Of a DNA stretch of 64,000 nucleotides, positions 1-64,000 are shown piece after piece; position 1 is the stretch's first letter; the number at the start of each line of letters is the position of its first letter. Source of the DNA: a virus. The stretch is from IMG/VR virus record IMGVR_UViG_3300043427_003610, positions 20,554-84,553 of that record; one strand, written 5' to 3'. The translations under genes and the position numbers were made by a program. Below the pieces are notes generated by a model. That model was not told the DNA's origin and did not search any database. It saw nothing but the letters and a program-made list of their open reading frames with translations.

Positions 1-79
1 CATGCAGGCCCGTCTGGAGACGCTGGTGCTGCAGAGCGAGGATGCCTTCCCTGGTCCGCGCCTGGTGACGCTCGGATGA
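1..79 (+). CDS. C-terminal end of an unidentified gene (partial)
   Basis: A reading frame enters from the left edge and ends at TGA 77-79; only about 25 codons are visible (residues ending RLVTLG). Its stop overlaps the next start as ATGA, a translational-coupling arrangement, so it probably belongs to the same operon as the kinase. The visible part has no recognisable domain. Confidence 0.5.
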   Translation, partial: MQARLETLVLQSEDAFPGPRLVTLG

Positions 80-717
80 GGGTAATCGGTCTGGCTGGTC
101 GGTCGGGGGTGGGCAAGTCGACTCTGTCGACTACCTATCTCCGACCGCTTGGCTTTATGGAAGTGGCCCTGGCCGACGAGATCAAGATCCGAGCGATCGC
201 AACCGGCGTTGCAACGTACGAGCAGGTCTTCGTTGGCAGTAAGCCGCCGCATGTGCGAACGTGGTTGCAGGAAGAGGGCACGGAGCGCGGCCGCGACGTG
301 TTCGGTCAGGACGTCTGGGTGCGGGCGCTGCTTGCTCGGATGCGGAAGATCAGCGAGTCCTCGGACGTCAGGAACTTCGTTGTTACGGATGTTCGGTTCG
401 TAAACGAGGTGCGCGGCATTCGGGCCGCTGGCGGCATTGTGCTGCGGGTCGATGCGCCGCGCCGAAATGCCAACAACGGCATGACGGCCGAGCAGCGACT
501 CCACCCGTCCGAGACGGATCTGGATCAGCTCGCCGTGACTGATTACGACGGCGTCATTCGGAATGACCCGGAGGACGCGGATACCGTTGGGTGGCAGATC
601 CACGCCCACCTGTTCTACAACAATTTCGTTCGCGCGCCGTATGGTGGGAAGCAGCTGAGCACCGAGCAGCAGCAGGCGCTTATCAAGGACATGTTGCCGT
701 ATCTGCAACGTGCCTAA
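76..717 (+). CDS. Deoxynucleoside monophosphate kinase, phage type
   Basis: This 213-residue P-loop protein probably phosphorylates dNMPs to dNDPs for phage DNA synthesis. Residues 8-16 form the Walker A loop (GRSGVGKST). The stretch LQEEGTERGRDVFG near residue 65 and the later DVRFVNEV segment followed by a Gly-Gly turn are typical of phage T4 gp1-like dNMP kinases. The ATG overlaps the stop of the upstream gene and the 3' end overlaps the next GTG start, giving a tight operon with the resolvase. Family assignment is from motif recognition; substrate specificity cannot be read. Confidence 0.8.
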   Translation: MRVIGLAGRSGVGKSTLSTTYLRPLGFMEVALADEIKIRAIATGVATYEQVFVGSKPPHVRTWLQEEGTERGRDVFGQDVWVRALLARMRKISESSDVRNFVVTDVRFVNEVRGIRAAGGIVLRVDAPRRNANNGMTAEQRLHPSETDLDQLAVTDYDGVIRNDPEDADTVGWQIHAHLFYNNFVRAPYGGKQLSTEQQQALIKDMLPYLQRA

Positions 718-1360
718 GCGCAAGATTGGGAAGCGCCGAAAGCAGTGGGTGCCGAAGACTCCAAAGCGACGGGCCAAGGGTCCGCGTCGCCGCGAGCGGG
801 CTCCGATCGCCCCGGTGGGGCAGGTCGAGCGGGTGCTCGCGCTGGACTCCAGCTCTAGGGCGTGCGGCTGGTCGGTGATGGACGATGGGGTGCTGGTCGC
901 CCACGGCTGCTACATACAGAAGGGCCCCGGCCACGGCGAGCGACTGATGCGGTTCCGGTTGTGGCTGCTCGACATGCTCCGCGAGTGGCAGCCCCGCCTG
1001 CTGATCTACGAGGCACCCTACCAAGGCCGAATGAAGAACACCTTCGGCATCCTCTCGCGCTACGTCGGCGCGATTGAGTCCGCCCACTTTGAGCACTACG
1101 AGCGCGAAATCGAGAAGTCCGAGTCGGTTCCCGCGCACCTGGTCAAGAAGGCCATTGGGGCCCGGAAGGGCGAGAATCACGAGGCCAACAAGAAGATCGT
1201 CGTGCTGCTGGTCAACGAGACGTTCGGACTCGGCCTCAAGTTCAAGGCGAACGATACCACTAAGAAGGTCTCGCAGGATGACGAGGCGGACGCTATCGCG
1301 CTGAACTGGGCGTGGCATCGGCTCAACCGAGAGGCTGATGTGATCCCGGAGGCAGCGTAA
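710..1360 (+). CDS. RuvC-like Holliday junction resolvase
   Basis: A 216-residue RNase H-fold nuclease. The first 36 residues are very basic (many K/R), suiting DNA binding. The acidic catalytic set fits RuvC: D46 in LALDSSS, E101 in LIYEAPY, and D191/D194 in the DDEADA motif near the C terminus. Phage enzymes of this kind cut branched DNA before or during packaging, which matches its position ahead of the terminase. The start is GTG at 710, inside the end of the kinase gene. Length is slightly above bacterial RuvC because of the basic N-terminal extension. Confidence 0.8.
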   Translation: MPKRKIGKRRKQWVPKTPKRRAKGPRRRERAPIAPVGQVERVLALDSSSRACGWSVMDDGVLVAHGCYIQKGPGHGERLMRFRLWLLDMLREWQPRLLIYEAPYQGRMKNTFGILSRYVGAIESAHFEHYEREIEKSESVPAHLVKKAIGARKGENHEANKKIVVLLVNETFGLGLKFKANDTTKKVSQDDEADAIALNWAWHRLNREADVIPEAA

Positions 1361-1621
1361 ATGGAAGAAGATCTTCTGAACCGGATTTCGGTCGAGCAGC
1401 TGCTGGTGACTTTGTCCGACGAGCACCGCCTGGTCCTGGAGCTGGTCTTCGGGCTTAGGTATCCGCCCGACTGGCCCTGGCCCTACGTGGTCTGGCCGCC
1501 CACCTACGCCGCCATTGGCTGGTACGTAGGCCACAAAATGCGCGGTAAGCCGCTGTCCGAGGCCGCGATCCGCTATATCCGCACCGCCGCCCTCAGAAAA
1601 CTGGCAGAAAACCACAAGTAG
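1361..1621 (+). CDS. Sigma-70 region 4-like protein
   Basis: An 86-residue protein starting directly after the resolvase stop (TAA-ATG). Residues 10-28 (LLVTLSDEHRLVLELVFGL) match the opening helix of sigma-70 region 4. The C-terminal half (TYAAIG, then SEAAIRYIRTAALRKL) has the spacing of the region 4.2 helix-turn-helix and the terminal AxRKL signature. A Trp/Pro-rich insert (around residues 30-43) separates the helices. No region 2 is present; it appears to be supplied by the next gene. It could also be a region 4-like late regulator that binds RNA polymerase without a region 2 partner. Confidence 0.6.
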   Translation: MEEDLLNRISVEQLLVTLSDEHRLVLELVFGLRYPPDWPWPYVVWPPTYAAIGWYVGHKMRGKPLSEAAIRYIRTAALRKLAENHK

Positions 1622-1723
1622 TTCCCGCAAACCGACGAAAATCGCTCCCCAGCTCCTGTTTTTCGTCTGAAATCGGGTTCGAACGACCTAGTAACGGGCC
1701 GCAGTGCGGTTCACGGGAGCACC
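1622..1723 (+). promoter_or_regulatory. Gap with inverted repeat and CGACCTAG box
   Basis: This 102-base gap holds an 8-bp inverted repeat (GACGAAAA at 1634-1641, TTTTCGTC at 1660-1667) and, 40 bases before the next ATG, CGACCTAGTA at 1684-1693, a relative of the CGACTTATT box found in later gaps. A GGGAGC ribosome site precedes the ATG at 1724. The promoter reading is inference. Confidence 0.3.
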
Positions 1724-2116
1724 ATGACCAACGAAGAGTTCGAGAACATCTACCTACCGAAGTACGACCTGACCATTCGGGCGATCGCCAGGAAGCTGGC
1801 GCAGACCAATGACACCTTGGCCGAAGACCTCTATCAGGAGGGGCTGATCGCGCTCTGGAACTGCACGCCGAACCGGGCCCGGGACAACCCCGACGCCTAC
1901 ATCCGGCAGTCCCTGAAGTTCCGAATGATCGATTACCTGCGGAAGGAGCGGATCTACAACACGGAGTCGCTTGAGGTCCGCCTGGAGCGCGGGGACCAGC
2001 TGGTGGTGGACGCCGCCGGTGGGTTCGACCTCGTCTCGTCGCCCGGAGCCTTGCATATGCGCCGCAACGATGCTGGCAAGGAGCCGCGGCGGTTCTACGA
2101 AGAGGAGGAGGAGTAA
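1724..2116 (+). CDS. Sigma-70 region 2-like protein
   Basis: A 130-residue protein. Residues about 30-48 (LAEDLYQEGLIALWNC) match sigma region 2.1, and the helix AYIRQSLKFRMIDYLRKER (about residues 60-80) matches regions 2.3-2.4, which recognise and melt the -10 element. The tail after residue 90 is acidic and contains no region 4 helix-turn-helix. With the preceding region 4-like gene it looks like one sigma factor divided over two genes. Its TAA overlaps the next start (TAATG), coupling it to the packaging genes. Other possibility: a stand-alone short sigma-like protein. Confidence 0.65.
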   Translation: MTNEEFENIYLPKYDLTIRAIARKLAQTNDTLAEDLYQEGLIALWNCTPNRARDNPDAYIRQSLKFRMIDYLRKERIYNTESLEVRLERGDQLVVDAAGGFDLVSSPGALHMRRNDAGKEPRRFYEEEEE

Positions 2117-3201
2117 TGCCCCGCGGTGGGAAGGTGCTGCGCGAGCCGTTCGTATACGAGGTAGGGAAGGACATCTCACCTGAGCGCTACCAGGAGGCGA
2201 TTGAGAAGATCGCGGACTGGTTTGCCCAGACCAGGAACACGAAGGAGCCGGTGGCAGCGGCAAAGTATTACCTCGACTGCTGCCTCAAGGGTGTGACGGC
2301 GTCCGATGGCAAGTCCAAGTGGTTTGCCATGGCCACGTCAACCCTGGCGTCCCGGGTGCGGTCGGCCTGCCGGTTCGACATCGAGACGATGCAGCCGCTG
2401 GTTACGGCAGACGAGAAGAAAAAGGCCAAGAAGGTTAGGGAGAAGGAGCGGGAGAAGGCCAAGAAGGAGGCTGAGAAGGTCGACGCAAACCTGCCCGATG
2501 AATACCGGAAGAAGGTGGCCGGAGAGGCGACCTATGGGGACGACCCGTTGGTCTTCTTCACGTCGGCGGAGCTGGAGCGCCGCGAGCGCCTCAAGGACGC
2601 CTACCTGAAGGACTTTCCTCAGCTGCGGTCGGTCGCTTCGGAATCGAAGCTGGACATGCTGCTCGACCTGACCCTGCTGCTGGACCGCATCCGGTTCCGC
2701 CAGGCGAAGGACACGAAGGGGAAGACCGAGGAGTTCCAGATTCAGCAGCTCACGAAGCAGATCGTGGAGCTGGAAAAGGCCCTCAACATCCACCCGGACC
2801 AGCTGGCCAAGCAGCAGAAAGAGAAGGAGGGCGGCACGATCGGCGAGGCCGTGCGCCGCTTGGAGGAGACCAACGCGATCGAGTTGCGGGAGCGGTGGCT
2901 GGCGGAGGAGCTGCTGGTCTTGTTCCAGATGTATCACACCCCGAGCCCCCGGTCGAACATGGGCGGCTATCAGCTGGACGAGGTCGGGCTGTTTGGGGCC
3001 ACGCGGTGCCGCACCTGCAGCTGTGTCAAATGCGGGACGAAGAACTACGCCGGGCTCGGCGTGGAAGAGATCGAAGAATGGCTCAAGACCAAGGGGTTCC
3101 TGAAGCCCGTGGTTGAGGAGCCCACTTGGGACGCGAATGCTGACGATCAAGGACTGGACGAGACCACTCTCGGAGACGCTGAAGACCCCGCAGACGGCTG
3201 A
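2116..3201 (+). CDS. Unknown protein before terminase; possible small terminase
   Basis: A 361-residue, highly charged protein with long predicted helices, including a Lys/Glu-rich coiled-coil stretch at about residues 95-135 (KKKAKKVREKEREK). Near residue 300 a CRTCSCVKC cluster suggests a zinc site. It is coupled upstream (TAATG) and overlaps the large terminase by 65 bases. Position suggests a DNA-recognition or small terminase role, but no helix-turn-helix of that family was recognised. Confidence 0.45.
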   Translation: MPRGGKVLREPFVYEVGKDISPERYQEAIEKIADWFAQTRNTKEPVAAAKYYLDCCLKGVTASDGKSKWFAMATSTLASRVRSACRFDIETMQPLVTADEKKKAKKVREKEREKAKKEAEKVDANLPDEYRKKVAGEATYGDDPLVFFTSAELERRERLKDAYLKDFPQLRSVASESKLDMLLDLTLLLDRIRFRQAKDTKGKTEEFQIQQLTKQIVELEKALNIHPDQLAKQQKEKEGGTIGEAVRRLEETNAIELRERWLAEELLVLFQMYHTPSPRSNMGGYQLDEVGLFGATRCRTCSCVKCGTKNYAGLGVEEIEEWLKTKGFLKPVVEEPTWDANADDQGLDETTLGDAEDPADG

Positions 3202-5245
3202 ACAGGCGATCGAAGCAGAACGCCTGTACAAGCCGCTTCTGCGGTGGCGCCAGTGGCCTGACGTTGCACTCAGGTCACTGAGCGGCATCTTCATTCCCCC
3301 GCATCAGCGCATCATGCTGTATGCGGCCCACCTGGGTGCGCCGACCACGGTCTATGTATGCAGCCGTGGAACGTCCAAGTCCGCCGTGGTGGACGTGCTG
3401 TACGCCTCCTATCGAGCGCTGTTCTTCCCCAAGCGTAAGGGCGTCACTCTGTCCGCGGGCGGCTTCCGCGGCGGGCAGCTGCTGTACGACGACGCGGAGA
3501 AGTGGATCAACGGCGCCTGGTTCGATCAGGAGTCTGGTCTGGAGTTCATTCGCAACTCCGTGGTCTACGACAAGGTCGTGCTTCGCCAGCAGAACTACTG
3601 GCGGATCGACTTTACGTCTGCGTCGCACCTGATGACGGTTCCGACTAATGACCCGGAAAAGATCCGAGGCATCCGCGGCAACGACCTATACGTCGACGAG
3701 GCTAACTTCACCGACCTCGAGTTGATGAGCAAGGTCGCTGACTCGTTCTTGAACGTGCTCGGCGACTTCAAGACGGGCGGCGAAAACGCGGCCACGAACT
3801 CGGTGTTCTACACCACGACGATCGACTACGGCTGGCGCGATTTCCAAAAGACGGCCACCGCGGCGTACGAGGGCATGGCCCGCGACCACGCTGCGTTGCT
3901 GGCGGTGCGCAAGGGGGACGAGACGCTGTACGAGGAGTTCCGTCGGAAGGGCCTCCTCCAGAGCGTCTACGTGTCGTTCGACTATACCGACACCATCGTG
4001 CGGCGGCGCATCGAGACGCGGGACGGCCGGGCCTTGGAGATGGTGTGGCCGGACCAGACGCGCCGATTCAAGCGGGATATCCGCGGCCTGCCGTTCACCG
4101 TGCGTGGGGAGAACGGACGCTTTCAGATGCAGGGCGTCCCGATCGAAATCATCACGACGTATCCGATCAACCGGAACGTCGAAGACAAGCTGCTGACTGG
4201 CGAGACGCCGGAGGCGATCTGGCTGGCCGAGCAGCGAAACGTGGTGGACACCTCGACCGGTGACGTCTACCCGCACCACACCGTAGATGCGGCTTCGTGC
4301 AAAGGCGCCCGGTATGTGATTGCCCACGAAGACTGTGGCTCGGAGTGGAAGAAGAAGTTCCCCGACCCGGACACGCACTTCGTTCCGCCCGTGATGTGGA
4401 GCTGCTCTGATCCGTGCGTGCTTGGCGTCGACTACGCGCCTGGCAGCCGGGACTTCTCCGCGTTCGTGGTGATCCGCGTGGGCCAGCTCGCCGACGGCGA
4501 GTTCAACCCGGTGACCGGTCTGGGGCGCACGCCCTGGTCCAATGTGATTTGGGCCGAGCAGCACCGGATGACCAGTCACGCCGATGTGGCGAACAAGATC
4601 CGGGAGTTCAAGGACCGGTACAACCTGGTCTTCTACCATGACCCGCACGAGAACGACACCTGGAAGCTGTGCCGGGCGGTCGGCCTCGACATGCGCGGTG
4701 GTGGCTCCGGCGTCCGTGACGAGCTGGTGCACATCAATAAGCAGGACCTGGGTCCGGAAGAGTACCGGATATACGATCCGCTTGACCCGGACGAGCGGGT
4801 GCAGGCGTTTGCGACCGCCTCGCGATCGCTGCCGATGCTGGACGCAATCTACCCGTCGGACCAGCTGAACGACCGCCTGGTCGAGTTCACGCTCGGCCAG
4901 ATGACCCAGAAGCTGCTCTACATCCCGAAGGATATCCCGGAATCCGAGCGGCCGTTCGACGTCAAGATCGACGTCGGCTATAACGGTGCGAAGATCCTGG
5001 CGCACCAGCTTCGGGCCCTGCAGCAGAAGCCCACCAAGAATTTTCGGCAGTTCTTCATGAAAGGCGACACCGAGCAGGCGTCGAACAAGAAGGACCTGTG
5101 GGCCGCGTTCATCTATGCGGCCAAGCAGATGCGCGCCCACGTGATTCGGCAGCGCATGATCGAAGACACTCCACCGCCGCTCGGGGCGGTGGTCACCCGT
5201 ATCGGAGGAAGACCCAATGGAAGATCGCGATTCAGTCTCTACTAA
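3137..5245 (+). CDS. Terminase large subunit
   Basis: The packaging motor ATPase-nuclease, about 702 residues. The ATPase domain shows a Walker A-like loop CSRGTSKS at residues 75-82 and Walker B with catalytic acid (LYVDEAN, D187-E188), followed by a TTT coupling-type segment. The nuclease domain begins with VLGVDYAPGSRD, D432 being the first metal ligand. ATG 3137 (MLTIKDW) is preferred; an upstream TTG at 3113 would add eight residues. The portal follows after one small gene, as is normal. It would act on the empty prohead at the portal vertex. Confidence 0.85.
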   Translation: MLTIKDWTRPLSETLKTPQTAEQAIEAERLYKPLLRWRQWPDVALRSLSGIFIPPHQRIMLYAAHLGAPTTVYVCSRGTSKSAVVDVLYASYRALFFPKRKGVTLSAGGFRGGQLLYDDAEKWINGAWFDQESGLEFIRNSVVYDKVVLRQQNYWRIDFTSASHLMTVPTNDPEKIRGIRGNDLYVDEANFTDLELMSKVADSFLNVLGDFKTGGENAATNSVFYTTTIDYGWRDFQKTATAAYEGMARDHAALLAVRKGDETLYEEFRRKGLLQSVYVSFDYTDTIVRRRIETRDGRALEMVWPDQTRRFKRDIRGLPFTVRGENGRFQMQGVPIEIITTYPINRNVEDKLLTGETPEAIWLAEQRNVVDTSTGDVYPHHTVDAASCKGARYVIAHEDCGSEWKKKFPDPDTHFVPPVMWSCSDPCVLGVDYAPGSRDFSAFVVIRVGQLADGEFNPVTGLGRTPWSNVIWAEQHRMTSHADVANKIREFKDRYNLVFYHDPHENDTWKLCRAVGLDMRGGGSGVRDELVHINKQDLGPEEYRIYDPLDPDERVQAFATASRSLPMLDAIYPSDQLNDRLVEFTLGQMTQKLLYIPKDIPESERPFDVKIDVGYNGAKILAHQLRALQQKPTKNFRQFFMKGDTEQASNKKDLWAAFIYAAKQMRAHVIRQRMIEDTPPPLGAVVTRIGGRPNGRSRFSLY

Positions 5246-5549
5246 CAAGTGTGCCCATTGCGGTCAGGAGCTTCCGACCGCGAGCTGCGACGTGGCGGAC
5301 TGCCAGGCTGTGGAGTCGGCCATGACCGCCGAGCCAGGAGCCTGTCAGAAGTGTGGTGCTACGGAGATTCCGTGCGCCGAGCCGGAGTGCCCGGCCGTGC
5401 TTGCGCACGATGTCGTCACGTACGTCTGCCAGGTCTGCGAGCGGTCTGTCGCGGAAGGGGAGATGTGCGATCGTCCGGACTGTCCGCGGGTCGCCGCGGC
5501 CCAGATCCGCAAGGCCAGTATCGACACCCCCTTCAAGTTGGGGCTTTGA
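5217..5549 (+). CDS. Small Cys-rich zinc-ribbon protein
   Basis: A 110-residue protein with several zinc-binding-type Cys pairs: CAHCGQ near residue 12, CQKCG near 44, CAEPEC, and CQVCERS followed by a CDRPDC-type knuckle. It overlaps the terminase end by 29 bases and has its own GGAGG site. Such proteins between terminase and portal are common in large phages but have no assigned role; binding DNA or a terminase partner is a guess. Confidence 0.6.
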   Translation: MEDRDSVSTNKCAHCGQELPTASCDVADCQAVESAMTAEPGACQKCGATEIPCAEPECPAVLAHDVVTYVCQVCERSVAEGEMCDRPDCPRVAAAQIRKASIDTPFKLGL

Positions 5550-5559
5550 GGACTAGAAC

Positions 5560-7275
5560 ATGACGGACTTTACCACCCTGCCTGAAGTTGCGACCCAGAC
5601 ACTGTCCGGGCGCATGATGCTGGAAGACCTGTTTTCCGGCGATGACCACAAGGACCTCCGCCAGGAGATCATCCAGACCGGTAAGTATGCTCCCCGCCAC
5701 AGCACGAAGGAGCTGCGGATTCAGACCCGTGAGCTTGAGGACGGGCGGCATGAGATCATGGCGCTCGCGGCCCTGAGTCGCGACCCCGGGAAGACCTCTG
5801 ACTACATCGGCACGATTGCCGATTTCGCCGACCTCGGCACGAAGGCCACCACCAACCTCACGACCAAGGTCAAGCAGTACCGGGAGATCTACAAGAACGA
5901 AGGAATCATCAATAACGCTGTCAACAAGTCGGCGGCGTTGATCGGCGTGGGCGGGCGCTACAAGGTGCGTCACGCACGGCGCGGCAAGTCCCGCCGGGCG
6001 CTCGACGACCTGCAGATGCTCCTGGACTACTTCACCGTGAACGTGAACAACTCGCCGCTGTCGGGCGTGGTGACCAGCGAGCGCGGCATGAAGTCGGTCA
6101 TCCATAACGGCGTCCGGCATGCCTTGGTCGAGGGTGACTGGGTGGCCCGCCAGCAGTGGACGAAGGTGCAGCTGCCTACCTCGAGCGGGGGCACGGCCAG
6201 CCTGCCCATGACCCTCCAGACGATCTCGATGGTGAACCTGGAGCCGGTGAACGAGCTGGCAGGCCTGGGCGAGCTGTGGTACTGGAAGCCGGACAGCACG
6301 CTACTCAACCTGATCGTGAATGGAAGCAAGGTTAAGGAGATCAACGACGTCATCAAGAAGCTCGTTGATACCAAGACTCGGGACGAGCTGAAGAAGAACC
6401 AGAAGGTCCTGCTCACCCCGGCGCTACTTCTGCACGTCAAGCACCGCGGATTCGCCACCGACCCGGTGGGTGAGTCGATGATCGAGCCCGCCAAGCTCGG
6501 TATCCGCTTTAGCCGGGCGCTGACGGCGATCGACCTGGTCAGCATGGAGAACGTCATCAACCGGCTCACCATCGTCCAGGTTGGGTCGGCCGACCCGAAG
6601 TCGCCGTACTCGAAGGCAGATGTGGCGGCGGCTCGCGCTGCCCTGATGCAGTCCTTCTTTGAAGACGTCTCCCCCTCGATGGTGATCGTCTGGCAGGGCG
6701 ACGACGTGAAGGTGACGGACGTCGGTAGCCAGCAGTCGGTCCTCGACCTTAACAAGCGCTACGAGATCGCCGACGAGAAGATCAAGATGGCGCTCGGGCT
6801 TCCGGATGCCTTGCTGCTCGGCAACGTGGGCAACGGGGCCGGGGCCAGCTGGGCCTCGATGGTCGGGGCGGCTGCCCAGATGCAGGAGCTGGCGAACAGC
6901 TTCTCCGCGGTGCTGACCACCATCGGCGAGCGTATCGCGATCGAGAACGGGTACGACGGCGTTGACCTGATCTGGGAGTTCGACCAGTCCCTCATGGCCG
7001 ATTACAAGGAAACCCGTACTCAGAACCGGGCGGACTACCTGGCTGGCGCGACCTCGCTGCACTCGCTCATCTCGGGCTCCGGCCGCGACCCGAACGCGGA
7101 GTTCATGCTCAAGTGCCAGGAGCGCGGGTTGAACCCGGACACCACCACCTGGGAGCAGGCGTTCGCTCCGCCGCAGGGCCTCCAGGGCCAGGCGACGGGT
7201 GGCATCCAGGGACAGGGGGAAGGGAAGGACCCTGGCGCTGGCCGGACCCCGGACGACCAGATCACCACGCCGTAA
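5560..7275 (+). CDS. Portal protein
   Basis: A 571-residue protein directly after the packaging genes and before protease and capsid, the standard portal position. Length fits the family. The central part has the mixed helix/strand composition of portals, with a MALGLPDALLLG segment (about residues 407-418) like the conserved 'lgvP' element of portal proteins. The Gly/Gln-rich tail (after residue 540) is low complexity. Portals form the dodecameric DNA channel of the head. Assignment rests on position and general features rather than a diagnostic motif. Confidence 0.7.
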   Translation: MTDFTTLPEVATQTLSGRMMLEDLFSGDDHKDLRQEIIQTGKYAPRHSTKELRIQTRELEDGRHEIMALAALSRDPGKTSDYIGTIADFADLGTKATTNLTTKVKQYREIYKNEGIINNAVNKSAALIGVGGRYKVRHARRGKSRRALDDLQMLLDYFTVNVNNSPLSGVVTSERGMKSVIHNGVRHALVEGDWVARQQWTKVQLPTSSGGTASLPMTLQTISMVNLEPVNELAGLGELWYWKPDSTLLNLIVNGSKVKEINDVIKKLVDTKTRDELKKNQKVLLTPALLLHVKHRGFATDPVGESMIEPAKLGIRFSRALTAIDLVSMENVINRLTIVQVGSADPKSPYSKADVAAARAALMQSFFEDVSPSMVIVWQGDDVKVTDVGSQQSVLDLNKRYEIADEKIKMALGLPDALLLGNVGNGAGASWASMVGAAAQMQELANSFSAVLTTIGERIAIENGYDGVDLIWEFDQSLMADYKETRTQNRADYLAGATSLHSLISGSGRDPNAEFMLKCQERGLNPDTTTWEQAFAPPQGLQGQATGGIQGQGEGKDPGAGRTPDDQITTP

Positions 7276-7302
7276 GTAAGGAATCGGTGGGTTCCGTCAA
7301 TT
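7276..7302 (+). promoter_or_regulatory. Bipartite element copy 1 (GTAAG-N14-CGTCAATT)
   Basis: GTAAG at 7276-7280, fourteen bases, then CGTCAATT at 7295-7302. It lies 30 bases before the GTG of the endonuclease gene and points the same way. The second box overlaps the loop of the terminator hairpin. See the first finding. Confidence 0.6.
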
Positions 7303-7321
7303 AAAAGGAGCCCACCTTTTT
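7286..7321 (+). terminator. Rho-independent terminator after portal
   Basis: A 10-bp stem (GGTGGGTTCC at 7286-7295 with GGAGCCCACC at 7307-7316, one G-U pair), an 11-base loop and five T residues. It closes the packaging/portal transcript. The loop carries GTCAATT from the bipartite element. Confidence 0.75.
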
Positions 7322-7331
7322 CCCCTTCCTC

Positions 7332-7724
7332 GTGGACGATTCACACACGTTCTTCTGGTTGGTTGGCGTATTGGAGGGCGAGGCGTACTTCGGGTACGAC
7401 AAGAGCAATCGCTCCCCTCGCCTGGAAGTGGAAATGAAGGACGAGCATGTCATCGCGCGCATCGCTGCGCTCTTTGACAAGTCGTATTCGCGACGAGACC
7501 GTCGGGCCCAGAATCCGAAAACGTCAGTGACGTATCGGGTGAGGCTCGGCGGTCCTCGTGCTTTGCAGGTGATGAAGCGCGTCCAGCCATATATGAGTCC
7601 TCGCCGGGCCCGGGCAATCCAGCTGGTCGAAGACTCGTACTGCGCGGACCACAAGGGCGCGCTGGACTATAACCGAATCCCTCTGCCGCCCCTGGTAGAG
7701 GTGCCTTACACGTTGGAGAAATAG
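7332..7724 (+). CDS. LAGLIDADG-type homing endonuclease, single motif
   Basis: A 130-residue protein. Residues 8-20 (FFWLVGVLEGEAYF) match the LAGLIDADG helix with its acidic Glu followed by Gly and an aromatic residue. The rest (basic DNA-contact strands, and a C-terminal PYMSPRRARAI helix) fits a single-motif enzyme that would act as a homodimer. The GTG start has no clear ribosome site. It sits alone between a terminator and the glycosyltransferase, in the middle of structural genes, as free-standing homing genes often do. Catalytic activity is inferred. Confidence 0.6.
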   Translation: MDDSHTFFWLVGVLEGEAYFGYDKSNRSPRLEVEMKDEHVIARIAALFDKSYSRRDRRAQNPKTSVTYRVRLGGPRALQVMKRVQPYMSPRRARAIQLVEDSYCADHKGALDYNRIPLPPLVEVPYTLEK

Positions 7725-7725
7725 C

Positions 7726-9096
7726 ATGCGGCGTGTCGTGATGGTTGCTGATGGTGCATGGCCGACCGGGTTCGAGCGTGTGGCTCGGGCGGTCGGAACG
7801 CATTTGCAGGCCACCGGCCAGTACGAGGTGGTGCACCGTGCGCTTGGCTACGGCGGGCCGGAACAGGAGCTTCGCGTTCCGCCCTATCCGTACGAGCTGA
7901 AGTCGGCGGACCAGATGTCCTATGATCCGTTGGCGGTGACCAACATGCCGAAGTGGATCAAGGAGGACCGCCCGGACGTCGTCCTGTTCATTCAGGACCT
8001 CTGGAATATCACGAACTATATGGGGTACGTGCCGCGCGATCTTCCGACGGTCGGCTACTACCCGGTAGATACTCCGAATATCAAGTGGAGCTACGCCATG
8101 GGCGCGGCGTCCCTGACCGAGGCGGTTACCTACACCGACTTCGGGGCCAAGGAGACCGCCCTGGGCATGCGCGACCTGGTCGACGTGGTCTTGAACTCCT
8201 ACTCGAACCAGGGTGTGGACATGTCCCAGAAGGCGTCCTGGATGACGCTGCCTAAGGACAAGATGGAGCTGCACCTGCGGGTGGACAACATGGCCGCCCG
8301 GCAGAACCGGAATGGGTTCAGCGTCATCCCCCACGGGATCGACCACGAGATGTTCTATCCGATGGACAAGGCGGAATGCCGCCAGATGTGGAACTTCCCA
8401 CAGGACGCCTTCATCGTCCTTAACGTCAATACCAACCAGTTCCGGAAGCGTCAGGACATCACCATCCGCGCGTTTGCGGAAATGGCCGCCAAGGTACCGA
8501 ACGCGTTGCTGGTACTGCACTGCATGGGCGGTAAGGACCGGGAGGGCTGGGACTTGGCCCAGCTGGCCCGGCTGTACGGGGTGGAGGACAAGGTCATCTG
8601 CACCCACTGGGCCTATCCCGAGCTGACGGACGAGCAGCTCCTGATGCTGTATAACAGCGCCGACGTCCAGATTAACACGGGCGGCGGCGAGGGTTGGGGG
8701 CTGACGGCGGTGGAAGCTGCCCTGTGCGGCGTCCCCCAGTTCGTGCCGGACTGGTCGGCCACCCGGGAGATCTGGAGCGGGCACGGGGTTCTCTTGCCGG
8801 TCTCCGACTACCGGTTTGAGCCCAGGTACATCAACACGGCCCACGCCATGGTCGATGTCCGCGGGACTGCGGCCCTCCTGGCGCAGTATGCGACCGACCG
8901 AGACTTGCTGCAGGCCACCGGGGAGGCGTGTCGCAACCGTGCCCTGCAGATGCCGACCTGGGATGAAGTCGGCGCTCAGTTTGCCAAGCGAATCGCCCGC
9001 GCGCTGTCCAGCGATCCGGCGGTGCCGATGCGACTTAATGAGATCAGGGATTCCCGCCGCGACGTTCTGCAGTCTGATCTGCTGATTCAAAGATAA
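7726..9096 (+). CDS. GT-B fold glycosyltransferase (GT4-like)
   Basis: A 456-residue glycosyltransferase. The N-terminal domain begins VVMVADGAWPTGFERVARAV, the Gly-rich acceptor loop of this fold; the nucleotide-sugar domain includes NVNTNQFRKRQD (residues about 235-245) and the EX7E motif with E322 and E330 in GGGEGWGLTAVEAALCGVPQ. No signal peptide or membrane segment, so it acts in the cytoplasm. Placement between portal and protease genes is unusual and suggests modification of a virion protein; DNA glycosylation is the alternative. Donor and acceptor are unknown. Confidence 0.8.
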   Translation: MRRVVMVADGAWPTGFERVARAVGTHLQATGQYEVVHRALGYGGPEQELRVPPYPYELKSADQMSYDPLAVTNMPKWIKEDRPDVVLFIQDLWNITNYMGYVPRDLPTVGYYPVDTPNIKWSYAMGAASLTEAVTYTDFGAKETALGMRDLVDVVLNSYSNQGVDMSQKASWMTLPKDKMELHLRVDNMAARQNRNGFSVIPHGIDHEMFYPMDKAECRQMWNFPQDAFIVLNVNTNQFRKRQDITIRAFAEMAAKVPNALLVLHCMGGKDREGWDLAQLARLYGVEDKVICTHWAYPELTDEQLLMLYNSADVQINTGGGEGWGLTAVEAALCGVPQFVPDWSATREIWSGHGVLLPVSDYRFEPRYINTAHAMVDVRGTAALLAQYATDRDLLQATGEACRNRALQMPTWDEVGAQFAKRIARALSSDPAVPMRLNEIRDSRRDVLQSDLLIQR

Positions 9097-9202
9097 GCTG
9101 AAGATCCCGAAGGACTAAACCGCCCGATCCTCTGCGTTTTCGCGTCGTTTCGCACGACTCATTCGATGATGGGTAGTGCGTCGACTATTTCGGAGGGTCG
9201 GC
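9097..9202 (+). promoter_or_regulatory. Gap before protease gene with CGACTCATT-like boxes
   Basis: A 106-base gap. CGACTCATT at 9155-9163 and CGACTATTT at 9182-9190 resemble the CGACTTATT box of later gaps. GGAGG lies just before ATG 9203. No terminator with a T run was seen. Confidence 0.25.
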
Positions 9203-10960
9203 ATGGCCGAAGACGACAACCGACAGGAAGGTCTGAACAGCCTGTCGGCTGCGTCGGACGACCGAATCCGCTTCATCACTGCGCGCGCCACGGTTACTGA
9301 AACGACCGGGGCTGCTGCGGACGACGCGGTCCTTCAGCAGGCGATGAGGTCTGCCGCCTTCATGCCGATGGTCACGGACGGCGAGCCGACGAAGCTGTTG
9401 GTTACTGCCTGGATGGTTCACGAGGGCAAGAATAACAACAACCTCGTGTTCCGCCCCGAGGACCTGGAACCGGCCGCGGCGAAGCTGGCCTCTCCGAATT
9501 TCCTTCCGATGGACTGGAACCACAGCGCCGTCATCCCAAAGGACGGCATCCCGAAGGCGATCGGGGTGTGGTATTCGGCCGAAGCGCTGTACGACGAGGC
9601 CGCTTATGAGGGGCGCGGCGCGTTGGGGATTCAGGCGAAGGGCGTGGTCTGGGCCTGGGCGTTTCCGGAATATGCGACGGAAATGCTTTCCATTCAGCGG
9701 GAGCGTGGGTTCATCGAGTTCTCGATGGCGTGCATTCCCACCGATGTGGAGCGAGGTCGCGACCAGAACGGCGCCTACGAAATTGCCATCGATCCCGTGT
9801 TCTTCACGCTTTCTGCGCTGAACGTGCCGCCGGGTGATCCTGACGCGAAGGGTGTGGTCGAGAACATGGAAGAGGTTCCTCGGCCTGCGCCGTTGGAGTG
9901 GTGGGAGACGATGGCGGCGTCTGCCGAAGAGTTCACGGACGGAGACCTTGAGAGCGAGGCTGCTGTCGAGGTGCTGTCCGGAGCCAAGAAGTCCAAGACC
10001 GACTTCCCCACGCGTGGGGAGGACAAGGCGGTCAGCCTTCGGAACAGCCAGTGGAAGCTCTTTCCGCTGGACGAGGCGATGGATCTGAAGGAGAACTGGC
10101 CGGAAATCTGGTCTCGTGGCGGCAATATCCGCGGCAACGATCAGTTCCGCCGGTTGACCCCAGTAGCTCGTCGGGGCGGCAAGGTCACTACTGCCACCGA
10201 GGAGTATGCGGTCAGGCTCAGGGAAGCGTGGGTGGCCCGGCACTACGAGGACTTCCAGCTCCCGGGTGTGATCGCGCAGGTGAAGTGGCTTGCCATCGGC
10301 TCTCGTGGCCTCGACCACATGCGGTCAGTGATAAACGAAGCCAAGGAGCGCGTGAAGGCCCGTCGGGCATCGGCGCGCACGGAGGAGGAGACTATGGAGA
10401 ATCAGAACGACATGGCTCAGGCGGCGCTCGAGGCCGCTCTTGAGGCGAATGCGGTGCTGAAGGCTGAGGTGGAAGCGGCGGGCGTGGCGGCCGATGAGGT
10501 GCTGAACAAGGCGGCCGAGATGGAGACCAAGCTCGCGGAGATGACTGTCCGTGCTGAGGAGGCCGAGCTGAAGCGGGATGCGCTCCAGGCGGAGTTGGCG
10601 GCGGCGGTCGAGCAGCTTTCGGCTGTGGTGGCCGAGTTCGAGACGGCCAAGGTGCAGCTCGCTGAGATCGCTGCGGAGCAGGAGAAGCTCGCGATTGAGC
10701 AGCGCTGGACTGCCCGCTTCGCGGAGCTGCCGGAGTCGTACCGTGCCGCGTTCGGCAAGCGGTCGGAGGATGAGCAGGACCGTTTTAAGACTCGCTGGTC
10801 GGTGGCTTCGGATGAGGCCTGGGGCGAGTTCAAGAGTGACCTGATTGTCGGGTTTGCTGATACGAAGATCAGCTACCTGAAGCTCTCCGAGGAGGAGGGC
10901 GCTCTGCCTGCTGGCAGTGTCACGGACCTGGGCGCCAAGGTTTCGGCGCTCATCAAGTAA
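9203..10960 (+). CDS. Prohead protease fused to scaffold
   Basis: 585 residues from ATG 9203, chosen over GTG 9176 because GGAGG lies 7 bases upstream. Residues about 20-235 resemble phage prohead serine proteases: H107 in MDWNHS and S174 in FIEFSMAC are candidate catalytic residues. Residues 285-375 form an extra basic domain with Trp-rich segments (ENWPEIW). Residues 395-510 are an Ala/Glu coiled coil typical of scaffolds. A fused protease-scaffold would assemble inside the prohead, cleave the scaffold and be lost at maturation. The family is inferred from layout and motifs. Confidence 0.7.
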   Translation: MAEDDNRQEGLNSLSAASDDRIRFITARATVTETTGAAADDAVLQQAMRSAAFMPMVTDGEPTKLLVTAWMVHEGKNNNNLVFRPEDLEPAAAKLASPNFLPMDWNHSAVIPKDGIPKAIGVWYSAEALYDEAAYEGRGALGIQAKGVVWAWAFPEYATEMLSIQRERGFIEFSMACIPTDVERGRDQNGAYEIAIDPVFFTLSALNVPPGDPDAKGVVENMEEVPRPAPLEWWETMAASAEEFTDGDLESEAAVEVLSGAKKSKTDFPTRGEDKAVSLRNSQWKLFPLDEAMDLKENWPEIWSRGGNIRGNDQFRRLTPVARRGGKVTTATEEYAVRLREAWVARHYEDFQLPGVIAQVKWLAIGSRGLDHMRSVINEAKERVKARRASARTEEETMENQNDMAQAALEAALEANAVLKAEVEAAGVAADEVLNKAAEMETKLAEMTVRAEEAELKRDALQAELAAAVEQLSAVVAEFETAKVQLAEIAAEQEKLAIEQRWTARFAELPESYRAAFGKRSEDEQDRFKTRWSVASDEAWGEFKSDLIVGFADTKISYLKLSEEEGALPAGSVTDLGAKVSALIK

Positions 10961-10994
10961 CCCGCGATAGCGGCAACCCTGTAGGAGGAAAACT

Positions 10995-11492
10995 ATGAAG
11001 CTGCACATTGCGAATTTCTACGACGCGCCGCGTCACACCGCCTTCGCGGGCGAGGCCATCGCTCTCGGCGCGGTCATCAAGATCGACCAGGGCCCGGCCG
11101 GTGAGCGTCGCGCTCTCCAGGTGACGGACGCGGATTCCGCGCTCCTCGTCGCTGGCAAGTACGGCGTGGCCGTCAAGGTCTCGGCGGACCAGCTCCAGGT
11201 GTCGGAGACGCTCTACGGCGTCCCGGCTGATTGGGGCTCCCGCGTGGTCGCGATCGCCTCGGGCGACGCGATCGTCCAGGTCGGCAAGGGCGCGATCATC
11301 GAGTACGAGCCGTCCCTGCTCCACGCTTCGCTCGACCCGGCTAACGGCGGCGCGCTGCCGACGGTTGGCACGGCTCTCGGCCTCAAGGGCGGGAAGTTCT
11401 GCACCACTGCCACGGCCAGCGCGATCACCAACCCGGTGGTCGGCCGTGTGTTCGACGTGCTCGGCGGCAAGGTCCGCATCGAGCTGGTCTAA
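10995..11492 (+). CDS. Capsid decoration/stabilisation protein candidate
   Basis: A 165-residue, Gly/Ala/Val-rich beta protein with a strong AGGAGG site, directly before the major capsid gene. This is the usual position of small head-decoration proteins such as lambda gpD. Codon use is strongly GC-biased like the capsid gene, indicating high expression. No motif proves the assignment. Confidence 0.55.
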   Translation: MKLHIANFYDAPRHTAFAGEAIALGAVIKIDQGPAGERRALQVTDADSALLVAGKYGVAVKVSADQLQVSETLYGVPADWGSRVVAIASGDAIVQVGKGAIIEYEPSLLHASLDPANGGALPTVGTALGLKGGKFCTTATASAITNPVVGRVFDVLGGKVRIELV

Positions 11493-11533
11493 ATAAGACC
11501 TGGACCTTGATCACCGAATAGGAGGAATCACAC

Positions 11534-12502
11534 ATGCAGTTCAAGACGGCGAATCGGACCGCGGCTGAGATCGCGGACCATAAGGCGGAGCTGGACCGGA
11601 TCTTCAAGGCGGCTGTCGGCCACGACAAGAAGGGCCGCATCGATCCGAAGGGGCTCAAGGAGCTTGAGTCCAACAAGTTCGAGATCGCGCAGCTTGTCGT
11701 CCAGCTCGTGGAGGACACTGTGGCGGTCACCGACCCGACCCCGTTCATGGTCGATCGGCGCACCTACAACCTTGGCGACCAGATCCTCTTCCAGGAGATG
11801 AAGGGCGACCTCAAGGTCACCAAGCGTGCCTATGGCACGAAGGCGCTCTCGCAGCGTCTTACGAAGGCTGAGTGGGGCATGACCACCTCGGCCAAGGAAC
11901 TCGCCATGGAAATCCCGCTCGAGGAGATTGCCTCGGGTGCCATGTCGGCCTCTGATGCGGTGAACTCGATGGCCGAGGCCATCAACCGCTACAACGTCCA
12001 GTTCGTGCTCGACGGCATCGACGCCGGTGTTCCGGCGCTCACCGGCGACCGGACCGGGCTGAACGGCTTCACGCTCCGCTACAGCGGGCTCACCAAGGAC
12101 AACCTCGAGAAGGCCCTCGACGGCCTCAAGGACGACGGCGAGGCGCCGAGCATCTTCGGCCGCCACACGGCGCTCTATCCCGAGATCCGTAGCTTCCAGG
12201 GCTGGTCGGACGAGGGGCTCCGTGAGTTCGAGCTTCGCGGCGTGACCGGCGTCTTCCAGGGCTCCCCGGTGGTGACCCTGGTCGACAAGTTCTCGCGCAA
12301 GTTCGGGTCGCACGTGATCCGCAACGACCGCGTGTACATCGCTGGCGGCACGAAGGGCGCCGTCATGGCCGAGGTCGACCTCAGCTTCCTCAACTACGCT
12401 GAGACCGATCCCCGCGCTGGCGTCTTCACGACCGGCATGCGCATGGAGTCCGGCCTCCTGGTCTGGAACCCGTACGCCTACCGCATCATCGAGATCGCGT
12501 AA
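11534..12502 (+). CDS. Major capsid protein
   Basis: A 322-residue protein following protease and decoration genes, with an AGGAGG site and a strong terminator after it. Features include an acidic N-terminal helical region (residues 8-65), a central FxLDGIDAGVPALTG segment and a C-terminal VFTTGMRMESGLLVWNPYAYRII stretch similar to other HK97-fold coats. Many copies would form the icosahedral shell. The assignment comes from gene order, size and composition. Confidence 0.75.
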   Translation: MQFKTANRTAAEIADHKAELDRIFKAAVGHDKKGRIDPKGLKELESNKFEIAQLVVQLVEDTVAVTDPTPFMVDRRTYNLGDQILFQEMKGDLKVTKRAYGTKALSQRLTKAEWGMTTSAKELAMEIPLEEIASGAMSASDAVNSMAEAINRYNVQFVLDGIDAGVPALTGDRTGLNGFTLRYSGLTKDNLEKALDGLKDDGEAPSIFGRHTALYPEIRSFQGWSDEGLREFELRGVTGVFQGSPVVTLVDKFSRKFGSHVIRNDRVYIAGGTKGAVMAEVDLSFLNYAETDPRAGVFTTGMRMESGLLVWNPYAYRIIEIA

Positions 12503-12520
12503 GCATCTCGTGCAGGAATA

Positions 12521-12560
12521 ACGACCTGGGGACCGGCTTCGGCCGGTCCCCTTGTCGTTT
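12521..12560 (+). terminator. Terminator after major capsid gene
   Basis: Very stable GC hairpin: GGGGACCGG (12528-12536), loop CTTCGG, CCGGTCCCC (12543-12551), extended by ACGAC/GTCGT outside, then TTTCC. The T run is short, but the stem is strong. Confidence 0.7.
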
Positions 12561-12567
12561 CCTGGAG

Positions 12568-12594
12568 GTAAGGTTTTGGGAAGTTCCGTCAATT
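12568..12594 (+). promoter_or_regulatory. Bipartite element copy 2
   Basis: GTAAG 12568-12572, fourteen bases, CGTCAATT 12587-12594, followed by TATAGGCA. It lies just after the capsid terminator and about 120 bases before ATG 12714. No hairpin surrounds it, so the conserved boxes do not depend on a stem. Confidence 0.6.
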
Positions 12595-12641
12595 TATAGG
12601 CATGGGTGTGTCCCGAGCGCACCGCTTTTGACGGCTGGTCA

Positions 12642-12651
12642 CGACTTATTG
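12642..12651 (+). promoter_or_regulatory. CGACTTATT box
   Basis: CGACTTATTG lies inside a small palindromic context (CGAC-TTATT-GTCG), 72 bases before ATG 12714. The same core recurs at 16816, 26602 and 45847. Confidence 0.35.
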
Positions 12652-12713
12652 TCGGGACCTCGAGTTTCGGGGACCTGGGCAGGACACTAGCGCTAGAGGC
12701 GCGGGAGAACACA

Positions 12714-13436
12714 ATGGCGAGAAAGTCTGAGCAGGATAAGCTGGCTGAGCTGGAGTCGCGGTACGCCAAGGCGCTGGAGACCATCGAGCGGATGGCCCAG
12801 CAGCAGGCGCAGATGGCGGCGCAGCTCGGGGCCAGCAGCAAGCAGTACAGCGGCGGTCAGCTGGTCGTCGGGATTCGTAACGTCTCGAACTACAGCGTCG
12901 GGCTGATCGACAAGACGTCCGGGCAGGCGATCGAGTACAACCTCAATCCCGAGATCGAGGGGTCGGCGGACCCGCGGACTTCCGCGGTCGTCAGCTACGC
13001 CTTCTGGCAGCAGCTCCGGACCGGTAACCAGGTCGGTCGTGGGCTCATCGTTCGGGATGACTCGATCCTCGGCCCGGCCGAGAATGCGGCCCCGGAGGAT
13101 CGCCCGCAGGACGTGCATCCGGATCACGCGAAGAACGTGATCATGAACGTTCGGGAGTGGATCCTCAGCCGCACGGAAGACCAGCTGCGCGAGGACATCA
13201 CGGCGATGACGTCCGAGCCCAGCCTGCGTCGCCTGCAGTACGCGGTGGACCAGGAGATCCTGCGGATCGGCGAGTCGAAGTACAACGGGGACCCCGAGCG
13301 GGCCCGTAAGGCCATCCGCGACCTTCCGGCGGTGTTCCGGGTCGTGGAGGAGTTGGCGGACGAGCGGCTCGACGAGCTGAACCCGGTGAGCAAGGTCCGC
13401 CACCTCGAGCTGGAAGGTAGCCTGAAGGCCCGATAA
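12714..13436 (+). CDS. Unknown virion-module protein
   Basis: 240 residues from ATG 12714. An in-frame ATG at 12606 exists, but it lies among regulatory motifs and the intervening residues look non-coding. The N terminus (residues 1-45) is a Gln/Ala coiled coil; residues 50-130 look beta-rich; the C terminus is charged helices. It lies between capsid and connector genes. No family recognised; a head-tail joining or capsid-associated role is likely from position only. Confidence 0.55.
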   Translation: MARKSEQDKLAELESRYAKALETIERMAQQQAQMAAQLGASSKQYSGGQLVVGIRNVSNYSVGLIDKTSGQAIEYNLNPEIEGSADPRTSAVVSYAFWQQLRTGNQVGRGLIVRDDSILGPAENAAPEDRPQDVHPDHAKNVIMNVREWILSRTEDQLREDITAMTSEPSLRRLQYAVDQEILRIGESKYNGDPERARKAIRDLPAVFRVVEELADERLDELNPVSKVRHLELEGSLKAR

Positions 13437-13460
13437 GCATAACGCGCGGAGGAAGCGGCT

Positions 13461-13901
13461 GTGACGACTGACCAGTGGATGAAGATGCTTCGTAGGAAGC
13501 TCAATGACGTCGACACGGCCGCCCAGCGCCGTACGGACGCCCAGCTCTTGGCCACGGCGGAAGACGTGCGCTTTGAGCTGGCGGTCCGTGAGGTGAAGGA
13601 TTTTGGTTCCGTGACGGTCGGGACCAACAAGCAGGACGTCGCGAATTACGGCATCAAGAACGCCTCGGACGCGCAGATGGCCATCATGATCTACGGGGTG
13701 GCCTACGAGGTCCTGTCGTCCACCTACCGGGAGCGGGTCGACCGCGGCGAGCTGGGCATCAGCTGGCGCTCGGGGCTTGAGGAAGAGTCGACCATCTCGG
13801 CGGAGAAGGCCTACAAGGCCATGCTGGACGACGTCCGGTACAGCTACGAGCAGCTCCTGATCACGTATCAGCGGACCACGGCTAACGCCAGGAAGCACTA
13901 A
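13461..13901 (+). CDS. Head-tail connector candidate
   Basis: A 146-residue, mostly helical protein with a GTG start after GGAGG. The stop overlaps the next start (TAATG). Position and size fit a head-tail adaptor or completion protein. No diagnostic motif. Confidence 0.45.
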   Translation: MTTDQWMKMLRRKLNDVDTAAQRRTDAQLLATAEDVRFELAVREVKDFGSVTVGTNKQDVANYGIKNASDAQMAIMIYGVAYEVLSSTYRERVDRGELGISWRSGLEEESTISAEKAYKAMLDDVRYSYEQLLITYQRTTANARKH

Positions 13902-14383
13902 TGCCGGTCAGCGGCAATCGCGTGACCGAGCGGGTCATCAAGCGGATTCGTGAGAGCGAGTATCGCCTCACGGTCTACTATCCGATCGCGAAGACCAAGC
14001 CGACTGGCAACGTCCCGGTTTCCCTGCCCGTCTCTCCGCTCCTGGCTGCCCCAAACCCGCAGCCGGAGAGCGGGGAAGACCCCGAGCGCATCCTGCCCGA
14101 GGTCACCCTCCAGTGCTTGCTGACCGAGGTGTCGCTCATGGGCGAATACCGCCGGGATCGCATGGAGGTGGAGGTGGGCGGCTGGAGCCGTGAGACGACC
14201 GCCCTGGCCCGCGTGATCGCCTCGGAGGCCGCCCTGTCCACCGGCGGGACGGTGTTCGACGGGTGCGACTTCGTGGAGGTCAACGGGAGCAGGTACAAGG
14301 TCCTCAACGTCGTTCGCCAGACGGCGAGTACGACGAAACTGGGCACGTTTTACGTCTTGCTAACGGGGGCCGTCAAGTCGTGA
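13901..14383 (+). CDS. Head closure/neck protein candidate
   Basis: A 160-residue, beta-rich protein with a Pro-rich loop (residues 30-60) and a C-terminal VNGSRYKVLNVVRQTAST segment like small head-closure proteins. Coupled to both neighbours by overlapping start/stop codons. Function inferred from order only. Confidence 0.45.
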   Translation: MPVSGNRVTERVIKRIRESEYRLTVYYPIAKTKPTGNVPVSLPVSPLLAAPNPQPESGEDPERILPEVTLQCLLTEVSLMGEYRRDRMEVEVGGWSRETTALARVIASEAALSTGGTVFDGCDFVEVNGSRYKVLNVVRQTASTTKLGTFYVLLTGAVKS

Positions 14384-14601
14384 GCACGGTGAAAGGGGAG
14401 GAGCAGAGGCGGATTGAAGCCGAGGTAAACGCCACGATCAAGCTGCTGATGGGCACGATGGAGGAGCTGGCGGCGCTGGACCCCCTAGAGGCGGGACAGC
14501 CACTGGCCTTCAACGACCTGAGAAATCAGGTGATCCGCCGGGTGTGGAACCTGGCTAAGGAGTGTATCCGGTATGGCGCTAGCGGCGTTCACGACGTCTA
14601 A
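14380..14601 (+). CDS. Small helical protein in connector operon
   Basis: 73 residues from GTG 14380, which overlaps the preceding TGA (GTGA). It is helical and charged (VKGEEQRRIEAEVNATIKLL). The 3' end overlaps the next gene by 29 bases. No family recognised. Confidence 0.45.
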   Translation: MSTVKGEEQRRIEAEVNATIKLLMGTMEELAALDPLEAGQPLAFNDLRNQVIRRVWNLAKECIRYGASGVHDV

Positions 14602-15202
14602 CCTCACCAACAGCATGGCGGACAAGCTGGCCACCGAGCTGTTGGCGGCTGGCTACCTGCTGTACTGGCTCTCCCTGGACGCCCTCCAGACCGCTGACGG
14701 GGTCTACCTGAACTATCAGGCCAACCAGGCCTCGATTCTACAGGACGTGGATGTGGCCGAGGAGCTGGCTAGCTCCAAGGGAATCCTCACGTTGCGGAAT
14801 GACGACTTTTCGTTTCCGCAGTATCCGACTCGACCTACTAGCGATGGGGCTGTAGCTGCGCCGGAAGACATCCCGGTTCCGGCCATTGCCTTGCGCGTTC
14901 AGCATATGCCCAACGGGCGTCTGCTGGGCATCGGATCGAGAGAGCGGGCTCGCTTTGCGAGCCTTGAGCTATACGGTCTCGCGCGAGACAAGGGCGAACA
15001 GCTTTATCTGACGGACGTGCTTCGGGTGGCATTCGACGAGAGCCAGTTCCTTTCGGTCCTGGATCATGATGCAGGAACGCGAGCCTCCGTGGGAGCAGTA
15101 GAAGTGCAACGAACGGAAGTGGGCACGTTGATTTACCCGCTTGGCCCTGAGAGCAGGGCCTTTGAATTCACGTTGAACGCGCGCCTCCGTTACGAGGCGT
15201 AG
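14573..15202 (+). CDS. Tail completion/terminator candidate
   Basis: 209 residues immediately before the tail-tube gene. A helical N terminus (NSMADKLATELLAAGYLLYW) is followed by beta strands and a closing EFTLNARLRYEA strand, as expected for tail-terminator type proteins. No decisive motif. Confidence 0.4.
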   Translation: MALAAFTTSNLTNSMADKLATELLAAGYLLYWLSLDALQTADGVYLNYQANQASILQDVDVAEELASSKGILTLRNDDFSFPQYPTRPTSDGAVAAPEDIPVPAIALRVQHMPNGRLLGIGSRERARFASLELYGLARDKGEQLYLTDVLRVAFDESQFLSVLDHDAGTRASVGAVEVQRTEVGTLIYPLGPESRAFEFTLNARLRYEA

Positions 15203-15256
15203 GCAGAGTGATCGCCAGTCTCGTGACGCGATCGACAACCACAGGAGGATAGGGAA

Positions 15257-16747
15257 ATGGCAGTGACTCAGGTTCTCGGTACTGATAAGGCGCTGCGCCT
15301 TAACAACTACAACACGCTCGGACTCGTCCAGAACTTCAACTGGGCCCCGAACTTCAACGCGCAGGACGTGAACGAACTCGGTCGCACGACCCGCGTTGAC
15401 ACCCTGCTCGAGCTGGAGACCTCCGGCTCGTTCGAGCTGCAGTCGCCCGGCAACCTCGCCGGTGTGATTGCGCGCATGAAGTCGGAGTACTCCGCTGGCC
15501 AGTTCAACGGCTACAAGTACAACCCGGTTGCGTCCGGCGCTACGCTCGGTTCGAACGGCTACACCTTCACGCAGGACGACCTCGCGCAGCTCAAGTTCGA
15601 CGCGATCATCCACGAGAAGACGGAGCAGTCGACCTTCAACCGCTCGGTCTACCTCGGGTGCTGCTACCCGACGACCATCTCCGGCCGCGTCGACGCGAAC
15701 GGCATGGCGATGGACACCGTCAACTGGGCCGGTCAGTTCGTCGTTGGGTTCCCGACGCCGTACCATGACATCCGCTCGGTTGCGGCCAAGTACGCCACCA
15801 GCACGACGGCGACCCTGCTCGACGTCACCTACAGCACGGCCAGCAACTGGAAGCTCGCCTACGTCTCGGTCGAGGGCATCCCCTTCACCGCGGTCGCCGC
15901 GGTTTCCACGGCGAACATCGCGAACCTCTCGGCCCCGGGCTCGACCTTCGCGGTCGGCACGCCGGTGGCTGGTGACCGCGTCCTCCTGACCGGTCAGACC
16001 ACGACCTCGCAGAACGGCCTCTATCGCTACAACGGCGCGGCCTCGCCGCTCACGCTCCTCGCGGGCGCTGGCGCGTCGTACGCCGTCATGAACACCACGA
16101 CCATCAGCCTCTACGGCGGTGCCTCGATCCCGTCCGGAGCCCACGTCCAGGCGGTGGTCTTCAAGGCGGTCTCGCCGACCACCAGCTGGGCCTCGGTCCA
16201 CACCCCGGACACGATCGGCGCTGGCGCGACCCTCGTCAGCGGCATCCGCGGCTTCCAGGCGAACGTCTACATCGCCCCGGCCAACGCGGCGGCCCCGACC
16301 GGGACCGAGCAGTGGCTCAAGGTGCAGTCGCTCGACTACAACATCGACTTCCGGGTTGAGGCGCTCCGCCAGATCGCGTTCAACACCCAGGGGTCCTCGA
16401 TCTACAGCCGCGTCCCGACCTTCCCCTTCCAGACCTCGGTCAACGCCACGGTCAACGAGGCGGATTGGGCCGACTGGAAGCAGCTCACGAACAGCACCAA
16501 GAAGGCCTTCAACTCGTCCAACGACTGGTACGACAACAGCTACGACTTCGCTCCGAACAACCTCGACTCGACCTTCGCGGTCGTGGTCGACTACCTGACG
16601 AAGGACGGCACCCTCATTCAGCGCCTGACCTTCGGCGACCTCCGGGTCGACGGGATGGGCAGCCGGGTCGCGGTGGGCGGCCGTGGCGAGATCACCTGGA
16701 GCTTCCGCGGGTCGCAGTTCACGATCGCGGGCACCAACATCGCGTAA
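15257..16747 (+). CDS. Major tail tube protein with inserted domain
   Basis: A 496-residue protein with AGGAGG and strong GC-biased codons, followed by a strong terminator. The N-terminal 210 and C-terminal 150 residues look like a beta-rich tube protein. Residues about 215-330 form an inserted domain whose GDRVLLTGQTTTSQNGLYRYNG stretch is the pattern of surface/adhesion repeats in phage tail fibres. The tube would polymerise around the tape measure and carry this domain on its outside. No sheath gene follows, pointing to a non-contractile tail. Confidence 0.6.
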   Translation: MAVTQVLGTDKALRLNNYNTLGLVQNFNWAPNFNAQDVNELGRTTRVDTLLELETSGSFELQSPGNLAGVIARMKSEYSAGQFNGYKYNPVASGATLGSNGYTFTQDDLAQLKFDAIIHEKTEQSTFNRSVYLGCCYPTTISGRVDANGMAMDTVNWAGQFVVGFPTPYHDIRSVAAKYATSTTATLLDVTYSTASNWKLAYVSVEGIPFTAVAAVSTANIANLSAPGSTFAVGTPVAGDRVLLTGQTTTSQNGLYRYNGAASPLTLLAGAGASYAVMNTTTISLYGGASIPSGAHVQAVVFKAVSPTTSWASVHTPDTIGAGATLVSGIRGFQANVYIAPANAAAPTGTEQWLKVQSLDYNIDFRVEALRQIAFNTQGSSIYSRVPTFPFQTSVNATVNEADWADWKQLTNSTKKAFNSSNDWYDNSYDFAPNNLDSTFAVVVDYLTKDGTLIQRLTFGDLRVDGMGSRVAVGGRGEITWSFRGSQFTIAGTNIA

Positions 16748-16769
16748 GTCACCACACGCGAGTAACGAG

Positions 16770-16801
16770 CCGCCGCCCCACAAGGGCGGCGGTTTCGTTT
16801 T
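16770..16801 (+). terminator. Terminator after tail tube gene
   Basis: A 9-bp perfect GC stem (16770-16778 with 16784-16792), five-base loop, then TTTCGTTTT. Confidence 0.8.
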
Positions 16802-16815
16802 AGGTCCGCCCGAAG

Positions 16816-16824
16816 CGACTTATT
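16816..16824 (+). promoter_or_regulatory. CGACTTATT box
   Basis: CGACTTATT follows the terminator by 15 bases and precedes ATG 16887 by 71 bases, almost the same distance as at 12642. Fourteen bases upstream is a TTTT run, also seen near some other copies. Confidence 0.35.
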
Positions 16825-16886
16825 GACGACGGTATGGCGCACCCGTAGTGCGCAGGGAACACAACACGGCAGAGCCGGGGGAGACT

Positions 16887-17978
16887 ATGGACGAGCAGAC
16901 GCGCAAGCGACTGGACAGCGTACTGGAAGACGAGCTGCAGCGGGGCTATCGGATCAAGGAATTGCCGGAAGCGCTGCAGAAGCAGCTCGAGTTTGAATGC
17001 GGGGCCGCGGTATCGCGGGTCCGCTTTACGCGTTTGAACCCGGCCAAGCGCCGGAAGATCGCGCAGGTGGTTCAGCGCCAGTACCACAAGGACCTGCAGA
17101 ACTCGGACATCCTGAGCCATGAGCAGATCCTGAAGCTCGTCCAGGAGCGCGGGGAGTGGAACTCCGGCATGGACGAGGAGATGAAAACCCTGCAGCAGTC
17201 CACGGCCCGGGACATGGGCGACCTGTTCGTGGACGGCGTCGCCCAGGACAGCTGGACGATCGACCTGCTCGAGGCGGCCAGCGCTTTCCGGAAGAAGGTC
17301 GAGGACCTGGTGCCGAAGGCTGAGCAGGAGGCGGTCATTGACCGCTTCAACCGCTGGCTCGAGTACTCGCCGGACCGGAAGGGCTTCTACACCGAGCAGT
17401 ATGCCGCCTCCCAGAGCAAGGAGGCCTACAGCCCCGATTACGACCTGCACAAGCTGATGCAGGAGGTTTCGGATATCGAGGCCGCGGAAAGCCTCAACAC
17501 GATCGACGAGCTGCGGGACAAGCTGACCCGGTACGTGAAGCTCCAGAAGGACCGGCTCCGTCTGGCCGAGATGCAGCTCAAGCACGCCAAGATCTTCGCG
17601 GACTCGGTGGAGCAGCGCCGGGACAACGCGGAGGAGATGGCCCGCCTCTATTTCACCACCGAGGTGGTGGACGAGGCCGACAAGCCGGTGGCCCCGCTGG
17701 TCCCGGAGTTCGACCAGCTCTGGGACTTTCCGGAGCCGGTGATCCAGTGGTTCCTGGTCGAGGCGTACTTCTTCCTCAACGGCATTCCCGATGAGGCCAG
17801 GGAGTATCTGCAGACCTTCGGTTTTCTCGCGGCGGACGCGGGCAAGGAGACGATCTCAGCGAATGGGGAGTCCGAGCAATCCGCCGAATCGCCCGCTCCG
17901 CCGACTTCCAAGCTCGACTCAAGTCCTGTGGAGGAGACGCTCTCCGTCTCTACGGCGTCCGGAGTGGCTACGACCTAG
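16887..17978 (+). CDS. Tail assembly chaperone candidate (long N-terminal partner)
   Basis: 363 residues from ATG 16887 (an upstream GTG is possible). Highly helical and charged. It lies between tube and tape measure, where siphophages encode gpG-type chaperones. The last 50 residues are low-complexity Ser/Ala/Glu/Pro (NGESEQSAESPAPP), unlike the rest. From 17795 to the stop a second frame (-1) is also open and leads into the next gene, as in gpG/gpGT frameshifts. It is longer than typical gpG, so the assignment is by position. Confidence 0.5.
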   Translation: MDEQTRKRLDSVLEDELQRGYRIKELPEALQKQLEFECGAAVSRVRFTRLNPAKRRKIAQVVQRQYHKDLQNSDILSHEQILKLVQERGEWNSGMDEEMKTLQQSTARDMGDLFVDGVAQDSWTIDLLEAASAFRKKVEDLVPKAEQEAVIDRFNRWLEYSPDRKGFYTEQYAASQSKEAYSPDYDLHKLMQEVSDIEAAESLNTIDELRDKLTRYVKLQKDRLRLAEMQLKHAKIFADSVEQRRDNAEEMARLYFTTEVVDEADKPVAPLVPEFDQLWDFPEPVIQWFLVEAYFFLNGIPDEAREYLQTFGFLAADAGKETISANGESEQSAESPAPPTSKLDSSPVEETLSVSTASGVATT

Positions 17979-17989
17979 ACGACGCGCAG

Positions 17990-18193
17990 ATGACGGTGTT
18001 GGGGTACGCGAGGTTCTACGACTCCATCGCCTCCATGCTGCCTTCGGACAAGCCGTCGGACGACGTAATTGAGAACGACGCCGAGCTGGACCGGTGGTAC
18101 CAGAACTACGTCCGTGAGATGGCGATCAAGTCTGGAAAGAAGCAGAAGGTCGGGGGTGACTCGCAGGTTCCCATGTACGATCCATCCAAGTAA
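17990..18193 (+). CDS. Possible -1 frameshift extension of tail chaperone
   Basis: 67 residues from ATG 17990, which has no ribosome-binding sequence. The same frame is open upstream to 17795, overlapping the end of the previous gene, and reads there as an ordered peptide (ALRLYGVRSGYDLDDAQM). A ribosome slipping by -1 between 17795 and 17976 would make a chaperone with this tail. GGTTTTC at 17820-17826 is one weak slip candidate. Otherwise it is a small independent gene. Confidence 0.45.
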   Translation: MTVLGYARFYDSIASMLPSDKPSDDVIENDAELDRWYQNYVREMAIKSGKKQKVGGDSQVPMYDPSK

Positions 18194-18195
18194 CC

Positions 18196-19203
18196 ATGGC
18201 ACCTCGCAAACCAAATGAACCGGCACAGAGCGGAAAGCGACCGACGCGCGCGTCGGATATAGTGTCCGCGGTGGAGGTGCCGGTTGAATGGACGGTACAG
18301 TTTCGAGAGCGAGCACCTCTACCTCCGCCCGGGGACTTCACGATGACCGTGAAGTTTCAGATGACCACGTCTGGATTTGATGAGGCGGCGGCAAGGTTGA
18401 AAAAGCTGATCGAGGCAAATGACGTGGTCGTGAAGTTGTTTGAGCGGGCCGTGTTGCAAAGCATCGTGGTCAATGTGCGTAAGCGCTTCCTCGCCAACGC
18501 GACCAAGGCGCTGGAAATGAAAGTGCTGGAGCAGAATGGTCTCAAGGTCCAGGTGTCGCCGCGGGAGCGCATGAATGACATCGACATGCAAAATCGCTTG
18601 TCGCAGGCTATGGCTGACCTCAACGAGGCGCAGTTTGAGGGAAAGGATGAAGACACGATAGCTAGTTTGCGGGAACGCACGCTCAAGCTAGGCGAGCGGC
18701 TACGAAACCGCATGGGCCAAGATCCAAAAGGTCGCCCGATAGGTCATCGATTGAGTCAGATCGCTGGAAACAATTTCCGGCGAATGATGCTGCGAATGCT
18801 GGCCCTGATTGTTGATGCGCAGTTCGTTCGCGGAGAGCGCAGCGGTGGCAGCATTACAGTGGGTGTTGGACCGACTTATTGGTTGGACCAGCTGGAAACC
18901 CCGTCGGCCACCATGGCGCTGACGGGGCTTCCGACCCGGTCCAAGTACAAGTCGTTCTGGCGGCATTTGGAGTTCGGTACCGGTGCCAGGAGAAGTGCGG
19001 CGAAGGACAAGCTAAATCCAGGTGTACGGCCGCCCTCGACGTGGTGGTACGGCAAGCGGCAGAAGAACAGCTTGCTGCTGGAAGGAACTGCTCCGATGAA
19101 CTTCCTGACTGACGCTGGTGGGCAGCTCTATCCGGAAGACATGACGGCGCTGGCGAAGGCACTCACGAAGGCGCTCGACGACCTCTTGTCGGTGAAGGCA
19201 TAG
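18196..19203 (+). CDS. Unknown tail protein upstream of tape measure
   Basis: 335 residues. The N-terminal 50 are Pro-rich; residues 60-190 are long charged helices; near residue 250 an FWRHLEFGTGA stretch and later WWYGKR resemble the conserved 'EFGT' region of HK97 gp10-like neck/tail proteins. Codon use is clearly less GC-biased than in the tube gene, hinting at a different origin. It directly precedes the tape measure by 9 bases with GGAG. Confidence 0.4.
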   Translation: MAPRKPNEPAQSGKRPTRASDIVSAVEVPVEWTVQFRERAPLPPPGDFTMTVKFQMTTSGFDEAAARLKKLIEANDVVVKLFERAVLQSIVVNVRKRFLANATKALEMKVLEQNGLKVQVSPRERMNDIDMQNRLSQAMADLNEAQFEGKDEDTIASLRERTLKLGERLRNRMGQDPKGRPIGHRLSQIAGNNFRRMMLRMLALIVDAQFVRGERSGGSITVGVGPTYWLDQLETPSATMALTGLPTRSKYKSFWRHLEFGTGARRSAAKDKLNPGVRPPSTWWYGKRQKNSLLLEGTAPMNFLTDAGGQLYPEDMTALAKALTKALDDLLSVKA

Positions 19204-19212
19204 GAGAAGCGA

Positions 19213-22200
19213 ATGGCAACCTCTGGTTTGAATTATCTCATTTCGGTGCAGCTGGACCAGCTTCAGGGTCTCCAGAAGCTGCACGACACCATTGTTGGCA
19301 TTCAGCAACTCTCCCAGAAGGGCGCAGACTTTAATGTCCGCGTCAATGCGTCGTCGCTTAGCGCGCTCACGAGGGAAATCTCGGACTCTGTCAGCAAGGG
19401 CTTTGGCCGCGCGAGCGCCAACGTAGCCAGCGGCGGCACCAGCGGACCCAGCGTCAGCGTCGACACGACGAAGCTCGAATCCTCGATCTCCCGCCTGGCC
19501 GAGGTGGTCGGCCGCATGGGCACTGGCGGCGGCGGTGGCGTCGCTGCTCCGCCGTCTGCGTCGCGGATGTCTACTGCGTCCCGCAACGTGCTGCGCGAGC
19601 TGGACGAAGTCATCAAGATGTACGACGACGTGTTGGCGCAGCGCGCAGAGATGACTAAGGAGATGGCTGCCAAGCTTCGCCGCTATGTCACGAAGATCAG
19701 CGATCCCGGGGCTGGCGAGGCGGGCATTCGCCAGGACCTCCTAGACTTCCGGGAGCGGGTGGCGAGCCGCGCTGGGCGCTATGGCGGCAGCGGAACGCCT
19801 GGGGTGGCCGTGGATGCGTCGGTGCTCAAGCAGGTCTTTGAGTCTGGGTCGCAGCAGCTTGCCGGTGCCATGCGCAAGGGTATTGAGGATGCCACCGCTG
19901 GTCTGTCCGCGGCGATCACCGATGCTGTGCTGAAGGGCTTTGCTGGTGGTGGCGGCGGAGGCGGCTCTCCTTATGCGAGCAGCCTTGGCGCACCGGAGGG
20001 GGCAGTAGCGCGTGTGGCCAACCGCTACCTGGGCGGTCTCAGCACGCGCGACCAAGGACTGTTTGTTGACGCGGCGGCTGGCGGCGTTATGGCGTTGCCC
20101 CAGCAGTACAAGGAGCTGCTCACGCTGCGTGTGCGCAGCACTGGGGAAGTGCTGCGGATCGAAGAACAGATCGGAGCGTTAATTAGGCGCCGCGGGAAGG
20201 GCCAGGATCTAGTGGCCTCCGCAACTGATGACCAGTCGCGTGAGCGCTATCAGCGGGGCGTTGACAAGCTTCAGGCCGAGATCGCGCAGGCATACCTCGA
20301 TAAGGATAGGGCAATTACGGCCGCACTCAATCGTCAGATTGACTCGGCGGTAGTCCAGTACCGGGCGGTGCTCGCTGGACAGCGCGGATCAAATCAGATC
20401 ACGCCAGACGAGTACAAGCGAAAGATTGGGGCGTTGTCGTACGCCGACGAGCGTCGCCAGTCTCTTGAAAGCAACAATCCAAATATCAACCGGGAGATGC
20501 TGCTCCTTCCGGATGCTCTTGCGCAGTACATTCGCGAAACACTGACGAAGTACGTTGAGCAAGTAAAGCGCTTCAAGACCAGCGGCCAGGCTATCGACCC
20601 CACGCTGCTGAGTGAGCTGCAGTCGAACGACTTTTTGGCCAACATTGCTGGCAGAGCCCCGACAGACAACGCGCAAGCCGCGGCAATTCTGAAGCGCCTG
20701 GTCCCCGTTGCTGCCGAGTTCGGCCGCACGAAGACGACCTACGAGTTTCTCAAGCAGCGAGCGACGATTGGGCTACCGACGTTCAATCCAAATCTCAATG
20801 TGGACACTGCGCCGTATCTCCCTGGCGAGGACGACCCTGGTCGACTGCCGATGGAAGATCGCGAGCGGTATCTAAAGACGTTCCTCGCGCGTGGGGGCAT
20901 GTTTGCGTCACAGACGGCGGAGCGCAAGGCGTACGCGGAAAAGCAGCTGGAGTTGATGTACCAGCAGCAGCGTGCGGGGACGTTGGGTGAGGTTGGCGAG
21001 CGTCGGTTGCTCGATTACCAGCGCGAGTTGGAGTTTGGCGGGCGGTACTACTACCCGCAGTCTGGCATGGCCCGTGGCATTATGTCCAACGGGATTCTCA
21101 TGGCACCGCAGGAAAGTGCCCGCGTTCGTGGCGGCGGCGCCCGGTCCGAAGTGATCGGCGGGTCGCTTGGAGCCGCGCAGGCTGCCCTGTCGAGCGAGAC
21201 CAAGGCCGCCCAAGAGCTGTACCAGGCCATGGGCTATGTCGAGGGTGCGCTCGGCCGGGTGACTCGCGCTATTGGCGACCTGGGTAAGGTCAAGTTCGAC
21301 CCCATCGTGGCGGAGTTCCAGAAGCTGTCGGCGGTCCTGCAGCCGTACGCGGCGAGCCTGGAGCGCGTCTCGAAGGCGTTGGACATGCAGTACGCGGCCA
21401 AGAAGATCACGGACGCCAAGGCCAAGCAGGAAGCCGTCGAGCAGGCCAAGACGGCCGGGCTCGCCGACCGCCTCGCCCTGGCGCAGTCCCTGGGCATTTC
21501 GGTCGCAGGCCCGGCATTCGCGGCACCGCGCCCGGGCAGCCAGTCGGCCTCTGGAATCCCGCTCATCTCCCAGGACCCCGAGACGCTCCGCGCCATGGTG
21601 CTCCGCGGGGCCAAGCAGATCGCCGGGCTTCAGGCTAAGTCCCAGGACCTCTTGTCCCTGGAGGCGGCTCAGCTCGCCGCCGGGCTGCCCTCCGCGGCTA
21701 CGGCACGACGCCTCGGCCAGACTGGGGCACAATACAATGCCACCCTGGGCACCTTTGCGACGAACGCCTCTGCCCTGGCCGGAATGGACCCCAGGTTCTT
21801 CGGCCGCTCCTCCCAGGACGTTATTGCGGCGTCCAGTGGTCTGCTCGGGGCGCAGGGTCGGAGCGTCCAGCTTGGAGACGAGATCCGGGTCCTGAAGACG
21901 TCCTTGGAGCAGTTCAAGGAAATTCAGGGTGAACTCAAGCGCCTTGAGGGCAATAAGAGCGATTCGGCGAATCTCCGTCGGCAGAGCCTGACCGACCTTC
22001 GCAACAAGCTCGTGGAGACTCGGGACGCCTCGCTGGACCGGCTGCTCAAGGGCGGCGTGCTGCAGCCCGGCGAGGCCAGCTCCAACACCGCCAAGGTCCT
22101 GGACACGCTGAAGACCAAGCAGCGTGAGCTGAACGCCGAGGTGGCCAAGTACTCCGACCTGCTCCTTAAGACCACCGAAAATTCGGTCAAGGCGGAGATG

Positions 22201-25200
22201 GCCGGTGGCGGGTTCCTGGACCGGGTCATTAACAAGTTCCAGAATTTGTCGGCGTATCTGTTCGCTGGTGGTGCACTCTTCACCATTGCGAACCAGCTTC
22301 GTCAGGCCTCGGCTGCGGCGATCGGTCTTGAGGCGGACATCGCGCGCATTCAGGGCGTGTTGTCCAGCAAGTCTGCCGGACAGGCCGGAATTATCGGCTC
22401 TGGAATCATGGGCGCTGCCTCGGATTACGGTGTTGACCTGCGACAGGCGGTGCAGTCGGGTAAGATCTTCGCGCAGACCGGTGCCACGCCGAGCCAGACC
22501 GTAGAGTTGACTCGGGCCGCCCTCGCCGCGCAGGTCGGCGCCGGGCTGGAAGCTGGGCAGGCCACCGAGCTGCTCATTGCGGTTGAGAACATTACGAACC
22601 GGCAGGTCAAGGCGTTCGACATTCTGGACCGCATTTCTAAGATCGAATCACAGTACGCCGTGTCCGCGCAGGACCTGTCCAACGCGATCCAGCGGGCCGG
22701 GTCTCTTGCTACGCAGCTTCAGCCGCAGGCTCTTGGCGCTGTGGACGCGCTCGACCTGATTATCGGCAGCGCGACTACTATCATCGAGCGCACGCGAGTT
22801 ACCGGCGAACAAGCCGCGACTTCGCTTCGCTTTATCATCTCCCGCTTGGCCGCTCCAGAAGTATCTCGTTCCCTGCAGGATCGTTTTGGTATCAAATTGG
22901 CGGGCGACGATCCGAATACCCTCCGGCCGCTACAGGACATCTTGAAGGACGTGGCGGACCGCTACCGTCAGCTCCGCGAGTCTGGCCAGACCGTGCAGGC
23001 GCAGCAGCTCCTGACGACATTCGCCGGTGCTCGCCAGTCCAACGTGGCGGCCGCGCTCCTTGAAGGCTTCAACGACGCGCTCCGTATCGCACAGGAAAGC
23101 TCGCTCGCGTACGGCGATACCCAGGAGCGTGTCAAAATCCAGCTTGACACCCTGCAGTCGAAATTTGAGCAGTTCAACACGGCCTTTACTGGATTCGCGG
23201 CGTCGCTGTTCAATGACACCGGCCTGAGTGCTATCCTGAAGCGCCTGCTCGATGCTGGAACGGCGGGGCTTCAGGCTTCGTCAAGCGGCCTTGGAGCTAT
23301 CGGTGTCGGCGCCGGTCTGGGCCTTACCAGCATGATCGCGCGCACAGGCTCAACCGCTCTTCTGACGGCGGCCACGAATCCGGGAGCCGCTAGGCTTACA
23401 ACGACTGTCGCCGGTGGTGCCGCAACTTTGCTTGGTGGCGCGGGCTCCGTGGCCGCTACTGGCGGGACCATTCTTGCGATTGTGGGTGCCCTGGAGCTGG
23501 CGGCGCGGTCCCTCGAGCGCATTGCCAAGCGTGAGGATGTGCGCACGGCGGAACGGTTTGACCGCGATATGTTCCGCGAGTCGCCTTTCTTCCAGGCATA
23601 CCAAGAGCGCGCGCTGCAGTTTGGCTTGTCTACTGACGACATGTCGGCGACGTTCCGTGCCGCGCTGACAAAAGCGGATACGCAGGTACAGAAGGAGCTG
23701 GCGGCGGGTACGCTGCGACAGGACCAGTCGTATAACAGAACGACGCTCCTGCTAGTGGAGGAGCTGGATAAGACCATTCCTGGATTTGCGACGCTGGGCG
23801 ATCAGGCGCAGCGCACGGCTAAGGCGCTTGAGCTGCTGCGTGAATCGGCGCGGTATTCTGCGGCTATTCCGCAGACGTACACGAACGAGTTCATTAAGGA
23901 CCTCGACAACCTAACGTCGGAATTCGACAAGAGCGCTCCCGACCTGGGCAGGGCACTTCGCAACTCGCTGACCGCGTACGCCGCACCTGGCGGAATCCGT
24001 AACTCGCTTGGTCTCCAGCAATACACGTATCGCTTCAATATCAACGAGTTCAGCAAGCAGTTTATGTACGCGGGTAGAAACTGGCTGAACGTCGGTGGTC
24101 TGACTGCGGCGGGCACTGGTAACACCTTCCAGAACCTAATTCGGCAGGGCGGCGTCGGCAATGAGATTGCCACGCTTGACAATTATGCGCGTCAGTTCCT
24201 GCTTGTCAGCGGTACGCAGCGCGCCCGGCTTGAAACGATTGAATCGCAGCTTCGTGCCCAGAACAAGCCGGTCAATGCGACGACCGTGCAGGGAGTCCTA
24301 AACGCAGACCGGAGCCTTACGGACGCGCAACGCCAGAACTTTGGGACCGCGTACTACCGTCTTGGCAATCAGCGACAGTTGTCTGATCAGATCATTCAGT
24401 CAATGAACACGGCGCTCGGAAACGAGCGCGGCCAGCGCCTGGTTCAGATGTATCGCGATAGCGGCGCGATTGGCACTGAGCCTGGTGAGGTGTTTGCCAC
24501 AGCGTTCCGGTCAGCAATTGAAGACGCTCGTAAGAAGCTAATCGAGTTTGCGCGTTCCTCTAACTACTCCACCGCCGAGATTGCAGAGCTAAACGCTCAG
24601 CTGAATCGTATGGCGGACAGTTCGGGCCGTGCCGCCAAGATGGCGAATCTGGCGATCACGAGCATCTCGGTTCGCGATCGTATGTTCGAACCGATTGTTG
24701 CGTACGGCAGCCAGATGGCGGAAATCGGGACGCGCGAGCGCATTTCCCGCCGGTTCGGAACATCATTTGACGGGGTTGGGGCTCGGTCGCAGGCGGCGCA
24801 GCAGTTGCTCGTGGGTCTTGATCAGGTGCCAATGCGGCTCTTGCAAGACCGTATTCGTGAGGCGGCCCGCCTGGTCGCCGGTGGTACTGGGACGATGACG
24901 GCGGAGATCCCGCTGACGGAAGACGGCGGCGGGGCGCGTGGATCGCGGGTGCGTCTGACGGAATCGGCGATGGTTAATGGATTTCTGCTCGGCCGTTCGG
25001 ATGACATCGCGAAGGTCAACGCGCTGAAGGATCAGTATATCAGCGCCACGCAGCAGGGCCTGGGCGGATTCATTGAGCAAGGCATGAACTCCGACAACGC
25101 TCAGCTGGCGGCGGTCGCCATGAACTTGAAGGACGCCCTTGACGCACTGGGAGCGTTTGGCGACGTCCGCACCAAGGATGACCTCCAGGAGCTTGCGCGT

Positions 25201-26571
25201 CTTGAAGGCGTACTGGAAGAACAGCGAAAGCAAGCCATTGAGGTCGTTGACGACTATATCGACACCGAGGTGAGGCGGACGACGCGTGGTCGCGAGATAG
25301 CCCGGGCTGGTCAGAGCACTAATCTAGACCTGCAACTTGCTGGCAATCGTGAGCAGGCGTTGCTGCAGGCGCGGCTCGGTAGCCTGCAGTCAGATCCGCG
25401 CATGGCCAAGCAAGCGCTTGACACGCAGCTTGAGCTGTTGACGGTACAGCGCAACGTTCGTGTGGCCGTAGCGACAAGCACTAGGGATAACGCGATTGAA
25501 ACTGCGCGGAACAACCTGGCGGCAGGTAGTGTTGAGTTGGGGCAGGCAATCGCTGACGCCACGGCGACGTTTGATCGCGAGGTGCAATCGGCGAACTCTG
25601 AACGAGCCCTCGGAGCCTACGGGCAAGTGTCGCAAATCAACACGCAGCTTACCCGTCGTCGGCAGGAAGAGGCGAATCAGCTGGTGCAGGACCTGACCAG
25701 CCCGCTTGCGGAGTTGCTGAGCAGCTCGAAGAACTTCTCTCGGGCAGGTTACGAGCGGGCGTTCGAGGGCGTTGGGCAGGCGGCGCAGCGCCGCCTGGTC
25801 GACATGTTCATGAAGAACACCTTCAGCGAGACCGGGATGCTCGGGGCGACGCTTCGAGACGCGTTCAACACTGGTGCGCTGTCTACGCAGACGGCGATCG
25901 AGGCCGGGTTCACCGCAGGGGTGGCTCAGCTGCAGGCCGCGATGGCTGGCCAGCTGCCCGGACAACTGTACAATGGTGAGGGCGCGATTACGTTTGGTGG
26001 TACCGGGGGCGCTGATGGTGCGGCGGCGGCTGGGTCCCAGGTTGCTGGTAAGCTGACGATGAGGCAGCGCCTCGGGAACTTCGCCAACGCGGCGCTCCCG
26101 CTGGCCGGGTCGTTGCTTGGTGGTTCGATCAATACGGGCGTCGACAACTCGTCGGCTGGAGAGGGTGCGGCGATCGGTGCCATGATCGGTAACATGATCG
26201 TGCCTGGCCTTGGCGGCCTGGCGGGCGGTCTGCTCGGCGGCCTCTTTGGAAGCCGGATCGGAAAGGGCGATGACGCCCAGGAACTGCAGGTTTCGGCCCT
26301 GGAGCGCATTGAGCGTAACACCAGGCAGCAGATCGAGGCGATTGAGAACCAGACGAAGATGCTCACGCTGGACAGCCGGTTCATGAACGTGCCGACCGGC
26401 TTCACGGTCCCTGGGTTCCGCCCGTTCGGCGTTGGCGGTGGCGACGTGAATCTTACGGTGAACATCAGCGGAACGAAGGGTGATGCGCAGGAAACGGCTG
26501 ATCTGGTGTCGTCGGCCATCCGGCGCGAGCTGCGCGGCCTCGGCACGAGCTACAACGTCCTGAATAACTAA
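19213..26571 (+). CDS. Tail tape measure protein
   Basis: A 2452-residue, helix-rich protein, the largest gene and located after the chaperone genes. Around residues 1000-1030 (LSAYLFAGGALFTIANQLRQASAAAIGLEADIARIQ) it matches the start of the TP901-type tape measure core. Hydrophobic Gly/Ala stretches occur near residues 1355-1435 and 2290-2360 (GLGGLAGGLLGGLFG), as is usual for segments that later help DNA delivery. Length sets tail length; at about 1.5 angstrom per residue this gives roughly 350-370 nm. Codon bias alternates along the gene, suggesting a mosaic. Confidence 0.85.
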   Translation: MATSGLNYLISVQLDQLQGLQKLHDTIVGIQQLSQKGADFNVRVNASSLSALTREISDSVSKGFGRASANVASGGTSGPSVSVDTTKLESSISRLAEVVGRMGTGGGGGVAAPPSASRMSTASRNVLRELDEVIKMYDDVLAQRAEMTKEMAAKLRRYVTKISDPGAGEAGIRQDLLDFRERVASRAGRYGGSGTPGVAVDASVLKQVFESGSQQLAGAMRKGIEDATAGLSAAITDAVLKGFAGGGGGGGSPYASSLGAPEGAVARVANRYLGGLSTRDQGLFVDAAAGGVMALPQQYKELLTLRVRSTGEVLRIEEQIGALIRRRGKGQDLVASATDDQSRERYQRGVDKLQAEIAQAYLDKDRAITAALNRQIDSAVVQYRAVLAGQRGSNQITPDEYKRKIGALSYADERRQSLESNNPNINREMLLLPDALAQYIRETLTKYVEQVKRFKTSGQAIDPTLLSELQSNDFLANIAGRAPTDNAQAAAILKRLVPVAAEFGRTKTTYEFLKQRATIGLPTFNPNLNVDTAPYLPGEDDPGRLPMEDRERYLKTFLARGGMFASQTAERKAYAEKQLELMYQQQRAGTLGEVGERRLLDYQRELEFGGRYYYPQSGMARGIMSNGILMAPQESARVRGGGARSEVIGGSLGAAQAALSSETKAAQELYQAMGYVEGALGRVTRAIGDLGKVKFDPIVAEFQKLSAVLQPYAASLERVSKALDMQYAAKKITDAKAKQEAVEQAKTAGLADRLALAQSLGISVAGPAFAAPRPGSQSASGIPLISQDPETLRAMVLRGAKQIAGLQAKSQDLLSLEAAQLAAGLPSAATARRLGQTGAQYNATLGTFATNASALAGMDPRFFGRSSQDVIAASSGLLGAQGRSVQLGDEIRVLKTSLEQFKEIQGELKRLEGNKSDSANLRRQSLTDLRNKLVETRDASLDRLLKGGVLQPGEASSNTAKVLDTLKTKQRELNAEVAKYSDLLLKTTENSVKAEMAGGGFLDRVINKFQNLSAYLFAGGALFTIANQLRQASAAAIGLEADIARIQGVLSSKSAGQAGIIGSGIMGAASDYGVDLRQAVQSGKIFAQTGATPSQTVELTRAALAAQVGAGLEAGQATELLIAVENITNRQVKAFDILDRISKIESQYAVSAQDLSNAIQRAGSLATQLQPQALGAVDALDLIIGSATTIIERTRVTGEQAATSLRFIISRLAAPEVSRSLQDRFGIKLAGDDPNTLRPLQDILKDVADRYRQLRESGQTVQAQQLLTTFAGARQSNVAAALLEGFNDALRIAQESSLAYGDTQERVKIQLDTLQSKFEQFNTAFTGFAASLFNDTGLSAILKRLLDAGTAGLQASSSGLGAIGVGAGLGLTSMIARTGSTALLTAATNPGAARLTTTVAGGAATLLGGAGSVAATGGTILAIVGALELAARSLERIAKREDVRTAERFDRDMFRESPFFQAYQERALQFGLSTDDMSATFRAALTKADTQVQKELAAGTLRQDQSYNRTTLLLVEELDKTIPGFATLGDQAQRTAKALELLRESARYSAAIPQTYTNEFIKDLDNLTSEFDKSAPDLGRALRNSLTAYAAPGGIRNSLGLQQYTYRFNINEFSKQFMYAGRNWLNVGGLTAAGTGNTFQNLIRQGGVGNEIATLDNYARQFLLVSGTQRARLETIESQLRAQNKPVNATTVQGVLNADRSLTDAQRQNFGTAYYRLGNQRQLSDQIIQSMNTALGNERGQRLVQMYRDSGAIGTEPGEVFATAFRSAIEDARKKLIEFARSSNYSTAEIAELNAQLNRMADSSGRAAKMANLAITSISVRDRMFEPIVAYGSQMAEIGTRERISRRFGTSFDGVGARSQAAQQLLVGLDQVPMRLLQDRIREAARLVAGGTGTMTAEIPLTEDGGGARGSRVRLTESAMVNGFLLGRSDDIAKVNALKDQYISATQQGLGGFIEQGMNSDNAQLAAVAMNLKDALDALGAFGDVRTKDDLQELARLEGVLEEQRKQAIEVVDDYIDTEVRRTTRGREIARAGQSTNLDLQLAGNREQALLQARLGSLQSDPRMAKQALDTQLELLTVQRNVRVAVATSTRDNAIETARNNLAAGSVELGQAIADATATFDREVQSANSERALGAYGQVSQINTQLTRRRQEEANQLVQDLTSPLAELLSSSKNFSRAGYERAFEGVGQAAQRRLVDMFMKNTFSETGMLGATLRDAFNTGALSTQTAIEAGFTAGVAQLQAAMAGQLPGQLYNGEGAITFGGTGGADGAAAAGSQVAGKLTMRQRLGNFANAALPLAGSLLGGSINTGVDNSSAGEGAAIGAMIGNMIVPGLGGLAGGLLGGLFGSRIGKGDDAQELQVSALERIERNTRQQIEAIENQTKMLTLDSRFMNVPTGFTVPGFRPFGVGGGDVNLTVNISGTKGDAQETADLVSSAIRRELRGLGTSYNVLNN

Positions 26572-26589
26572 GCTGCAACTTACGAACAG

Positions 26590-26624
26590 CTCCCCGTGAC
26601 TCGACTTATTAGAGTCACGGGGAG
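26590..26624 (+). promoter_or_regulatory. Perfect 13-bp hairpin presenting GACTTATTA
   Basis: CTCCCCGTGACTC (26590-26602) and GAGTCACGGGGAG (26612-26624) form a perfect stem with loop GACTTATTA, so the CGACTTATT box is exposed in the loop. There is no T run, so it is not an ordinary terminator; a separate terminator follows. Confidence 0.5.
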
Positions 26625-26653
26625 TGCCGCATAGGGGAGTTTTCTAGTGCAAC

Positions 26654-26690
26654 GGCGTCCCGTGTCTTTCAGGCCACGGAACGCCTTTTT
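26654..26690 (+). terminator. Terminator after tape measure
   Basis: GGCGT-CCGTG (26654-26664) pairs with CACGG-ACGCC (26675-26685) with one bulged pair, followed by TTTTT. Confidence 0.75.
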
Positions 26691-26707
26691 GCGTTAGGGG
26701 GATTGGG

Positions 26708-27436
26708 ATGCCGACGACGTTGACGACTGCCCCGCTGAACGGGTTCTACATCGCGATGGCGGATGCCGCTGGCGCGAAGACGGCCCGGGAGACTCGGCTC
26801 AATCCAGCCCCGGTGCGCGTGGATTACCCGAACCGTACGCTCGGGGAGATGATCGAGACCGCGGACGGCCGGGTCGTGGTCCAGGTCTCGAACAAGGACC
26901 CCCGTCGGCGCTCCTGGATGTGGGCCAACATGGGCCCCGAAATGACCATTGCGGAGCGCCAGCACCGGTGGCTCCAGCAGCTGGTCGCCCGCACCCGCCT
27001 CGCCCTCGGCCTCCCCCAGTACGTGTATGTCTACGACGGGGTGACTGGCCTCATGAACGTGAACCGGTCGCTGACGATTACGCCCTCTTCGCTGAGCGGC
27101 GACCGGCTGACCATCACGGTTCCGACCACCGTCTCCCAGGTCTATGCCCCGAACCTGGTCCACGGTGTCGTCGAAGTCCTCAACAACCCCAGCGGCGGCA
27201 GCAGCTTCCCGTACGAGCGCCGGTCCATCGTGTCGGCCACGAGCACGACGCTGGTCCTGGATACCGCCTTGAGCGGCACTCTGGGCACCAGCCAGATCAT
27301 CGTGACCTGGTCCGAGCCTGCCTGGTGGAAGGCCCGCATCCTGGACACTACCCGCGAGCTGCGGACCGAAGGCGGCCCGCCGCGCTACACACAGAGCATG
27401 CTCACGTTCGTTCTTGAAGAGGAGATCCCGGCCTAA
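26708..27436 (+). CDS. Distal tail/baseplate protein candidate
   Basis: 242 residues, beta-rich, in the position of distal tail proteins between tape measure and hub. Stop and next start overlap (TAATG). Residues 110-190 contain a Ser/Thr-rich beta region (SLTITPSSLSGDRLTITVP). No diagnostic motif; the role comes from order. Confidence 0.5.
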   Translation: MPTTLTTAPLNGFYIAMADAAGAKTARETRLNPAPVRVDYPNRTLGEMIETADGRVVVQVSNKDPRRRSWMWANMGPEMTIAERQHRWLQQLVARTRLALGLPQYVYVYDGVTGLMNVNRSLTITPSSLSGDRLTITVPTTVSQVYAPNLVHGVVEVLNNPSGGSSFPYERRSIVSATSTTLVLDTALSGTLGTSQIIVTWSEPAWWKARILDTTRELRTEGGPPRYTQSMLTFVLEEEIPA

Positions 27437-30400
27437 TGCGCCCATCGCCTACGCCGTCGACCTTCTTTGCGGCGGACCAGGACTGGCTCTTTCGGGTTCG
27501 CACGTGGGATACGCCGCAGACAACGCTCGAGAATGACACCGCCTCCGCCGGGATGCGGCTGCGTGTCTACCAGCCGATCGCGGAGACGACGAACTGGACG
27601 ACCTACGCGGACGCCCTGAAGGCCGTCGCGGACGGCAGCTCGCCCGAGACGGCTTTCACCAGCGCGACCTACGCGACCTCGGCGCTCAAGAACAGCTCCG
27701 GCACGCCCGTGGACGGTCGTTGGCCGCTGGTCCAGGCCTATTGGGGCAGTGGTGCCCCGAACTGGTGGGGCGGGGCCCGCTCTCGGCGGGTCGCACTCTG
27801 CTACCAGGGCACGATCGTCCCGGCCGCGCAGCGCGCGTGGCTCTCGGCCAGTAACGACTACACCTTCGCGCTCGCCGGGTCCGGCTGGGCGCGTATCGAC
27901 GTGGTCGACGGTGTCACCCGGACCACGATCTTCCGCGGGGACTTGTCCGAGCCGGTCTTCCTGAGCGCCGGGTTTAGCTACTCCAAGACCCACACCTTCA
28001 CGGCCACCAGCGAGCTGCACGTCTACTACGTTCAGACCACGAACGAGCCGTGGGGTGGCCTGGTGGTCAAGGCGATCGCCGGAAGCCGTCCTACGGGCCT
28101 TTCCGCCAACGGAACGGCCATGTCCTACACGGGCACGGCTGCGACGGAGGCGATTGCGGCTGCGGCCCCGGTGGCCAGCTGCGGCCTGTTCTCCTATGCG
28201 GCGGTCTCGCCGGTCATCCTGCCGTTCATCGAGTCGGTCAACGTCGTCCAGGAGCCTGGGGCGGCGACCCGGGCGGATATCGAGATCCCGCTCGTCAACC
28301 CGAACGTGAACGACGGGAACGGATGGACCTTCTATCAGTCCGATCCGGAGTTGGATCCGGGTTCCCTGCGGGTCTATGACGGCGGCACCCTGACCCACAC
28401 GCTCAAGCGGAAGCGGCTCATCCAGCTCCAGGTGGCCCGCAACGCCACCAGCCCGTCCTGGTCGACGATCTTCACCGGCGTGGTGGACGACTTTGACGGC
28501 GGCGGCGGTAAGGGTCGCATGACGATCCGCTGTGTCAGCTTCGAAGGACGCATGGTCGAGCAGTTCGAGCAGGCCCCGGATCGCATCAGCTACATGGCTC
28601 GCGGCTTCCGGGTGCTGGACTACGAGCGCTCCGCCCCGGCCGACCGCAAGGAGCCGGTCTACAACGTCCCCGCCTTCGACAACTGGCCGCTGGAATGGGC
28701 TATCGAGGAGATGGGGAACCGGGCCGGAATCGATCCCAGTTGCTTCAGGAAGGCCTACCAGGCGGTCAAGAGTGACGGGACAGGGGCAAGCGTCACGCTG
28801 CCCTGGGGAACGGCCCAGCGCTTCGCCGCCCGGTCCCTGTCGGGCGAGCAGGTCCGCCTGCCCCGGCCCGTGCATTACGGGAATGTCGGGCTCTCCTTCA
28901 CGGAGAAGCGGCCCTACGACGACGACTACGTCTTCAAGATCGAGCCGACCAAGGACCTCTGGTCTCGTGTCCGGGAGCTGACCGACAAGCTCGGATACGT
29001 GTGCCGGTTCGACGTGGAAGGCGCGGCGATCCTGTACCCGGCGACCTCGCCGTCCTTTGTCCGTGAGTTGGTGGTGGCTGACGCGACCTCCGGCGGCGTC
29101 AACGTCACGGCGGTCACCAACCCCTCGGCGTACGGGGCCAAGTACCTCCAGGTCGCTACGAACACCGCCGCCACCCTGCAAGCCACGGTCTCGGCCTCCC
29201 GCATCGACGTGTCCTTCCCGCGCATCACCGGGGCCCGCAACTGGACGGCCACGGTCACGCGGGTGTCGGACTCGACGGTGGTCTTTACCGGGACGATCAG
29301 CCAGACCAGCTCCGCGGCCTCGCTCGAGCTGTTCTTCGACGCGACCGTGGCCCAGCCGGGCAGCAATAGCACGGTGGTCACGCTGTACTCCGGCGACTAC
29401 ACCAGCTACCAGGTCACCCTCACGGCTGCGTCGGCGGCGAGCCTGGCCTACGTGGACTGCCTGCTCTGCTACGCGCAGGACCCGGACACGGCCAAGCTCC
29501 CGACCCTGTCGACCTCGGACGCGGCCCTCTCGGTGGCGCTCAGGTCCCAGCAGGACGCGGTCCGGAATAAGGTCACGATCGTGGGCCGCCGGAAGGCCGC
29601 GGTGACCGACAGCGACAAGTTCGACGAAGCCCAGGGGCCGACCGAGCAGGAGTTCGTGGTCCAGAACGCGGTGGACATTAACTCGATCTCGAATCCGTCG
29701 GCCCTCAACTACATCGGCTACTTGAAGCAGGCCGTGATCTACGACGAGTCGATCGCGGACGACGGGCTCGCCCGCTACCTGGCCCAGGTCTTCATCTACC
29801 GCCAGTCCGTGCCCCGGGCAGGTACGAACGTGACGCACACGCTGCTCCCCATGCTCGAGCCTGGCGACCCGGTCGCCGTCAACGAGTCGATGTTCGACAC
29901 GATGACCTCGAGCATGACGCAGTACGTGCGGAAGGTGAGCCACCAGATCGCCGCTAACAAGTTCACGACGACGGTCGAGACCGAGGCCTGGCCGGACTAC
30001 CCGGCCTACCAGCCCCGCACGGACATCAACCTGGCCGACTTTAACAACAAGCCGGTCACGGGCATGACAATCAACTACGTGTCCATCAGCGGCCAGACCA
30101 TTACGGACCCTGGTGCGGACGACGTCAAGCGGGTCGAGGGCAATCTGGTCGAGCAGTCCAACGTCACGTTCACGGGCAGCACGCTGAACGTGAACACGGG
30201 TCTGCAGTGGCCGCCGGTGCCGGGCACGTTCCAGATCAAGCCGAACTACGTCGCAGGAACGACACGCACCGCGGTGCAGACAGATCGAGCAGACGTCACC
30301 GGCTCCTGGGCTACGGGCGCACGGCTGCACACGTTCACCATGAGCGAAGACTGGTTCTTTTCCGGTCTCCTGGTGAAGCTGTACAAGGCCGATGGTAGCC

Positions 30401-33369
30401 TGACGTTGTCGTCCTCTGCAACAGACGGAAATGTCAGCCGCACGGGGTACTTCTACTATCACGTGGCCGATCGCACGGTCACCGTGTTCCGCGGATCGAA
30501 GGCGTTCACCAGCACGGAAAGCCAGTACGTCCGGGGCGAGGCTGTTCTGCAGTACACCCGCTCGACCGGCGACGCGCGTAACGCCTGGCTGACCAACAAT
30601 CCGTATCACCGCTTCCTCAACATCAACTACACGGACGCGGCGAGCCCGCGCGTGCAGCTTCCCTGGGAGCAGACCACCGGTGTCACGCGCGACGACGGCA
30701 TCACGTCCTTCAACGTCCGCTACAGGAGTCTGTTCGAGGACGTGGGTCGTACCGATCCGAACGGTGCTGCTATCGGTGGCGTCGCGCAGAGCCCGTTCTA
30801 CGACCCGTACACCAGCGAGCTGGGCTACCTGGTGTCCTTCCGGTGCTCGGTGCTGGCCGAAGGCCTCTACCGTGTGTCCATCCGCAACTGGGAAGACGAC
30901 ACGATCGTCGCCTGGCTGACCAACCCCGCGGGTGACGCGTCCGAGCCGGAAGAGCACTGGGAGTACCTCCCAGTCATGGCTAACCGCCAGTTCACATGGG
31001 ATGGCGTCGACCAGCTCGGGATTTGGAATGCTACCCAGTCTGAGCTGTATTCCACGCTGGTGGAGGGCACCTTCGAGGACGGCGAGCGGCCGCGCGTCGG
31101 GAGGGGCTACTACTGCTGGAATCGGGAGATCAGTGGTGGTGACCTGGGCCCGCTGGCGTACATCTGGATGCAGCGTGACCCGAGCACCGGCCTGCCGTAC
31201 ATCGGGCAGGGTACGTATGGCCGCTGGTACGTCTTCGTCGAGGCGCAGACCACGACGGACGCCGAGAACGAGGTCAGCAGCCGCGACAGTGACCTGGCCA
31301 TCCTGACGCACCTGCCGGAGCCGACCAAGGTCGAGCTGTCGGTCCAGGATTGGAGCGGCAGCGCCTGGGTCACCCCGACCACTGGCGTCTCGACCTCCAC
31401 CATTGGCGCCTACATCAACAACACGAAGCCGGTTCGTATTCGCTTCCGGGTCGCGCAGCGCCCTGGTCAGCTCTGGACTGCGACCAATAAGGGCGAGGTG
31501 TCGGTCAAGCTCACGCGCGAGGCGCATCTGCGTGCGGTCCTGGCCGACCAGACGGTGGTCTATCGCGGGAAGGAGTTTGCCGGGACCAGTGTCGAAGACC
31601 GGGCGATCTATAACCGCCGCTTGGTGAACGACGAGCACACCCGGCAGTACGTCGACACCGGCTACCGGAAGGCCAAGACCTTCAAGTGGAACGATGGTAC
31701 CGATACCGGCGACGCCGTGACGGAGTGGGTGTTCCAGCCCTCGGATTTCAAGAAGGACTTCATGATCCAGGGCTACGAGGAGTCTCTCGAATTCGGCAAT
31801 TACCTGCAGCTTGAGGAAGTGCCTGAGTGGAACGGCACTCGCGAGCTGACGGCAGCGCGTGCCCGGCTCCACTTCGCGCTGATGAGCTACCTGTTCTACC
31901 TGTCGGCCTATGTGACCGACCGGTCCGGGCGCTCGAGCTGGGGCATCAACCGGAGCTTCGTCGACAAGTCCAAGATCTACATCAACACGGCAACCCTCGA
32001 TTGGCCGACGGACCCCATGTACGAGCATCGTCGAACGGTGGTCTGCCGTCAGTGGACGGAAGAGACTGCTTGGAAGACCGGCCAGCTGTCGACGTTCGGC
32101 TATGACGCCAACACGCTGTTCAACCAGCTGTTGCAGGCGTTCTGGTGGCAGCACGATGTCACTTCGATAACGATCGGCACCGGTATGGTGTTTTGGGGTG
32201 ACTATGTGTTGCCTACTGATCCCTACTCCAACTTCCACGTGGTGTCTGGGAGCGGGTTGTCTGAGCCGTTTGTGTTGCCGAACACCTACACCATCTACAA
32301 CCGGCAGCTCGGCAACGTGGTGTCTGGTGCCCCGACGTGCTTGCTGGGCAAGCGCACGACGGCGCAGGGCGGTGGGACGCTCACTGGCAGCTGGAACTGG
32401 GAGTCCAGCCCGATCTGGATTCCCAACATTACGCGAGACCTGCACCCGTTCTTCCTGCTGCCGCCGATGATCTCGCCTCCCAAGCCTGCGGGTACGACCC
32501 CGGCATGGGGTCTTGAGCGCGATTATCGTCCGATCAACTGCTACTGGACGATCGGTGGGCCGGACGTATCGGTGAGGGGACGTGGTGGATACGACCAAAG
32601 CGGATCGGTAACGAACTCGTACTACGTCACGAGTGACGCCGCCGCGGCCGAGACGTGGACCAGCCCTGTGGGAGACTTCACGTACTCGACCTCCCGCTTC
32701 TGGCCTGGACAGTCGGTAGACGTGAAGGAGAAGCCGTTCAAGGACTTGAGTGCCTCCGACAAGGCGAAGTTCATGAACTATGTTCGCCAGGACGAGATGG
32801 TGCACTACGAGGACCTGCGCGGCGTCTACAGCCGCGGCCGCTATCCGACGGCTCCGGCGGTTAAGGTCCCGGCGGGCTCGGCGTACTACCTCAATCCGTT
32901 CCGCTATTTGGGCATCGAAGTCAGCAACACCCTCAACGATTCCCCGTATCCGCAGTATCACGTGATCGTGGATCGCCAGGCCTTGTCGACGGGAATTGAG
33001 TGGTTCCGTACGGCCTTCCGCAGCGAGTACGTCTGGGAGTCGGGGTCGATGTTCCCGAGCAGCCTGACCGGCCGCGAGCGGCTGGAAGGTGTGCTCTGGT
33101 GGCGGCACCGGTACTCGACGGTGGTGCCGAGCACGCTCTACTACGACTTCGGCGCCTGGACGGGCTGGAAGGACGACCGCCTGGCCTCGCTGGGTGCCGC
33201 GGCCGTCGTGGGCGGCAAGCGGACGGGCGGTGACTACACCTCGACAAATATCACAGTCGGCAACCCCTTCACCACGGGCTTCATGCCGGTCGGCGTCGGG
33301 CCGGTCCTGCCGGAGACGACAGAGCTGGTCTGTCACATGATTCTTCTCAACGAACGGCGTGGGAGCTAA
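27436..33369 (+). CDS. Giant tail hub/central fibre protein
   Basis: 1977 residues. Residues about 95-215 look like a PA14-type carbohydrate-binding domain (SNDYTFALAGSGWARIDVVDG core with flanking beta strands). Residues about 275-400 (FIESVNVVQEPGAATRADIEIPL, then IFTGVVDDFDGGGGKGRMTIRCVSFEG) resemble the tail hub domain that caps the tube. The rest is beta-rich, Thr/Trp/Tyr-rich wing or fibre domains. The whole gene contains no TTA, CTA or TCA codon, which leaves a 5.9-kb antisense frame open. Probably a baseplate hub with receptor-binding domains. Confidence 0.6.
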   Translation: MRPSPTPSTFFAADQDWLFRVRTWDTPQTTLENDTASAGMRLRVYQPIAETTNWTTYADALKAVADGSSPETAFTSATYATSALKNSSGTPVDGRWPLVQAYWGSGAPNWWGGARSRRVALCYQGTIVPAAQRAWLSASNDYTFALAGSGWARIDVVDGVTRTTIFRGDLSEPVFLSAGFSYSKTHTFTATSELHVYYVQTTNEPWGGLVVKAIAGSRPTGLSANGTAMSYTGTAATEAIAAAAPVASCGLFSYAAVSPVILPFIESVNVVQEPGAATRADIEIPLVNPNVNDGNGWTFYQSDPELDPGSLRVYDGGTLTHTLKRKRLIQLQVARNATSPSWSTIFTGVVDDFDGGGGKGRMTIRCVSFEGRMVEQFEQAPDRISYMARGFRVLDYERSAPADRKEPVYNVPAFDNWPLEWAIEEMGNRAGIDPSCFRKAYQAVKSDGTGASVTLPWGTAQRFAARSLSGEQVRLPRPVHYGNVGLSFTEKRPYDDDYVFKIEPTKDLWSRVRELTDKLGYVCRFDVEGAAILYPATSPSFVRELVVADATSGGVNVTAVTNPSAYGAKYLQVATNTAATLQATVSASRIDVSFPRITGARNWTATVTRVSDSTVVFTGTISQTSSAASLELFFDATVAQPGSNSTVVTLYSGDYTSYQVTLTAASAASLAYVDCLLCYAQDPDTAKLPTLSTSDAALSVALRSQQDAVRNKVTIVGRRKAAVTDSDKFDEAQGPTEQEFVVQNAVDINSISNPSALNYIGYLKQAVIYDESIADDGLARYLAQVFIYRQSVPRAGTNVTHTLLPMLEPGDPVAVNESMFDTMTSSMTQYVRKVSHQIAANKFTTTVETEAWPDYPAYQPRTDINLADFNNKPVTGMTINYVSISGQTITDPGADDVKRVEGNLVEQSNVTFTGSTLNVNTGLQWPPVPGTFQIKPNYVAGTTRTAVQTDRADVTGSWATGARLHTFTMSEDWFFSGLLVKLYKADGSLTLSSSATDGNVSRTGYFYYHVADRTVTVFRGSKAFTSTESQYVRGEAVLQYTRSTGDARNAWLTNNPYHRFLNINYTDAASPRVQLPWEQTTGVTRDDGITSFNVRYRSLFEDVGRTDPNGAAIGGVAQSPFYDPYTSELGYLVSFRCSVLAEGLYRVSIRNWEDDTIVAWLTNPAGDASEPEEHWEYLPVMANRQFTWDGVDQLGIWNATQSELYSTLVEGTFEDGERPRVGRGYYCWNREISGGDLGPLAYIWMQRDPSTGLPYIGQGTYGRWYVFVEAQTTTDAENEVSSRDSDLAILTHLPEPTKVELSVQDWSGSAWVTPTTGVSTSTIGAYINNTKPVRIRFRVAQRPGQLWTATNKGEVSVKLTREAHLRAVLADQTVVYRGKEFAGTSVEDRAIYNRRLVNDEHTRQYVDTGYRKAKTFKWNDGTDTGDAVTEWVFQPSDFKKDFMIQGYEESLEFGNYLQLEEVPEWNGTRELTAARARLHFALMSYLFYLSAYVTDRSGRSSWGINRSFVDKSKIYINTATLDWPTDPMYEHRRTVVCRQWTEETAWKTGQLSTFGYDANTLFNQLLQAFWWQHDVTSITIGTGMVFWGDYVLPTDPYSNFHVVSGSGLSEPFVLPNTYTIYNRQLGNVVSGAPTCLLGKRTTAQGGGTLTGSWNWESSPIWIPNITRDLHPFFLLPPMISPPKPAGTTPAWGLERDYRPINCYWTIGGPDVSVRGRGGYDQSGSVTNSYYVTSDAAAAETWTSPVGDFTYSTSRFWPGQSVDVKEKPFKDLSASDKAKFMNYVRQDEMVHYEDLRGVYSRGRYPTAPAVKVPAGSAYYLNPFRYLGIEVSNTLNDSPYPQYHVIVDRQALSTGIEWFRTAFRSEYVWESGSMFPSSLTGRERLEGVLWWRHRYSTVVPSTLYYDFGAWTGWKDDRLASLGAAAVVGGKRTGGDYTSTNITVGNPFTTGFMPVGVGPVLPETTELVCHMILLNERRGS

Positions 33370-33371
33370 CG

Positions 33372-36300
33372 ATGGCACTCTCCCTTCTTGAATCTCTTCG
33401 CAAGCTGATCCGCCAGGACACCGTCAAGGTCGGCGGGTCCATCGGCAACATGCACGGCGCAGTGCGTGTCGACCTGGCCAGCACGGCGGACTCGGCGACC
33501 CAGACCTGGCTCGGCATGACCATTCCGAGCCGGGACCTGCCTACGTTGCCGCAGTTCCTGGCGACCTTCGCCGAAGATCCGTCGGCCATGGAGCTGGAGG
33601 TAGCGTCGGAGGGTGTGCTCAGCCTCACGCTGACGCCCTACTCGGCGACGTTGCTGCGCACCGTGGTCAACGCGGACCGCACGCTCAACTTCAACCTTGA
33701 GATCACTGTCCCGACCACCGGCGGGGTGGCGGCCGTGTACGTGGACGGCAACCTGGTCCGCACGATCCGTGGGACCGCGGCCGCGCCGGTCACCCTGTCC
33801 TCCGGGCAGCATACGCTCTATGTCCTGGTGGTGTCGCCGAGCATCACGATTACGGCTCCCAAGCGCCTCAGCTTTGTCGGCGAGACGGACGTTCCCAGCG
33901 CGCCACAATGGGAGTCCTCGACGACGGGCTACCTGGACCAGATCTCCGGCACGTCGGCCAACATCCTGCGCTGGCTTGCTGATCCCGAGGTGGGCCACTA
34001 CCGGGTGCTGCGCCGCGAGCCCAAGCTGATCGCCAACCTGGCGGTGCCTGGTGACGGCGAGGTGCTGGGCGTCAGTGCCCTCACGACCAACGACACATTC
34101 AGCATCACCATCGACGGAGACCATGCGGCGGAGATCCCGCTGCAGGCCGTGCTGCTCAACGGAGGCGAATCGATCGGCGTGGTCACCGGGGTCCAGGTGG
34201 ATACCGGCGACACGATCATTACGTGTCGTCTTCCGCTTGGGGTCGCGGAGCCGCCCACGACCGGCCTCCTCAACCAGCTGCTCTACATCGGCACGTTCAC
34301 CGAGCTGAGCCGGGTGACGCGAGTCGCCAACACGGCAATTCTGGAGTACGTGGACGGTGCCGTGACCAAGGACGTCGCCTACGAGTACGCGCTGCAGGCG
34401 GCGGGGCTGGTGGACGAAACCATCCTGAGCCCGCTGAGCCAGATCCGCTACCTCGTGACCGGCGATTTCACTGCGCCCGGCCCGATCGTGTTCGAGAGCG
34501 GCTACCCGACGGTGCTGAATAAGAACGTCACGGTGCGCTTTACGACGCCTGCCGACCTCGACTACGCGGGCGTCAATGTCTACTTCCGCCAGCGCATCCT
34601 GAACGGGGCCAATCCGTACGACGCCACGAACGTGAGCGGTACGACCGTGACGGTGACGCCGACCACGCTGCCCACCGCGGCTGGCGGGCTGGCCGGGTAC
34701 AAGCTGCGGTTCGTGAACGCCACTTACGGCGCCTACACCTTCGAGATTGCAAGCAACACGGCCAGTGCCATTACGCTGACCGAGACGGTGCCGACGGAAA
34801 TCCAGACGGTCATCAACGCCGCCCAGCCGGTGGACCTGACTATCTACAAGGACACGGCGCTCCGGACGGACCGCGGGCTGCCGAACCGCCCGGACGAGCT
34901 GAACTTCGAGGCCCAGGACTACGGTCAGTACTACTTCGCCACGTTCGACCGGTCCGGCAATGAGCAGGATTTCGCCACGGCCGTGACCTGGGACTACGAC
35001 CCTACGGACGACAACTTCACCAGCCCGCCGGTGCTGGCACTCCGGCAGCTCGTGGCGTCAGAGCAGGCGTACTTCTTCCTCTCCGGGACCGGCACGGTCA
35101 GCATTACGACTGGCGGCGCGGCCACCTTCAGCACCAGCCAGACGTTCGGCGTGGGCTCGCAGATCCGGGTCAGCTCGACGAACTACACGATCACGGCGGG
35201 CAGCGGCACCAGCTATACCGTGACGCCCAACCCTGGCGCGACGATCACCACGCAGCCCTTCAGCTACTGGGCGGACTCGGTGAACTACGCGGTGATCGAG
35301 GTGTGGGCCTATGACCCGTCCTTGCCGACCGCGAACCAGTACGACGGCGTGTCGGTCAAGTACCAGCGGGGGAACGGCACGATTGAGTCGCTTCCGATGG
35401 ACGGGGCGACCGCTCTGGGCACGCCCGCCTATCCGAACCTCGTGACGAGCACGGCTGAAGCCATCCTGGACACTCCGCCGACAACCCGCTCGCGCTTCAT
35501 CCTGGTCAATCGGAACGACGAGGGGATCAACGTGTGGGCCGAGAATGCCTCAGGCCTCACGACGGACAAGACCACGTTCATCGCGGACCTGGACACCACC
35601 CCGGAAGCCACCCTCGAGACCACCATCAGCACGCTGACCAATACGGTGCAGTTCGTGGTGGTCGTAGACGATGACACCAAGTCCTTCAAGTGGCAGGTAG
35701 ACGAGGGGACGACGTACACGGTCGACACGACGACCCAGAAGCGGATCTCCATTGACGGGGCGACGAAGACCACCGGCGGTGCCCTGCTGTACCCTGAGCT
35801 GACCCTGGAGCTGGGGCAGCTCAAGCAGCTCAAGGTCCGGCCGTACGCGGACAACCCGCCGACGACCCCGTATGGTGGTGAGCTGATCGTGCGTGACTTG
35901 GTTCGTACGCCCCGGTCGTCCGTCACCTTCGACAACAAGGACGCAAACGGCAACTACCTGGTCACGCAGACCAAGGCCATCTTCTCGATGGCTCCGGCGC
36001 AGACCAAGACGGTCACCGGTCGCACGGGCACCTTGGCCACGGTCGGCAATAACCAGGTGCTCACGGACTCCGGGTCCCCCGGCTGGACCGTGAACCAGTT
36101 CCAGACCGGCTCGACCAAGTTCTACTACCTGCTGCTCTTCCCGACCTCGGCCCAGGGGCGCGAGGCGATTTCAGTCCCGATCGTCAGCAACACGGCGAAT
36201 ACCGTCACGGTGACCGGGCTCAGCCAGTACGTGGGGCTCAGCCCCAGCTCGTTGAATTACGAGATCCATGATGGTGCGGTGCTTTTCCGGCAGGTGATCG

Positions 36301-37538
36301 GCGGTGTGGCGCAGGGCAACTTCCAGCCGTCGACCGGCACCAAGGTGTTCAGCAAGACGGCCGATTTCGACCTCGAGTTCTACGCGACCAAGACGGGCTG
36401 CTACCCGGAGAGCCCGCGCCGGGTTACGGTCGACGCGGACGACCTGCCCAGCCTGAGCGGCTTCCAGTACACCCCGCTGACGATCTCGACCGTGGACTAC
36501 CTGCAGCTCGGGTTTGGTGGCTACGACGACGATGCGACGTTCTGGGAAGTCTACGAGAAGAAGGGCGGTTGGCCGACCACGGATGCCGCGCAGCCCTCGA
36601 GTACGGTCGTCATGGACATGTCCAAGATCGACCGGAACTTCCTGCGGTTCTCGGGCAGCGTGGACCAGTCCTACTACCGGCGGGCCCGGGCCAGCATGAC
36701 GGCCGGGGACGTGTGGTACGCGGTTGCGGTGCCCAAGAACTCCTTCGGCCAGGTCGGCTATCCGTCGACCGCTCAGTTCACGGTGGGCGGTACCGTTAAC
36801 GCCATCACGGACATCACCCTGACGCCTAGCGTCAACAACACGTACGTAAACGTCACGTTCAGCTACACCGGATCTGGCACCACCAACGTGTCGCTCAGCT
36901 CCGTCCGGAGCGACGATCCGAACACGACGGTCACCGGATCGGTGCAGGTCAGTTCGACTTATCAATTGCCGATCACTGAGAAGGTGGTGGCGAGCGGCGG
37001 GATCACCCGGACGTGGACGGTGACGGCCACGCTCACCGGCGGCAACACGGTTACCAGGTCGGTGACCTTCCAGGTGGAAGAATCGACATCGACGGGCTCC
37101 ACGCTGTCATTGACCGGCACGGCGAGCATCTACTCGATGGGTCTCTGCTCCAATGCGGACTGCACGAGTTTGTTCTCGGCCCCGCATCAGCGGTTGGTGA
37201 CCTGGGCGTTGACGGTGACGGGAACCGGGGTGGTGAGCAACCCGGCTACGCCGTACCGGATCAACATCGACGTGGCGAAAGAATTCACCGCCACGAACTG
37301 GTACCCGCTGGTGGTCGGCCTCAACGCGGCAGATCGGTCGTACATCGACACGACCGGGTGCGCGTACAGCGATGGTACTGGTGGTCTGACGGAGTACTGG
37401 CACTATCGCCTGACGGTGACGGACCAGTACGGCGTGGATGTGAGCCCGGCGGTGACGTACACTATCGCGCGGGTTACAGAGAACAACATGCGGTCGTGTA
37501 CGGGTGGCATCGGTGGTGGTGGCGGGAACGCGTTCTAA
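33372..37538 (+). CDS. Large tail fibre/tip protein with Ig/FN3-like repeats
   Basis: 1388 residues starting 3 bases after the hub. Composed of successive beta domains rich in Thr/Val/Tyr, e.g. a fibronectin-like segment PSAPQWESSTTGYLDQISGTSANILRW near residue 175, and several APGPIVF-type domain starts. It ends in a Gly-rich tail (GGIGGGGGNAF). Size, composition and order fit a central fibre or tip protein attached to the hub. Domain boundaries are approximate and the receptor is unknown. Confidence 0.55.
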   Translation: MALSLLESLRKLIRQDTVKVGGSIGNMHGAVRVDLASTADSATQTWLGMTIPSRDLPTLPQFLATFAEDPSAMELEVASEGVLSLTLTPYSATLLRTVVNADRTLNFNLEITVPTTGGVAAVYVDGNLVRTIRGTAAAPVTLSSGQHTLYVLVVSPSITITAPKRLSFVGETDVPSAPQWESSTTGYLDQISGTSANILRWLADPEVGHYRVLRREPKLIANLAVPGDGEVLGVSALTTNDTFSITIDGDHAAEIPLQAVLLNGGESIGVVTGVQVDTGDTIITCRLPLGVAEPPTTGLLNQLLYIGTFTELSRVTRVANTAILEYVDGAVTKDVAYEYALQAAGLVDETILSPLSQIRYLVTGDFTAPGPIVFESGYPTVLNKNVTVRFTTPADLDYAGVNVYFRQRILNGANPYDATNVSGTTVTVTPTTLPTAAGGLAGYKLRFVNATYGAYTFEIASNTASAITLTETVPTEIQTVINAAQPVDLTIYKDTALRTDRGLPNRPDELNFEAQDYGQYYFATFDRSGNEQDFATAVTWDYDPTDDNFTSPPVLALRQLVASEQAYFFLSGTGTVSITTGGAATFSTSQTFGVGSQIRVSSTNYTITAGSGTSYTVTPNPGATITTQPFSYWADSVNYAVIEVWAYDPSLPTANQYDGVSVKYQRGNGTIESLPMDGATALGTPAYPNLVTSTAEAILDTPPTTRSRFILVNRNDEGINVWAENASGLTTDKTTFIADLDTTPEATLETTISTLTNTVQFVVVVDDDTKSFKWQVDEGTTYTVDTTTQKRISIDGATKTTGGALLYPELTLELGQLKQLKVRPYADNPPTTPYGGELIVRDLVRTPRSSVTFDNKDANGNYLVTQTKAIFSMAPAQTKTVTGRTGTLATVGNNQVLTDSGSPGWTVNQFQTGSTKFYYLLLFPTSAQGREAISVPIVSNTANTVTVTGLSQYVGLSPSSLNYEIHDGAVLFRQVIGGVAQGNFQPSTGTKVFSKTADFDLEFYATKTGCYPESPRRVTVDADDLPSLSGFQYTPLTISTVDYLQLGFGGYDDDATFWEVYEKKGGWPTTDAAQPSSTVVMDMSKIDRNFLRFSGSVDQSYYRRARASMTAGDVWYAVAVPKNSFGQVGYPSTAQFTVGGTVNAITDITLTPSVNNTYVNVTFSYTGSGTTNVSLSSVRSDDPNTTVTGSVQVSSTYQLPITEKVVASGGITRTWTVTATLTGGNTVTRSVTFQVEESTSTGSTLSLTGTASIYSMGLCSNADCTSLFSAPHQRLVTWALTVTGTGVVSNPATPYRINIDVAKEFTATNWYPLVVGLNAADRSYIDTTGCAYSDGTGGLTEYWHYRLTVTDQYGVDVSPAVTYTIARVTENNMRSCTGGIGGGGGNAF

Positions 37539-37550
37539 CCGGGACAGCTA

Positions 37551-40500
37551 ATGGCCAAATACAGAGCATTTACGAACGACCTCAGCTCGGAAGCGGTTGG
37601 CGAGCTGGTCAGCCTGTCTGGCGCTCGCCTTGTCGAGCTGCCGGACGGGCTTCCGCACCTTCGGATCGAGCCGCGGGTCGGCAACGGCCTGCAGATCGAG
37701 AATGAGTCGATCAACGCCTTTGGCCATACGGGTATTCAGGCCAGCAAGGTCAGCATCAAGCTGGCGGCTGGTGGTGGGCTGTCGTTCAACGGCAGCGGCG
37801 AGCTGCAATCGAGCGCGTCTGGTGCCCCGTCGATTACGGATGACACGACGACGAACGCCACGCGGTACATTCTGTTCGAGGACGCGACCAGCGGAAGCGC
37901 ATCTACCGTGTTGGTGTCGTCGACAAAGCTCACGTACAACCCCTCTACCGGTGTCCTGGCCGCTACGGGCGGGTTCTCCGGCAATGCTAGCACGGCGACA
38001 ACTCTGCAGACGTCCCGGACTTTGTGGGGTCAATCGTTCAACGGGTCAGCAAATATCGGTGGTCGTCTCGAGATGCGGGCGAGCCAGGGTGAAATCCTGA
38101 TGGGCTACGCGCAGGGCATCACCTGGAACGCGACCGTCGCCCTACTCAATAATCTGACATATGTCACCGGCAACGTGGCGCTGGCCTCAAGCTACACGTA
38201 CATCGGTGACGCAAATTCGGCAGGCTCGACGACTCGTGCAGGATCCGCCCTGGTCACGTACGCAAACGGCAACACCCTAGCCTGGCTCGTGGCACCGACC
38301 AGCACGGGCGCTGGTGTGGCGCCAGCTAGCCTGACAAGTGTGTTCTCTGTCAACGGGTCAGGCAACGGTACGTTCGCAGGCACCTTGGCTGCTGGGTCGG
38401 TCACGGCCCGGGCCGCAGCAAGCCAGGACGGCGTCATCCTGGCGGGTCGAGCGGGTGGTACCGGGACGTACGCAGTCACGATCACCCCGACCACGCTGAG
38501 CGCGAACCGTACCCTGACTCTGGCAGACGGGAACACGACGCTGGTGGCCGGAACCATGCTTACGACCGCGCGTCAGCTGACGATCAACGGCACGGCTAAC
38601 CAGGTGACGGTTTCGGGCGGTGCGCAGGACCTGAGCGCAGACCGCACCTGGACGATCTCGCTACCGGCGGATGTCGATGTCACGACGACGCTGGACGTCG
38701 GCTCGGTTGGAGCGATTTCCGCGGCTACCATGCGGGTGGGCGGGGATATCCGGAGTAGCGGGATTATCTATGCATCTGACTTCGTACTCACCGGCGGCTC
38801 GGGGAGTGGCATCGGCCTGGAGCTTGACGATCTTTCGGATGTCGTCATTACGTCGCCATCGACTAACCAGCTGCTGCAGTACAACGGCACGAACTGGGTC
38901 AACGCGACGGTGTCGACCGGCGGCGGGTCGGTTAGTATCGCCGACGACACGACTACGAACGGCAATCGGTACCTGAGCTTTTTGGCGACCACGTCCGGTA
39001 CGGCCTCAACGCTCAATGTAGCATCCACAAAGCTGACGTTTAATCCCTCGACGGGAACGCTTACTACTACGGCTTTCAGCGGGTCCGGCGCATCGCTGAC
39101 CAGTCTGAACGCCAGCAATGTGTCGTCCGGCACGCTGGCGCTCGCGCGCGGCGGTACGGGCGCGACGACGCAGGCGGGAGCCGCAAATGCCATTCTGCCG
39201 TCTCAGACTTCTCAGAGCGGTAAATACCTCACGACGGACGGCACCAACGTGTCGTGGGGAACGGTGTCCACTGGGACGTCGGTCACGGTGGCGGACGACA
39301 CGACGACCAACGCTACGCGCTACGTGGTGTTTGAAGACGTCACCAGCGGCACCTCGTCGACCATCAATGTCTCTTCCACCAAGCTGACCTTTAACCCCTC
39401 GACCGGCACGCTCGCGGCGACGGTGTTCAGCGGATCTGGGGCGTCGGTGACGAGCTTGAATGCGAGTAACGTGTCCACCGGCACGCTGGCCGTGGCGCGA
39501 GGCGGGACCGGGATTAGCAGCTACACGACCGGCAATTACATCTACGCCAGCGGCACGACCACCCTGGCGCAGCGGACACCGACTCAGGTGCGGTCGGACA
39601 TTAGCGCCGAGTTCCAGCAGACCCTGGGCGTACCGCGCATGAACCTGGGCGACCCAACGGTTCGTGAGATGGCCTTGTTCGACGGACAGTTCGACAACAA
39701 GGTGGAGCGCTTCCCGGTCGCAAACTTCTGGTGCGAGACTTCTGCGGACGGCGTCACCTGGTCGAACGCCTCACCGACGCAGAACCAGATGGAGCGGCTC
39801 GTCGGTGGAGACGCGAACAACTCTTCGCTCTCGATCGCACACAGCACGGCGTATTATCGTATTCGCTTCCGGGCGAACAGCTACGTCTACCTGAATGCCG
39901 TCTATGCGTACATGTCGACGCAGGGCAATTCCACGCAGGTGCAAGTCTTCCGCAAGCATGACAATGATGCAGGCTGGACGGCGGTAGCCAACTCGGCCAC
40001 GACGGTCAATAGTTGGCCCGGACACATGTTCCTGCAGCACGCCACCATTCCGTTCAACCCGTCTGCTACGCTGGGCACGCATTATCACGAGGTCGCGGTC
40101 GTCTTCATCCCGACCTGGAGCCACGTAAGTAACCCTATCCTGCTCTACAAGCTGCAGTGGTGGGGTGGCTATCCGGCAGGGCGTCGCAATGTGTACTCGA
40201 CAGACGAGTTCGGGGATGTGACCTTCCCGGCAGCCCTCACGGCAACGAAGGCGATGACCTCGACCGCCTCGCTGAATAGGTTCGGATCGGCAACTGGTAC
40301 GAATGGGACCAAGGCTGACCAGAACATTCTGCTGTACGACAATTCGACGAACAACTGGGCTGGTATCCAGGCGGGATCGTCCGGCGCCGTCACGATCAAC
40401 GCGGGGACCGGTACGCGGTACTCGTACGTGTTCGGCCAGGACGGTAACGCGGCATTCCCGGGCGCGACGACGGTTACCGGTGGCTCTGTTACAGTGCGGG

Positions 40501-43223
40501 CGGCGGCGACTCAGGACGCGGTGATCCTCGCCGGACGCGCCGGTGGGACGGCGAGCTACGCGGTGACGATCACGCCCGCTACGCTCACGGCAAGCCGGAC
40601 GGTCACCCTCGCTGACGGAAACACCACGCTGGTCGCTGGCACGATGGTGCCCACCGCGCGCACGCTGACCATTGCCAACGGGACCGGGATCACTGGTGGT
40701 GGGGCGGCGGTAGACCTGTCAGCCAATCGCTCCTGGACGATCGGCCTTACTGGCCAGGCGCTTGCGTTCCATAACCTGGCGTCCAACGGGATCGTGGCTC
40801 GCACGGGGGCTGGTACGGTCGCGGCGCGAACCATTACCGGCACCGCCAATCAGATCACCGTCACGAACGGCGACGGCGTCTCGGGCAACCCCACGCTCTC
40901 CCTGCCTGCCGATGTTGACGTGACCACGACGCTGGACGTCGGCACGGTCACCGGAATTTCCGCTGCCACGATGCGCGTAGGCGGGGACGTCCGTGCAAGT
41001 GGCATCGTGTACGCGTCAGACTTTGTTCTGACAGGTGGGTCTGGCAGCGGCACCGGCCTGGTGCTGGACAATCTGGCGGATGTCGTCATTACGTCGCCCG
41101 CGACCAACCAGTTGCTGCAGTACAACGGCACGAATTGGGTCAACGCGACGGTGTCGACCGGCGGCGGGTCGGTTAGTATCGCCGACGACACGACTACGAA
41201 CGGCAATCGGTACCTGAGCTTTTTGGCGACCACGTCCGGTACGGCCTCAACGCTCAATGTGGCATCCACAAAGCTGACGTTCAATCCGTCTACTGGTGCG
41301 CTGACGGCGACCTCGTTTAGTGGGTCTGGAGCGTCGCTGACCAGTCTGAACGTCAACAATGTGTCGTCCGGCACGCTGCCGCTCGCGCGTGGTGGCACGG
41401 GTGCCACGACGCAGGCGGGAGCCGCAAATACGATTCTGCCCTCGCAGACGTCACAGAGTGGCAAGTTTCTTACGACTGACGGCGCCAACGTCTCGTGGGC
41501 CACGGTGTCTGGCGGCGGCGGTACCACCACAAACGCGCTGACGTTTAACAATGCTGGCTCCGGCGCCGCGAGCGGATCGACATTCAATGGCTCCGCGGCC
41601 GTTTCGGTAAGCTTTAATACCATTGGCGCCCTGTCGTCGTCTACTACGTCGACACAGTCGGGCTACTTTGGCAACATCTTCCTGTACGACGACTCCACGC
41701 CGTCGCACTACCTGGGCATCACGAACAGCGCCAACCTGACGGCTGCTCGTACTCTTAGCCTTAACGTTAACGACGCGGACCGAACGATCTCGCTTAGCGG
41801 CAATCTGACGGTCTCTGCTGCGGCCACGGTGTCTGGCACCAATACGGGCGACCAGACCATTACTCTGACAGGTGACGTCACTGGCACAGGCACCGGGTCG
41901 TTTGCCGCGACGCTGGCCAATACCGCAGTAACGGCAGGCTCGTATACGAACGCCAACATCACCGTCGACGCAAAGGGACGCATCACGGCAGCCTCGAATG
42001 GCAGCGCTGGTGGCGGCGGCACAACTACAAACGCGCTGACGTTCAACAACGCCGGGTCTGGTGCAGCCAGCGGCACGACATTCAACGGCAGTGCTGCGGT
42101 TACGATCAGTCACAACTCGATCGGAGCCTCGGCCCGGGCCAGCTTCGGCACCGGTGCCGACGCGTCGGTCAAGTCCGTAGACATCCGCAACATTACGAAC
42201 CCGTCGACGGGCCTTGGGTATGCGGGTGGAATGCGCGTTCGGTTCTCCGCGCTGAACGACGATAGCTCCTCGCCATGGGCCGACGTGATTGACCTGTCGA
42301 CGTACACGGATAGCAGCGGCGGCGGCTACAACGCGATGTATTTCGGCAAGAACTCGCAGGTCCTGCTGCACAAGTACGCTGCGGCTGCAGGAACCAGCTG
42401 GACGACCAAGACAATTGCGTATACCGATAGCAATATTACGGGTAGCGCCGCAACGCTGACGACAGCCCGTACGATTAACGGCACGTCCTTCAACGGCTCG
42501 GCCAACATTACAACGTCCAGCTGGGGTACGGCGAGGACACTGACCATCGGCAGCACGGGAAAGTCTGTTGATGGGTCGGCAGCCGTATCATGGACGTTGG
42601 CGGAAATCGGCGCGGTGCCCACGACCCGCACCTTGACGATGACCGGCACCACCAATCAGGTGACGGTGACGAACAGCGGTACCGCGCAGGACCTGTCGGC
42701 GAACAGAACATGGACGTTTTCGCTGCCGCAAAACATTCACACGGCAGCCACGCCGACGTTTGCCCAGTTGATCCTGGGCACCGATCCCAGCGGAACAAAC
42801 CTGCTCCGGGTTGGCGGCTCCGCTAGAATTACGTCGCTCGGCGTGGGCATGAACGCCAGCGGAACAACGGGACGGATCTCGGCAAGCGACGACATTATTG
42901 CGTATGCGACGTCGGATGCGCGACTCAAAGATCGCATTGCGCCGATTACGGGGGCGATGGCGATGGTCCAGCGAATCACTGGTGTGCGCTATCACTGGAA
43001 GCAGGACGAGGAGTCGAAGGCCATTCACCAGTACGGGGACGATGAGGAGATCGGCGTGCTGGCGCAGGAAGTCGAGGCCGTCCTTCCGCAACTGGTCCAC
43101 ACGCGCGAAAACGGTTACAAGGCCCTTCGCTACGAGCGTCTTGTGCCGGTGCTGATTGAAGCATTGAAGGAACAGGCACAGCAGATCGCTGAGTTGCAGG
43201 CGGCGATTCTCAGGAGGCCGTAA
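37551..43223 (+). CDS. Tail fibre with C-terminal S74 intramolecular chaperone
   Basis: 1890 residues. The body consists of many Thr/Ser/Gly/Asn-rich fibre repeats (DDTTTN, LTFNPSTG, GTGATTQAGA motifs recur). The last ~110 residues are an S74 chaperone domain: TSDARLKDRI with the self-cleavage Ser at about residue 1788, then IGVLAQEVEAVLPQLV and a closing coiled coil. In this family the domain trimerises and folds the fibre, then cuts itself off. Two nearly identical 169-bp blocks lie inside the gene. Likely receptor-binding fibre. Confidence 0.8.
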   Translation: MAKYRAFTNDLSSEAVGELVSLSGARLVELPDGLPHLRIEPRVGNGLQIENESINAFGHTGIQASKVSIKLAAGGGLSFNGSGELQSSASGAPSITDDTTTNATRYILFEDATSGSASTVLVSSTKLTYNPSTGVLAATGGFSGNASTATTLQTSRTLWGQSFNGSANIGGRLEMRASQGEILMGYAQGITWNATVALLNNLTYVTGNVALASSYTYIGDANSAGSTTRAGSALVTYANGNTLAWLVAPTSTGAGVAPASLTSVFSVNGSGNGTFAGTLAAGSVTARAAASQDGVILAGRAGGTGTYAVTITPTTLSANRTLTLADGNTTLVAGTMLTTARQLTINGTANQVTVSGGAQDLSADRTWTISLPADVDVTTTLDVGSVGAISAATMRVGGDIRSSGIIYASDFVLTGGSGSGIGLELDDLSDVVITSPSTNQLLQYNGTNWVNATVSTGGGSVSIADDTTTNGNRYLSFLATTSGTASTLNVASTKLTFNPSTGTLTTTAFSGSGASLTSLNASNVSSGTLALARGGTGATTQAGAANAILPSQTSQSGKYLTTDGTNVSWGTVSTGTSVTVADDTTTNATRYVVFEDVTSGTSSTINVSSTKLTFNPSTGTLAATVFSGSGASVTSLNASNVSTGTLAVARGGTGISSYTTGNYIYASGTTTLAQRTPTQVRSDISAEFQQTLGVPRMNLGDPTVREMALFDGQFDNKVERFPVANFWCETSADGVTWSNASPTQNQMERLVGGDANNSSLSIAHSTAYYRIRFRANSYVYLNAVYAYMSTQGNSTQVQVFRKHDNDAGWTAVANSATTVNSWPGHMFLQHATIPFNPSATLGTHYHEVAVVFIPTWSHVSNPILLYKLQWWGGYPAGRRNVYSTDEFGDVTFPAALTATKAMTSTASLNRFGSATGTNGTKADQNILLYDNSTNNWAGIQAGSSGAVTINAGTGTRYSYVFGQDGNAAFPGATTVTGGSVTVRAAATQDAVILAGRAGGTASYAVTITPATLTASRTVTLADGNTTLVAGTMVPTARTLTIANGTGITGGGAAVDLSANRSWTIGLTGQALAFHNLASNGIVARTGAGTVAARTITGTANQITVTNGDGVSGNPTLSLPADVDVTTTLDVGTVTGISAATMRVGGDVRASGIVYASDFVLTGGSGSGTGLVLDNLADVVITSPATNQLLQYNGTNWVNATVSTGGGSVSIADDTTTNGNRYLSFLATTSGTASTLNVASTKLTFNPSTGALTATSFSGSGASLTSLNVNNVSSGTLPLARGGTGATTQAGAANTILPSQTSQSGKFLTTDGANVSWATVSGGGGTTTNALTFNNAGSGAASGSTFNGSAAVSVSFNTIGALSSSTTSTQSGYFGNIFLYDDSTPSHYLGITNSANLTAARTLSLNVNDADRTISLSGNLTVSAAATVSGTNTGDQTITLTGDVTGTGTGSFAATLANTAVTAGSYTNANITVDAKGRITAASNGSAGGGGTTTNALTFNNAGSGAASGTTFNGSAAVTISHNSIGASARASFGTGADASVKSVDIRNITNPSTGLGYAGGMRVRFSALNDDSSSPWADVIDLSTYTDSSGGGYNAMYFGKNSQVLLHKYAAAAGTSWTTKTIAYTDSNITGSAATLTTARTINGTSFNGSANITTSSWGTARTLTIGSTGKSVDGSAAVSWTLAEIGAVPTTRTLTMTGTTNQVTVTNSGTAQDLSANRTWTFSLPQNIHTAATPTFAQLILGTDPSGTNLLRVGGSARITSLGVGMNASGTTGRISASDDIIAYATSDARLKDRIAPITGAMAMVQRITGVRYHWKQDEESKAIHQYGDDEEIGVLAQEVEAVLPQLVHTRENGYKALRYERLVPVLIEALKEQAQQIAELQAAILRRP
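38872..39040 (+). repeat. Near-identical 169-bp direct repeat, copy A
   Basis: Matches 41113-41281 with about two mismatches, in frame, 2241 bp apart. It codes for the ATTSGTASTLNVASTKLTF repeat unit. Neighbouring sequence is similar but diverged. Confidence 0.8.
41113..41281 (+). repeat. Near-identical 169-bp direct repeat, copy B
   Basis: Second copy of the block at 38872. The near-absence of silent changes, compared with diverged flanks, suggests recent duplication or gene conversion. Confidence 0.8.
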
Positions 43224-43765
43224 TGGCACTACCGGCTTCAGGCAATTCCCTATCGATCAGCCAAATCAATACAGAGTTCGGGCGCGCGTCGAATACCGCT
43301 GACACCTCACTGGCCAATTTGAGCACGGGCTTCTACGCGACGATTAACCTGAACTCGACATCGTATCCTGATGCAACGCCGCCCCACGCGATGTCGGAGT
43401 TCTACAGCTACAATCACAGCGCGTCATCTCCCCCGAGCCTTACGTCCGTGAGTCAGTATACCGTGTCGTACCCAGATTGCGGCGTAGACTGGATCGTAAA
43501 TGTCAGCTGGTACACGAGCAATGCGGACGACACGAATTACAAAGTGCAGATTAAGTTGTACGGATCAAGTACGGTGGTGGCCGACAATCAAAGTACCTCG
43601 AGCAGTAACACGAACATTAATACTGGCTGGACGGGAGACGCGACGCAAAGCACGTATACCAACACCGCCCGGTATCGGGTGGAGATCGTTCGGTTGTCGG
43701 ACAGTGCCGTTATTGCGTTTGCGGACACCACTGGAGAGACAGTGTCGTACGGTAACGCCTGCTAA
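43223..43765 (+). CDS. Small tail-tip/fibre-associated protein
   Basis: 180 residues beginning MALPASGNSLSISQINTEFG, a start typical of short phage tail-tip proteins encoded after fibres. The rest is Ser/Thr/Asn/Tyr-rich beta sequence ending in Cys. Overlaps both neighbours by start/stop codons. Possibly an adhesin tip; no further motif. Confidence 0.5.
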   Translation: MALPASGNSLSISQINTEFGRASNTADTSLANLSTGFYATINLNSTSYPDATPPHAMSEFYSYNHSASSPPSLTSVSQYTVSYPDCGVDWIVNVSWYTSNADDTNYKVQIKLYGSSTVVADNQSTSSSNTNINTGWTGDATQSTYTNTARYRVEIVRLSDSAVIAFADTTGETVSYGNAC

Positions 43766-43968
43766 TGTCCTGCAAACGCTGCTTGTTGGCCCTGCAGGCA
43801 GGCGCGGAGGCGCTGCAGGAGCTGCTGCGAGAATGCCCGGAGCAATTACCAGCGGATGTCCCGTGGGCGAGTCGTCAGGCGGAGCTGGCCGAACTGGCGG
43901 AAAGACTACTAGTCGAACGTGAAGCGCGCGTTCAAAGGATTTTCGATCAAAGGAGACAACAGCAATGA
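43765..43968 (+). CDS. Small CxxC helical protein, paralogue 1
   Basis: 67 residues: MSCKRCLLALQ start with a CxxC pair, then helical LQELLREC and a W......EL..LA..L pattern. The same layout appears at 45357-45545. Overlaps the next start (ATGA). Function unknown; the CxxC could bind metal or be redox active. Confidence 0.5.
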   Translation: MSCKRCLLALQAGAEALQELLRECPEQLPADVPWASRQAELAELAERLLVEREARVQRIFDQRRQQQ

Positions 43969-44255
43969 CCGGTCCTACGGAATATTGGTTGGTTGAGTGG
44001 GTGCAGTATGTCCCGAATCAGGAGAATGTCCTGCTTGGCGGGCGCTACGTGATCGTCGGTGCGTCGGGCAAGTCCGTAGGGGAGTTCCAGAACGTGTTGA
44101 CGAACCAGACCGCCCTGATGGCGTCCGCGCCCGAGGGCGCGTCGACCTGGGGGGACCAGGAAGTCTGCGCTGTGGTCGAGGACCAGCTGGCAATCCCGTG
44201 CGTGTTCCCGGAACCGCCTGCCCCGCCGACCCCTGAGCCGCTGCCGGAGGCCTAA
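43965..44255 (+). CDS. Unknown small protein
   Basis: 96 residues with a Pro/Glu-rich tail (PEPPAPPTPEPLPEA). An ordered N terminus (YWLVEWVQYVP) suggests a beta domain. Coupled to the CxxC protein upstream and followed by GGAGG for the next gene. No family recognised. Confidence 0.45.
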   Translation: MTGPTEYWLVEWVQYVPNQENVLLGGRYVIVGASGKSVGEFQNVLTNQTALMASAPEGASTWGDQEVCAVVEDQLAIPCVFPEPPAPPTPEPLPEA

Positions 44256-44265
44256 AGGAGGCGAC

Positions 44266-45102
44266 GTGCCAAAGAATCTGACAGAACTTATCAAGGCGTC
44301 TGGAAACTCCGGCATTGCCGGGCAGACCTTTAAGGGGAACGTGAATCCAACGCAAGCGGTGTCCGACATGACTGGCTTTAGTATGACCAGTTATCTGCTC
44401 GGCACTGATGGCGGATTGACCGGCACGCCACAACCGCCCGTCGAAATTACGTACAACAGCGGAACGACCTTTACGCTTGTGCAGTCGTTTTCCGGCTACG
44501 GATGGAATTTCTATCGCATCCGCCGAAACGGAACAGCTCCCTGGTATCCGCTCGGAACGGTGGAGCACACGCTCGACAGCGTCACATGGGACGAAGGCAA
44601 CGCTAACGTGACGCTGAGCGTGACATGCTATGGCGAATTCGACGCGGCGACTGAGCCGGGACTTAGTACATTCGCGCCCTACTGGCAAGGCTACATTTCT
44701 CCAAATGTCCCGGCGGGAGGCGGCCCGGAATACGTTGAAGTCAAGCCCGTGGTAACCGGAGGCATCTCACCTAGCGGCGCGGACGATCGGACGCTTCAGT
44801 TCTGGTTCGACCCTGACAGCGCAGACTTCAACGCGAATTTTACCATGGTATCGTCGTCGCTGCGTATCAGTCGCAGAGCCTATCCGGCCTGGACGACCCT
44901 CAATGAGTGGGAACTGCATGCTACGTCGAGTTACGACAACCTGCTGGGCACGAACACGTACGTGTTTACTAGCTACCCGCAGGACAACTACACCGTCGGG
45001 TACGCTCGTTACCGGACGAAGGCAGAGTACAACGGTGGGTCTCCAGGTTCTTGGACGAATTGGGGAGCAGTAACGTGGTACGACACGAGACTTGGTAGTT
45101 AA
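44266..45102 (+). CDS. Putative tail-tip/adhesin protein
   Basis: 278 residues from GTG 44266 after AAAGGAGG. Beta-rich and aromatic (YGWNFYRIRR, NWGAVTWYDTR) with lower GC bias than capsid genes. It closes the tail gene series. Likely a fibre-associated or receptor-binding protein, from composition and order only. Confidence 0.45.
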   Translation: MPKNLTELIKASGNSGIAGQTFKGNVNPTQAVSDMTGFSMTSYLLGTDGGLTGTPQPPVEITYNSGTTFTLVQSFSGYGWNFYRIRRNGTAPWYPLGTVEHTLDSVTWDEGNANVTLSVTCYGEFDAATEPGLSTFAPYWQGYISPNVPAGGGPEYVEVKPVVTGGISPSGADDRTLQFWFDPDSADFNANFTMVSSSLRISRRAYPAWTTLNEWELHATSSYDNLLGTNTYVFTSYPQDNYTVGYARYRTKAEYNGGSPGSWTNWGAVTWYDTRLGS

Positions 45103-45123
45103 ACATTCGCTAGGAGGTTACAC

Positions 45124-45309
45124 ATGGATCTGTTTATTACGATTGCAGCAGGCGCGTTTGGACTTGCGTTCATTGCCATGCTCGCGAAGGTGCTGTTCGC
45201 CCAGGGCCGAAAGGAGTCGAAGACTTCCCTTGGCGGTGGCGGCAGTTCGGAGCCTGAGCCGCGCCAACCGGGGACCGTCACGCCCCCAGGAAACCAGGAC
45301 GCCGCGTAA
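45124..45309 (+). CDS. Small single-span membrane protein
   Basis: 61 residues after AGGAGG. Residues 3-25 are one hydrophobic segment (FITIAAGAFGLAFIAMLAKVLF), followed by a Gly/Pro-rich cytoplasmic tail. It opens the lysis-region block; a holin-accessory or regulator role is possible but not shown. Confidence 0.5.
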   Translation: MDLFITIAAGAFGLAFIAMLAKVLFAQGRKESKTSLGGGGSSEPEPRQPGTVTPPGNQDAA

Positions 45310-45332
45310 GATTCTGCGCCGGTCCGTCAATT
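45306..45332 (+). promoter_or_regulatory. Bipartite element copy 3
   Basis: GTAAG 45306-45310 (overlapping the TAA of the membrane gene), fourteen bases, CGTCAATT 45325-45332, then CTAAG. ATG 45357 follows 25 bases later. GGTC/GACC flank the second box as a short stem. Confidence 0.6.
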
Positions 45333-45356
45333 CTAAGTAGACCAGCCGACCATACC

Positions 45357-45545
45357 ATGCCTTGCCAGCGCTGTATCCAAGCCATCCAGGAAGCCGGAAA
45401 CGTCCTCCAGGAAATGGCATTCTGCGACCCAGAAACCCTGCCGCCCGGCCGGGACTGGGCCGCCCTTGGCACAGAGCTGGTGCGCCTAGCTGGTCACCTG
45501 AGAACCCACACCCACGAGGAACCGCAGCATGGCAGAGATCCGTAA
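45357..45545 (+). CDS. Small CxxC helical protein, paralogue 2
   Basis: 62 residues: MPCQRCIQAIQ start, LQEM, P-x-x-LP-x-x-x-x-W and EL..LA..L in the same order as the protein at 43765. It has its own bipartite element upstream. Function unknown. Confidence 0.5.
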   Translation: MPCQRCIQAIQEAGNVLQEMAFCDPETLPPGRDWAALGTELVRLAGHLRTHTHEEPQHGRDP

Positions 45546-45777
45546 GACGCTGACCGACGTCCAGAAGCAGCAGCTGGCCGAGACCCAGGGCACCCTCAAC
45601 CAGCTTCGCGCCGCCCTCCAGAAGGCCGAAGCCGAGGCGCAGCGGGTCGTGGCGCTGGTCTTCGACGCGCATTCTGTTCCCCAGGACTGGACGGCGGACA
45701 TTGACCCGCAGACCGGCGAGCTGGTCTGCAAGGGCCCGGATGCGCCTGCCGACCCGGGGCCGAAGCTCGAAAAGTAA
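45529..45777 (+). CDS. Small coiled-coil protein
   Basis: 82 residues: a Gln/Ala/Glu coiled coil (residues 8-40) followed by a Pro/Asp-rich tail. Overlaps the preceding gene by 17 bases. No family recognised. Confidence 0.45.
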   Translation: MAEIRKTLTDVQKQQLAETQGTLNQLRAALQKAEAEAQRVVALVFDAHSVPQDWTADIDPQTGELVCKGPDAPADPGPKLEK

Positions 45778-45798
45778 GGCCCGTCATCTGAGTGTCAT
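45774..45798 (+). promoter_or_regulatory. Bipartite element copy 4 (weaker)
   Basis: GTAAG 45774-45778 (sharing the TAA stop), fourteen bases, TGTCAT 45793-45798. Spacing is exact, but the second box is shorter. ATG 45906 is 108 bases downstream. Confidence 0.4.
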
Positions 45799-45801
45799 CG
45801 C

Positions 45802-45828
45802 AAGCCACTCCAATGGGGTGGCTTTGCT
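45802..45828 (+). terminator. Terminator-like hairpin
   Basis: AAGCCACTCC (45802-45811) pairs with GGGGTGGCTT (45815-45824), followed by TTGC. The T run is short. Confidence 0.5.
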
Positions 45829-45846
45829 ATTTCCGGACTGCCATTA

Positions 45847-45855
45847 CGACTTATT
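45847..45855 (+). promoter_or_regulatory. CGACTTATT box
   Basis: CGACTTATT flanked by TTA/GTAA half-stems, 59 bases before ATG 45906. Fourth exact copy of this box in the late region. Confidence 0.35.
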
Positions 45856-45905
45856 GGGGTAACGCCCGCTTGGGCTTTGTTTGCCACCCTCCTGGGGTCC
45901 TCATC

Positions 45906-46190
45906 ATGACAGATCACACTATCACCGCGGCAATTACGGCCGCGACGGGGGTCGCTGTGTATGCCCAGGCGCAGGCGGCGGCGGTTCCCCTTCCGGTCAG
46001 TGCCGTTATGACCGTCATTGGCATGCTGGCGACTGGCCTGGTCACCTGGGGCGTGTTCAAGAAGGCGACGGAACGCAACGAGATGGAAATCGAACTGCTC
46101 AGGAAGTCCCTGGGCGAGATGCATAACGTGATGTCCGACGTGCGCGAGCGCGTGGCCAGGATCGAAGGGAAGCTCGAGAGCGACCACTGA
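45906..46190 (+). CDS. Small membrane protein, holin-like
   Basis: 94 residues from ATG 45906. A hydrophobic Ala/Val-rich region spans residues 5-50, including a clear span near 30-50 (AVMTVIGMLATGLVTWGVF), then a charged helix ending MSDVRERVARIEGKLE. This layout resembles XhlA-type holin-associated proteins. It sits at the head of the lysis/membrane cluster. Assignment is tentative. Confidence 0.45.
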   Translation: MTDHTITAAITAATGVAVYAQAQAAAVPLPVSAVMTVIGMLATGLVTWGVFKKATERNEMEIELLRKSLGEMHNVMSDVRERVARIEGKLESDH

Positions 46191-46203
46191 TCCCGGAGGC
46201 GCC

Positions 46204-46464
46204 GTGGCACTTTGGGAGATTCGAATCATCAATCAGGATCCGGTTCGGGTTGACGTCGAGGACGAGCGGAATTTGACCGAAGAGTACACTGCCTTCGACG
46301 ACTACCACGAATCCCGCCGCTGGTGGAAGTTCTGGCGCCCCAAGCTGAGCCCGTACTGGCAGGTGACGGACGCTGTCGTACTACACAAAGACGCCATTGT
46401 CGGCGTCATGCCGCGCAAACCGAAGCTCACGAAGCAACCCATAGGGTTCCACGTAAGGGGATGA
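46204..46464 (+). CDS. Unknown small protein
   Basis: 86 residues from GTG 46204 after GGAGG. Contains an aromatic/basic stretch (RRWWKFWRPKL) and a basic C terminus; might associate with membrane or nucleic acid. No family recognised. Confidence 0.45.
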   Translation: MALWEIRIINQDPVRVDVEDERNLTEEYTAFDDYHESRRWWKFWRPKLSPYWQVTDAVVLHKDAIVGVMPRKPKLTKQPIGFHVRG

Positions 46465-46467
46465 CGT

Positions 46468-47163
46468 ATGTGGCTAGTACTTGGTAAGCTCGTGATCCGG
46501 TCCCACCTGGCACTGCAAGCGGCGTTGGCCGTGGTGGCCGCCTGGGCCGTGAAGCACCAGAAGACGCTCTTGCCTATCGCGCTCGGCGTGGTGGCGACCT
46601 TGCTGGTCTTGGCGTTGCTCCGGTTGCCCAGCGACGAACCGGCGGGGCAGGGCAGCCTCGCGCAAGACATCGCGGTCTATCAGCAGAAGGCGGAAGCGGC
46701 CACCGCGTTTGCGGACTCGGTCGGAAAGGCCGCAGCCAAGCGGCAACAGGACGTCGCTCGGTTGGAGCGCGAAATCGCTCGGCTCAAAGGTCAGATCCCA
46801 GACCCGGAAGTGTCGGACAGCCTGCGAGCCGAGGCCGATAGCCTCTTCGCGGTGCTGTCCGATTCCGTTAAGGGGGCGTATCGCATCATCCCGGTGCAAA
46901 AGGCCGTCATCGTGCGCCAGGACAGCACGATTCGCGCGCAGGTCCGGGTGATCGCGAAGCAGGACACCGCGCTGGTCAAGAAGGACACGACCATCGTGGA
47001 CCTCACGAGAAGTCGGGACAGCCTGGCCACTGTGCTTCGGCTCCGGCCCGAGCCTCCGAAGGAGGTCAAGCTACTCGGCATTTTCCCAGCGCCGAGTCGC
47101 AAGCAATCGGCGTTGTTTGGTGGTGTGGTAGGTGTGTTGGCGACAGCCTGGCTGCTCAAGTAG
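46468..47163 (+). CDS. Membrane-anchored coiled-coil protein, spanin-like
   Basis: 231 residues. A hydrophobic segment at residues 36-55 (LLPIALGVVATLLVLALL) is followed by a long coiled coil (residues 70-190) and a second hydrophobic end (ALFGGVVGVLATAWLLK). An N-anchored periplasmic coiled coil in a lysis cluster resembles an i-spanin, but the C-terminal hydrophobic end is unusual. Host outer membrane disruption is therefore only a suggestion. Confidence 0.4.
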   Translation: MWLVLGKLVIRSHLALQAALAVVAAWAVKHQKTLLPIALGVVATLLVLALLRLPSDEPAGQGSLAQDIAVYQQKAEAATAFADSVGKAAAKRQQDVARLEREIARLKGQIPDPEVSDSLRAEADSLFAVLSDSVKGAYRIIPVQKAVIVRQDSTIRAQVRVIAKQDTALVKKDTTIVDLTRSRDSLATVLRLRPEPPKEVKLLGIFPAPSRKQSALFGGVVGVLATAWLLK

Positions 47164-47169
47164 TTCACT

Positions 47170-47196
47170 GTAAGAAACCTCCGATCCGAGTCAATT
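47170..47196 (+). promoter_or_regulatory. Bipartite element copy 5
   Basis: GTAAG 47170-47174, fourteen bases, AGTCAATT 47189-47196, then CTATCGG. ATG 47223 is 27 bases downstream. The second box lies between the arms of the hairpin at 47176-47218. Confidence 0.6.
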
Positions 47197-47218
47197 CTAT
47201 CGGACACTTTCGGAGGTT
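47176..47218 (+). promoter_or_regulatory. Hairpin enclosing the GTCAATT box
   Basis: AACCTCCGA (47176-47184) pairs with TCGGAGGTT (47210-47218). The stem sequence differs from the hairpins at 7286, 56023 and 57317, while the loop keeps GTCAATT. Only a TTGT follows, so termination would be weak. Confidence 0.5.
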
Positions 47219-47222
47219 GTAG

Positions 47223-47450
47223 ATGCTCAAGCAGCGTAAGAAATCTCGCAGGGAAATCGTGATCGCCACGGTGATCGGGTTGTCGATCACCTGCATCATG
47301 CTCGCGGTCAACGCCCTGGTCATCATGGTGGCCACGAATCTGGCTCTGGCGCCCTGGACGGCCACCCGGATTGGCTACTGGCCTGCGGTCGGTATGGCAC
47401 TGCTGGTGATCGAGATCCGGGACCTCCTGGCGCCCAGGAAGGTGGACTAA
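47223..47450 (+). CDS. Small two-span membrane protein
   Basis: 75 residues: basic N terminus (KQRKKSRR), hydrophobic spans at residues 12-38 and 48-62, charged C terminus. Size and topology are compatible with a class II holin or a small superinfection-type membrane protein. Its stop overlaps the dUTPase start. Confidence 0.45.
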   Translation: MLKQRKKSRREIVIATVIGLSITCIMLAVNALVIMVATNLALAPWTATRIGYWPAVGMALLVIEIRDLLAPRKVD

Positions 47451-47941
47451 TGGGTCCCTGGATCTGCTTTGAGCCGCTGTATCCGGGCGTCGTGCCGCCT
47501 CAGCCCAGCACCGCGGAAGCGGCTGGACTGGACGCGGTGGCCTATCTCGAGGGCCGCACGATCCCGGTCTACATGAACGGCGGCAAGTCGATGACGCAGG
47601 AAGGCCCGGAGATCATGCTGTGGCAGGGCTGGCGGGCGGCGATCCCGCTCGGGTTCAAGGCCCGGCTGCCGCAGGACTACGAGATGCAGGTGCGGAGTCG
47701 CTCTGGGCTGGCGCTCAAGAAGGGGCTGATCTGCCTCAACTCGCCAGGTACGATCGACTCGGACTATCCGGGGGAGTGGATGGTCATCATGCAGAACACG
47801 ACGGACGAGATGGTTACGATCCGGCACGGTGAGCGGATCGCTCAGCTGGTGCTCGCTCCCGTCGTTCGGCTGGACTGGAGAGAAGGGATCGTCACTCAAA
47901 CTTCGGACCGCGTTGGCGGGTTCGGGAGTACGGGGGTCTGA
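47450..47941 (+). CDS. dut: dUTPase
   Basis: 163 residues. Hydrolyses dUTP to dUMP, keeping uracil out of phage DNA and feeding dTMP synthesis. All five trimeric dUTPase motifs are present in order: AGLDAVA (1), RSRSGLALKKG (2), GTIDSDYPGEW (3), GERIAQLVLAP (4) and the Gly-rich C-terminal RVGGFGSTG (5). Length matches the family slightly above the minimum because of an insert between motifs 1 and 2. It is embedded among lysis genes rather than with the ribonucleotide reductase. Confidence 0.9.
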   Translation: MGPWICFEPLYPGVVPPQPSTAEAAGLDAVAYLEGRTIPVYMNGGKSMTQEGPEIMLWQGWRAAIPLGFKARLPQDYEMQVRSRSGLALKKGLICLNSPGTIDSDYPGEWMVIMQNTTDEMVTIRHGERIAQLVLAPVVRLDWREGIVTQTSDRVGGFGSTGV

Positions 47942-47942
47942 T

Positions 47943-48176
47943 ATGAGCAAGGGGCTCTGGCAGCGACTGATGTGCTTCACAAGTGAAATGCACTTGCCGA
48001 GCCCCGACAGCTCCGATTTGGAGCAGGTGCACTGTCGTCACTGCGGGAACCGGATTCGGCAAGACCGCGACGGTGTCTGGTATTGCGTGCAGACCTGCGA
48101 TGCCAGAGCCGTAGCCACCTTCCTCTTCTTCACGGCCGCAATCCTCGTAGCGACGAGCTTCATTCTATTCTTCTAG
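47943..48176 (+). CDS. Zinc-finger membrane protein
   Basis: 77 residues from ATG 47943. A CRHCGNRI...WYCVQTC zinc-ribbon pattern (residues 30-55) is followed by a C-terminal membrane span (FLFFTAAILVATSFILFF). The function is unknown. It lies just before the holin candidate. Confidence 0.5.
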   Translation: MSKGLWQRLMCFTSEMHLPSPDSSDLEQVHCRHCGNRIRQDRDGVWYCVQTCDARAVATFLFFTAAILVATSFILFF

Positions 48177-48193
48177 TGCGGTGGAGGTGGGGT

Positions 48194-48478
48194 ATGGGCG
48201 TGTTTAAGGACGAGAAGGGGCAGCTCTCCGCTGCTCGTGTGTTTTTAGGGGTCTGGACGTTGATCGTGGTGTGGGCAGCCTACCACGGTCCGGCCGAACC
48301 CTTCTGGCCGTTAGCGGCCTCGGTCATGATCGGGCTGGTCTCCTGGGCGGCTGGGCCGCGGATCGCGCAGTACCTCGCCCCACAGGCGGGCGCTGCGGCC
48401 CGGGCGACGGCTGACGCCATCAAGGCCAAGATCCAGGCCCGGCGCAATCCCGACCTGGGCTTCGAGGAGACCCAGTGA
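48194..48478 (+). CDS. Holin candidate
   Basis: 94 residues from ATG 48194 after GGAGG. It begins with DEKGQLSAARVFLGVWTL; two hydrophobic spans (about 15-30 and 38-56) and a basic/Ala-rich C terminus follow. The end overlaps the endolysin start (GTGAAG), so the pair is coupled. Position and topology fit a two-span holin forming membrane lesions for the endolysin. Confidence 0.6.
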   Translation: MGVFKDEKGQLSAARVFLGVWTLIVVWAAYHGPAEPFWPLAASVMIGLVSWAAGPRIAQYLAPQAGAAARATADAIKAKIQARRNPDLGFEETQ

Positions 48479-48924
48479 AGACCCGCATCGGCGCGACGGC
48501 CGAGCAGTTCGTGGGCTGGGTCAAGGAAGCGACCGGCCAGAACGATGGTCCGTGGGTCGAGGCGATCCAGCGGGTGACCGGCAACAAGCGCGGTGACGCC
48601 TGGTGTGCGTCGTTTGTGACCACGGTGCTGGACATGGCCTACCGCGGCAAGAACCCGTTGGTTCGGAGTGCCAGCTGCGACGTGATGCTCGAGTACGCGC
48701 GCAAGAAGGGCTGGCTCCAGGACACGCCCCAGGTCGGCGACGTATTTCTCATTATGAAGACGCCGACCGACGCCGTGCACACCGGCGTCGTGACGGCTGT
48801 TGGTAAGGTTAGCTTTCGGACGATTGAAGGAAACACCAACAATGACGGCAGCCGTGACGGCTGGGGCGTCTTCGCCCGCGAGCGCAAGATCAAGGGCGTT
48901 AAGTTCATCAGACTGCCGGAGTAA
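48475..48924 (+). CDS. CHAP-domain endolysin
   Basis: 149 residues. A papain-like peptidoglycan hydrolase: C44 in DAWCASFV, H102 in DAVHTGVV and N120 in IEGNTN form the CHAP-type triad with normal spacing. No separate cell-wall binding domain and no signal peptide, so release depends on the holin encoded just upstream. Cut bond (amidase or endopeptidase) is not determinable. Confidence 0.8.
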   Translation: MKTRIGATAEQFVGWVKEATGQNDGPWVEAIQRVTGNKRGDAWCASFVTTVLDMAYRGKNPLVRSASCDVMLEYARKKGWLQDTPQVGDVFLIMKTPTDAVHTGVVTAVGKVSFRTIEGNTNNDGSRDGWGVFARERKIKGVKFIRLPE

Positions 48925-48926
48925 GC

Positions 48927-49385
48927 ATGGCGTTCACCCACAACTCGCTGGTCGCTGACCGCGAACCGGCCTGGCCCGACGTCGAGCGCACGAGCTTGCC
49001 GCGCGAAGCGTATGCCCGCACGGGCGACCCGGACATGAAGTCGAGCTGGGGCTACCCGCATCACTGGATCCAAGACGGCTCCCAGAAGAACGAAATGGGC
49101 ATTTACACCAAAGGCACCATGTATTTGCATCGTCGTGGGCTGCAGGTGGCCTGGAACTACGCCATGGGCGCCGGGACCGGGGAGCGTGCGGAACGCGGCG
49201 TCGTGGCGCACCTGCGTGCCCATTTCCGGGAGCTGGGCATCCGGAAGGCGGACATCGAGCGGGCGACGTCCGTGCTGATCGACATGGACGCCCTTGACCA
49301 GGACCTCATCGACCATGGGTTCTTCACAGCGGAGCAGCTGGCGGATCCGGACCTCCGGGAACAGGTGGCCCGGCTCGTGCGGTAA
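48927..49385 (+). CDS. Unknown protein after endolysin
   Basis: 152 residues starting 2 bases after the endolysin stop. Contains an aromatic GYPHHWIQDG stretch and helical C terminus. No signal peptide. Likely co-transcribed with the lysis genes; function unknown. Confidence 0.45.
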   Translation: MAFTHNSLVADREPAWPDVERTSLPREAYARTGDPDMKSSWGYPHHWIQDGSQKNEMGIYTKGTMYLHRRGLQVAWNYAMGAGTGERAERGVVAHLRAHFRELGIRKADIERATSVLIDMDALDQDLIDHGFFTAEQLADPDLREQVARLVR

Positions 49386-49393
49386 CGTCACCC

Positions 49394-49419
49394 TCGCGCG
49401 CGCGCGCACACGCGCGTAT
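49394..49419 (+). repeat. Alternating purine-pyrimidine tract
   Basis: An almost pure CG/CA/TA alternation of about 26 bases (CGCGCG..CACACG..GTATAC) lies between the lysis genes and the integrase. Such tracts can form Z-DNA under supercoiling. Confidence 0.6.
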
Positions 49420-49423
49420 ACTG

Positions 49424-49455
49424 GCGGGAGTCTAGGATGGTCCTAGGCTCCCGTT
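49424..49455 (+). terminator. Terminator between late genes and integrase
   Basis: GGGAGTCTAGGA (49424-49435) pairs with TCCTAGGCTCCC (49439-49450, one wobble), then GTTTTC. It marks the end of the late operon. Confidence 0.8.
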
Positions 49456-49476
49456 TTCAGTTCCCGGAAGATCCAT

Positions 49477-50625
49477 ATGAAGCAAATCACATCGGTCGGG
49501 GAGCACGGCGCGACGGTGGCCATTCTGCAGCGGGGGAAGAAGTACTCGATCCGCTGGAAGGACCGCGCGACGGGGAAGTACAAGATGGAAGCGACCGGCG
49601 TGAGCGTCCTGACCAAGGCCAAGGAAGCGGCCAAGGCCAAGGCCGACCAGCTGTACGCCGAGCTGCTGGAAGCGCCCAAGGACGGCCGTGCGACGTGGTT
49701 CGACGTGCTCAAGCACTTCGAGACGCACTACCTGCCCCTGGCCCCGGCCGGGGACCAGAAGGCCTTCGACATGCTCGCCCTGGACGTCTGGCGGGCATTC
49801 CTGCCCACCCACCAGGCCGTGGACACCCTGGAGAAGCACGTGCTGCTCAAGTTCATCGACCAGCGGCAGCAGGGTGCGATCAAGGTGGACGGTAGGAACC
49901 TGCGCCAGTGCCGGACCAGGGCGCCCGCCAAGGACCTGGAATGGCTGCGCCGGGCCGTCAACCTGGCGATCTCGGATGGGAAGCGGATCAGCCATAACCC
50001 GGTCACTAAGGTCGAGTTCCCGAAGGCCCCGCGCCCCAAGCGGCCCGCGGCGACCTGGGAGCGCTTCGAGACCGTTCGCCCACACTGCGACCAGTGCGGG
50101 CTCCAGGACCTGTTCGGCGGCTACATGGACCTGGCGGTGGGCTTGGGGTGGCGGGTCAGTGCCTTGATTTCGCTCCGGGTAAAAGACATTGACCGAACAC
50201 CGCGGCCGGACGCTCCGAACGGACGCGTGCTTCGGCGCGAGGAGTTCGACAAGGAAGGCTACGAGACCTTCGTGCCGATCAGCGATTGGCTGGCGCCGCG
50301 CGTCAATGCGCTGCTGGCGAAGCGGAATACCCTGAAGGTGGTGAGCCAATGGCTCTTCCCCAAGGTCGCCAAGCCGAGCGAGCCGTGGACCAGGGACTAC
50401 GTGAAGGAGCGGCTGGAGGTGGCCGAACGACGGGCCAAGCTCGAGCCGCTGGCGGGCGGCGACACGCACCCGTATCGGCGGATGTGGGCGAACATGCGCA
50501 AGCACCTGCCGCTCAAGGACGTCGCCTACGCAGGCTGCTGGAACGAGCGCACGCTGCTCGAACACTACCAGGCATCGGACGATGCCACCGTTCTGGACGT
50601 CATGAACGCGGGATTGCCGAGCTAA
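49477..50625 (+). CDS. int: Tyrosine-family integrase
   Basis: 382 residues. Catalytic residues of tyrosine recombinases are visible: R226 in GLGWRVSALISL, H331-x-x-R334 in HPYRR, W355 in AYAGCW and nucleophile Y364 in LLEHYQ. The N-terminal 60 residues are a basic arm-binding type domain; C204/C207 form an extra CxxC. The attP-like tRNA fragment lies about 0.8 kb downstream with short repeats around it. It would catalyse integration and excision at the host tRNA-Ala gene. Confidence 0.85.
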   Translation: MKQITSVGEHGATVAILQRGKKYSIRWKDRATGKYKMEATGVSVLTKAKEAAKAKADQLYAELLEAPKDGRATWFDVLKHFETHYLPLAPAGDQKAFDMLALDVWRAFLPTHQAVDTLEKHVLLKFIDQRQQGAIKVDGRNLRQCRTRAPAKDLEWLRRAVNLAISDGKRISHNPVTKVEFPKAPRPKRPAATWERFETVRPHCDQCGLQDLFGGYMDLAVGLGWRVSALISLRVKDIDRTPRPDAPNGRVLRREEFDKEGYETFVPISDWLAPRVNALLAKRNTLKVVSQWLFPKVAKPSEPWTRDYVKERLEVAERRAKLEPLAGGDTHPYRRMWANMRKHLPLKDVAYAGCWNERTLLEHYQASDDATVLDVMNAGLPS

Positions 50626-50627
50626 TC

Positions 50628-51260
50628 ATGAGATTCTGGCCTGACCCACTCGAAACCGAAGAAGTCATCTGGATACGACAAGAGGCTCGTCGCCTCGCCG
50701 GAAGTCACGGGATATACGACTACCTGGCAGAAGTGCTCAACATTGAACGGGGCATGAAATGCAGGCGGCTCACCACCAAGAAAGCGGTGTACGCCGCGGC
50801 CGTAGGCATATCGTTCAAGGAGCTGGATGTCCCGCCCGTCGACACGAACCCACACCTACGGCCCAACAAGCTCACCCGGAAGCAGGTGCGCGAGATCGTC
50901 CGATTGCTCGATCAGCGGGACCCGGTCATCCCGACGGGGGTGATCGCCAAGCAGTACGGCGTGAGCCAGGTCGCCATTTCCAAGATCAACACCCGCAGCA
51001 ATCACGGCTGGGCGACCAAGGGTCAGAGCACGGAGCGGCGTTCGCGGCACCGGCAGGTGCTGCTGTCCATGGAAGACCGGCTCTGCATGCTGAGCTGCGC
51101 GGCACTACCCGGGTGGTGGCGCCGCGACGTGCTGGCTGAGATCTTTGGGTTGACGAGCGCCAACTGCGTCTCACACCGGCTGCGCTCGGCCAGACGAACA
51201 CATGAGCGCAAGCGCCGCGCAAAGGGTAGTATGATGTCAGTTAAGGCCAATGCGGCCTGA
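50628..51260 (+). CDS. Helix-turn-helix DNA-binding protein
   Basis: 210 residues from ATG 50628, 2 bases after the integrase stop. Residues about 95-125 (PTGVIAKQYGVSQVAISKI) form a clear helix-turn-helix; a second candidate lies at about 165-190 (RRDVLAEIFGLTSANCVSHRL). Position between int and attP suggests an excision factor or lysogeny regulator. Its last codons overlap the first of two 20-bp direct repeats, which could be its own or the integrase's sites. Confidence 0.55.
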   Translation: MRFWPDPLETEEVIWIRQEARRLAGSHGIYDYLAEVLNIERGMKCRRLTTKKAVYAAAVGISFKELDVPPVDTNPHLRPNKLTRKQVREIVRLLDQRDPVIPTGVIAKQYGVSQVAISKINTRSNHGWATKGQSTERRSRHRQVLLSMEDRLCMLSCAALPGWWRRDVLAEIFGLTSANCVSHRLRSARRTHERKRRAKGSMMSVKANAA

Positions 51261-51284
51261 TAAGGGGTAGTATGCTATCAGTTA
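51224..51284 (+). repeat. Two 20-bp direct repeats, 41-bp period
   Basis: GGGTAGTATG-x-T-x-TCAGTTA occurs at 51224-51243 and 51265-51284 with two differences. The spacing is close to four helical turns. Likely protein-binding sites beside attP or an operator. Confidence 0.65.
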
Positions 51285-51298
51285 GCTGGTTGAGAACT

Positions 51299-51322
51299 GC
51301 TACAGAATTTGCTACACAATCG
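51299..51322 (+). repeat. Tandem GCTACA repeats
   Basis: GCTACAGAATTT and GCTACACAATCG follow each other. The TACA core resembles the tandem at 51548, on the other side of the tRNA fragment; candidate arm-type integrase sites. Confidence 0.45.
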
Positions 51323-51440
51323 TTGGTGCAGTGTGTGTTTTTAGGGGTTTTTAGGTGTATCGTGAAGGGTACGCGGGGAGGAATAAACGAAATGACAAAC
51401 GCTGTAAGTGATTGAAAACACTAGCCCTTAGGTGGGCTTC

Positions 51441-51481
51441 GGGGCGTTAGCTCAGCTGGGAGAGCGCGTGGTTTGCAAGCC
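51441..51481 (+). other. attP: attP-like core: 5' half of tRNA-Ala(TGC)
   Basis: GGGGCGTTAGCTCAGCTGGG begins a sequence matching tRNA-Ala positions 1-38, with D-arm GCTC/GAGC and anticodon loop TTTGCAA (anticodon TGC at 51474-51476). The 3' half is missing: the anticodon stem does not close and no T-arm or CCA follows. This is the mark of a phage attachment core with crossover near the anticodon loop. It is unusual that identity is on the 5' side. A prophage junction is the other reading, but phage genes lie on both sides. Confidence 0.65.
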
Positions 51482-51547
51482 CGCTAGGGGGTCTGCGAGC
51501 CACGCGCAACTGCTTCTAGAACACCAAGTTAGAGCACCGCCAAAAAC

Positions 51548-51573
51548 ACTGATACACTTTACTGATACACTTT
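51548..51573 (+). repeat. Perfect 13-bp tandem repeat by attP
   Basis: ACTGATACACTTT occurs twice with no gap, about 70 bp after the tRNA fragment. Candidate integrase arm sites on the right arm. Confidence 0.6.
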
Positions 51574-51728
51574 CGGCCCGGAGCGTACGCAATACGCCAC
51601 CGGGCCGCTTTCGTGGACAACTGGTCCGTCTTCGCGTCAAACGCCTGTTTGACCTGCAAGACGATTTCTGCCTGTGATATCCTTAAAGACTAATAATTAC
51701 TTTCAACGTACTCGAACCCAGGTGATAG
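51574..51728. other. Gap between attP and next gene
   Basis: About 155 bases. It becomes AT-rich near 51675-51705 (GATATCC, TAATAATTAC), which may hold a promoter for the gene at 51729, but no well-spaced -35/-10 pair is evident. No RNA gene was recognised. Confidence 0.3.
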
Positions 51729-52271
51729 ATGGCAGGCATCATTCGCCATTACGACGAAGCCACTGAGCTGTATACCGCGTCATTCTTCGGGAAGATGACA
51801 TCCGAGGAATACGCGTCCGAACGAGCCCTCATGCACCAGGACCTGGAGCGCTACCAGCCCCACAGGTTCCTGATTGACTACACCCTGGGCCAGGTCGTGC
51901 TCACGCTCGAGAGCCTCAGGCGTCTTGCAGAGAACAAACGCCTACTTGAGCTGACGACGCATACCTGGGTTGCAGTCGTAGCGCCGACGGGGCACCGCCA
52001 AGGAACGACCACGACGTTCATTCACATGATTGGCGCAGGGCCCAACTTTGCCGTGTTCACCAGCATGGTCGACGCGAAACTGTGGCTGAATAGCCAGACC
52101 CCGCTGCGGCTGCAGCTGGCGCCGCCCAGGCCAATGCTGCGGATCTTTGGGAGCGTTGTGCTCGCGGTGGGATTAGCCAGCCTCGCCCCGTACCTCACCC
52201 TTCACTCCACCAAGAAGCCACTCAACAACGCCGTCGCCGCGATGATCAGCAAGGCGAGCAGGAAGTCGTAA
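51729..52271 (+). CDS. STAS/SpoIIAA-like protein with C-terminal membrane anchor
   Basis: 180 residues. Residues 1-130 have the beta-alpha pattern and phrases (LYTASFFGKMTSEEYASE, HRFLIDYTLG, VAVVAPTG, VFTSMVDAKLWL) of single-domain STAS-like proteins. Residues about 135-158 form a hydrophobic span (MLRIFGSVVLAVGLASLAPYL). The only plus-strand gene right of attP, so it may be a prophage-expressed cargo gene. Function unknown. Confidence 0.5.
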   Translation: MAGIIRHYDEATELYTASFFGKMTSEEYASERALMHQDLERYQPHRFLIDYTLGQVVLTLESLRRLAENKRLLELTTHTWVAVVAPTGHRQGTTTTFIHMIGAGPNFAVFTSMVDAKLWLNSQTPLRLQLAPPRPMLRIFGSVVLAVGLASLAPYLTLHSTKKPLNNAVAAMISKASRKS

Positions 52272-52317
52272 CGCTTCGGCGTTCTCGGCTCGCCCGGACC
52301 CAGCGTCACAAACCCCA

Positions 52318-52635
52318 TTACACCTCGTCGTCCGGCTGGAAGCGGGCCTTGAGCTTGAGAAAGGTCTGGTAGGCCTGCCGTTCCCGCTCGCGACGTTCGT
52401 TACGCGCCGCTTCCCGGCTTGCCATGCGGGTGTTGAACTCCTCCTCGGTCTCGAGGTCCTGGTAGACGACCCAGGCCCGGACGTACTCCATGTCGGCGGT
52501 GTCCAGCTCGATCCGGGCGCTCCGGCCGTAGATCCCGGCCAATTCTTCCAGGTTCTCGGTGATCCGCTCAAGGCTACCCTGCAGCAGCCGGATCGCGATT
52601 TCCGACCGCCGTTCCACGGTCTTGTACTTGGACAT
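52318..52635 (-). CDS. Small charged helical protein
   Basis: 105 residues, strongly charged, Arg/Glu-rich in the second half (REAARNERRERERQAY). Last gene of the minus-strand block. Unknown function. Confidence 0.5.
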   Translation of the reverse strand: MSKYKTVERRSEIAIRLLQGSLERITENLEELAGIYGRSARIELDTADMEYVRAWVVYQDLETEEEFNTRMASREAARNERRERERQAYQTFLKLKARFQPDDEV

Positions 52636-52658
52636 TGTTAGTGGGGTGAAAGGAAGCG

Positions 52659-52853
52659 CTAGTGGAGGAGGCGGCCCAGGACCATACCAACCACCAGCAG
52701 AATGGCCAGCAGGGCCACCAGGCAGCCCGCACAGCCCATATCGTTGGGCAGCCTGGTCTTCCTACCCGGACGCCCGTACCAGCCCGTCAGAGCGCCCAGG
52801 AAGGCCAGGGTGACCAGGGAGGCCAGGACGGTGTCGAAGCCGACGTTTACCAT
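52659..52853 (-). CDS. Small two-span membrane protein
   Basis: 64 residues with hydrophobic spans at about residues 8-24 and 42-60 separated by a basic loop. Overlaps the next upstream gene. Unknown; it could be a superinfection-exclusion type protein. Confidence 0.45.
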   Translation of the reverse strand: MVNVGFDTVLASLVTLAFLGALTGWYGRPGRKTRLPNDMGCAGCLVALLAILLVVGMVLGRLLH

Positions 52854-53173
52854 GGGATGCAGTATTTCTCGCCCTTGAGCCAGGCGTCGATGTCCGCCTG
52901 GTTCTCAAGCTGGGCGCCAGACTGGACGATGTAGAACCGGCACTCCGGGCAGACCTCCTCGTAGGAGGCCACCCGGAGCCCTTCGCGGTCGAGCCGCGCG
53001 ACCACGATCGACGTGTTCTCCTGGGCGTCCCACTGCTCGGAGATGTCGTGGCCGCAGCTGCCATAGATCCGGCCGATGCGCCTGCGCTTGGTGCCGAAGG
53101 TCCGGTCCATGTTCTCCAGGTACTGCTGGTAGTCGACCGAGAGCGGCCGGGGAGTATCGCCTTTGCCGCTCAT
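52847..53173 (-). CDS. Small Cys-containing protein
   Basis: 108 residues from ATG 53173 (ATGA overlap with the preceding gene). Contains YGSCGHDI and EVCPECRFY, i.e. Cys/His pairs that could form a zinc site. Unknown function. Confidence 0.5.
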   Translation of the reverse strand: MSGKGDTPRPLSVDYQQYLENMDRTFGTKRRRIGRIYGSCGHDISEQWDAQENTSIVVARLDREGLRVASYEEVCPECRFYIVQSGAQLENQADIDAWLKGEKYCIPW

Positions 53174-53388
53174 TTCTTGCCCTCCAGCATCGCCTTGAGC
53201 TTCCGGCCGTAGGCCGCCTTGTAGCTGTCCACCGAGAAGCTGTTCTCGGTGCGCTCGATGATCAGCCGCAGGACGTCCGCTACCAGGTCGGGGTCTTCGT
53301 TGATACGCCATTCCATGGGACCCCAGTCCTCGAGGTCCACCACGATCAGCATGCGGCCCGCCAGCTGTAGCTTGACGTCCTCAGGCAT
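53170..53388 (-). CDS. Unknown small protein
   Basis: 72 residues from ATG 53388, which overlaps the preceding gene. N-terminal strands (LQLAGRMLIVVDLED) then helices. Unknown. Confidence 0.45.
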   Translation of the reverse strand: MPEDVKLQLAGRMLIVVDLEDWGPMEWRINEDPDLVADVLRLIIERTENSFSVDSYKAAYGRKLKAMLEGKK

Positions 53389-53650
53389 CGAGGCCGCCCG
53401 GAATGAGCTGCAGGGCCCCGGAGCACAGCGACGCCAGCGCATTCTCCCATTCCACGCCGCGCGTGGAGAGCTGCTCGACCAGCGAATCGAAGTCGTTCAG
53501 GAAGTCAGTTTCCGTCTCGTAGCCGCCAAAGACCCAGTAGTCATGATCCGGATCACCCAGCGCGTCCCAGAGATAGACGAGGTCCCAGTAGGCGTTGGTG
53601 AGATCTTCGGCCGCATGCGTGATCTGGCTGTGCAGTTCAGCTTCCGTCAT
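53381..53650 (-). CDS. Unknown acidic protein
   Basis: 89 residues from ATG 53650, acidic and aromatic (YWDLVYLWDALGDPDHDYWVFGGYETE). Compact acidic phage proteins sometimes inhibit host factors, but nothing here identifies a target. Confidence 0.45.
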   Translation of the reverse strand: MTEAELHSQITHAAEDLTNAYWDLVYLWDALGDPDHDYWVFGGYETETDFLNDFDSLVEQLSTRGVEWENALASLCSGALQLIPGGLDA

Positions 53651-53658
53651 CGGTGTCC

Positions 53659-54285
53659 TTACGCGTTGGGGTTCTTGATGAGGACGTTGCCCCGGTACCC
53701 ATGGTCCGGGACGTACATGGCTTCCGTCAGGTTGCGCTCCTTGATCACATCGAGCGTCGCGTGCTTCACGTCGGCCAGGAAATCGATGTCGTCGACCAGG
53801 ATCCACTTGGCCCCAGAATCGAGCACCATGAGCAGGTCGTGGCGGCAGCCCTCGTAGGTGTGGTCGCCGTCGACGTGCACGAAGTCGAACGGGCCGTCCG
53901 GCAGGCGCTTCAGATACTGGCTGTTGTCGCCGTAGAACGTCGCCTTGACGTGCGGGTAGGCAGCAAGCGTGGTCCGGGCATGCTGGTAGAAGCCGACCAC
54001 GCCGCCGTGATGGCCCTCGTCCGGGTCGATTCCGACGAACGTGGTGGCATTGGGGCTGCCCAGGAGGAACGCAGCCGCGGAGTACCCGGCCCGGACACCG
54101 ATCTCGCAGATCGATGTGGGCTCGACGAAACGCGCCACCGCGTACTTGATGCGGTAGTACTCGGGCGTCATCGAGTCCGGCTGGTACGGGTCACCCGGCA
54201 CCCAGTGCCGCAGCACCTCGTTCCAGTCCCACTCCGGGGTGTCGAGCATCTGGAGAACAGGCAGGGATTCCAGCATCAGTTCCAC
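53659..54285 (-). CDS. SAM-dependent methyltransferase 1
   Basis: 208 residues, class I fold: ICEIGVRAGYSAAAFL is motif I (SAM loop), FVGIDPDEG is motif II, and FDFVHVDGDHTYEGCRHDL is the characteristic DGDHxYE segment of the Methyltransf_24 type often linked with sugar modification. It overlaps the second methyltransferase by 10 bases and is followed upstream by a glycosyltransferase. Target probably a sugar on a phage molecule. Confidence 0.75.
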   Translation of the reverse strand: MELMLESLPVLQMLDTPEWDWNEVLRHWVPGDPYQPDSMTPEYYRIKYAVARFVEPTSICEIGVRAGYSAAAFLLGSPNATTFVGIDPDEGHHGGVVGFYQHARTTLAAYPHVKATFYGDNSQYLKRLPDGPFDFVHVDGDHTYEGCRHDLLMVLDSGAKWILVDDIDFLADVKHATLDVIKERNLTEAMYVPDHGYRGNVLIKNPNA

Positions 54286-54905
54286 ACCCGCTTCAAGGTG
54301 ACCGAGAGAATGTTGGGAGAGCCGTCCGGCGAGCGCCGGATGGTGTCTTCCAGGTTGCTGAAGTGCAGCAGCTCGTAACCCGTGCTCTCCGCGAACTGCA
54401 TCATGCTCTGCGGATTGAAGAACCAGAGATGCTCATTGGGACGGCGGTGCTTCCAGGTGTCGAACCAGTCGTCCGAGCGGTAATGGCACCAGGGCAGCGA
54501 GATCACCACGTACTTGGCCTTCAGGTCACGGATCACGTACGGGTCTTCGAAGTGTTCGAGCACGTCGAAGAACGTGACCACGTCGACCGGCTTGCTCATC
54601 CAGTCCTCGGCGAACGTCACACCCGGCGGGACCGGGTAGCCGCTCACGTCAAAGCCGTAGCAATTCGGGATGATCCGGGTGCACGTCTCCAGGAAAGCGC
54701 CGTTGCCGTAGCCCACGTCGATGATGCTCTCGGGAATCCGCCCGATCGCGCCCACGATGTAGCCGAGCCGGAGGTGGCTCATCCAGGCATTCAGGTCGCC
54801 GTACGTGTTGTAGCGCGCGTCCACGTACTCGGTGTCGTACGTGAAGGGCTCGCGGGACAGCTGATAGATGACGCCGTCCTGGTTGACGTCGTAGTTGGGC
54901 AGCAT
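54276..54905 (-). CDS. SAM-dependent methyltransferase 2
   Basis: 209 residues, class I fold of the Methyltransf_23 type: IIDVGYGNGAFL (motif I), YGFDVSG (motif II), VVTFFDVLEHFEDP (motif IV) and EHLWFFNPQSM (downstream conserved). No DNA-target-recognition domain, so a small-molecule or sugar substrate is more likely than DNA. In one operon with the GT9-like gene. Confidence 0.75.
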   Translation of the reverse strand: MLPNYDVNQDGVIYQLSREPFTYDTEYVDARYNTYGDLNAWMSHLRLGYIVGAIGRIPESIIDVGYGNGAFLETCTRIIPNCYGFDVSGYPVPPGVTFAEDWMSKPVDVVTFFDVLEHFEDPYVIRDLKAKYVVISLPWCHYRSDDWFDTWKHRRPNEHLWFFNPQSMMQFAESTGYELLHFSNLEDTIRRSPDGSPNILSVTLKRVWN

Positions 54906-54915
54906 GTGGGCGGGG

Positions 54916-55740
54916 TTAAAGGACAGAAACGAATCGGCGAACGTGATCGTCGGTGTAGCCGTCGAACGTGGTGGCCACGGTGTTTCGGCGGAGAATACCG
55001 AAGAGCCACTCGTCGATCATCCCATTCGGCGAATGGGCTTCGAGCACGGTCTGCGGGTAGAGCAGCAGCTGCGGCTTTTCTTCAATCCACCCGAGCAGGC
55101 AGGGCGAGCTGTGGGCGGTGACCACGCCTGCCGCGTTCTGGATCAGCATGCCCGTTCCGGGGACCGACAACCGGTCCACCAGGTTCACGACGCCTGCCCG
55201 GTCATCCCACTGGTATTCCTCCCGCCAGTCACTCCGGTCATCCAGCGGCCGGTCATAGGAGCGGCCGATCATCACGAGCGGCAGCTGTGCCTCCGCATGC
55301 AGCGCGGGCAAGACCCTGGTCACCAGCAGGTCTCTCGGAATGAACCGATCCGGGGTGCCAGCACTCGGGGCCACCACCAGGTAGCGGGTGCCGACCAAGG
55401 GCTCCAGCACCTGCAGGTCCTCCGGGGACGGATAGTACGTGACCACGCTGTCCCGTTCCGGGTGCTTAACGTTCATCCCGGCTGGAGGCATCCCGTGCCG
55501 CTGCCGCATCTCCGCGTCCTGGGCCGGGCTCCAGTAGCCAAGGTCGTGGACTGTGATGCGCTCCCGGTTCGGGTGCCACGCGAACAGCTCCTTGGCGAAC
55601 GGGTTGTGCGTGATCAGGTAGACGTCGGCCGTGGCGTCCGGCTCCATGTCCCGCAGCACGTTGTAGGTGCCGCGGAAGTAGAGCTGGCGGAAGATGTCCC
55701 CCAGCCCACCGCCGAACTCCAGCTGGTAGTGGTTAGACAT
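54916..55740 (-). CDS. GT9-like glycosyltransferase
   Basis: 274 residues. N-terminal GGGLGDIFRQL is the acceptor-domain Gly loop; LVVAPSAGTPDRFIPRDL and the later NAAGVVTAHSSPCLLGWIEEKPQLLLYP match the donor-binding half of heptosyltransferase-like (GT9) enzymes. Slightly shorter than bacterial GT9. Together with two methyltransferases it suggests synthesis of a methylated sugar decoration. Confidence 0.6.
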   Translation of the reverse strand: MSNHYQLEFGGGLGDIFRQLYFRGTYNVLRDMEPDATADVYLITHNPFAKELFAWHPNRERITVHDLGYWSPAQDAEMRQRHGMPPAGMNVKHPERDSVVTYYPSPEDLQVLEPLVGTRYLVVAPSAGTPDRFIPRDLLVTRVLPALHAEAQLPLVMIGRSYDRPLDDRSDWREEYQWDDRAGVVNLVDRLSVPGTGMLIQNAAGVVTAHSSPCLLGWIEEKPQLLLYPQTVLEAHSPNGMIDEWLFGILRRNTVATTFDGYTDDHVRRFVSVL

Positions 55741-56002
55741 CCACCCGCTCGAGCCGCTTCTTCAGCTTGGCGCCGTTCTGCAGGTCGGCCCCGGAGACGT
55801 CAAAGACCTTCTTGCCGTCCTTGAGGGCGACCAGCGTCGGTACAGTCATGAGCCCGAGCGGGGTGATGAACCGCTCGCCTTCCGGTTCCCGGACGTTCAA
55901 CCAGGAAACCTTGAGATTCAGGTCCTTGGCGACCTGTTCGACAATGGGCTTGGCGGCCTTACAGGGCGCGCAGTGGTCTTTCCAGAAGTACAGGAGTTCC
56001 AT
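55733..56002 (-). CDS. Thioredoxin
   Basis: 89 residues, small thioredoxin fold with active site C11-A-P-C14, conserved cis-Pro in MTVPTLVALKDG. It lies upstream of the sugar-modification genes and near the ribonucleotide reductase, whose C-terminal cysteines need a reductant. Probably the electron donor for class II RNR. Confidence 0.85.
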   Translation of the reverse strand: MELLYFWKDHCAPCKAAKPIVEQVAKDLNLKVSWLNVREPEGERFITPLGLMTVPTLVALKDGKKVFDVSGADLQNGAKLKKRLERVDV

Positions 56003-56022
56003 GAGTAGGTTGGTGAAAAGAA

Positions 56023-56055
56023 GGTGCCTCTTCAGTAATTGACCGAAGAGGCACC
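56023..56055 (-). terminator. Terminator hairpin with conserved loop
   Basis: An 11-bp perfect stem (56023-56033 with 56045-56055). Read on the minus strand it is followed by TTCTTTTC. The loop carries GGTCAATT of the bipartite element. Confidence 0.65.
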
Positions 56056-56063
56056 GTTCTTAC
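56037..56063 (-). promoter_or_regulatory. Bipartite element copy 6
   Basis: On the minus strand GTAAG (56063-56059), fourteen bases, GGTCAATT (56044-56037). The thioredoxin ATG at 56002 is 35 bases downstream in the same sense. Confidence 0.6.
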
Positions 56064-56108
56064 AGGGTCGTCCCGACCAGGCGGGTCAGCTCGGGCCCGC
56101 CACCCGTC

Positions 56109-56435
56109 TTATTGGGTCGTAACCGTACTCGAGCCAAGCACGCATCCACAGATGCCGGAGCCGCCATTCTTCGGGTTACAGGAGCACGTGTCGTAGTGCG
56201 ACGTGCCGCCGGTGCTATTGACCGGGTAGCTTCTGAACGGCTGCGGGTAGTGCGGTCCGTGCCCGTCAGGGATCGGCGGCGGGGGCGGCCGATACAGCTC
56301 GCGCAGCCCGCAGAAGCAGCACACCCGCGGGGTCATCGGCGGCCAGACGGTGATGGTGTAGGTGTACGTGCTGTCCGTGTGCCAGCAGTGCTGGCACGGG
56401 GCGGCAGCGTTGTCCATGGGTCCGTTGTCCGTCAT
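56109..56435 (-). CDS. Cys/Pro-rich small protein
   Basis: 108 residues with CQHCW, CCFCGL, CSC and CGC clusters and a PPPPPIP stretch. Possible zinc-binding protein. Unknown function; coupled to the Acb2-like gene upstream. Confidence 0.45.
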   Translation of the reverse strand: MTDNGPMDNAAAPCQHCWHTDSTYTYTITVWPPMTPRVCCFCGLRELYRPPPPPIPDGHGPHYPQPFRSYPVNSTGGTSHYDTCSCNPKNGGSGICGCVLGSSTVTTQ

Positions 56436-56677
56436 GGCGCGTCCGACTGGTTCTCGGGACGAGACGCCATGGCCTTCTTGGCGAAGAAGGAGGCTTCCTC
56501 GAGCTTGGTGCGCACGATCGACATCTCGCGACCGTCGACACCACAGACGGACTCGAGATCATTAAGGAAGGCGGTGAATAGGTACGCCAGCTCGCGCGCC
56601 TTTGCGATGCCGGGACCGTTCAGGATGTGGACGGCGAATTCACTGCGGATCGGGACGGTCTGCGACGCTTCATTCAT
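56432..56677 (-). CDS. Acb2/Tad1 hairpin-like small protein
   Basis: 81 residues from ATG 56677. Two helices with ARELAYLFTAFLND and GREMSIVRTKLEEASFFAKKAMA match the pattern I know for the Acb2/Tad1 hairpin domain (a hydrophobic helix, a loop, then 'RE-S-ALTKLEEA-WA--A'). Proteins of this family bind cyclic nucleotides made by CBASS or Thoeris-type defences and so protect the phage. The match is by eye; the binding residues cannot be verified here. Confidence 0.5.
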   Translation of the reverse strand: MNEASQTVPIRSEFAVHILNGPGIAKARELAYLFTAFLNDLESVCGVDGREMSIVRTKLEEASFFAKKAMASRPENQSDAP

Positions 56678-56831
56678 TGGGTGTGTCTTGGTTAGTGGTG
56701 TCCTGCAACTTGCGGCGCACACTCACGCGCTCGCTCTTTCGCTTGTCCTTCGCCCGCTGGTGCTTGTGCGGCTTGCAGAGCAGGCAGCCAGCACGACTGG
56801 ACTTGGGCTTCTTGCGCTTGTGGTGGGCCAT
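56670..56831 (-). CDS. Small basic CxxC protein
   Basis: 53 residues from ATG 56831, very basic, with CLLCKPHKHQ near the middle. Similar very short basic CLxCKPHK proteins are common in phages with no known role; RNA or DNA binding is plausible. Confidence 0.5.
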   Translation of the reverse strand: MAHHKRKKPKSSRAGCLLCKPHKHQRAKDKRKSERVSVRRKLQDTTNQDTPNE

Positions 56832-56833
56832 AC

Positions 56834-57118
56834 CTACTGCACCGTTTCGTACGTCGCCTCGAAGATCTGCGGCTTGCACGGATAGAACTCGCCCTCAATC
56901 CCGCGAACGATGTAGTCGCCCGGCTGGGCCCACATCGTGCCTTCGAGGGTTTCAATGCTGAGCGACGTGCGAGTCTCGCCGGTGTCGTAGGTGATGGAGA
57001 CACTGCCGCAGGGTTGCCCACCGCGGGCGACGATCCAGTCATTGACGGCCTGAATGGTCCCGTCACCGACGTACTGCAGGGCTTCGATCACGACCGGCTT
57101 CTTGCGATAGTGGGGCAT
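56834..57118 (-). CDS. Conserved phage protein of the 'RKKPVVIEA' type
   Basis: 94 residues: begins with YRKKPVVIEALQY and ends with PGDYIVRGIEGEFYPCKPQIF, a hallmark of a widely distributed phage hypothetical protein. Beta-rich. Function unknown. Confidence 0.65.
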   Translation of the reverse strand: MPHYRKKPVVIEALQYVGDGTIQAVNDWIVARGGQPCGSVSITYDTGETRTSLSIETLEGTMWAQPGDYIVRGIEGEFYPCKPQIFEATYETVQ

Positions 57119-57121
57119 GGA

Positions 57122-57292
57122 CTAGCGGACCTTCACGCAAGACATCGACGTCGACCAGGTGTAGCACACCACGCCATCCGCCGGAAAGGGATGTACCCGC
57201 ACAGTGGACACCGCGACCGTGGCAATACGACCGCACCCGGCCAGCAGCGGTACTAGGACCAGGGCACCAACCAGCAACAGCTTCTTCGACAT
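57122..57292 (-). CDS. Small lipoprotein
   Basis: 56 residues from ATG 57292: signal peptide KKLLLVGALVLVPLLAGC with a lipobox ending at Cys20. The mature part is about 36 residues. Preceded by an element/hairpin at 57317-57358. Could be an o-spanin or a superinfection-exclusion lipoprotein; not Pro-rich enough to decide. Confidence 0.6.
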   Translation of the reverse strand: MSKKLLLVGALVLVPLLAGCGRIATVAVSTVRVHPFPADGVVCYTWSTSMSCVKVR

Positions 57293-57316
57293 GGGATGTG
57301 GGTTAGGGTAGAAAAG

Positions 57317-57352
57317 ACAGCGCCTCTTCAGGAATGACTGAAGAGGCGCTGT
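57317..57352 (-). terminator. Terminator after ribonucleotide reductase
   Basis: A 15-bp perfect stem (57317-57331 with 57338-57352), six-base loop; on the minus strand followed by CTTTTCT. It closes the nrdJ transcript. Confidence 0.75.
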
Positions 57353-57358
57353 TCTTAC
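57333..57358 (-). promoter_or_regulatory. Bipartite element copy 7
   Basis: On the minus strand GTAAG (57358-57354), fourteen bases, AGTCATT (57339-57333, one base shorter than in others). The lipoprotein ATG at 57292 is 41 bases downstream. Confidence 0.5.
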
Positions 57359-57360
57359 AA

Positions 57361-59334
57361 CTAGATGACACAACCGTCGTTGCTACAGTACTTCTCCTGC
57401 TCGGCCGCCTCGTGCGTGGACCCGAAGTGGAGCTGGCCCAGCGCATCGACTCGGCGCTGGTACTCCGCCTCATCGATTCCCTCGTACGGCATCTGCGGAT
57501 ACGCTCCGGCCTCGAACTTGGGCAGGAACGACACGCCCTTCAGCTGGTACTGGAAGTAATCAAGCGCGTGGCTGATCTGCGCACCTTCGGTCTTGGGATC
57601 GAAGGTGATAGTCGCCGACACCTGGTTGTCCGCCCAGTACTTCTGGAGGAACGCGGCCATCGAGAGCTGCTCCCACATCGACACCTGGCTGGTGGTACGC
57701 AGCGGCTCGTGGATCTTGACCGGGATCTCGACCACGAGCGTCGAGTCTTCGCTGCCGAACGCGGGCTCGAGCGGGTAGCCCGCAGCCCGAAGCGGCTCGA
57801 TCAAGTCCGAGAACTTGGAGAGCCGCATGCGACGGATGTAGGTCGTCGCCTCCGGCCAGTGCATGCCCGGGGTGGCCCCGGCCAGCAGCGACACGGAACC
57901 CGACGGCTTGACGGACGTCACCTTTACCGACTTCGGAATGGTGAGCCAGTCCGAGTACACGTCGTCGTAGTAGCGAACCGTCTTGTAACCCACCTCACAC
58001 CACTGGCGGTACTGCTCGATGCCGAACTTGGCGACCGCCTGCTGAATCCCCGACTGCGAGAGCCCGATGCGGCGGTTGCGGAGCAGCACCCGGTTGGTCC
58101 GCGCCCAGGGCGTCTTGCCGAGGGTCACGGTCTTGCCGTAGAGGTACGCGAACTTGAGGGTCCGCTTGTAGTCTTCCAGGTCCGTGTGGTTGGCCGGGAA
58201 GGTCTCGACCAGGCAGCACAGCTCGTAGCTCTCGAGCGACTGCTCGACGCACGGGTTGGCCCCCGCCACGCGCTTGTCCTTGAAGTCCGGCGCATCACCC
58301 ATGCGGCCGTAGTCGCGCATGTTGTCGAGCCACGCATATCCCGGCTCGCCGTTGAGCGCCACGCGCTCCGCCGACGGGCCGTAGTCCATGCCCAGCTCGG
58401 CGAAGATCGAGTTGTTGCTCGTCCAGCCGTACTCGGCGCGGTGCGGGTTGACCTCGTAGTTCTTGAGGTCGAGGAACTCCTCGCTGGTCGGCTCACCGAA
58501 CGCGATCTCGGCCGTGCGGCGGACGTTGCCCGCCACCACGCACTTCCCGATCAGGTTCTGGATGTCGACAATGTTCGTCACCGAGATCGGCTTGCCAGCC
58601 GCCGCGTTCAGCACGCCCCGAATGGCGTCGTGCATCTGCTTGAGCGGCTCGTAGCCCGACGCGACACCACCGAAGCCCTTGATGGGCTCGCCAGCCGCAC
58701 GAATCAGCGAGTAGTCAAACTCGACCGGCCCCGAGCCCGCCACGAAGTAGGACTCGAGCAGCACCTTGAGCGACTCGACCCAGCCCTCGCGGGTGTCGGG
58801 AATCTGGAACAGCACGGGCTGCCCGGTGGGCGCGTTAACCGTCAGCTTACCGGCACCCTTGGTGTCGAAGCCGACGCCGATGCCGAGCATCGAGGCGTCC
58901 ATGAGGAACGTGAACGGATCGGCCAGGTCCTTCTCCAGGTTCACCGTGGAGACGAAGGCGCAGTTGTTGAGGGCCGCATAGAGGTCCTTGTCCATGGTCA
59001 GGCTGGACCCCATGGCCCAGAGTCCCCGACCAGGCGGCAGGAACTTCATGTTCCAAATGCGGTCGAACATTTCCTGGGCCGAGCGCTGCGCCTTGCGGTC
59101 GCTCCAGCCGAGGTTGTGCTCGTTGATCCAGCGCTTCTGCATGGTGTAGGTGCCCTCGACGACACGGCGCACCGTCTCATGCCACTGCTCCTGGGTCCCG
59201 TCCTCCTTGAGTCTCGAATAGGTACGAAGGTAGACCAGCTCGCCGAGGCCGTTAAAGCCGAAGGGCGGGGTCTTAGAGGCGTAAGATTCCACAAAGGAAT
59301 CCACAAGCTTGAACATGACTTCCTTGCGATTCAT
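57361..59334 (-). CDS. nrdJ: Class II ribonucleotide reductase (B12-dependent)
   Basis: 657 residues from ATG 59334 after GGGAGGA. Reduces ribonucleotides to deoxyribonucleotides using adenosylcobalamin. Residues match the monomeric Lactobacillus leichmannii-type RTPR: C125 in NNCAFVST, N360-P-C362-x-E364 with thiyl Cys C373 eleven residues after C362, and the C-terminal redox pair C650/C655 in KYCSNDGC. The same gene series supplies a thioredoxin. The phage thus needs host or environmental B12 but works with or without oxygen. Confidence 0.9.
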   Translation of the reverse strand: MNRKEVMFKLVDSFVESYASKTPPFGFNGLGELVYLRTYSRLKEDGTQEQWHETVRRVVEGTYTMQKRWINEHNLGWSDRKAQRSAQEMFDRIWNMKFLPPGRGLWAMGSSLTMDKDLYAALNNCAFVSTVNLEKDLADPFTFLMDASMLGIGVGFDTKGAGKLTVNAPTGQPVLFQIPDTREGWVESLKVLLESYFVAGSGPVEFDYSLIRAAGEPIKGFGGVASGYEPLKQMHDAIRGVLNAAAGKPISVTNIVDIQNLIGKCVVAGNVRRTAEIAFGEPTSEEFLDLKNYEVNPHRAEYGWTSNNSIFAELGMDYGPSAERVALNGEPGYAWLDNMRDYGRMGDAPDFKDKRVAGANPCVEQSLESYELCCLVETFPANHTDLEDYKRTLKFAYLYGKTVTLGKTPWARTNRVLLRNRRIGLSQSGIQQAVAKFGIEQYRQWCEVGYKTVRYYDDVYSDWLTIPKSVKVTSVKPSGSVSLLAGATPGMHWPEATTYIRRMRLSKFSDLIEPLRAAGYPLEPAFGSEDSTLVVEIPVKIHEPLRTTSQVSMWEQLSMAAFLQKYWADNQVSATITFDPKTEGAQISHALDYFQYQLKGVSFLPKFEAGAYPQMPYEGIDEAEYQRRVDALGQLHFGSTHEAAEQEKYCSNDGCVI

Positions 59335-59411
59335 TGAGTTTTCCTCCCGTTGGGCACAGTAGGTCGCCAACGGGGGTGGTTTACGAATTGGGGTGGACAG
59401 CTACGACGGGG
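59335..59411 (-). promoter_or_regulatory. nrdJ leader with hairpin touching the ribosome site
   Basis: CCCGTTGG (59346-59353) and CCAACGGG (59367-59374) form a perfect 8-bp stem with a 13-base loop containing CGACCTACTG. On the minus strand the 3' arm ends in GGG, the first bases of the GGGAGGA ribosome site, so folding could hide it. GTAAA lies 13 bases before CGAC. Too small for a cobalamin riboswitch. Confidence 0.4.
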
Positions 59412-59759
59412 TCAGGTTTCGAGCAGGACAGCCAGCAGATCTTCGGGGGAGACGTCAATCAACTCGGCCAGCACTTCGACCGCTTCGAGTGCCCTGGCGT
59501 GGTGCTTGTCCGCGGCCTCGGCCACGGTCTCCGGCGTCACGGACTCGAGCAGCTGCGTGTCCTGCTTGATGTCGTTGACGACTTCCGCGAGAGCATTGAG
59601 ACTCTCGATGTATTCGGGGTCCGACACCAGCCCCCACCAGTCGTCTTCGGTCGGAAACCGCCGCGCCAACGCAGCACCCACGATCAGGGTGCTGCGAAGG
59701 CGAGACAGCTCCATGGTGGCCGCGAGCGCGGCGTACGTCAGCTGCGGCTCAGTCGACAC
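59412..59759 (-). CDS. Unknown helical protein
   Basis: 115 residues, mostly helical, acidic. Lies between the SSB-like and nrdJ genes. Residues DPEYIESLNALAEVVNDIKQD suggest a small helical bundle. No family recognised. Confidence 0.45.
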   Translation of the reverse strand: MSTEPQLTYAALAATMELSRLRSTLIVGAALARRFPTEDDWWGLVSDPEYIESLNALAEVVNDIKQDTQLLESVTPETVAEAADKHHARALEAVEVLAELIDVSPEDLLAVLLET

Positions 59760-59762
59760 GGA

Positions 59763-60278
59763 TTAGAACGGGAACGCGGAGTCGTCGTCCTCGTCCTGGA
59801 ACTCGTCCGCGACCGCCGTCGGAGCCGCCGCGGGCTTCTTGGCGCCAGCCGCCGCCTTGGTCGGGGCCGCCTTCTTCGCACCCGAGCCCGCCTCAGCCGC
59901 CGAGAGCGACTGGTAGGCCTTGGTGGCCTCGTCGATCAGCCACTTGCGGAAGCCCCACGCCGCCTGCGTCGGCGAACGAGTGTCCGGCTTCTCCGGGTTG
60001 GCGCCCTTCTCCATGAAAAGGTCGACGATGTTGTCGTAGACCTTGTAGCCGTTATCGTCCATCACGGCCTCGCCCTCCTTGGTCAGCCGCTGCTTCGACG
60101 GGAACGACACGAAGTTGCCCGAGCCATCGTTCTTCTGCTTGAGCCAGCAGCCGCGCACATCGACGACACCAACGAACGACCCGTTCTCCTCGTACCCGAT
60201 CGCCAGGTCGAAGACCATGAGCGAGTTACGGGAGACCGCCTTGCAGTTGTGAACCTTGAAACGCAACGACTTCGCCAT
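59763..60278 (-). CDS. Single-stranded DNA-binding protein candidate
   Basis: 171 residues. N-terminal ~110 residues are beta-rich with aromatic/basic segments (VRGCWLKQKN, GNFVSFPSKQR) as in OB folds; residues 125-155 are an Ala/Lys/Pro linker; the end is acidic with EDDDSAFPF, the protein-interaction tail seen in SSBs (DDDIPF). Bipartite element copy 8 lies 38 bases before the ATG. Likely coats ssDNA in replication. Confidence 0.65.
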   Translation of the reverse strand: MAKSLRFKVHNCKAVSRNSLMVFDLAIGYEENGSFVGVVDVRGCWLKQKNDGSGNFVSFPSKQRLTKEGEAVMDDNGYKVYDNIVDLFMEKGANPEKPDTRSPTQAAWGFRKWLIDEATKAYQSLSAAEAGSGAKKAAPTKAAAGAKKPAAAPTAVADEFQDEDDDSAFPF

Positions 60279-60315
60279 ACGGAAAACCTCGAGGGATGAA
60301 GTGGACCTGCCTAGA

Positions 60316-60342
60316 AATTGACGGAGAGAACGGGAACCTTAC
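60316..60342 (-). promoter_or_regulatory. Bipartite element copy 8
   Basis: On the minus strand GTAAG (60342-60338, overlapping the TAA of the preceding gene), fourteen bases, CGTCAATT (60323-60316), then TCTAGGCA. No hairpin surrounds it. Confidence 0.65.
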
Positions 60343-60518
60343 ACGATGAGTGCGTAGCTGCCGTTACTGATCGTGATAGTGGTGCTGTTGGAGTACGTGA
60401 AGGCGTACGAGGTGGAATACCAATTGGTGGTGTAGGTGCTCACCGGCTTGGGCGGCTCCGGCTCCGCTTCCAGCTTCGGCAGCAGAAGCGCCATCACGTC
60501 ATCGTGCACGTCCTTCAT
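60339..60518 (-). CDS. Unknown small protein
   Basis: 59 residues from ATG 60518, overlapping the preceding stop. A charged N terminus is followed by a Ser/Thr/Tyr-rich stretch (YTTNWYSTSYAFTYS) of beta character. Unknown. Confidence 0.4.
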   Translation of the reverse strand: MKDVHDDVMALLLPKLEAEPEPPKPVSTYTTNWYSTSYAFTYSNSTTITISNGSYALIV

Positions 60519-60907
60519 TCGACGCTCTCTTCGGCCGGACGGGCCATCTCTGCCGCATGCCACTCCCGCACCGACGCGAGCGCCGCCGCCATGTTCGGGA
60601 AGTCGTGCAGTCGGCTCGGCCCGAAGACGTACGAGTAGACGCTCACGGTCGGCTCGTTCCGCCCGGCCCTGAAGTCGAAGTAGGTGGGCCAGTGCACCGA
60701 CACCGCTCCTTCACTCGACTTGCAATAGCCGTCGGTCGTCGCGAAGTAGTGGTCGTACGCTTCCTTGAGCAGCCGCTGGATCTCCGCGACTCCGGCAGCG
60801 ATATCGGTGGGCTCAGGGGGATTCATGGCACCGAACAGGGCATCCTTGAGCCAGCTCATGTCCACGTGGACGGTCTGCGTCGGGGGCTTGGTTTCGTCAG
60901 TCATCAT
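60515..60907 (-). CDS. Unknown protein
   Basis: About 130 residues. Two ATGs adjoin (60907 and 60904) next to GGAGGA at the end of the nuclease gene; the exact start is open. Aromatic central part (VHWPTYFDFRAG). No family recognised. Confidence 0.45.
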   Translation of the reverse strand: MMTDETKPPTQTVHVDMSWLKDALFGAMNPPEPTDIAAGVAEIQRLLKEAYDHYFATTDGYCKSSEGAVSVHWPTYFDFRAGRNEPTVSVYSYVFGPSRLHDFPNMAAALASVREWHAAEMARPAEESVE

Positions 60908-61896
60908 TCCTCCGCTTTGGCGCGTTCCTGCTCGGGGAAGCACGCCGTGTTGTAGAAGGCGCAGTTCTTACAGAGCCACGACTTGTCTGCGGGCACGACG
61001 TCCGGGACCTCGCGCAGGTTGAGCGCGCGGTACCAGCTGAGCGCCCGAGGCCGGATGTAGTCTTCGATCTCCTGCATCGTCCACACGGGCACGTTGTCCA
61101 GGTCGTACAGCGTGACCTTGCCGCGCTCCTTATGGGCAATCCGGCCGCCGCTCACCGGGTGCGACATCATGGCGATGCCCTGGATGTAGAGCCGGGTCGG
61201 CGACGGGAAGGTCTTGCCCCTGAGCTTCTTGAGCCCATGGGTCTCGAAGGCCTGGTGCACTTCGTCCGGAATCGGGGTGCGGCCGATCAGGAAGCGGTAG
61301 ATGTTGAGCTGAGCAATCCAGGAGTCCTGCAGGTTCTTACTGTACGTCCCCGGCGTCGAGCCCTTGATCATCATCTCGACTTTCTTGTCGGCCATCGACT
61401 TACAGTCCACCAGGGTGCGCGTCACCGGGTTGTAGGCGTCGCACGTGCCGCGAACGGTGATCGTCAAGTCCTTGGACGAGTCGTAGTCGCCAGTGAACTG
61501 TCCATGCTCGTCGAAGACCGGGGCAGGGAGCGGATAGGCGAGGTTGGTCGCCATCCGGATCTCCTGCAGCCAGCCAAAGGGCTCGATGATGTCCGCTGCG
61601 CCTTCGACGATCGAGTGGGCATGGGTGCCGCGGAACGGCCAGTAGCGCTTCTGCGGCAGGTCGTAGAAGTCCTCGTACCGCTCGAACATCACCTGGCGGG
61701 CGCAGCCACTCCCGGCCAGCATCGAGGCCGAGATGTAGTCGCCCTGGTGGTAGTTCCCGGTATCCGACTTCCACATGGCCGCGAGCAGCGGGGCGGTCAC
61801 GCACGGCGTCTTGCACTGCGTCAGGCAGTAGTTGACCTCGTTCTGGCGTCCCGGCTCTTCACCACCAGGCGGGCAGACATAGCCAATCAGCGGCAT
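60904..61896 (-). CDS. Cas4/RecB-like PD-(D/E)XK nuclease with Fe-S cysteines
   Basis: 330 residues. The nuclease core shows H94 (THAHSIVE), D153 (GTCDAY), D164-x-K166 (VDCKS) and Q196-x3-Y200 (QLNIY), the order of RecB/Cas4 exonucleases. C65 with C309, C312 and C319 would hold a 4Fe-4S cluster as in Cas4/AddB. An additional N-terminal group C8, C24, C28, C32 is unusual and may bind a second metal. Probably a replication/recombination exonuclease of the phage. Confidence 0.75.
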   Translation of the reverse strand: MPLIGYVCPPGGEEPGRQNEVNYCLTQCKTPCVTAPLLAAMWKSDTGNYHQGDYISASMLAGSGCARQVMFERYEDFYDLPQKRYWPFRGTHAHSIVEGAADIIEPFGWLQEIRMATNLAYPLPAPVFDEHGQFTGDYDSSKDLTITVRGTCDAYNPVTRTLVDCKSMADKKVEMMIKGSTPGTYSKNLQDSWIAQLNIYRFLIGRTPIPDEVHQAFETHGLKKLRGKTFPSPTRLYIQGIAMMSHPVSGGRIAHKERGKVTLYDLDNVPVWTMQEIEDYIRPRALSWYRALNLREVPDVVPADKSWLCKNCAFYNTACFPEQERAKAEE

Positions 61897-61897
61897 C

Positions 61898-62119
61898 TCA
61901 GTATTCCTCTCGCACAGCGATGGTCTGGAACAACGAGGGGTTGACCAGCTTGGGCTCGCCCGTGGTCGTGTGGACGACGAATTCGCGGTCCGTGCCGACC
62001 GCCTCGTCGATCATGCGCAAGACCTCGGCGAAATCGTGGTGCCGGGAGAGTTCCATGACTTCGACGGTGTTGGGGCGGGGCGGCTTGGAGAGCGTACGAA
62101 GGCGAAGCGTGAGCGTCAC
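61898..62119 (-). CDS. Unknown small protein
   Basis: 73 residues, basic N terminus and mixed helix/strand C terminus. Overlaps the HTH/sigma-like gene upstream by 4 bases. Unknown. Confidence 0.45.
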   Translation of the reverse strand: MTLTLRLRTLSKPPRPNTVEVMELSRHHDFAEVLRMIDEAVGTDREFVVHTTTGEPKLVNPSLFQTIAVREEY

Positions 62120-62865
62120 ACCACCTCCACGGCGAGGTGATGCCAGCGCGGGGAAAGAAGGCGCTGGGCCTTCTTCTTCGCCCGGTGGATGGCGACGTCG
62201 ATGTAGCGGATGGCGCGGGTCAGGCCGTCCTCGGTCTGGTACCGGGGGTCCTTCTTGACGAACTCCTGGGCGAGGTTCGCCGTCGTTTCACCGTCGCGGT
62301 AGCGGCGAATGAGCCACACAACTTCCTGCGGCTTGAGGTGCCGTGCCAACTCCATCGTGAGTTCCGTCTCGGAGAGTTCGAAGTCGGTCTGCTGCTCGAA
62401 GTCGTAGTAGTGCTCCGAGGCGTCGCGCGGGTAGAGCGACAGCCCATCGTTCTCCTGGCTGCTCTGCAGGTTGGACTCGACCTGCTTTAGGTCTTCCAGG
62501 GCCACGCTGGTCCAGGCGTCCCACTGCAGCTCCTTCACCTGGCTGCCGGTGAGCCGCTGCCGAGTGCGCATGAGCCGGTCGTAGACGTCGCTCTGGCTGC
62601 CGAGCGTCAAGGTCTGCAGGTGGGAGAGCGTCCGACGGAACAGGTCCTTCGAGGTCCAGTCGAACGTGTCCGGGGCATCGACCGAGCCGCCCATGTCGGC
62701 GAAAGCAAGGAACGCCGCCACCGCGCCGTAGTGACGCCACTGCTCTGTGGTCATGCACTGTTCCAGGTGCATGTTGACCTGGCGCTGCACGAAGCCACTG
62801 AATCCACAGGCGCGCGAACCAAGCGCCTGGCACTGCTGAGTCAAACGTGTTTCCGCGTCGATCAC
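62116..62865 (-). CDS. Sigma-like/HTH transcription factor candidate
   Basis: 249 residues. The C-terminal third (LKPQEVVWLIRRYRDGETTANLAQEF, then AIRYIDVAIHRAKKKAQRLL) resembles sigma-70 region 4.2: a helix, a 'RYRDGET' turn, an LAxEF helix and a basic end. The N-terminal part is helical without a clear region 2. First gene of the minus-strand early block, next to a repeat-rich control region, so a regulator of early or middle transcription is likely. Confidence 0.4.
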   Translation of the reverse strand: MIDAETRLTQQCQALGSRACGFSGFVQRQVNMHLEQCMTTEQWRHYGAVAAFLAFADMGGSVDAPDTFDWTSKDLFRRTLSHLQTLTLGSQSDVYDRLMRTRQRLTGSQVKELQWDAWTSVALEDLKQVESNLQSSQENDGLSLYPRDASEHYYDFEQQTDFELSETELTMELARHLKPQEVVWLIRRYRDGETTANLAQEFVKKDPRYQTEDGLTRAIRYIDVAIHRAKKKAQRLLSPRWHHLAVEVV

Positions 62866-63178
62866 GAGTGACCTCTTTGGTTAAGGGTCACGCATGATTA
62901 CCCAGTGTTTGTGTACGGCAAAGGTCCAGTTGGTTCCAGTTTATGCCAACTTGGTGGGGCGCTAACTGTTGCAGTTACACAAAGTTACAGCAAATAGCGC
63001 TATCGGCTCATGGCAATGCCAACTTGGTGGTTTCAGTAGTCGATTTCGTGGGTGTATTCGGGCGGAGGTGTGCGAGGTTCTGCGAACACTGGTGGCTTCC
63101 ACCGCGCAGAAAAAAAAGCAGCCGAGGCGCGCACGGGCAGCTCGGCTACTGATTCAGTTGTAAGACGACGGGCCGCTA
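62866..63178. promoter_or_regulatory. Repeat-rich control region upstream of early block
   Basis: A 313-base gap. It holds a perfect 15-bp direct repeat ATGCCAACTTGGTGG at 62943-62957 and 63016-63030 (73 bp apart, seven helical turns; its centre CCAACTTGG is palindromic), an inverted repeat TAACTG-TTG-CAGTTA (62963-62977), tandem AGTTACA units (62973-62993) and GCGCTA/TAGCGC flanks. Operator-like; the early promoter for the minus strand probably starts here, but no good -35/-10 was fixed. Confidence 0.45.
63110..63147 (-). terminator. Terminator of AraC-like gene
   Basis: AGCCGAG (63120-63126) pairs with CTCGGCT (63141-63147); on the minus strand followed by GC and eight T residues (63117-63110). 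Confidence 0.75.
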
Positions 63179-64000
63179 CTATGCCGCTTCGGTCCCCGGA
63201 TCCCCAGTGGAGAATACGTTTCGGGCGATCTGGTAGATATCATCCCGCGAAGCCTTACGGATGCGGTTGACCGACATGCCGTACCGGTTGTTGCAGCTGC
63301 GATTCAGGTGCCTGGCCGAATCGAATCCGAAGTGTCTGGCGACACGCCCGGGAGTCCACACGTTAATGTCCAAGATGTGCTTGAGGACCAACAGCCGCGT
63401 TGCACTCAAAATCGATTCCGGCGAATGGAAATTGTGACGCTTGCATTCTTCCCACAGCAGACGGCGCTTGTACGCGGCGCTGTGGGCCTTGCCGAAGTAA
63501 ATCTTCTCCGCCAACGTCTTGACGCTCGCCGAACTGCTGTGTTCAAGGAACCGGGCAAGAAACTCGCCGCTCTCACCCGTAGGCACATGCTGCGCTAGCT
63601 CCCGGTGCACCCGCGATACCAAGTCAAAGTTGCCGAGTTCGGCGATCCGCTGTGTCCAGAATGCGGCAGTCGCCGCGTTACTGGCCGGATGCAACGAATA
63701 CACACCGGCCTTACCAAGCTGAAAGTACACGTGCTGGTCGGCAGGAAGCACCGACGGTGCGGCGATGACGTCCACGTGCACGAACGGATGGATTGCCAGT
63801 TGCGTGCTGATGACTTGCAGTGCCTGTGCGGCCGAACAGCTGGCGAGGTCGAACACGACAATGGTGGAAATGCCAAAGTCACGCACAACGCCGTCCAAGT
63901 CTTTTGCGTTGCGAGTCGCAATGGCGACCTCGTGTACCCGCTCCGCCTCCAAGATACCCTGCGCCACGGCCTGCTGAATGGCCGGGCGCAGCTTACACGT
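63179..64000 (-). CDS. AraC-type regulator with pseudo-receiver (partial)
   Basis: At least 273 residues; the frame is open to the window edge, so the true start lies outside (a GTG at 63967 is possible). The N-terminal half (ISTIVVFDLASCSAAQALQVI and hydrophobic strands) looks like a receiver-type alpha/beta domain without a phosphorylation Asp. The C terminus (NVWTPGRVARHFGFDSARHLNRSC) is an AraC helix-turn-helix. Rare in phages; could be a cargo/lysogeny gene or host-derived. Confidence 0.55.
   Translation of the reverse strand, partial: TCKLRPAIQQAVAQGILEAERVHEVAIATRNAKDLDGVVRDFGISTIVVFDLASCSAAQALQVISTQLAIHPFVHVDVIAAPSVLPADQHVYFQLGKAGVYSLHPASNAATAAFWTQRIAELGNFDLVSRVHRELAQHVPTGESGEFLARFLEHSSSASVKTLAEKIYFGKAHSAAYKRRLLWEECKRHNFHSPESILSATRLLVLKHILDINVWTPGRVARHFGFDSARHLNRSCNNRYGMSVNRIRKASRDDIYQIARNVFSTGDPGTEAA

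Follow-up and report, generated by a model that had tools for sequence, protein, structure and literature searches.

Promoters read by the sigma factors of phages phiEco32 and 7-11 carry -10-like motifs (TAATGTATA, TGATGT) and depend on a single sigma factor (PMC4331800). In the SigO-RsoA system, sigma regions 2 and 4 are located on separate proteins (PMC8103513), and T4 gp33 binds the RNA polymerase flap, is structurally unrelated to region 4 and on its own does not bind DNA (PMC7892883). The uncultured phage described here shares features with each of these systems. As in phiEco32 and 7-11, genome comparison yielded about ten low-copy conserved intergenic motifs, a phage-encoded sigma and motif shifts between relatives; unlike in those phages, there is a -35-like box that does not vary, the spacer is fixed at 15 bp and the sigma candidate is split. 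The candidate resembles SigO-RsoA in domain arrangement, with a putative region 4 and a region 2 on separate proteins encoded by adjacent genes, whereas SigO-RsoA is bacterial with few target operons and the present case concerns phages, each genome having some ten candidate promoters. The parallel with T4 gp55/gp33 is a functional one (a phage region-2-type protein with a second small phage protein), except that here the second protein has a predicted region-4 fold and the candidate promoter has a -35 box.

The window analysed is the whole 64,000-nucleotide stretch at positions 20554-84553 of the 84,553-bp linear record IMGVR_UViG_3300043427_003610 (contig G000). The initial annotation described eight copies of a bipartite element in this window and suggested a phage-specific promoter class whose second box resembles the -10 box of ECF promoters. 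All eight were found again at the same coordinates and strands, and the distance between GTAAG and GTCA is 15 bases in every one; the element, here called class A, is GTAAG-N15-GTCA (equivalently, GTAAG-N14-NGTCA). Three related contigs were found through their terminase, namely G001 (89% identity) and G002 and G003 (79%), of which the last two have long stretches in common and do not count as independent. The copies in the window are as follows.

7276-7302, plus strand: candidate class A promoter GTAAG-N15-GTCAATT, between a portal-like gene (5560-7275) and an HNH gene (7332-7724); same gap in G001
12568-12594, plus strand: candidate class A promoter after a capsid-like gene; same gap in G001 and in G002/G003; a separate terminator-like hairpin lies just upstream (12528-12551)
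45306-45332, plus strand: candidate class A promoter with GTAAG overlapping the stop codon of the upstream gene, followed by a small ORF (45357-45545); degenerate at this junction in G001 and also found in the G002/G003 gap
45774-45800, plus strand: doubtful copy GTAAG-N15-GTCATCG (14.1 bits), followed by a terminator-like hairpin
47170-47196, plus strand: candidate class A promoter before a gene at 47223
56037-56063, minus strand: candidate class A promoter before a thioredoxin-like gene (55733-56002); same gap in G001
57332-57358, minus strand: candidate class A promoter after a ribonucleotide reductase gene (57361-59334)
60316-60342, minus strand: candidate class A promoter facing a gene at 59763-60278; present at the matching gap of both G001 and G002

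Seven of these are strong sites. The copy at 45774, which the initial annotation had itself marked as weaker, is probably a chance occurrence because of its low score, the lack of AATT, the terminator-like hairpin that follows and its absence from the matching gap of G001. By eye, a reading frame similar to the small ORF at 45357-45545 is present in G001 and G002, and the product of the gene at 59763-60278 has an SSB-like acidic tail.

The genome-wide search that the initial annotation had proposed as a check returned 11 copies of GTAAG-N15-GTCA in the 84.5-kb contig against a mean of 0.36 (maximum 3) in 300 dinucleotide shuffles; the longer form GTAAG-N15-GTCAATT occurs nine times and was absent from all 300 shuffles, and a reversed control pattern had no match in the whole contig. 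Spacing is equally strict, with 11 occurrences at N15, two at N16 and none at N8 to N14, N17 or N18. On both strands of the contig GTCAATT is present 11 times; nine of these copies belong to the N15 element, and another, within a gene, to an N16 version. Additionally, GTAAG-N16-GTCATTT at contig position 4038, outside the window, lies in a gap directly before a gene and could be an N16 promoter variant.

A matrix scan of the contig placed its ten best sites at 27.6-35.1 bits, all of them in gaps, which make up about one tenth of the contig; the next match, at 15.5 bits, is the best one in coding sequence. The matrix was derived from these same ten sites and their own scores are inflated, but the drop to 15.5 bits exceeds what such inflation alone explains. 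All ten strong sites are co-oriented with the next gene and have a possible start codon 11-40 nt past the second box, counting an upstream in-frame GTG at 12568 (where 119 nt separate the second box from the called ATG) and, for the site at 45306, the small ORF at 45357, which the gene caller missed. GTAAG often touches or overlaps the stop codon of the preceding gene, and the matrix columns 5' of it carry little information.

The element was also present in the same gaps of the relatives, in at least seven matching gaps of G001 and six of G002/G003. In G001, GTAAG-N15-GTCAA(T/C)N is found at the same gene junctions; across eight paired G000/G001 sites, identity is 40/40 in GTAAG and 39/40 in GTCAA, compared with 24-40% in spacer and flanks. 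The pairs were located by motif and the box identity is therefore partly by construction, which is not so for the matching gene junctions. GTAAG-N15-GTCA has no occurrence in G002 or G003; these contigs carry GTAAGGT with (C)GAA(C/T) at the class A offset in nine and ten copies, respectively, and at no other spacing, against a mean of 0.005 for this pattern in shuffles of G002. The -10-like box is changed among relatives while the -35-like box and the spacing are fixed.

From the sequence pattern, spacing, gap placement, orientation and conserved position, all observed directly, we infer promoter activity and start sites, and we hold with high confidence that class A is a genuine phage-specific promoter class, as the initial annotation proposed; the nearby sigma-like genes also support that proposal. 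Its ECF resemblance was not borne out: the first box is GTAAG and not of the GGAAC type, a C precedes GTCA (giving CGTC) in only 5 of the 11 copies, and the second box is (C)GAA(C/T) in G002/G003, where CGTC is absent. No convincing sigma-70 promoter (TTGACA, TATAAT) was found near the class A sites.

Three proteins encoded in the window were considered as candidate readers.

1361-1621, plus strand: sigma region-4-like protein of 86 aa, candidate -35 reader
1724-2116, plus strand: sigma region-2 protein of 130 aa (Pfam Sigma70_r2, E=4.7e-11), candidate -10 reader
62116-62865, minus strand: fast-evolving protein with a helix-turn-helix-like C-terminus, putative alternative sigma-like candidate

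The region-2 domain is directly recognizable in the 130-aa protein, which has no region 4, and no other region 2 was found in the contig. Region 4 was assigned to the 86-aa protein by fold (AlphaFold2 pLDDT of 85; Foldseek matches mostly to sigma region 4, with probabilities up to 1.00 and no E below 0.15) together with a partial Pfam Sigma70_r4 match at E=0.004, below the cut-off, and this basis counts against the reading that follows. Each of the four phages has exactly one region-2 gene, always adjoining the region-4 gene. The region-4 segment SEAAIRYI lies where the putative recognition helix begins and, like GTAAG, is unchanged in all the phages; the region-2 protein varies more. On balance, a -35 box calling for a region 4 suggests that class A is read by this split sigma pair, with region 4 contacting the -35 box and region 2 the -10 box. 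The 62116-62865 protein gained no support as a sigma factor, having a poor structure model and no Pfam, profile or fold match to one. A single-subunit phage RNA polymerase was sought through PF00940, which had no match; the control for that profile likewise matched nowhere, and the missing match is therefore no proof of absence.

A second motif bears directly on this assignment. Class B, CGAC(T/C)TATT with close variants, is found in all four phages; it occupies gaps that precede several structural genes as well as the region-2 gene, with no obvious conserved upstream box.

1684-1692, plus strand: class B CGACCTAGT, upstream of the region-2 gene; kept in relatives
9155-9163, plus strand: class B CGACTCATT
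12642-12650, plus strand: class B CGACTTATT, in the same gap as the class A site at 12568 and downstream of it
16816-16824, plus strand: class B
26602-26610, plus strand: class B in the loop of a long perfect hairpin, kept in relatives
45847-45855, plus strand: class B
59358-59366, minus strand: class B-like CGACCTACT in a conserved hairpin loop directly before a ribosome-binding site

Class B may be a late promoter class that has only a -10 box. It fits a T4-type late promoter (a -10 box and no -35) better than class A, which fails in this respect with its invariant GTAAG at fixed spacing. Class B was also considered as a hairpin-only RNA element and rejected, with strong hairpins at just a few of its sites. 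The split sigma could then read either class. One alternative, unlikely but credible, is that the pair reads class B in the manner of T4 gp55/gp33 while another phage factor, such as the 62116-62865 protein, reads class A. Under this arrangement the sigma genes, which directly precede the terminase and structural genes, would lie beside the late genes, several of which, like the region-2 gene, follow class B sites; further, both the class A -10 box and the 62116-62865 protein (41% identity) have diverged in G002/G003, and class B and the split sigma less so. It would however leave a class A -35 box that calls for a region-4-type reader to a protein with no support as a sigma factor, and assign region 4 to a class with no -35 box.

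A host alternative sigma factor as the reader, with class A an early promoter type borrowed from the host, is improbable. Class A does precede replication genes, for which host RNA polymerase is usually required first, but its boxes correspond to none of the standard housekeeping promoters, the -10 box varies among related phages, and every phage has its own region 2 and region 4. In the genome contig collection searched for a host, neither a terminase relative nor an exact copy of the attP-like tRNA-Ala fragment was found. This fragment (51440-51482) resembles the 5' part of a tRNA-Ala, lies downstream of a gene that by eye is tyrosine-recombinase-like (49477-50625) and probably marks the attP site; at the equivalent position, G002 carries a fragment resembling tRNA-Pro. 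The long gap at 62866-63178 was also noted, with a T8 terminator-like hairpin and repeated CACCAAGTTGGCAT.

Hairpins overlapping the class A sites were overlooked in the initial annotation. At four of the ten strong G000 sites (contig positions 14170, 27829, 76616 and 77911, the last three being window 7276, 56063 and 57358), the spacer forms the 5' arm, the -10 box lies wholly or mostly in the loop, and a T-rich tail comes after the 3' arm. The three in the window are listed here.

7286-7321, plus strand: candidate terminator of the upstream operon, a hairpin of 10 pairs (7286-7295 with 7307-7316) followed by TTTTT, its loop enclosing the -10 box; p=0.010 relative to shuffled flanks
56023-56055, minus strand: terminator-like hairpin of 14 pairs with tail TTCTTTT and most of the -10 box inside the loop; 0 of 300 shuffles
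57317-57352, minus strand: terminator-like hairpin of 15 pairs with tail CTTTT, -10 box in a 6-base loop; z=-7.6

All four have the features of intrinsic terminators (a GC-rich hairpin and a T-rich tail); two were also called independently by a terminator scan, and the other two have loops longer than the scan allows. Similar hairpins at 77282 and 92734 in G001 and at 3802 in G002 bring to seven the number of sites in these phages at which the loop contains the second box. At the thioredoxin junction the stem sequences differ between G000 and G001, yet both pair around the same boxes. The site at 47170 has an interrupted hairpin, formed by its spacer and downstream sequence, with no T-run. These structures resemble rho-independent terminators in having a GC-rich hairpin and a T-rich tail at operon ends; unlike them, they share their bases with a co-directional candidate promoter, whose -10 box occupies the loop. 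From the hairpins we infer termination, such that the terminator of the upstream operon and the promoter of the downstream one would share bases, and a new transcript, starting in the 3' arm, would escape termination. In the literature, covered in part, no clear precedent for promoters embedded in phage terminator loops was found, which is weak evidence of novelty.

The same seven hairpins could suggest that class A, instead of being a promoter, acts as the operator of a DNA-binding regulator or works at the RNA level, for example as a hairpin with a conserved loop. This is very unlikely given that most sites have no hairpin, that the two boxes are dissimilar and non-palindromic, and that the element is always co-oriented at a short distance before genes. 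Reverse-facing sigma-70 promoters (AATTGAC-N15-CTTAC on the other strand) were rejected as next to impossible: GTCAA reads TTGAC on the opposite strand and two sites (one in G000, one in G001) score as weak sigma-70 promoters in that direction, but the required TANNNT is not conserved, G002/G003 lack TTGAC, and at all sites the upstream gene would be transcribed in antisense.

Under the split-sigma reading, GTAAG would serve as the -35 element and GTCAATT as the -10 element, and the phage pair (region-4 protein at 1361-1621, region-2 protein at 1724-2116) would direct host core RNA polymerase to class A, driving DNA-replication and nucleotide genes and several accessory operons. Class A would also drive the operon containing the region-4 gene, and another promoter would therefore be needed to start the cascade. 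Two further points weigh against this reading in its full form: class B stands before late genes and the region-2 gene as well, which makes it a possible alternative target of the split sigma, and hairpins accompany fewer than half of the strong sites (4 of 10 in G000). In compact gaps the -35 box starts at the upstream stop codon or overlaps it, and at the four hairpin copies the spacer, -10 box and start region would double as terminator stem, loop and stem. Transcripts arriving from upstream would fold the hairpin and stop, whereas a transcript begun in the 3' arm would lack the 5' arm and would not be stopped. It is tentatively suggested that a true split sigma serving a rigid -35/-10 promoter is combined here with repeated fusion of that promoter to the upstream terminator, the -10 box supplying the hairpin loop, to form a self-insulating stop-and-restart element of about 45 bp.

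If this is true, terminator and promoter together would form a compact insulator of natural origin from which its own transcripts escape. The results also provide a promoter map that lends itself to direct testing, for a group of phages without relatives in the annotated collection that was searched; there, the terminase, region-4 and region-2 proteins all had no match. The promoter class would be linked to a split sigma, its -10 box having shifted between relatives while the -35 box and the spacing stayed constant.
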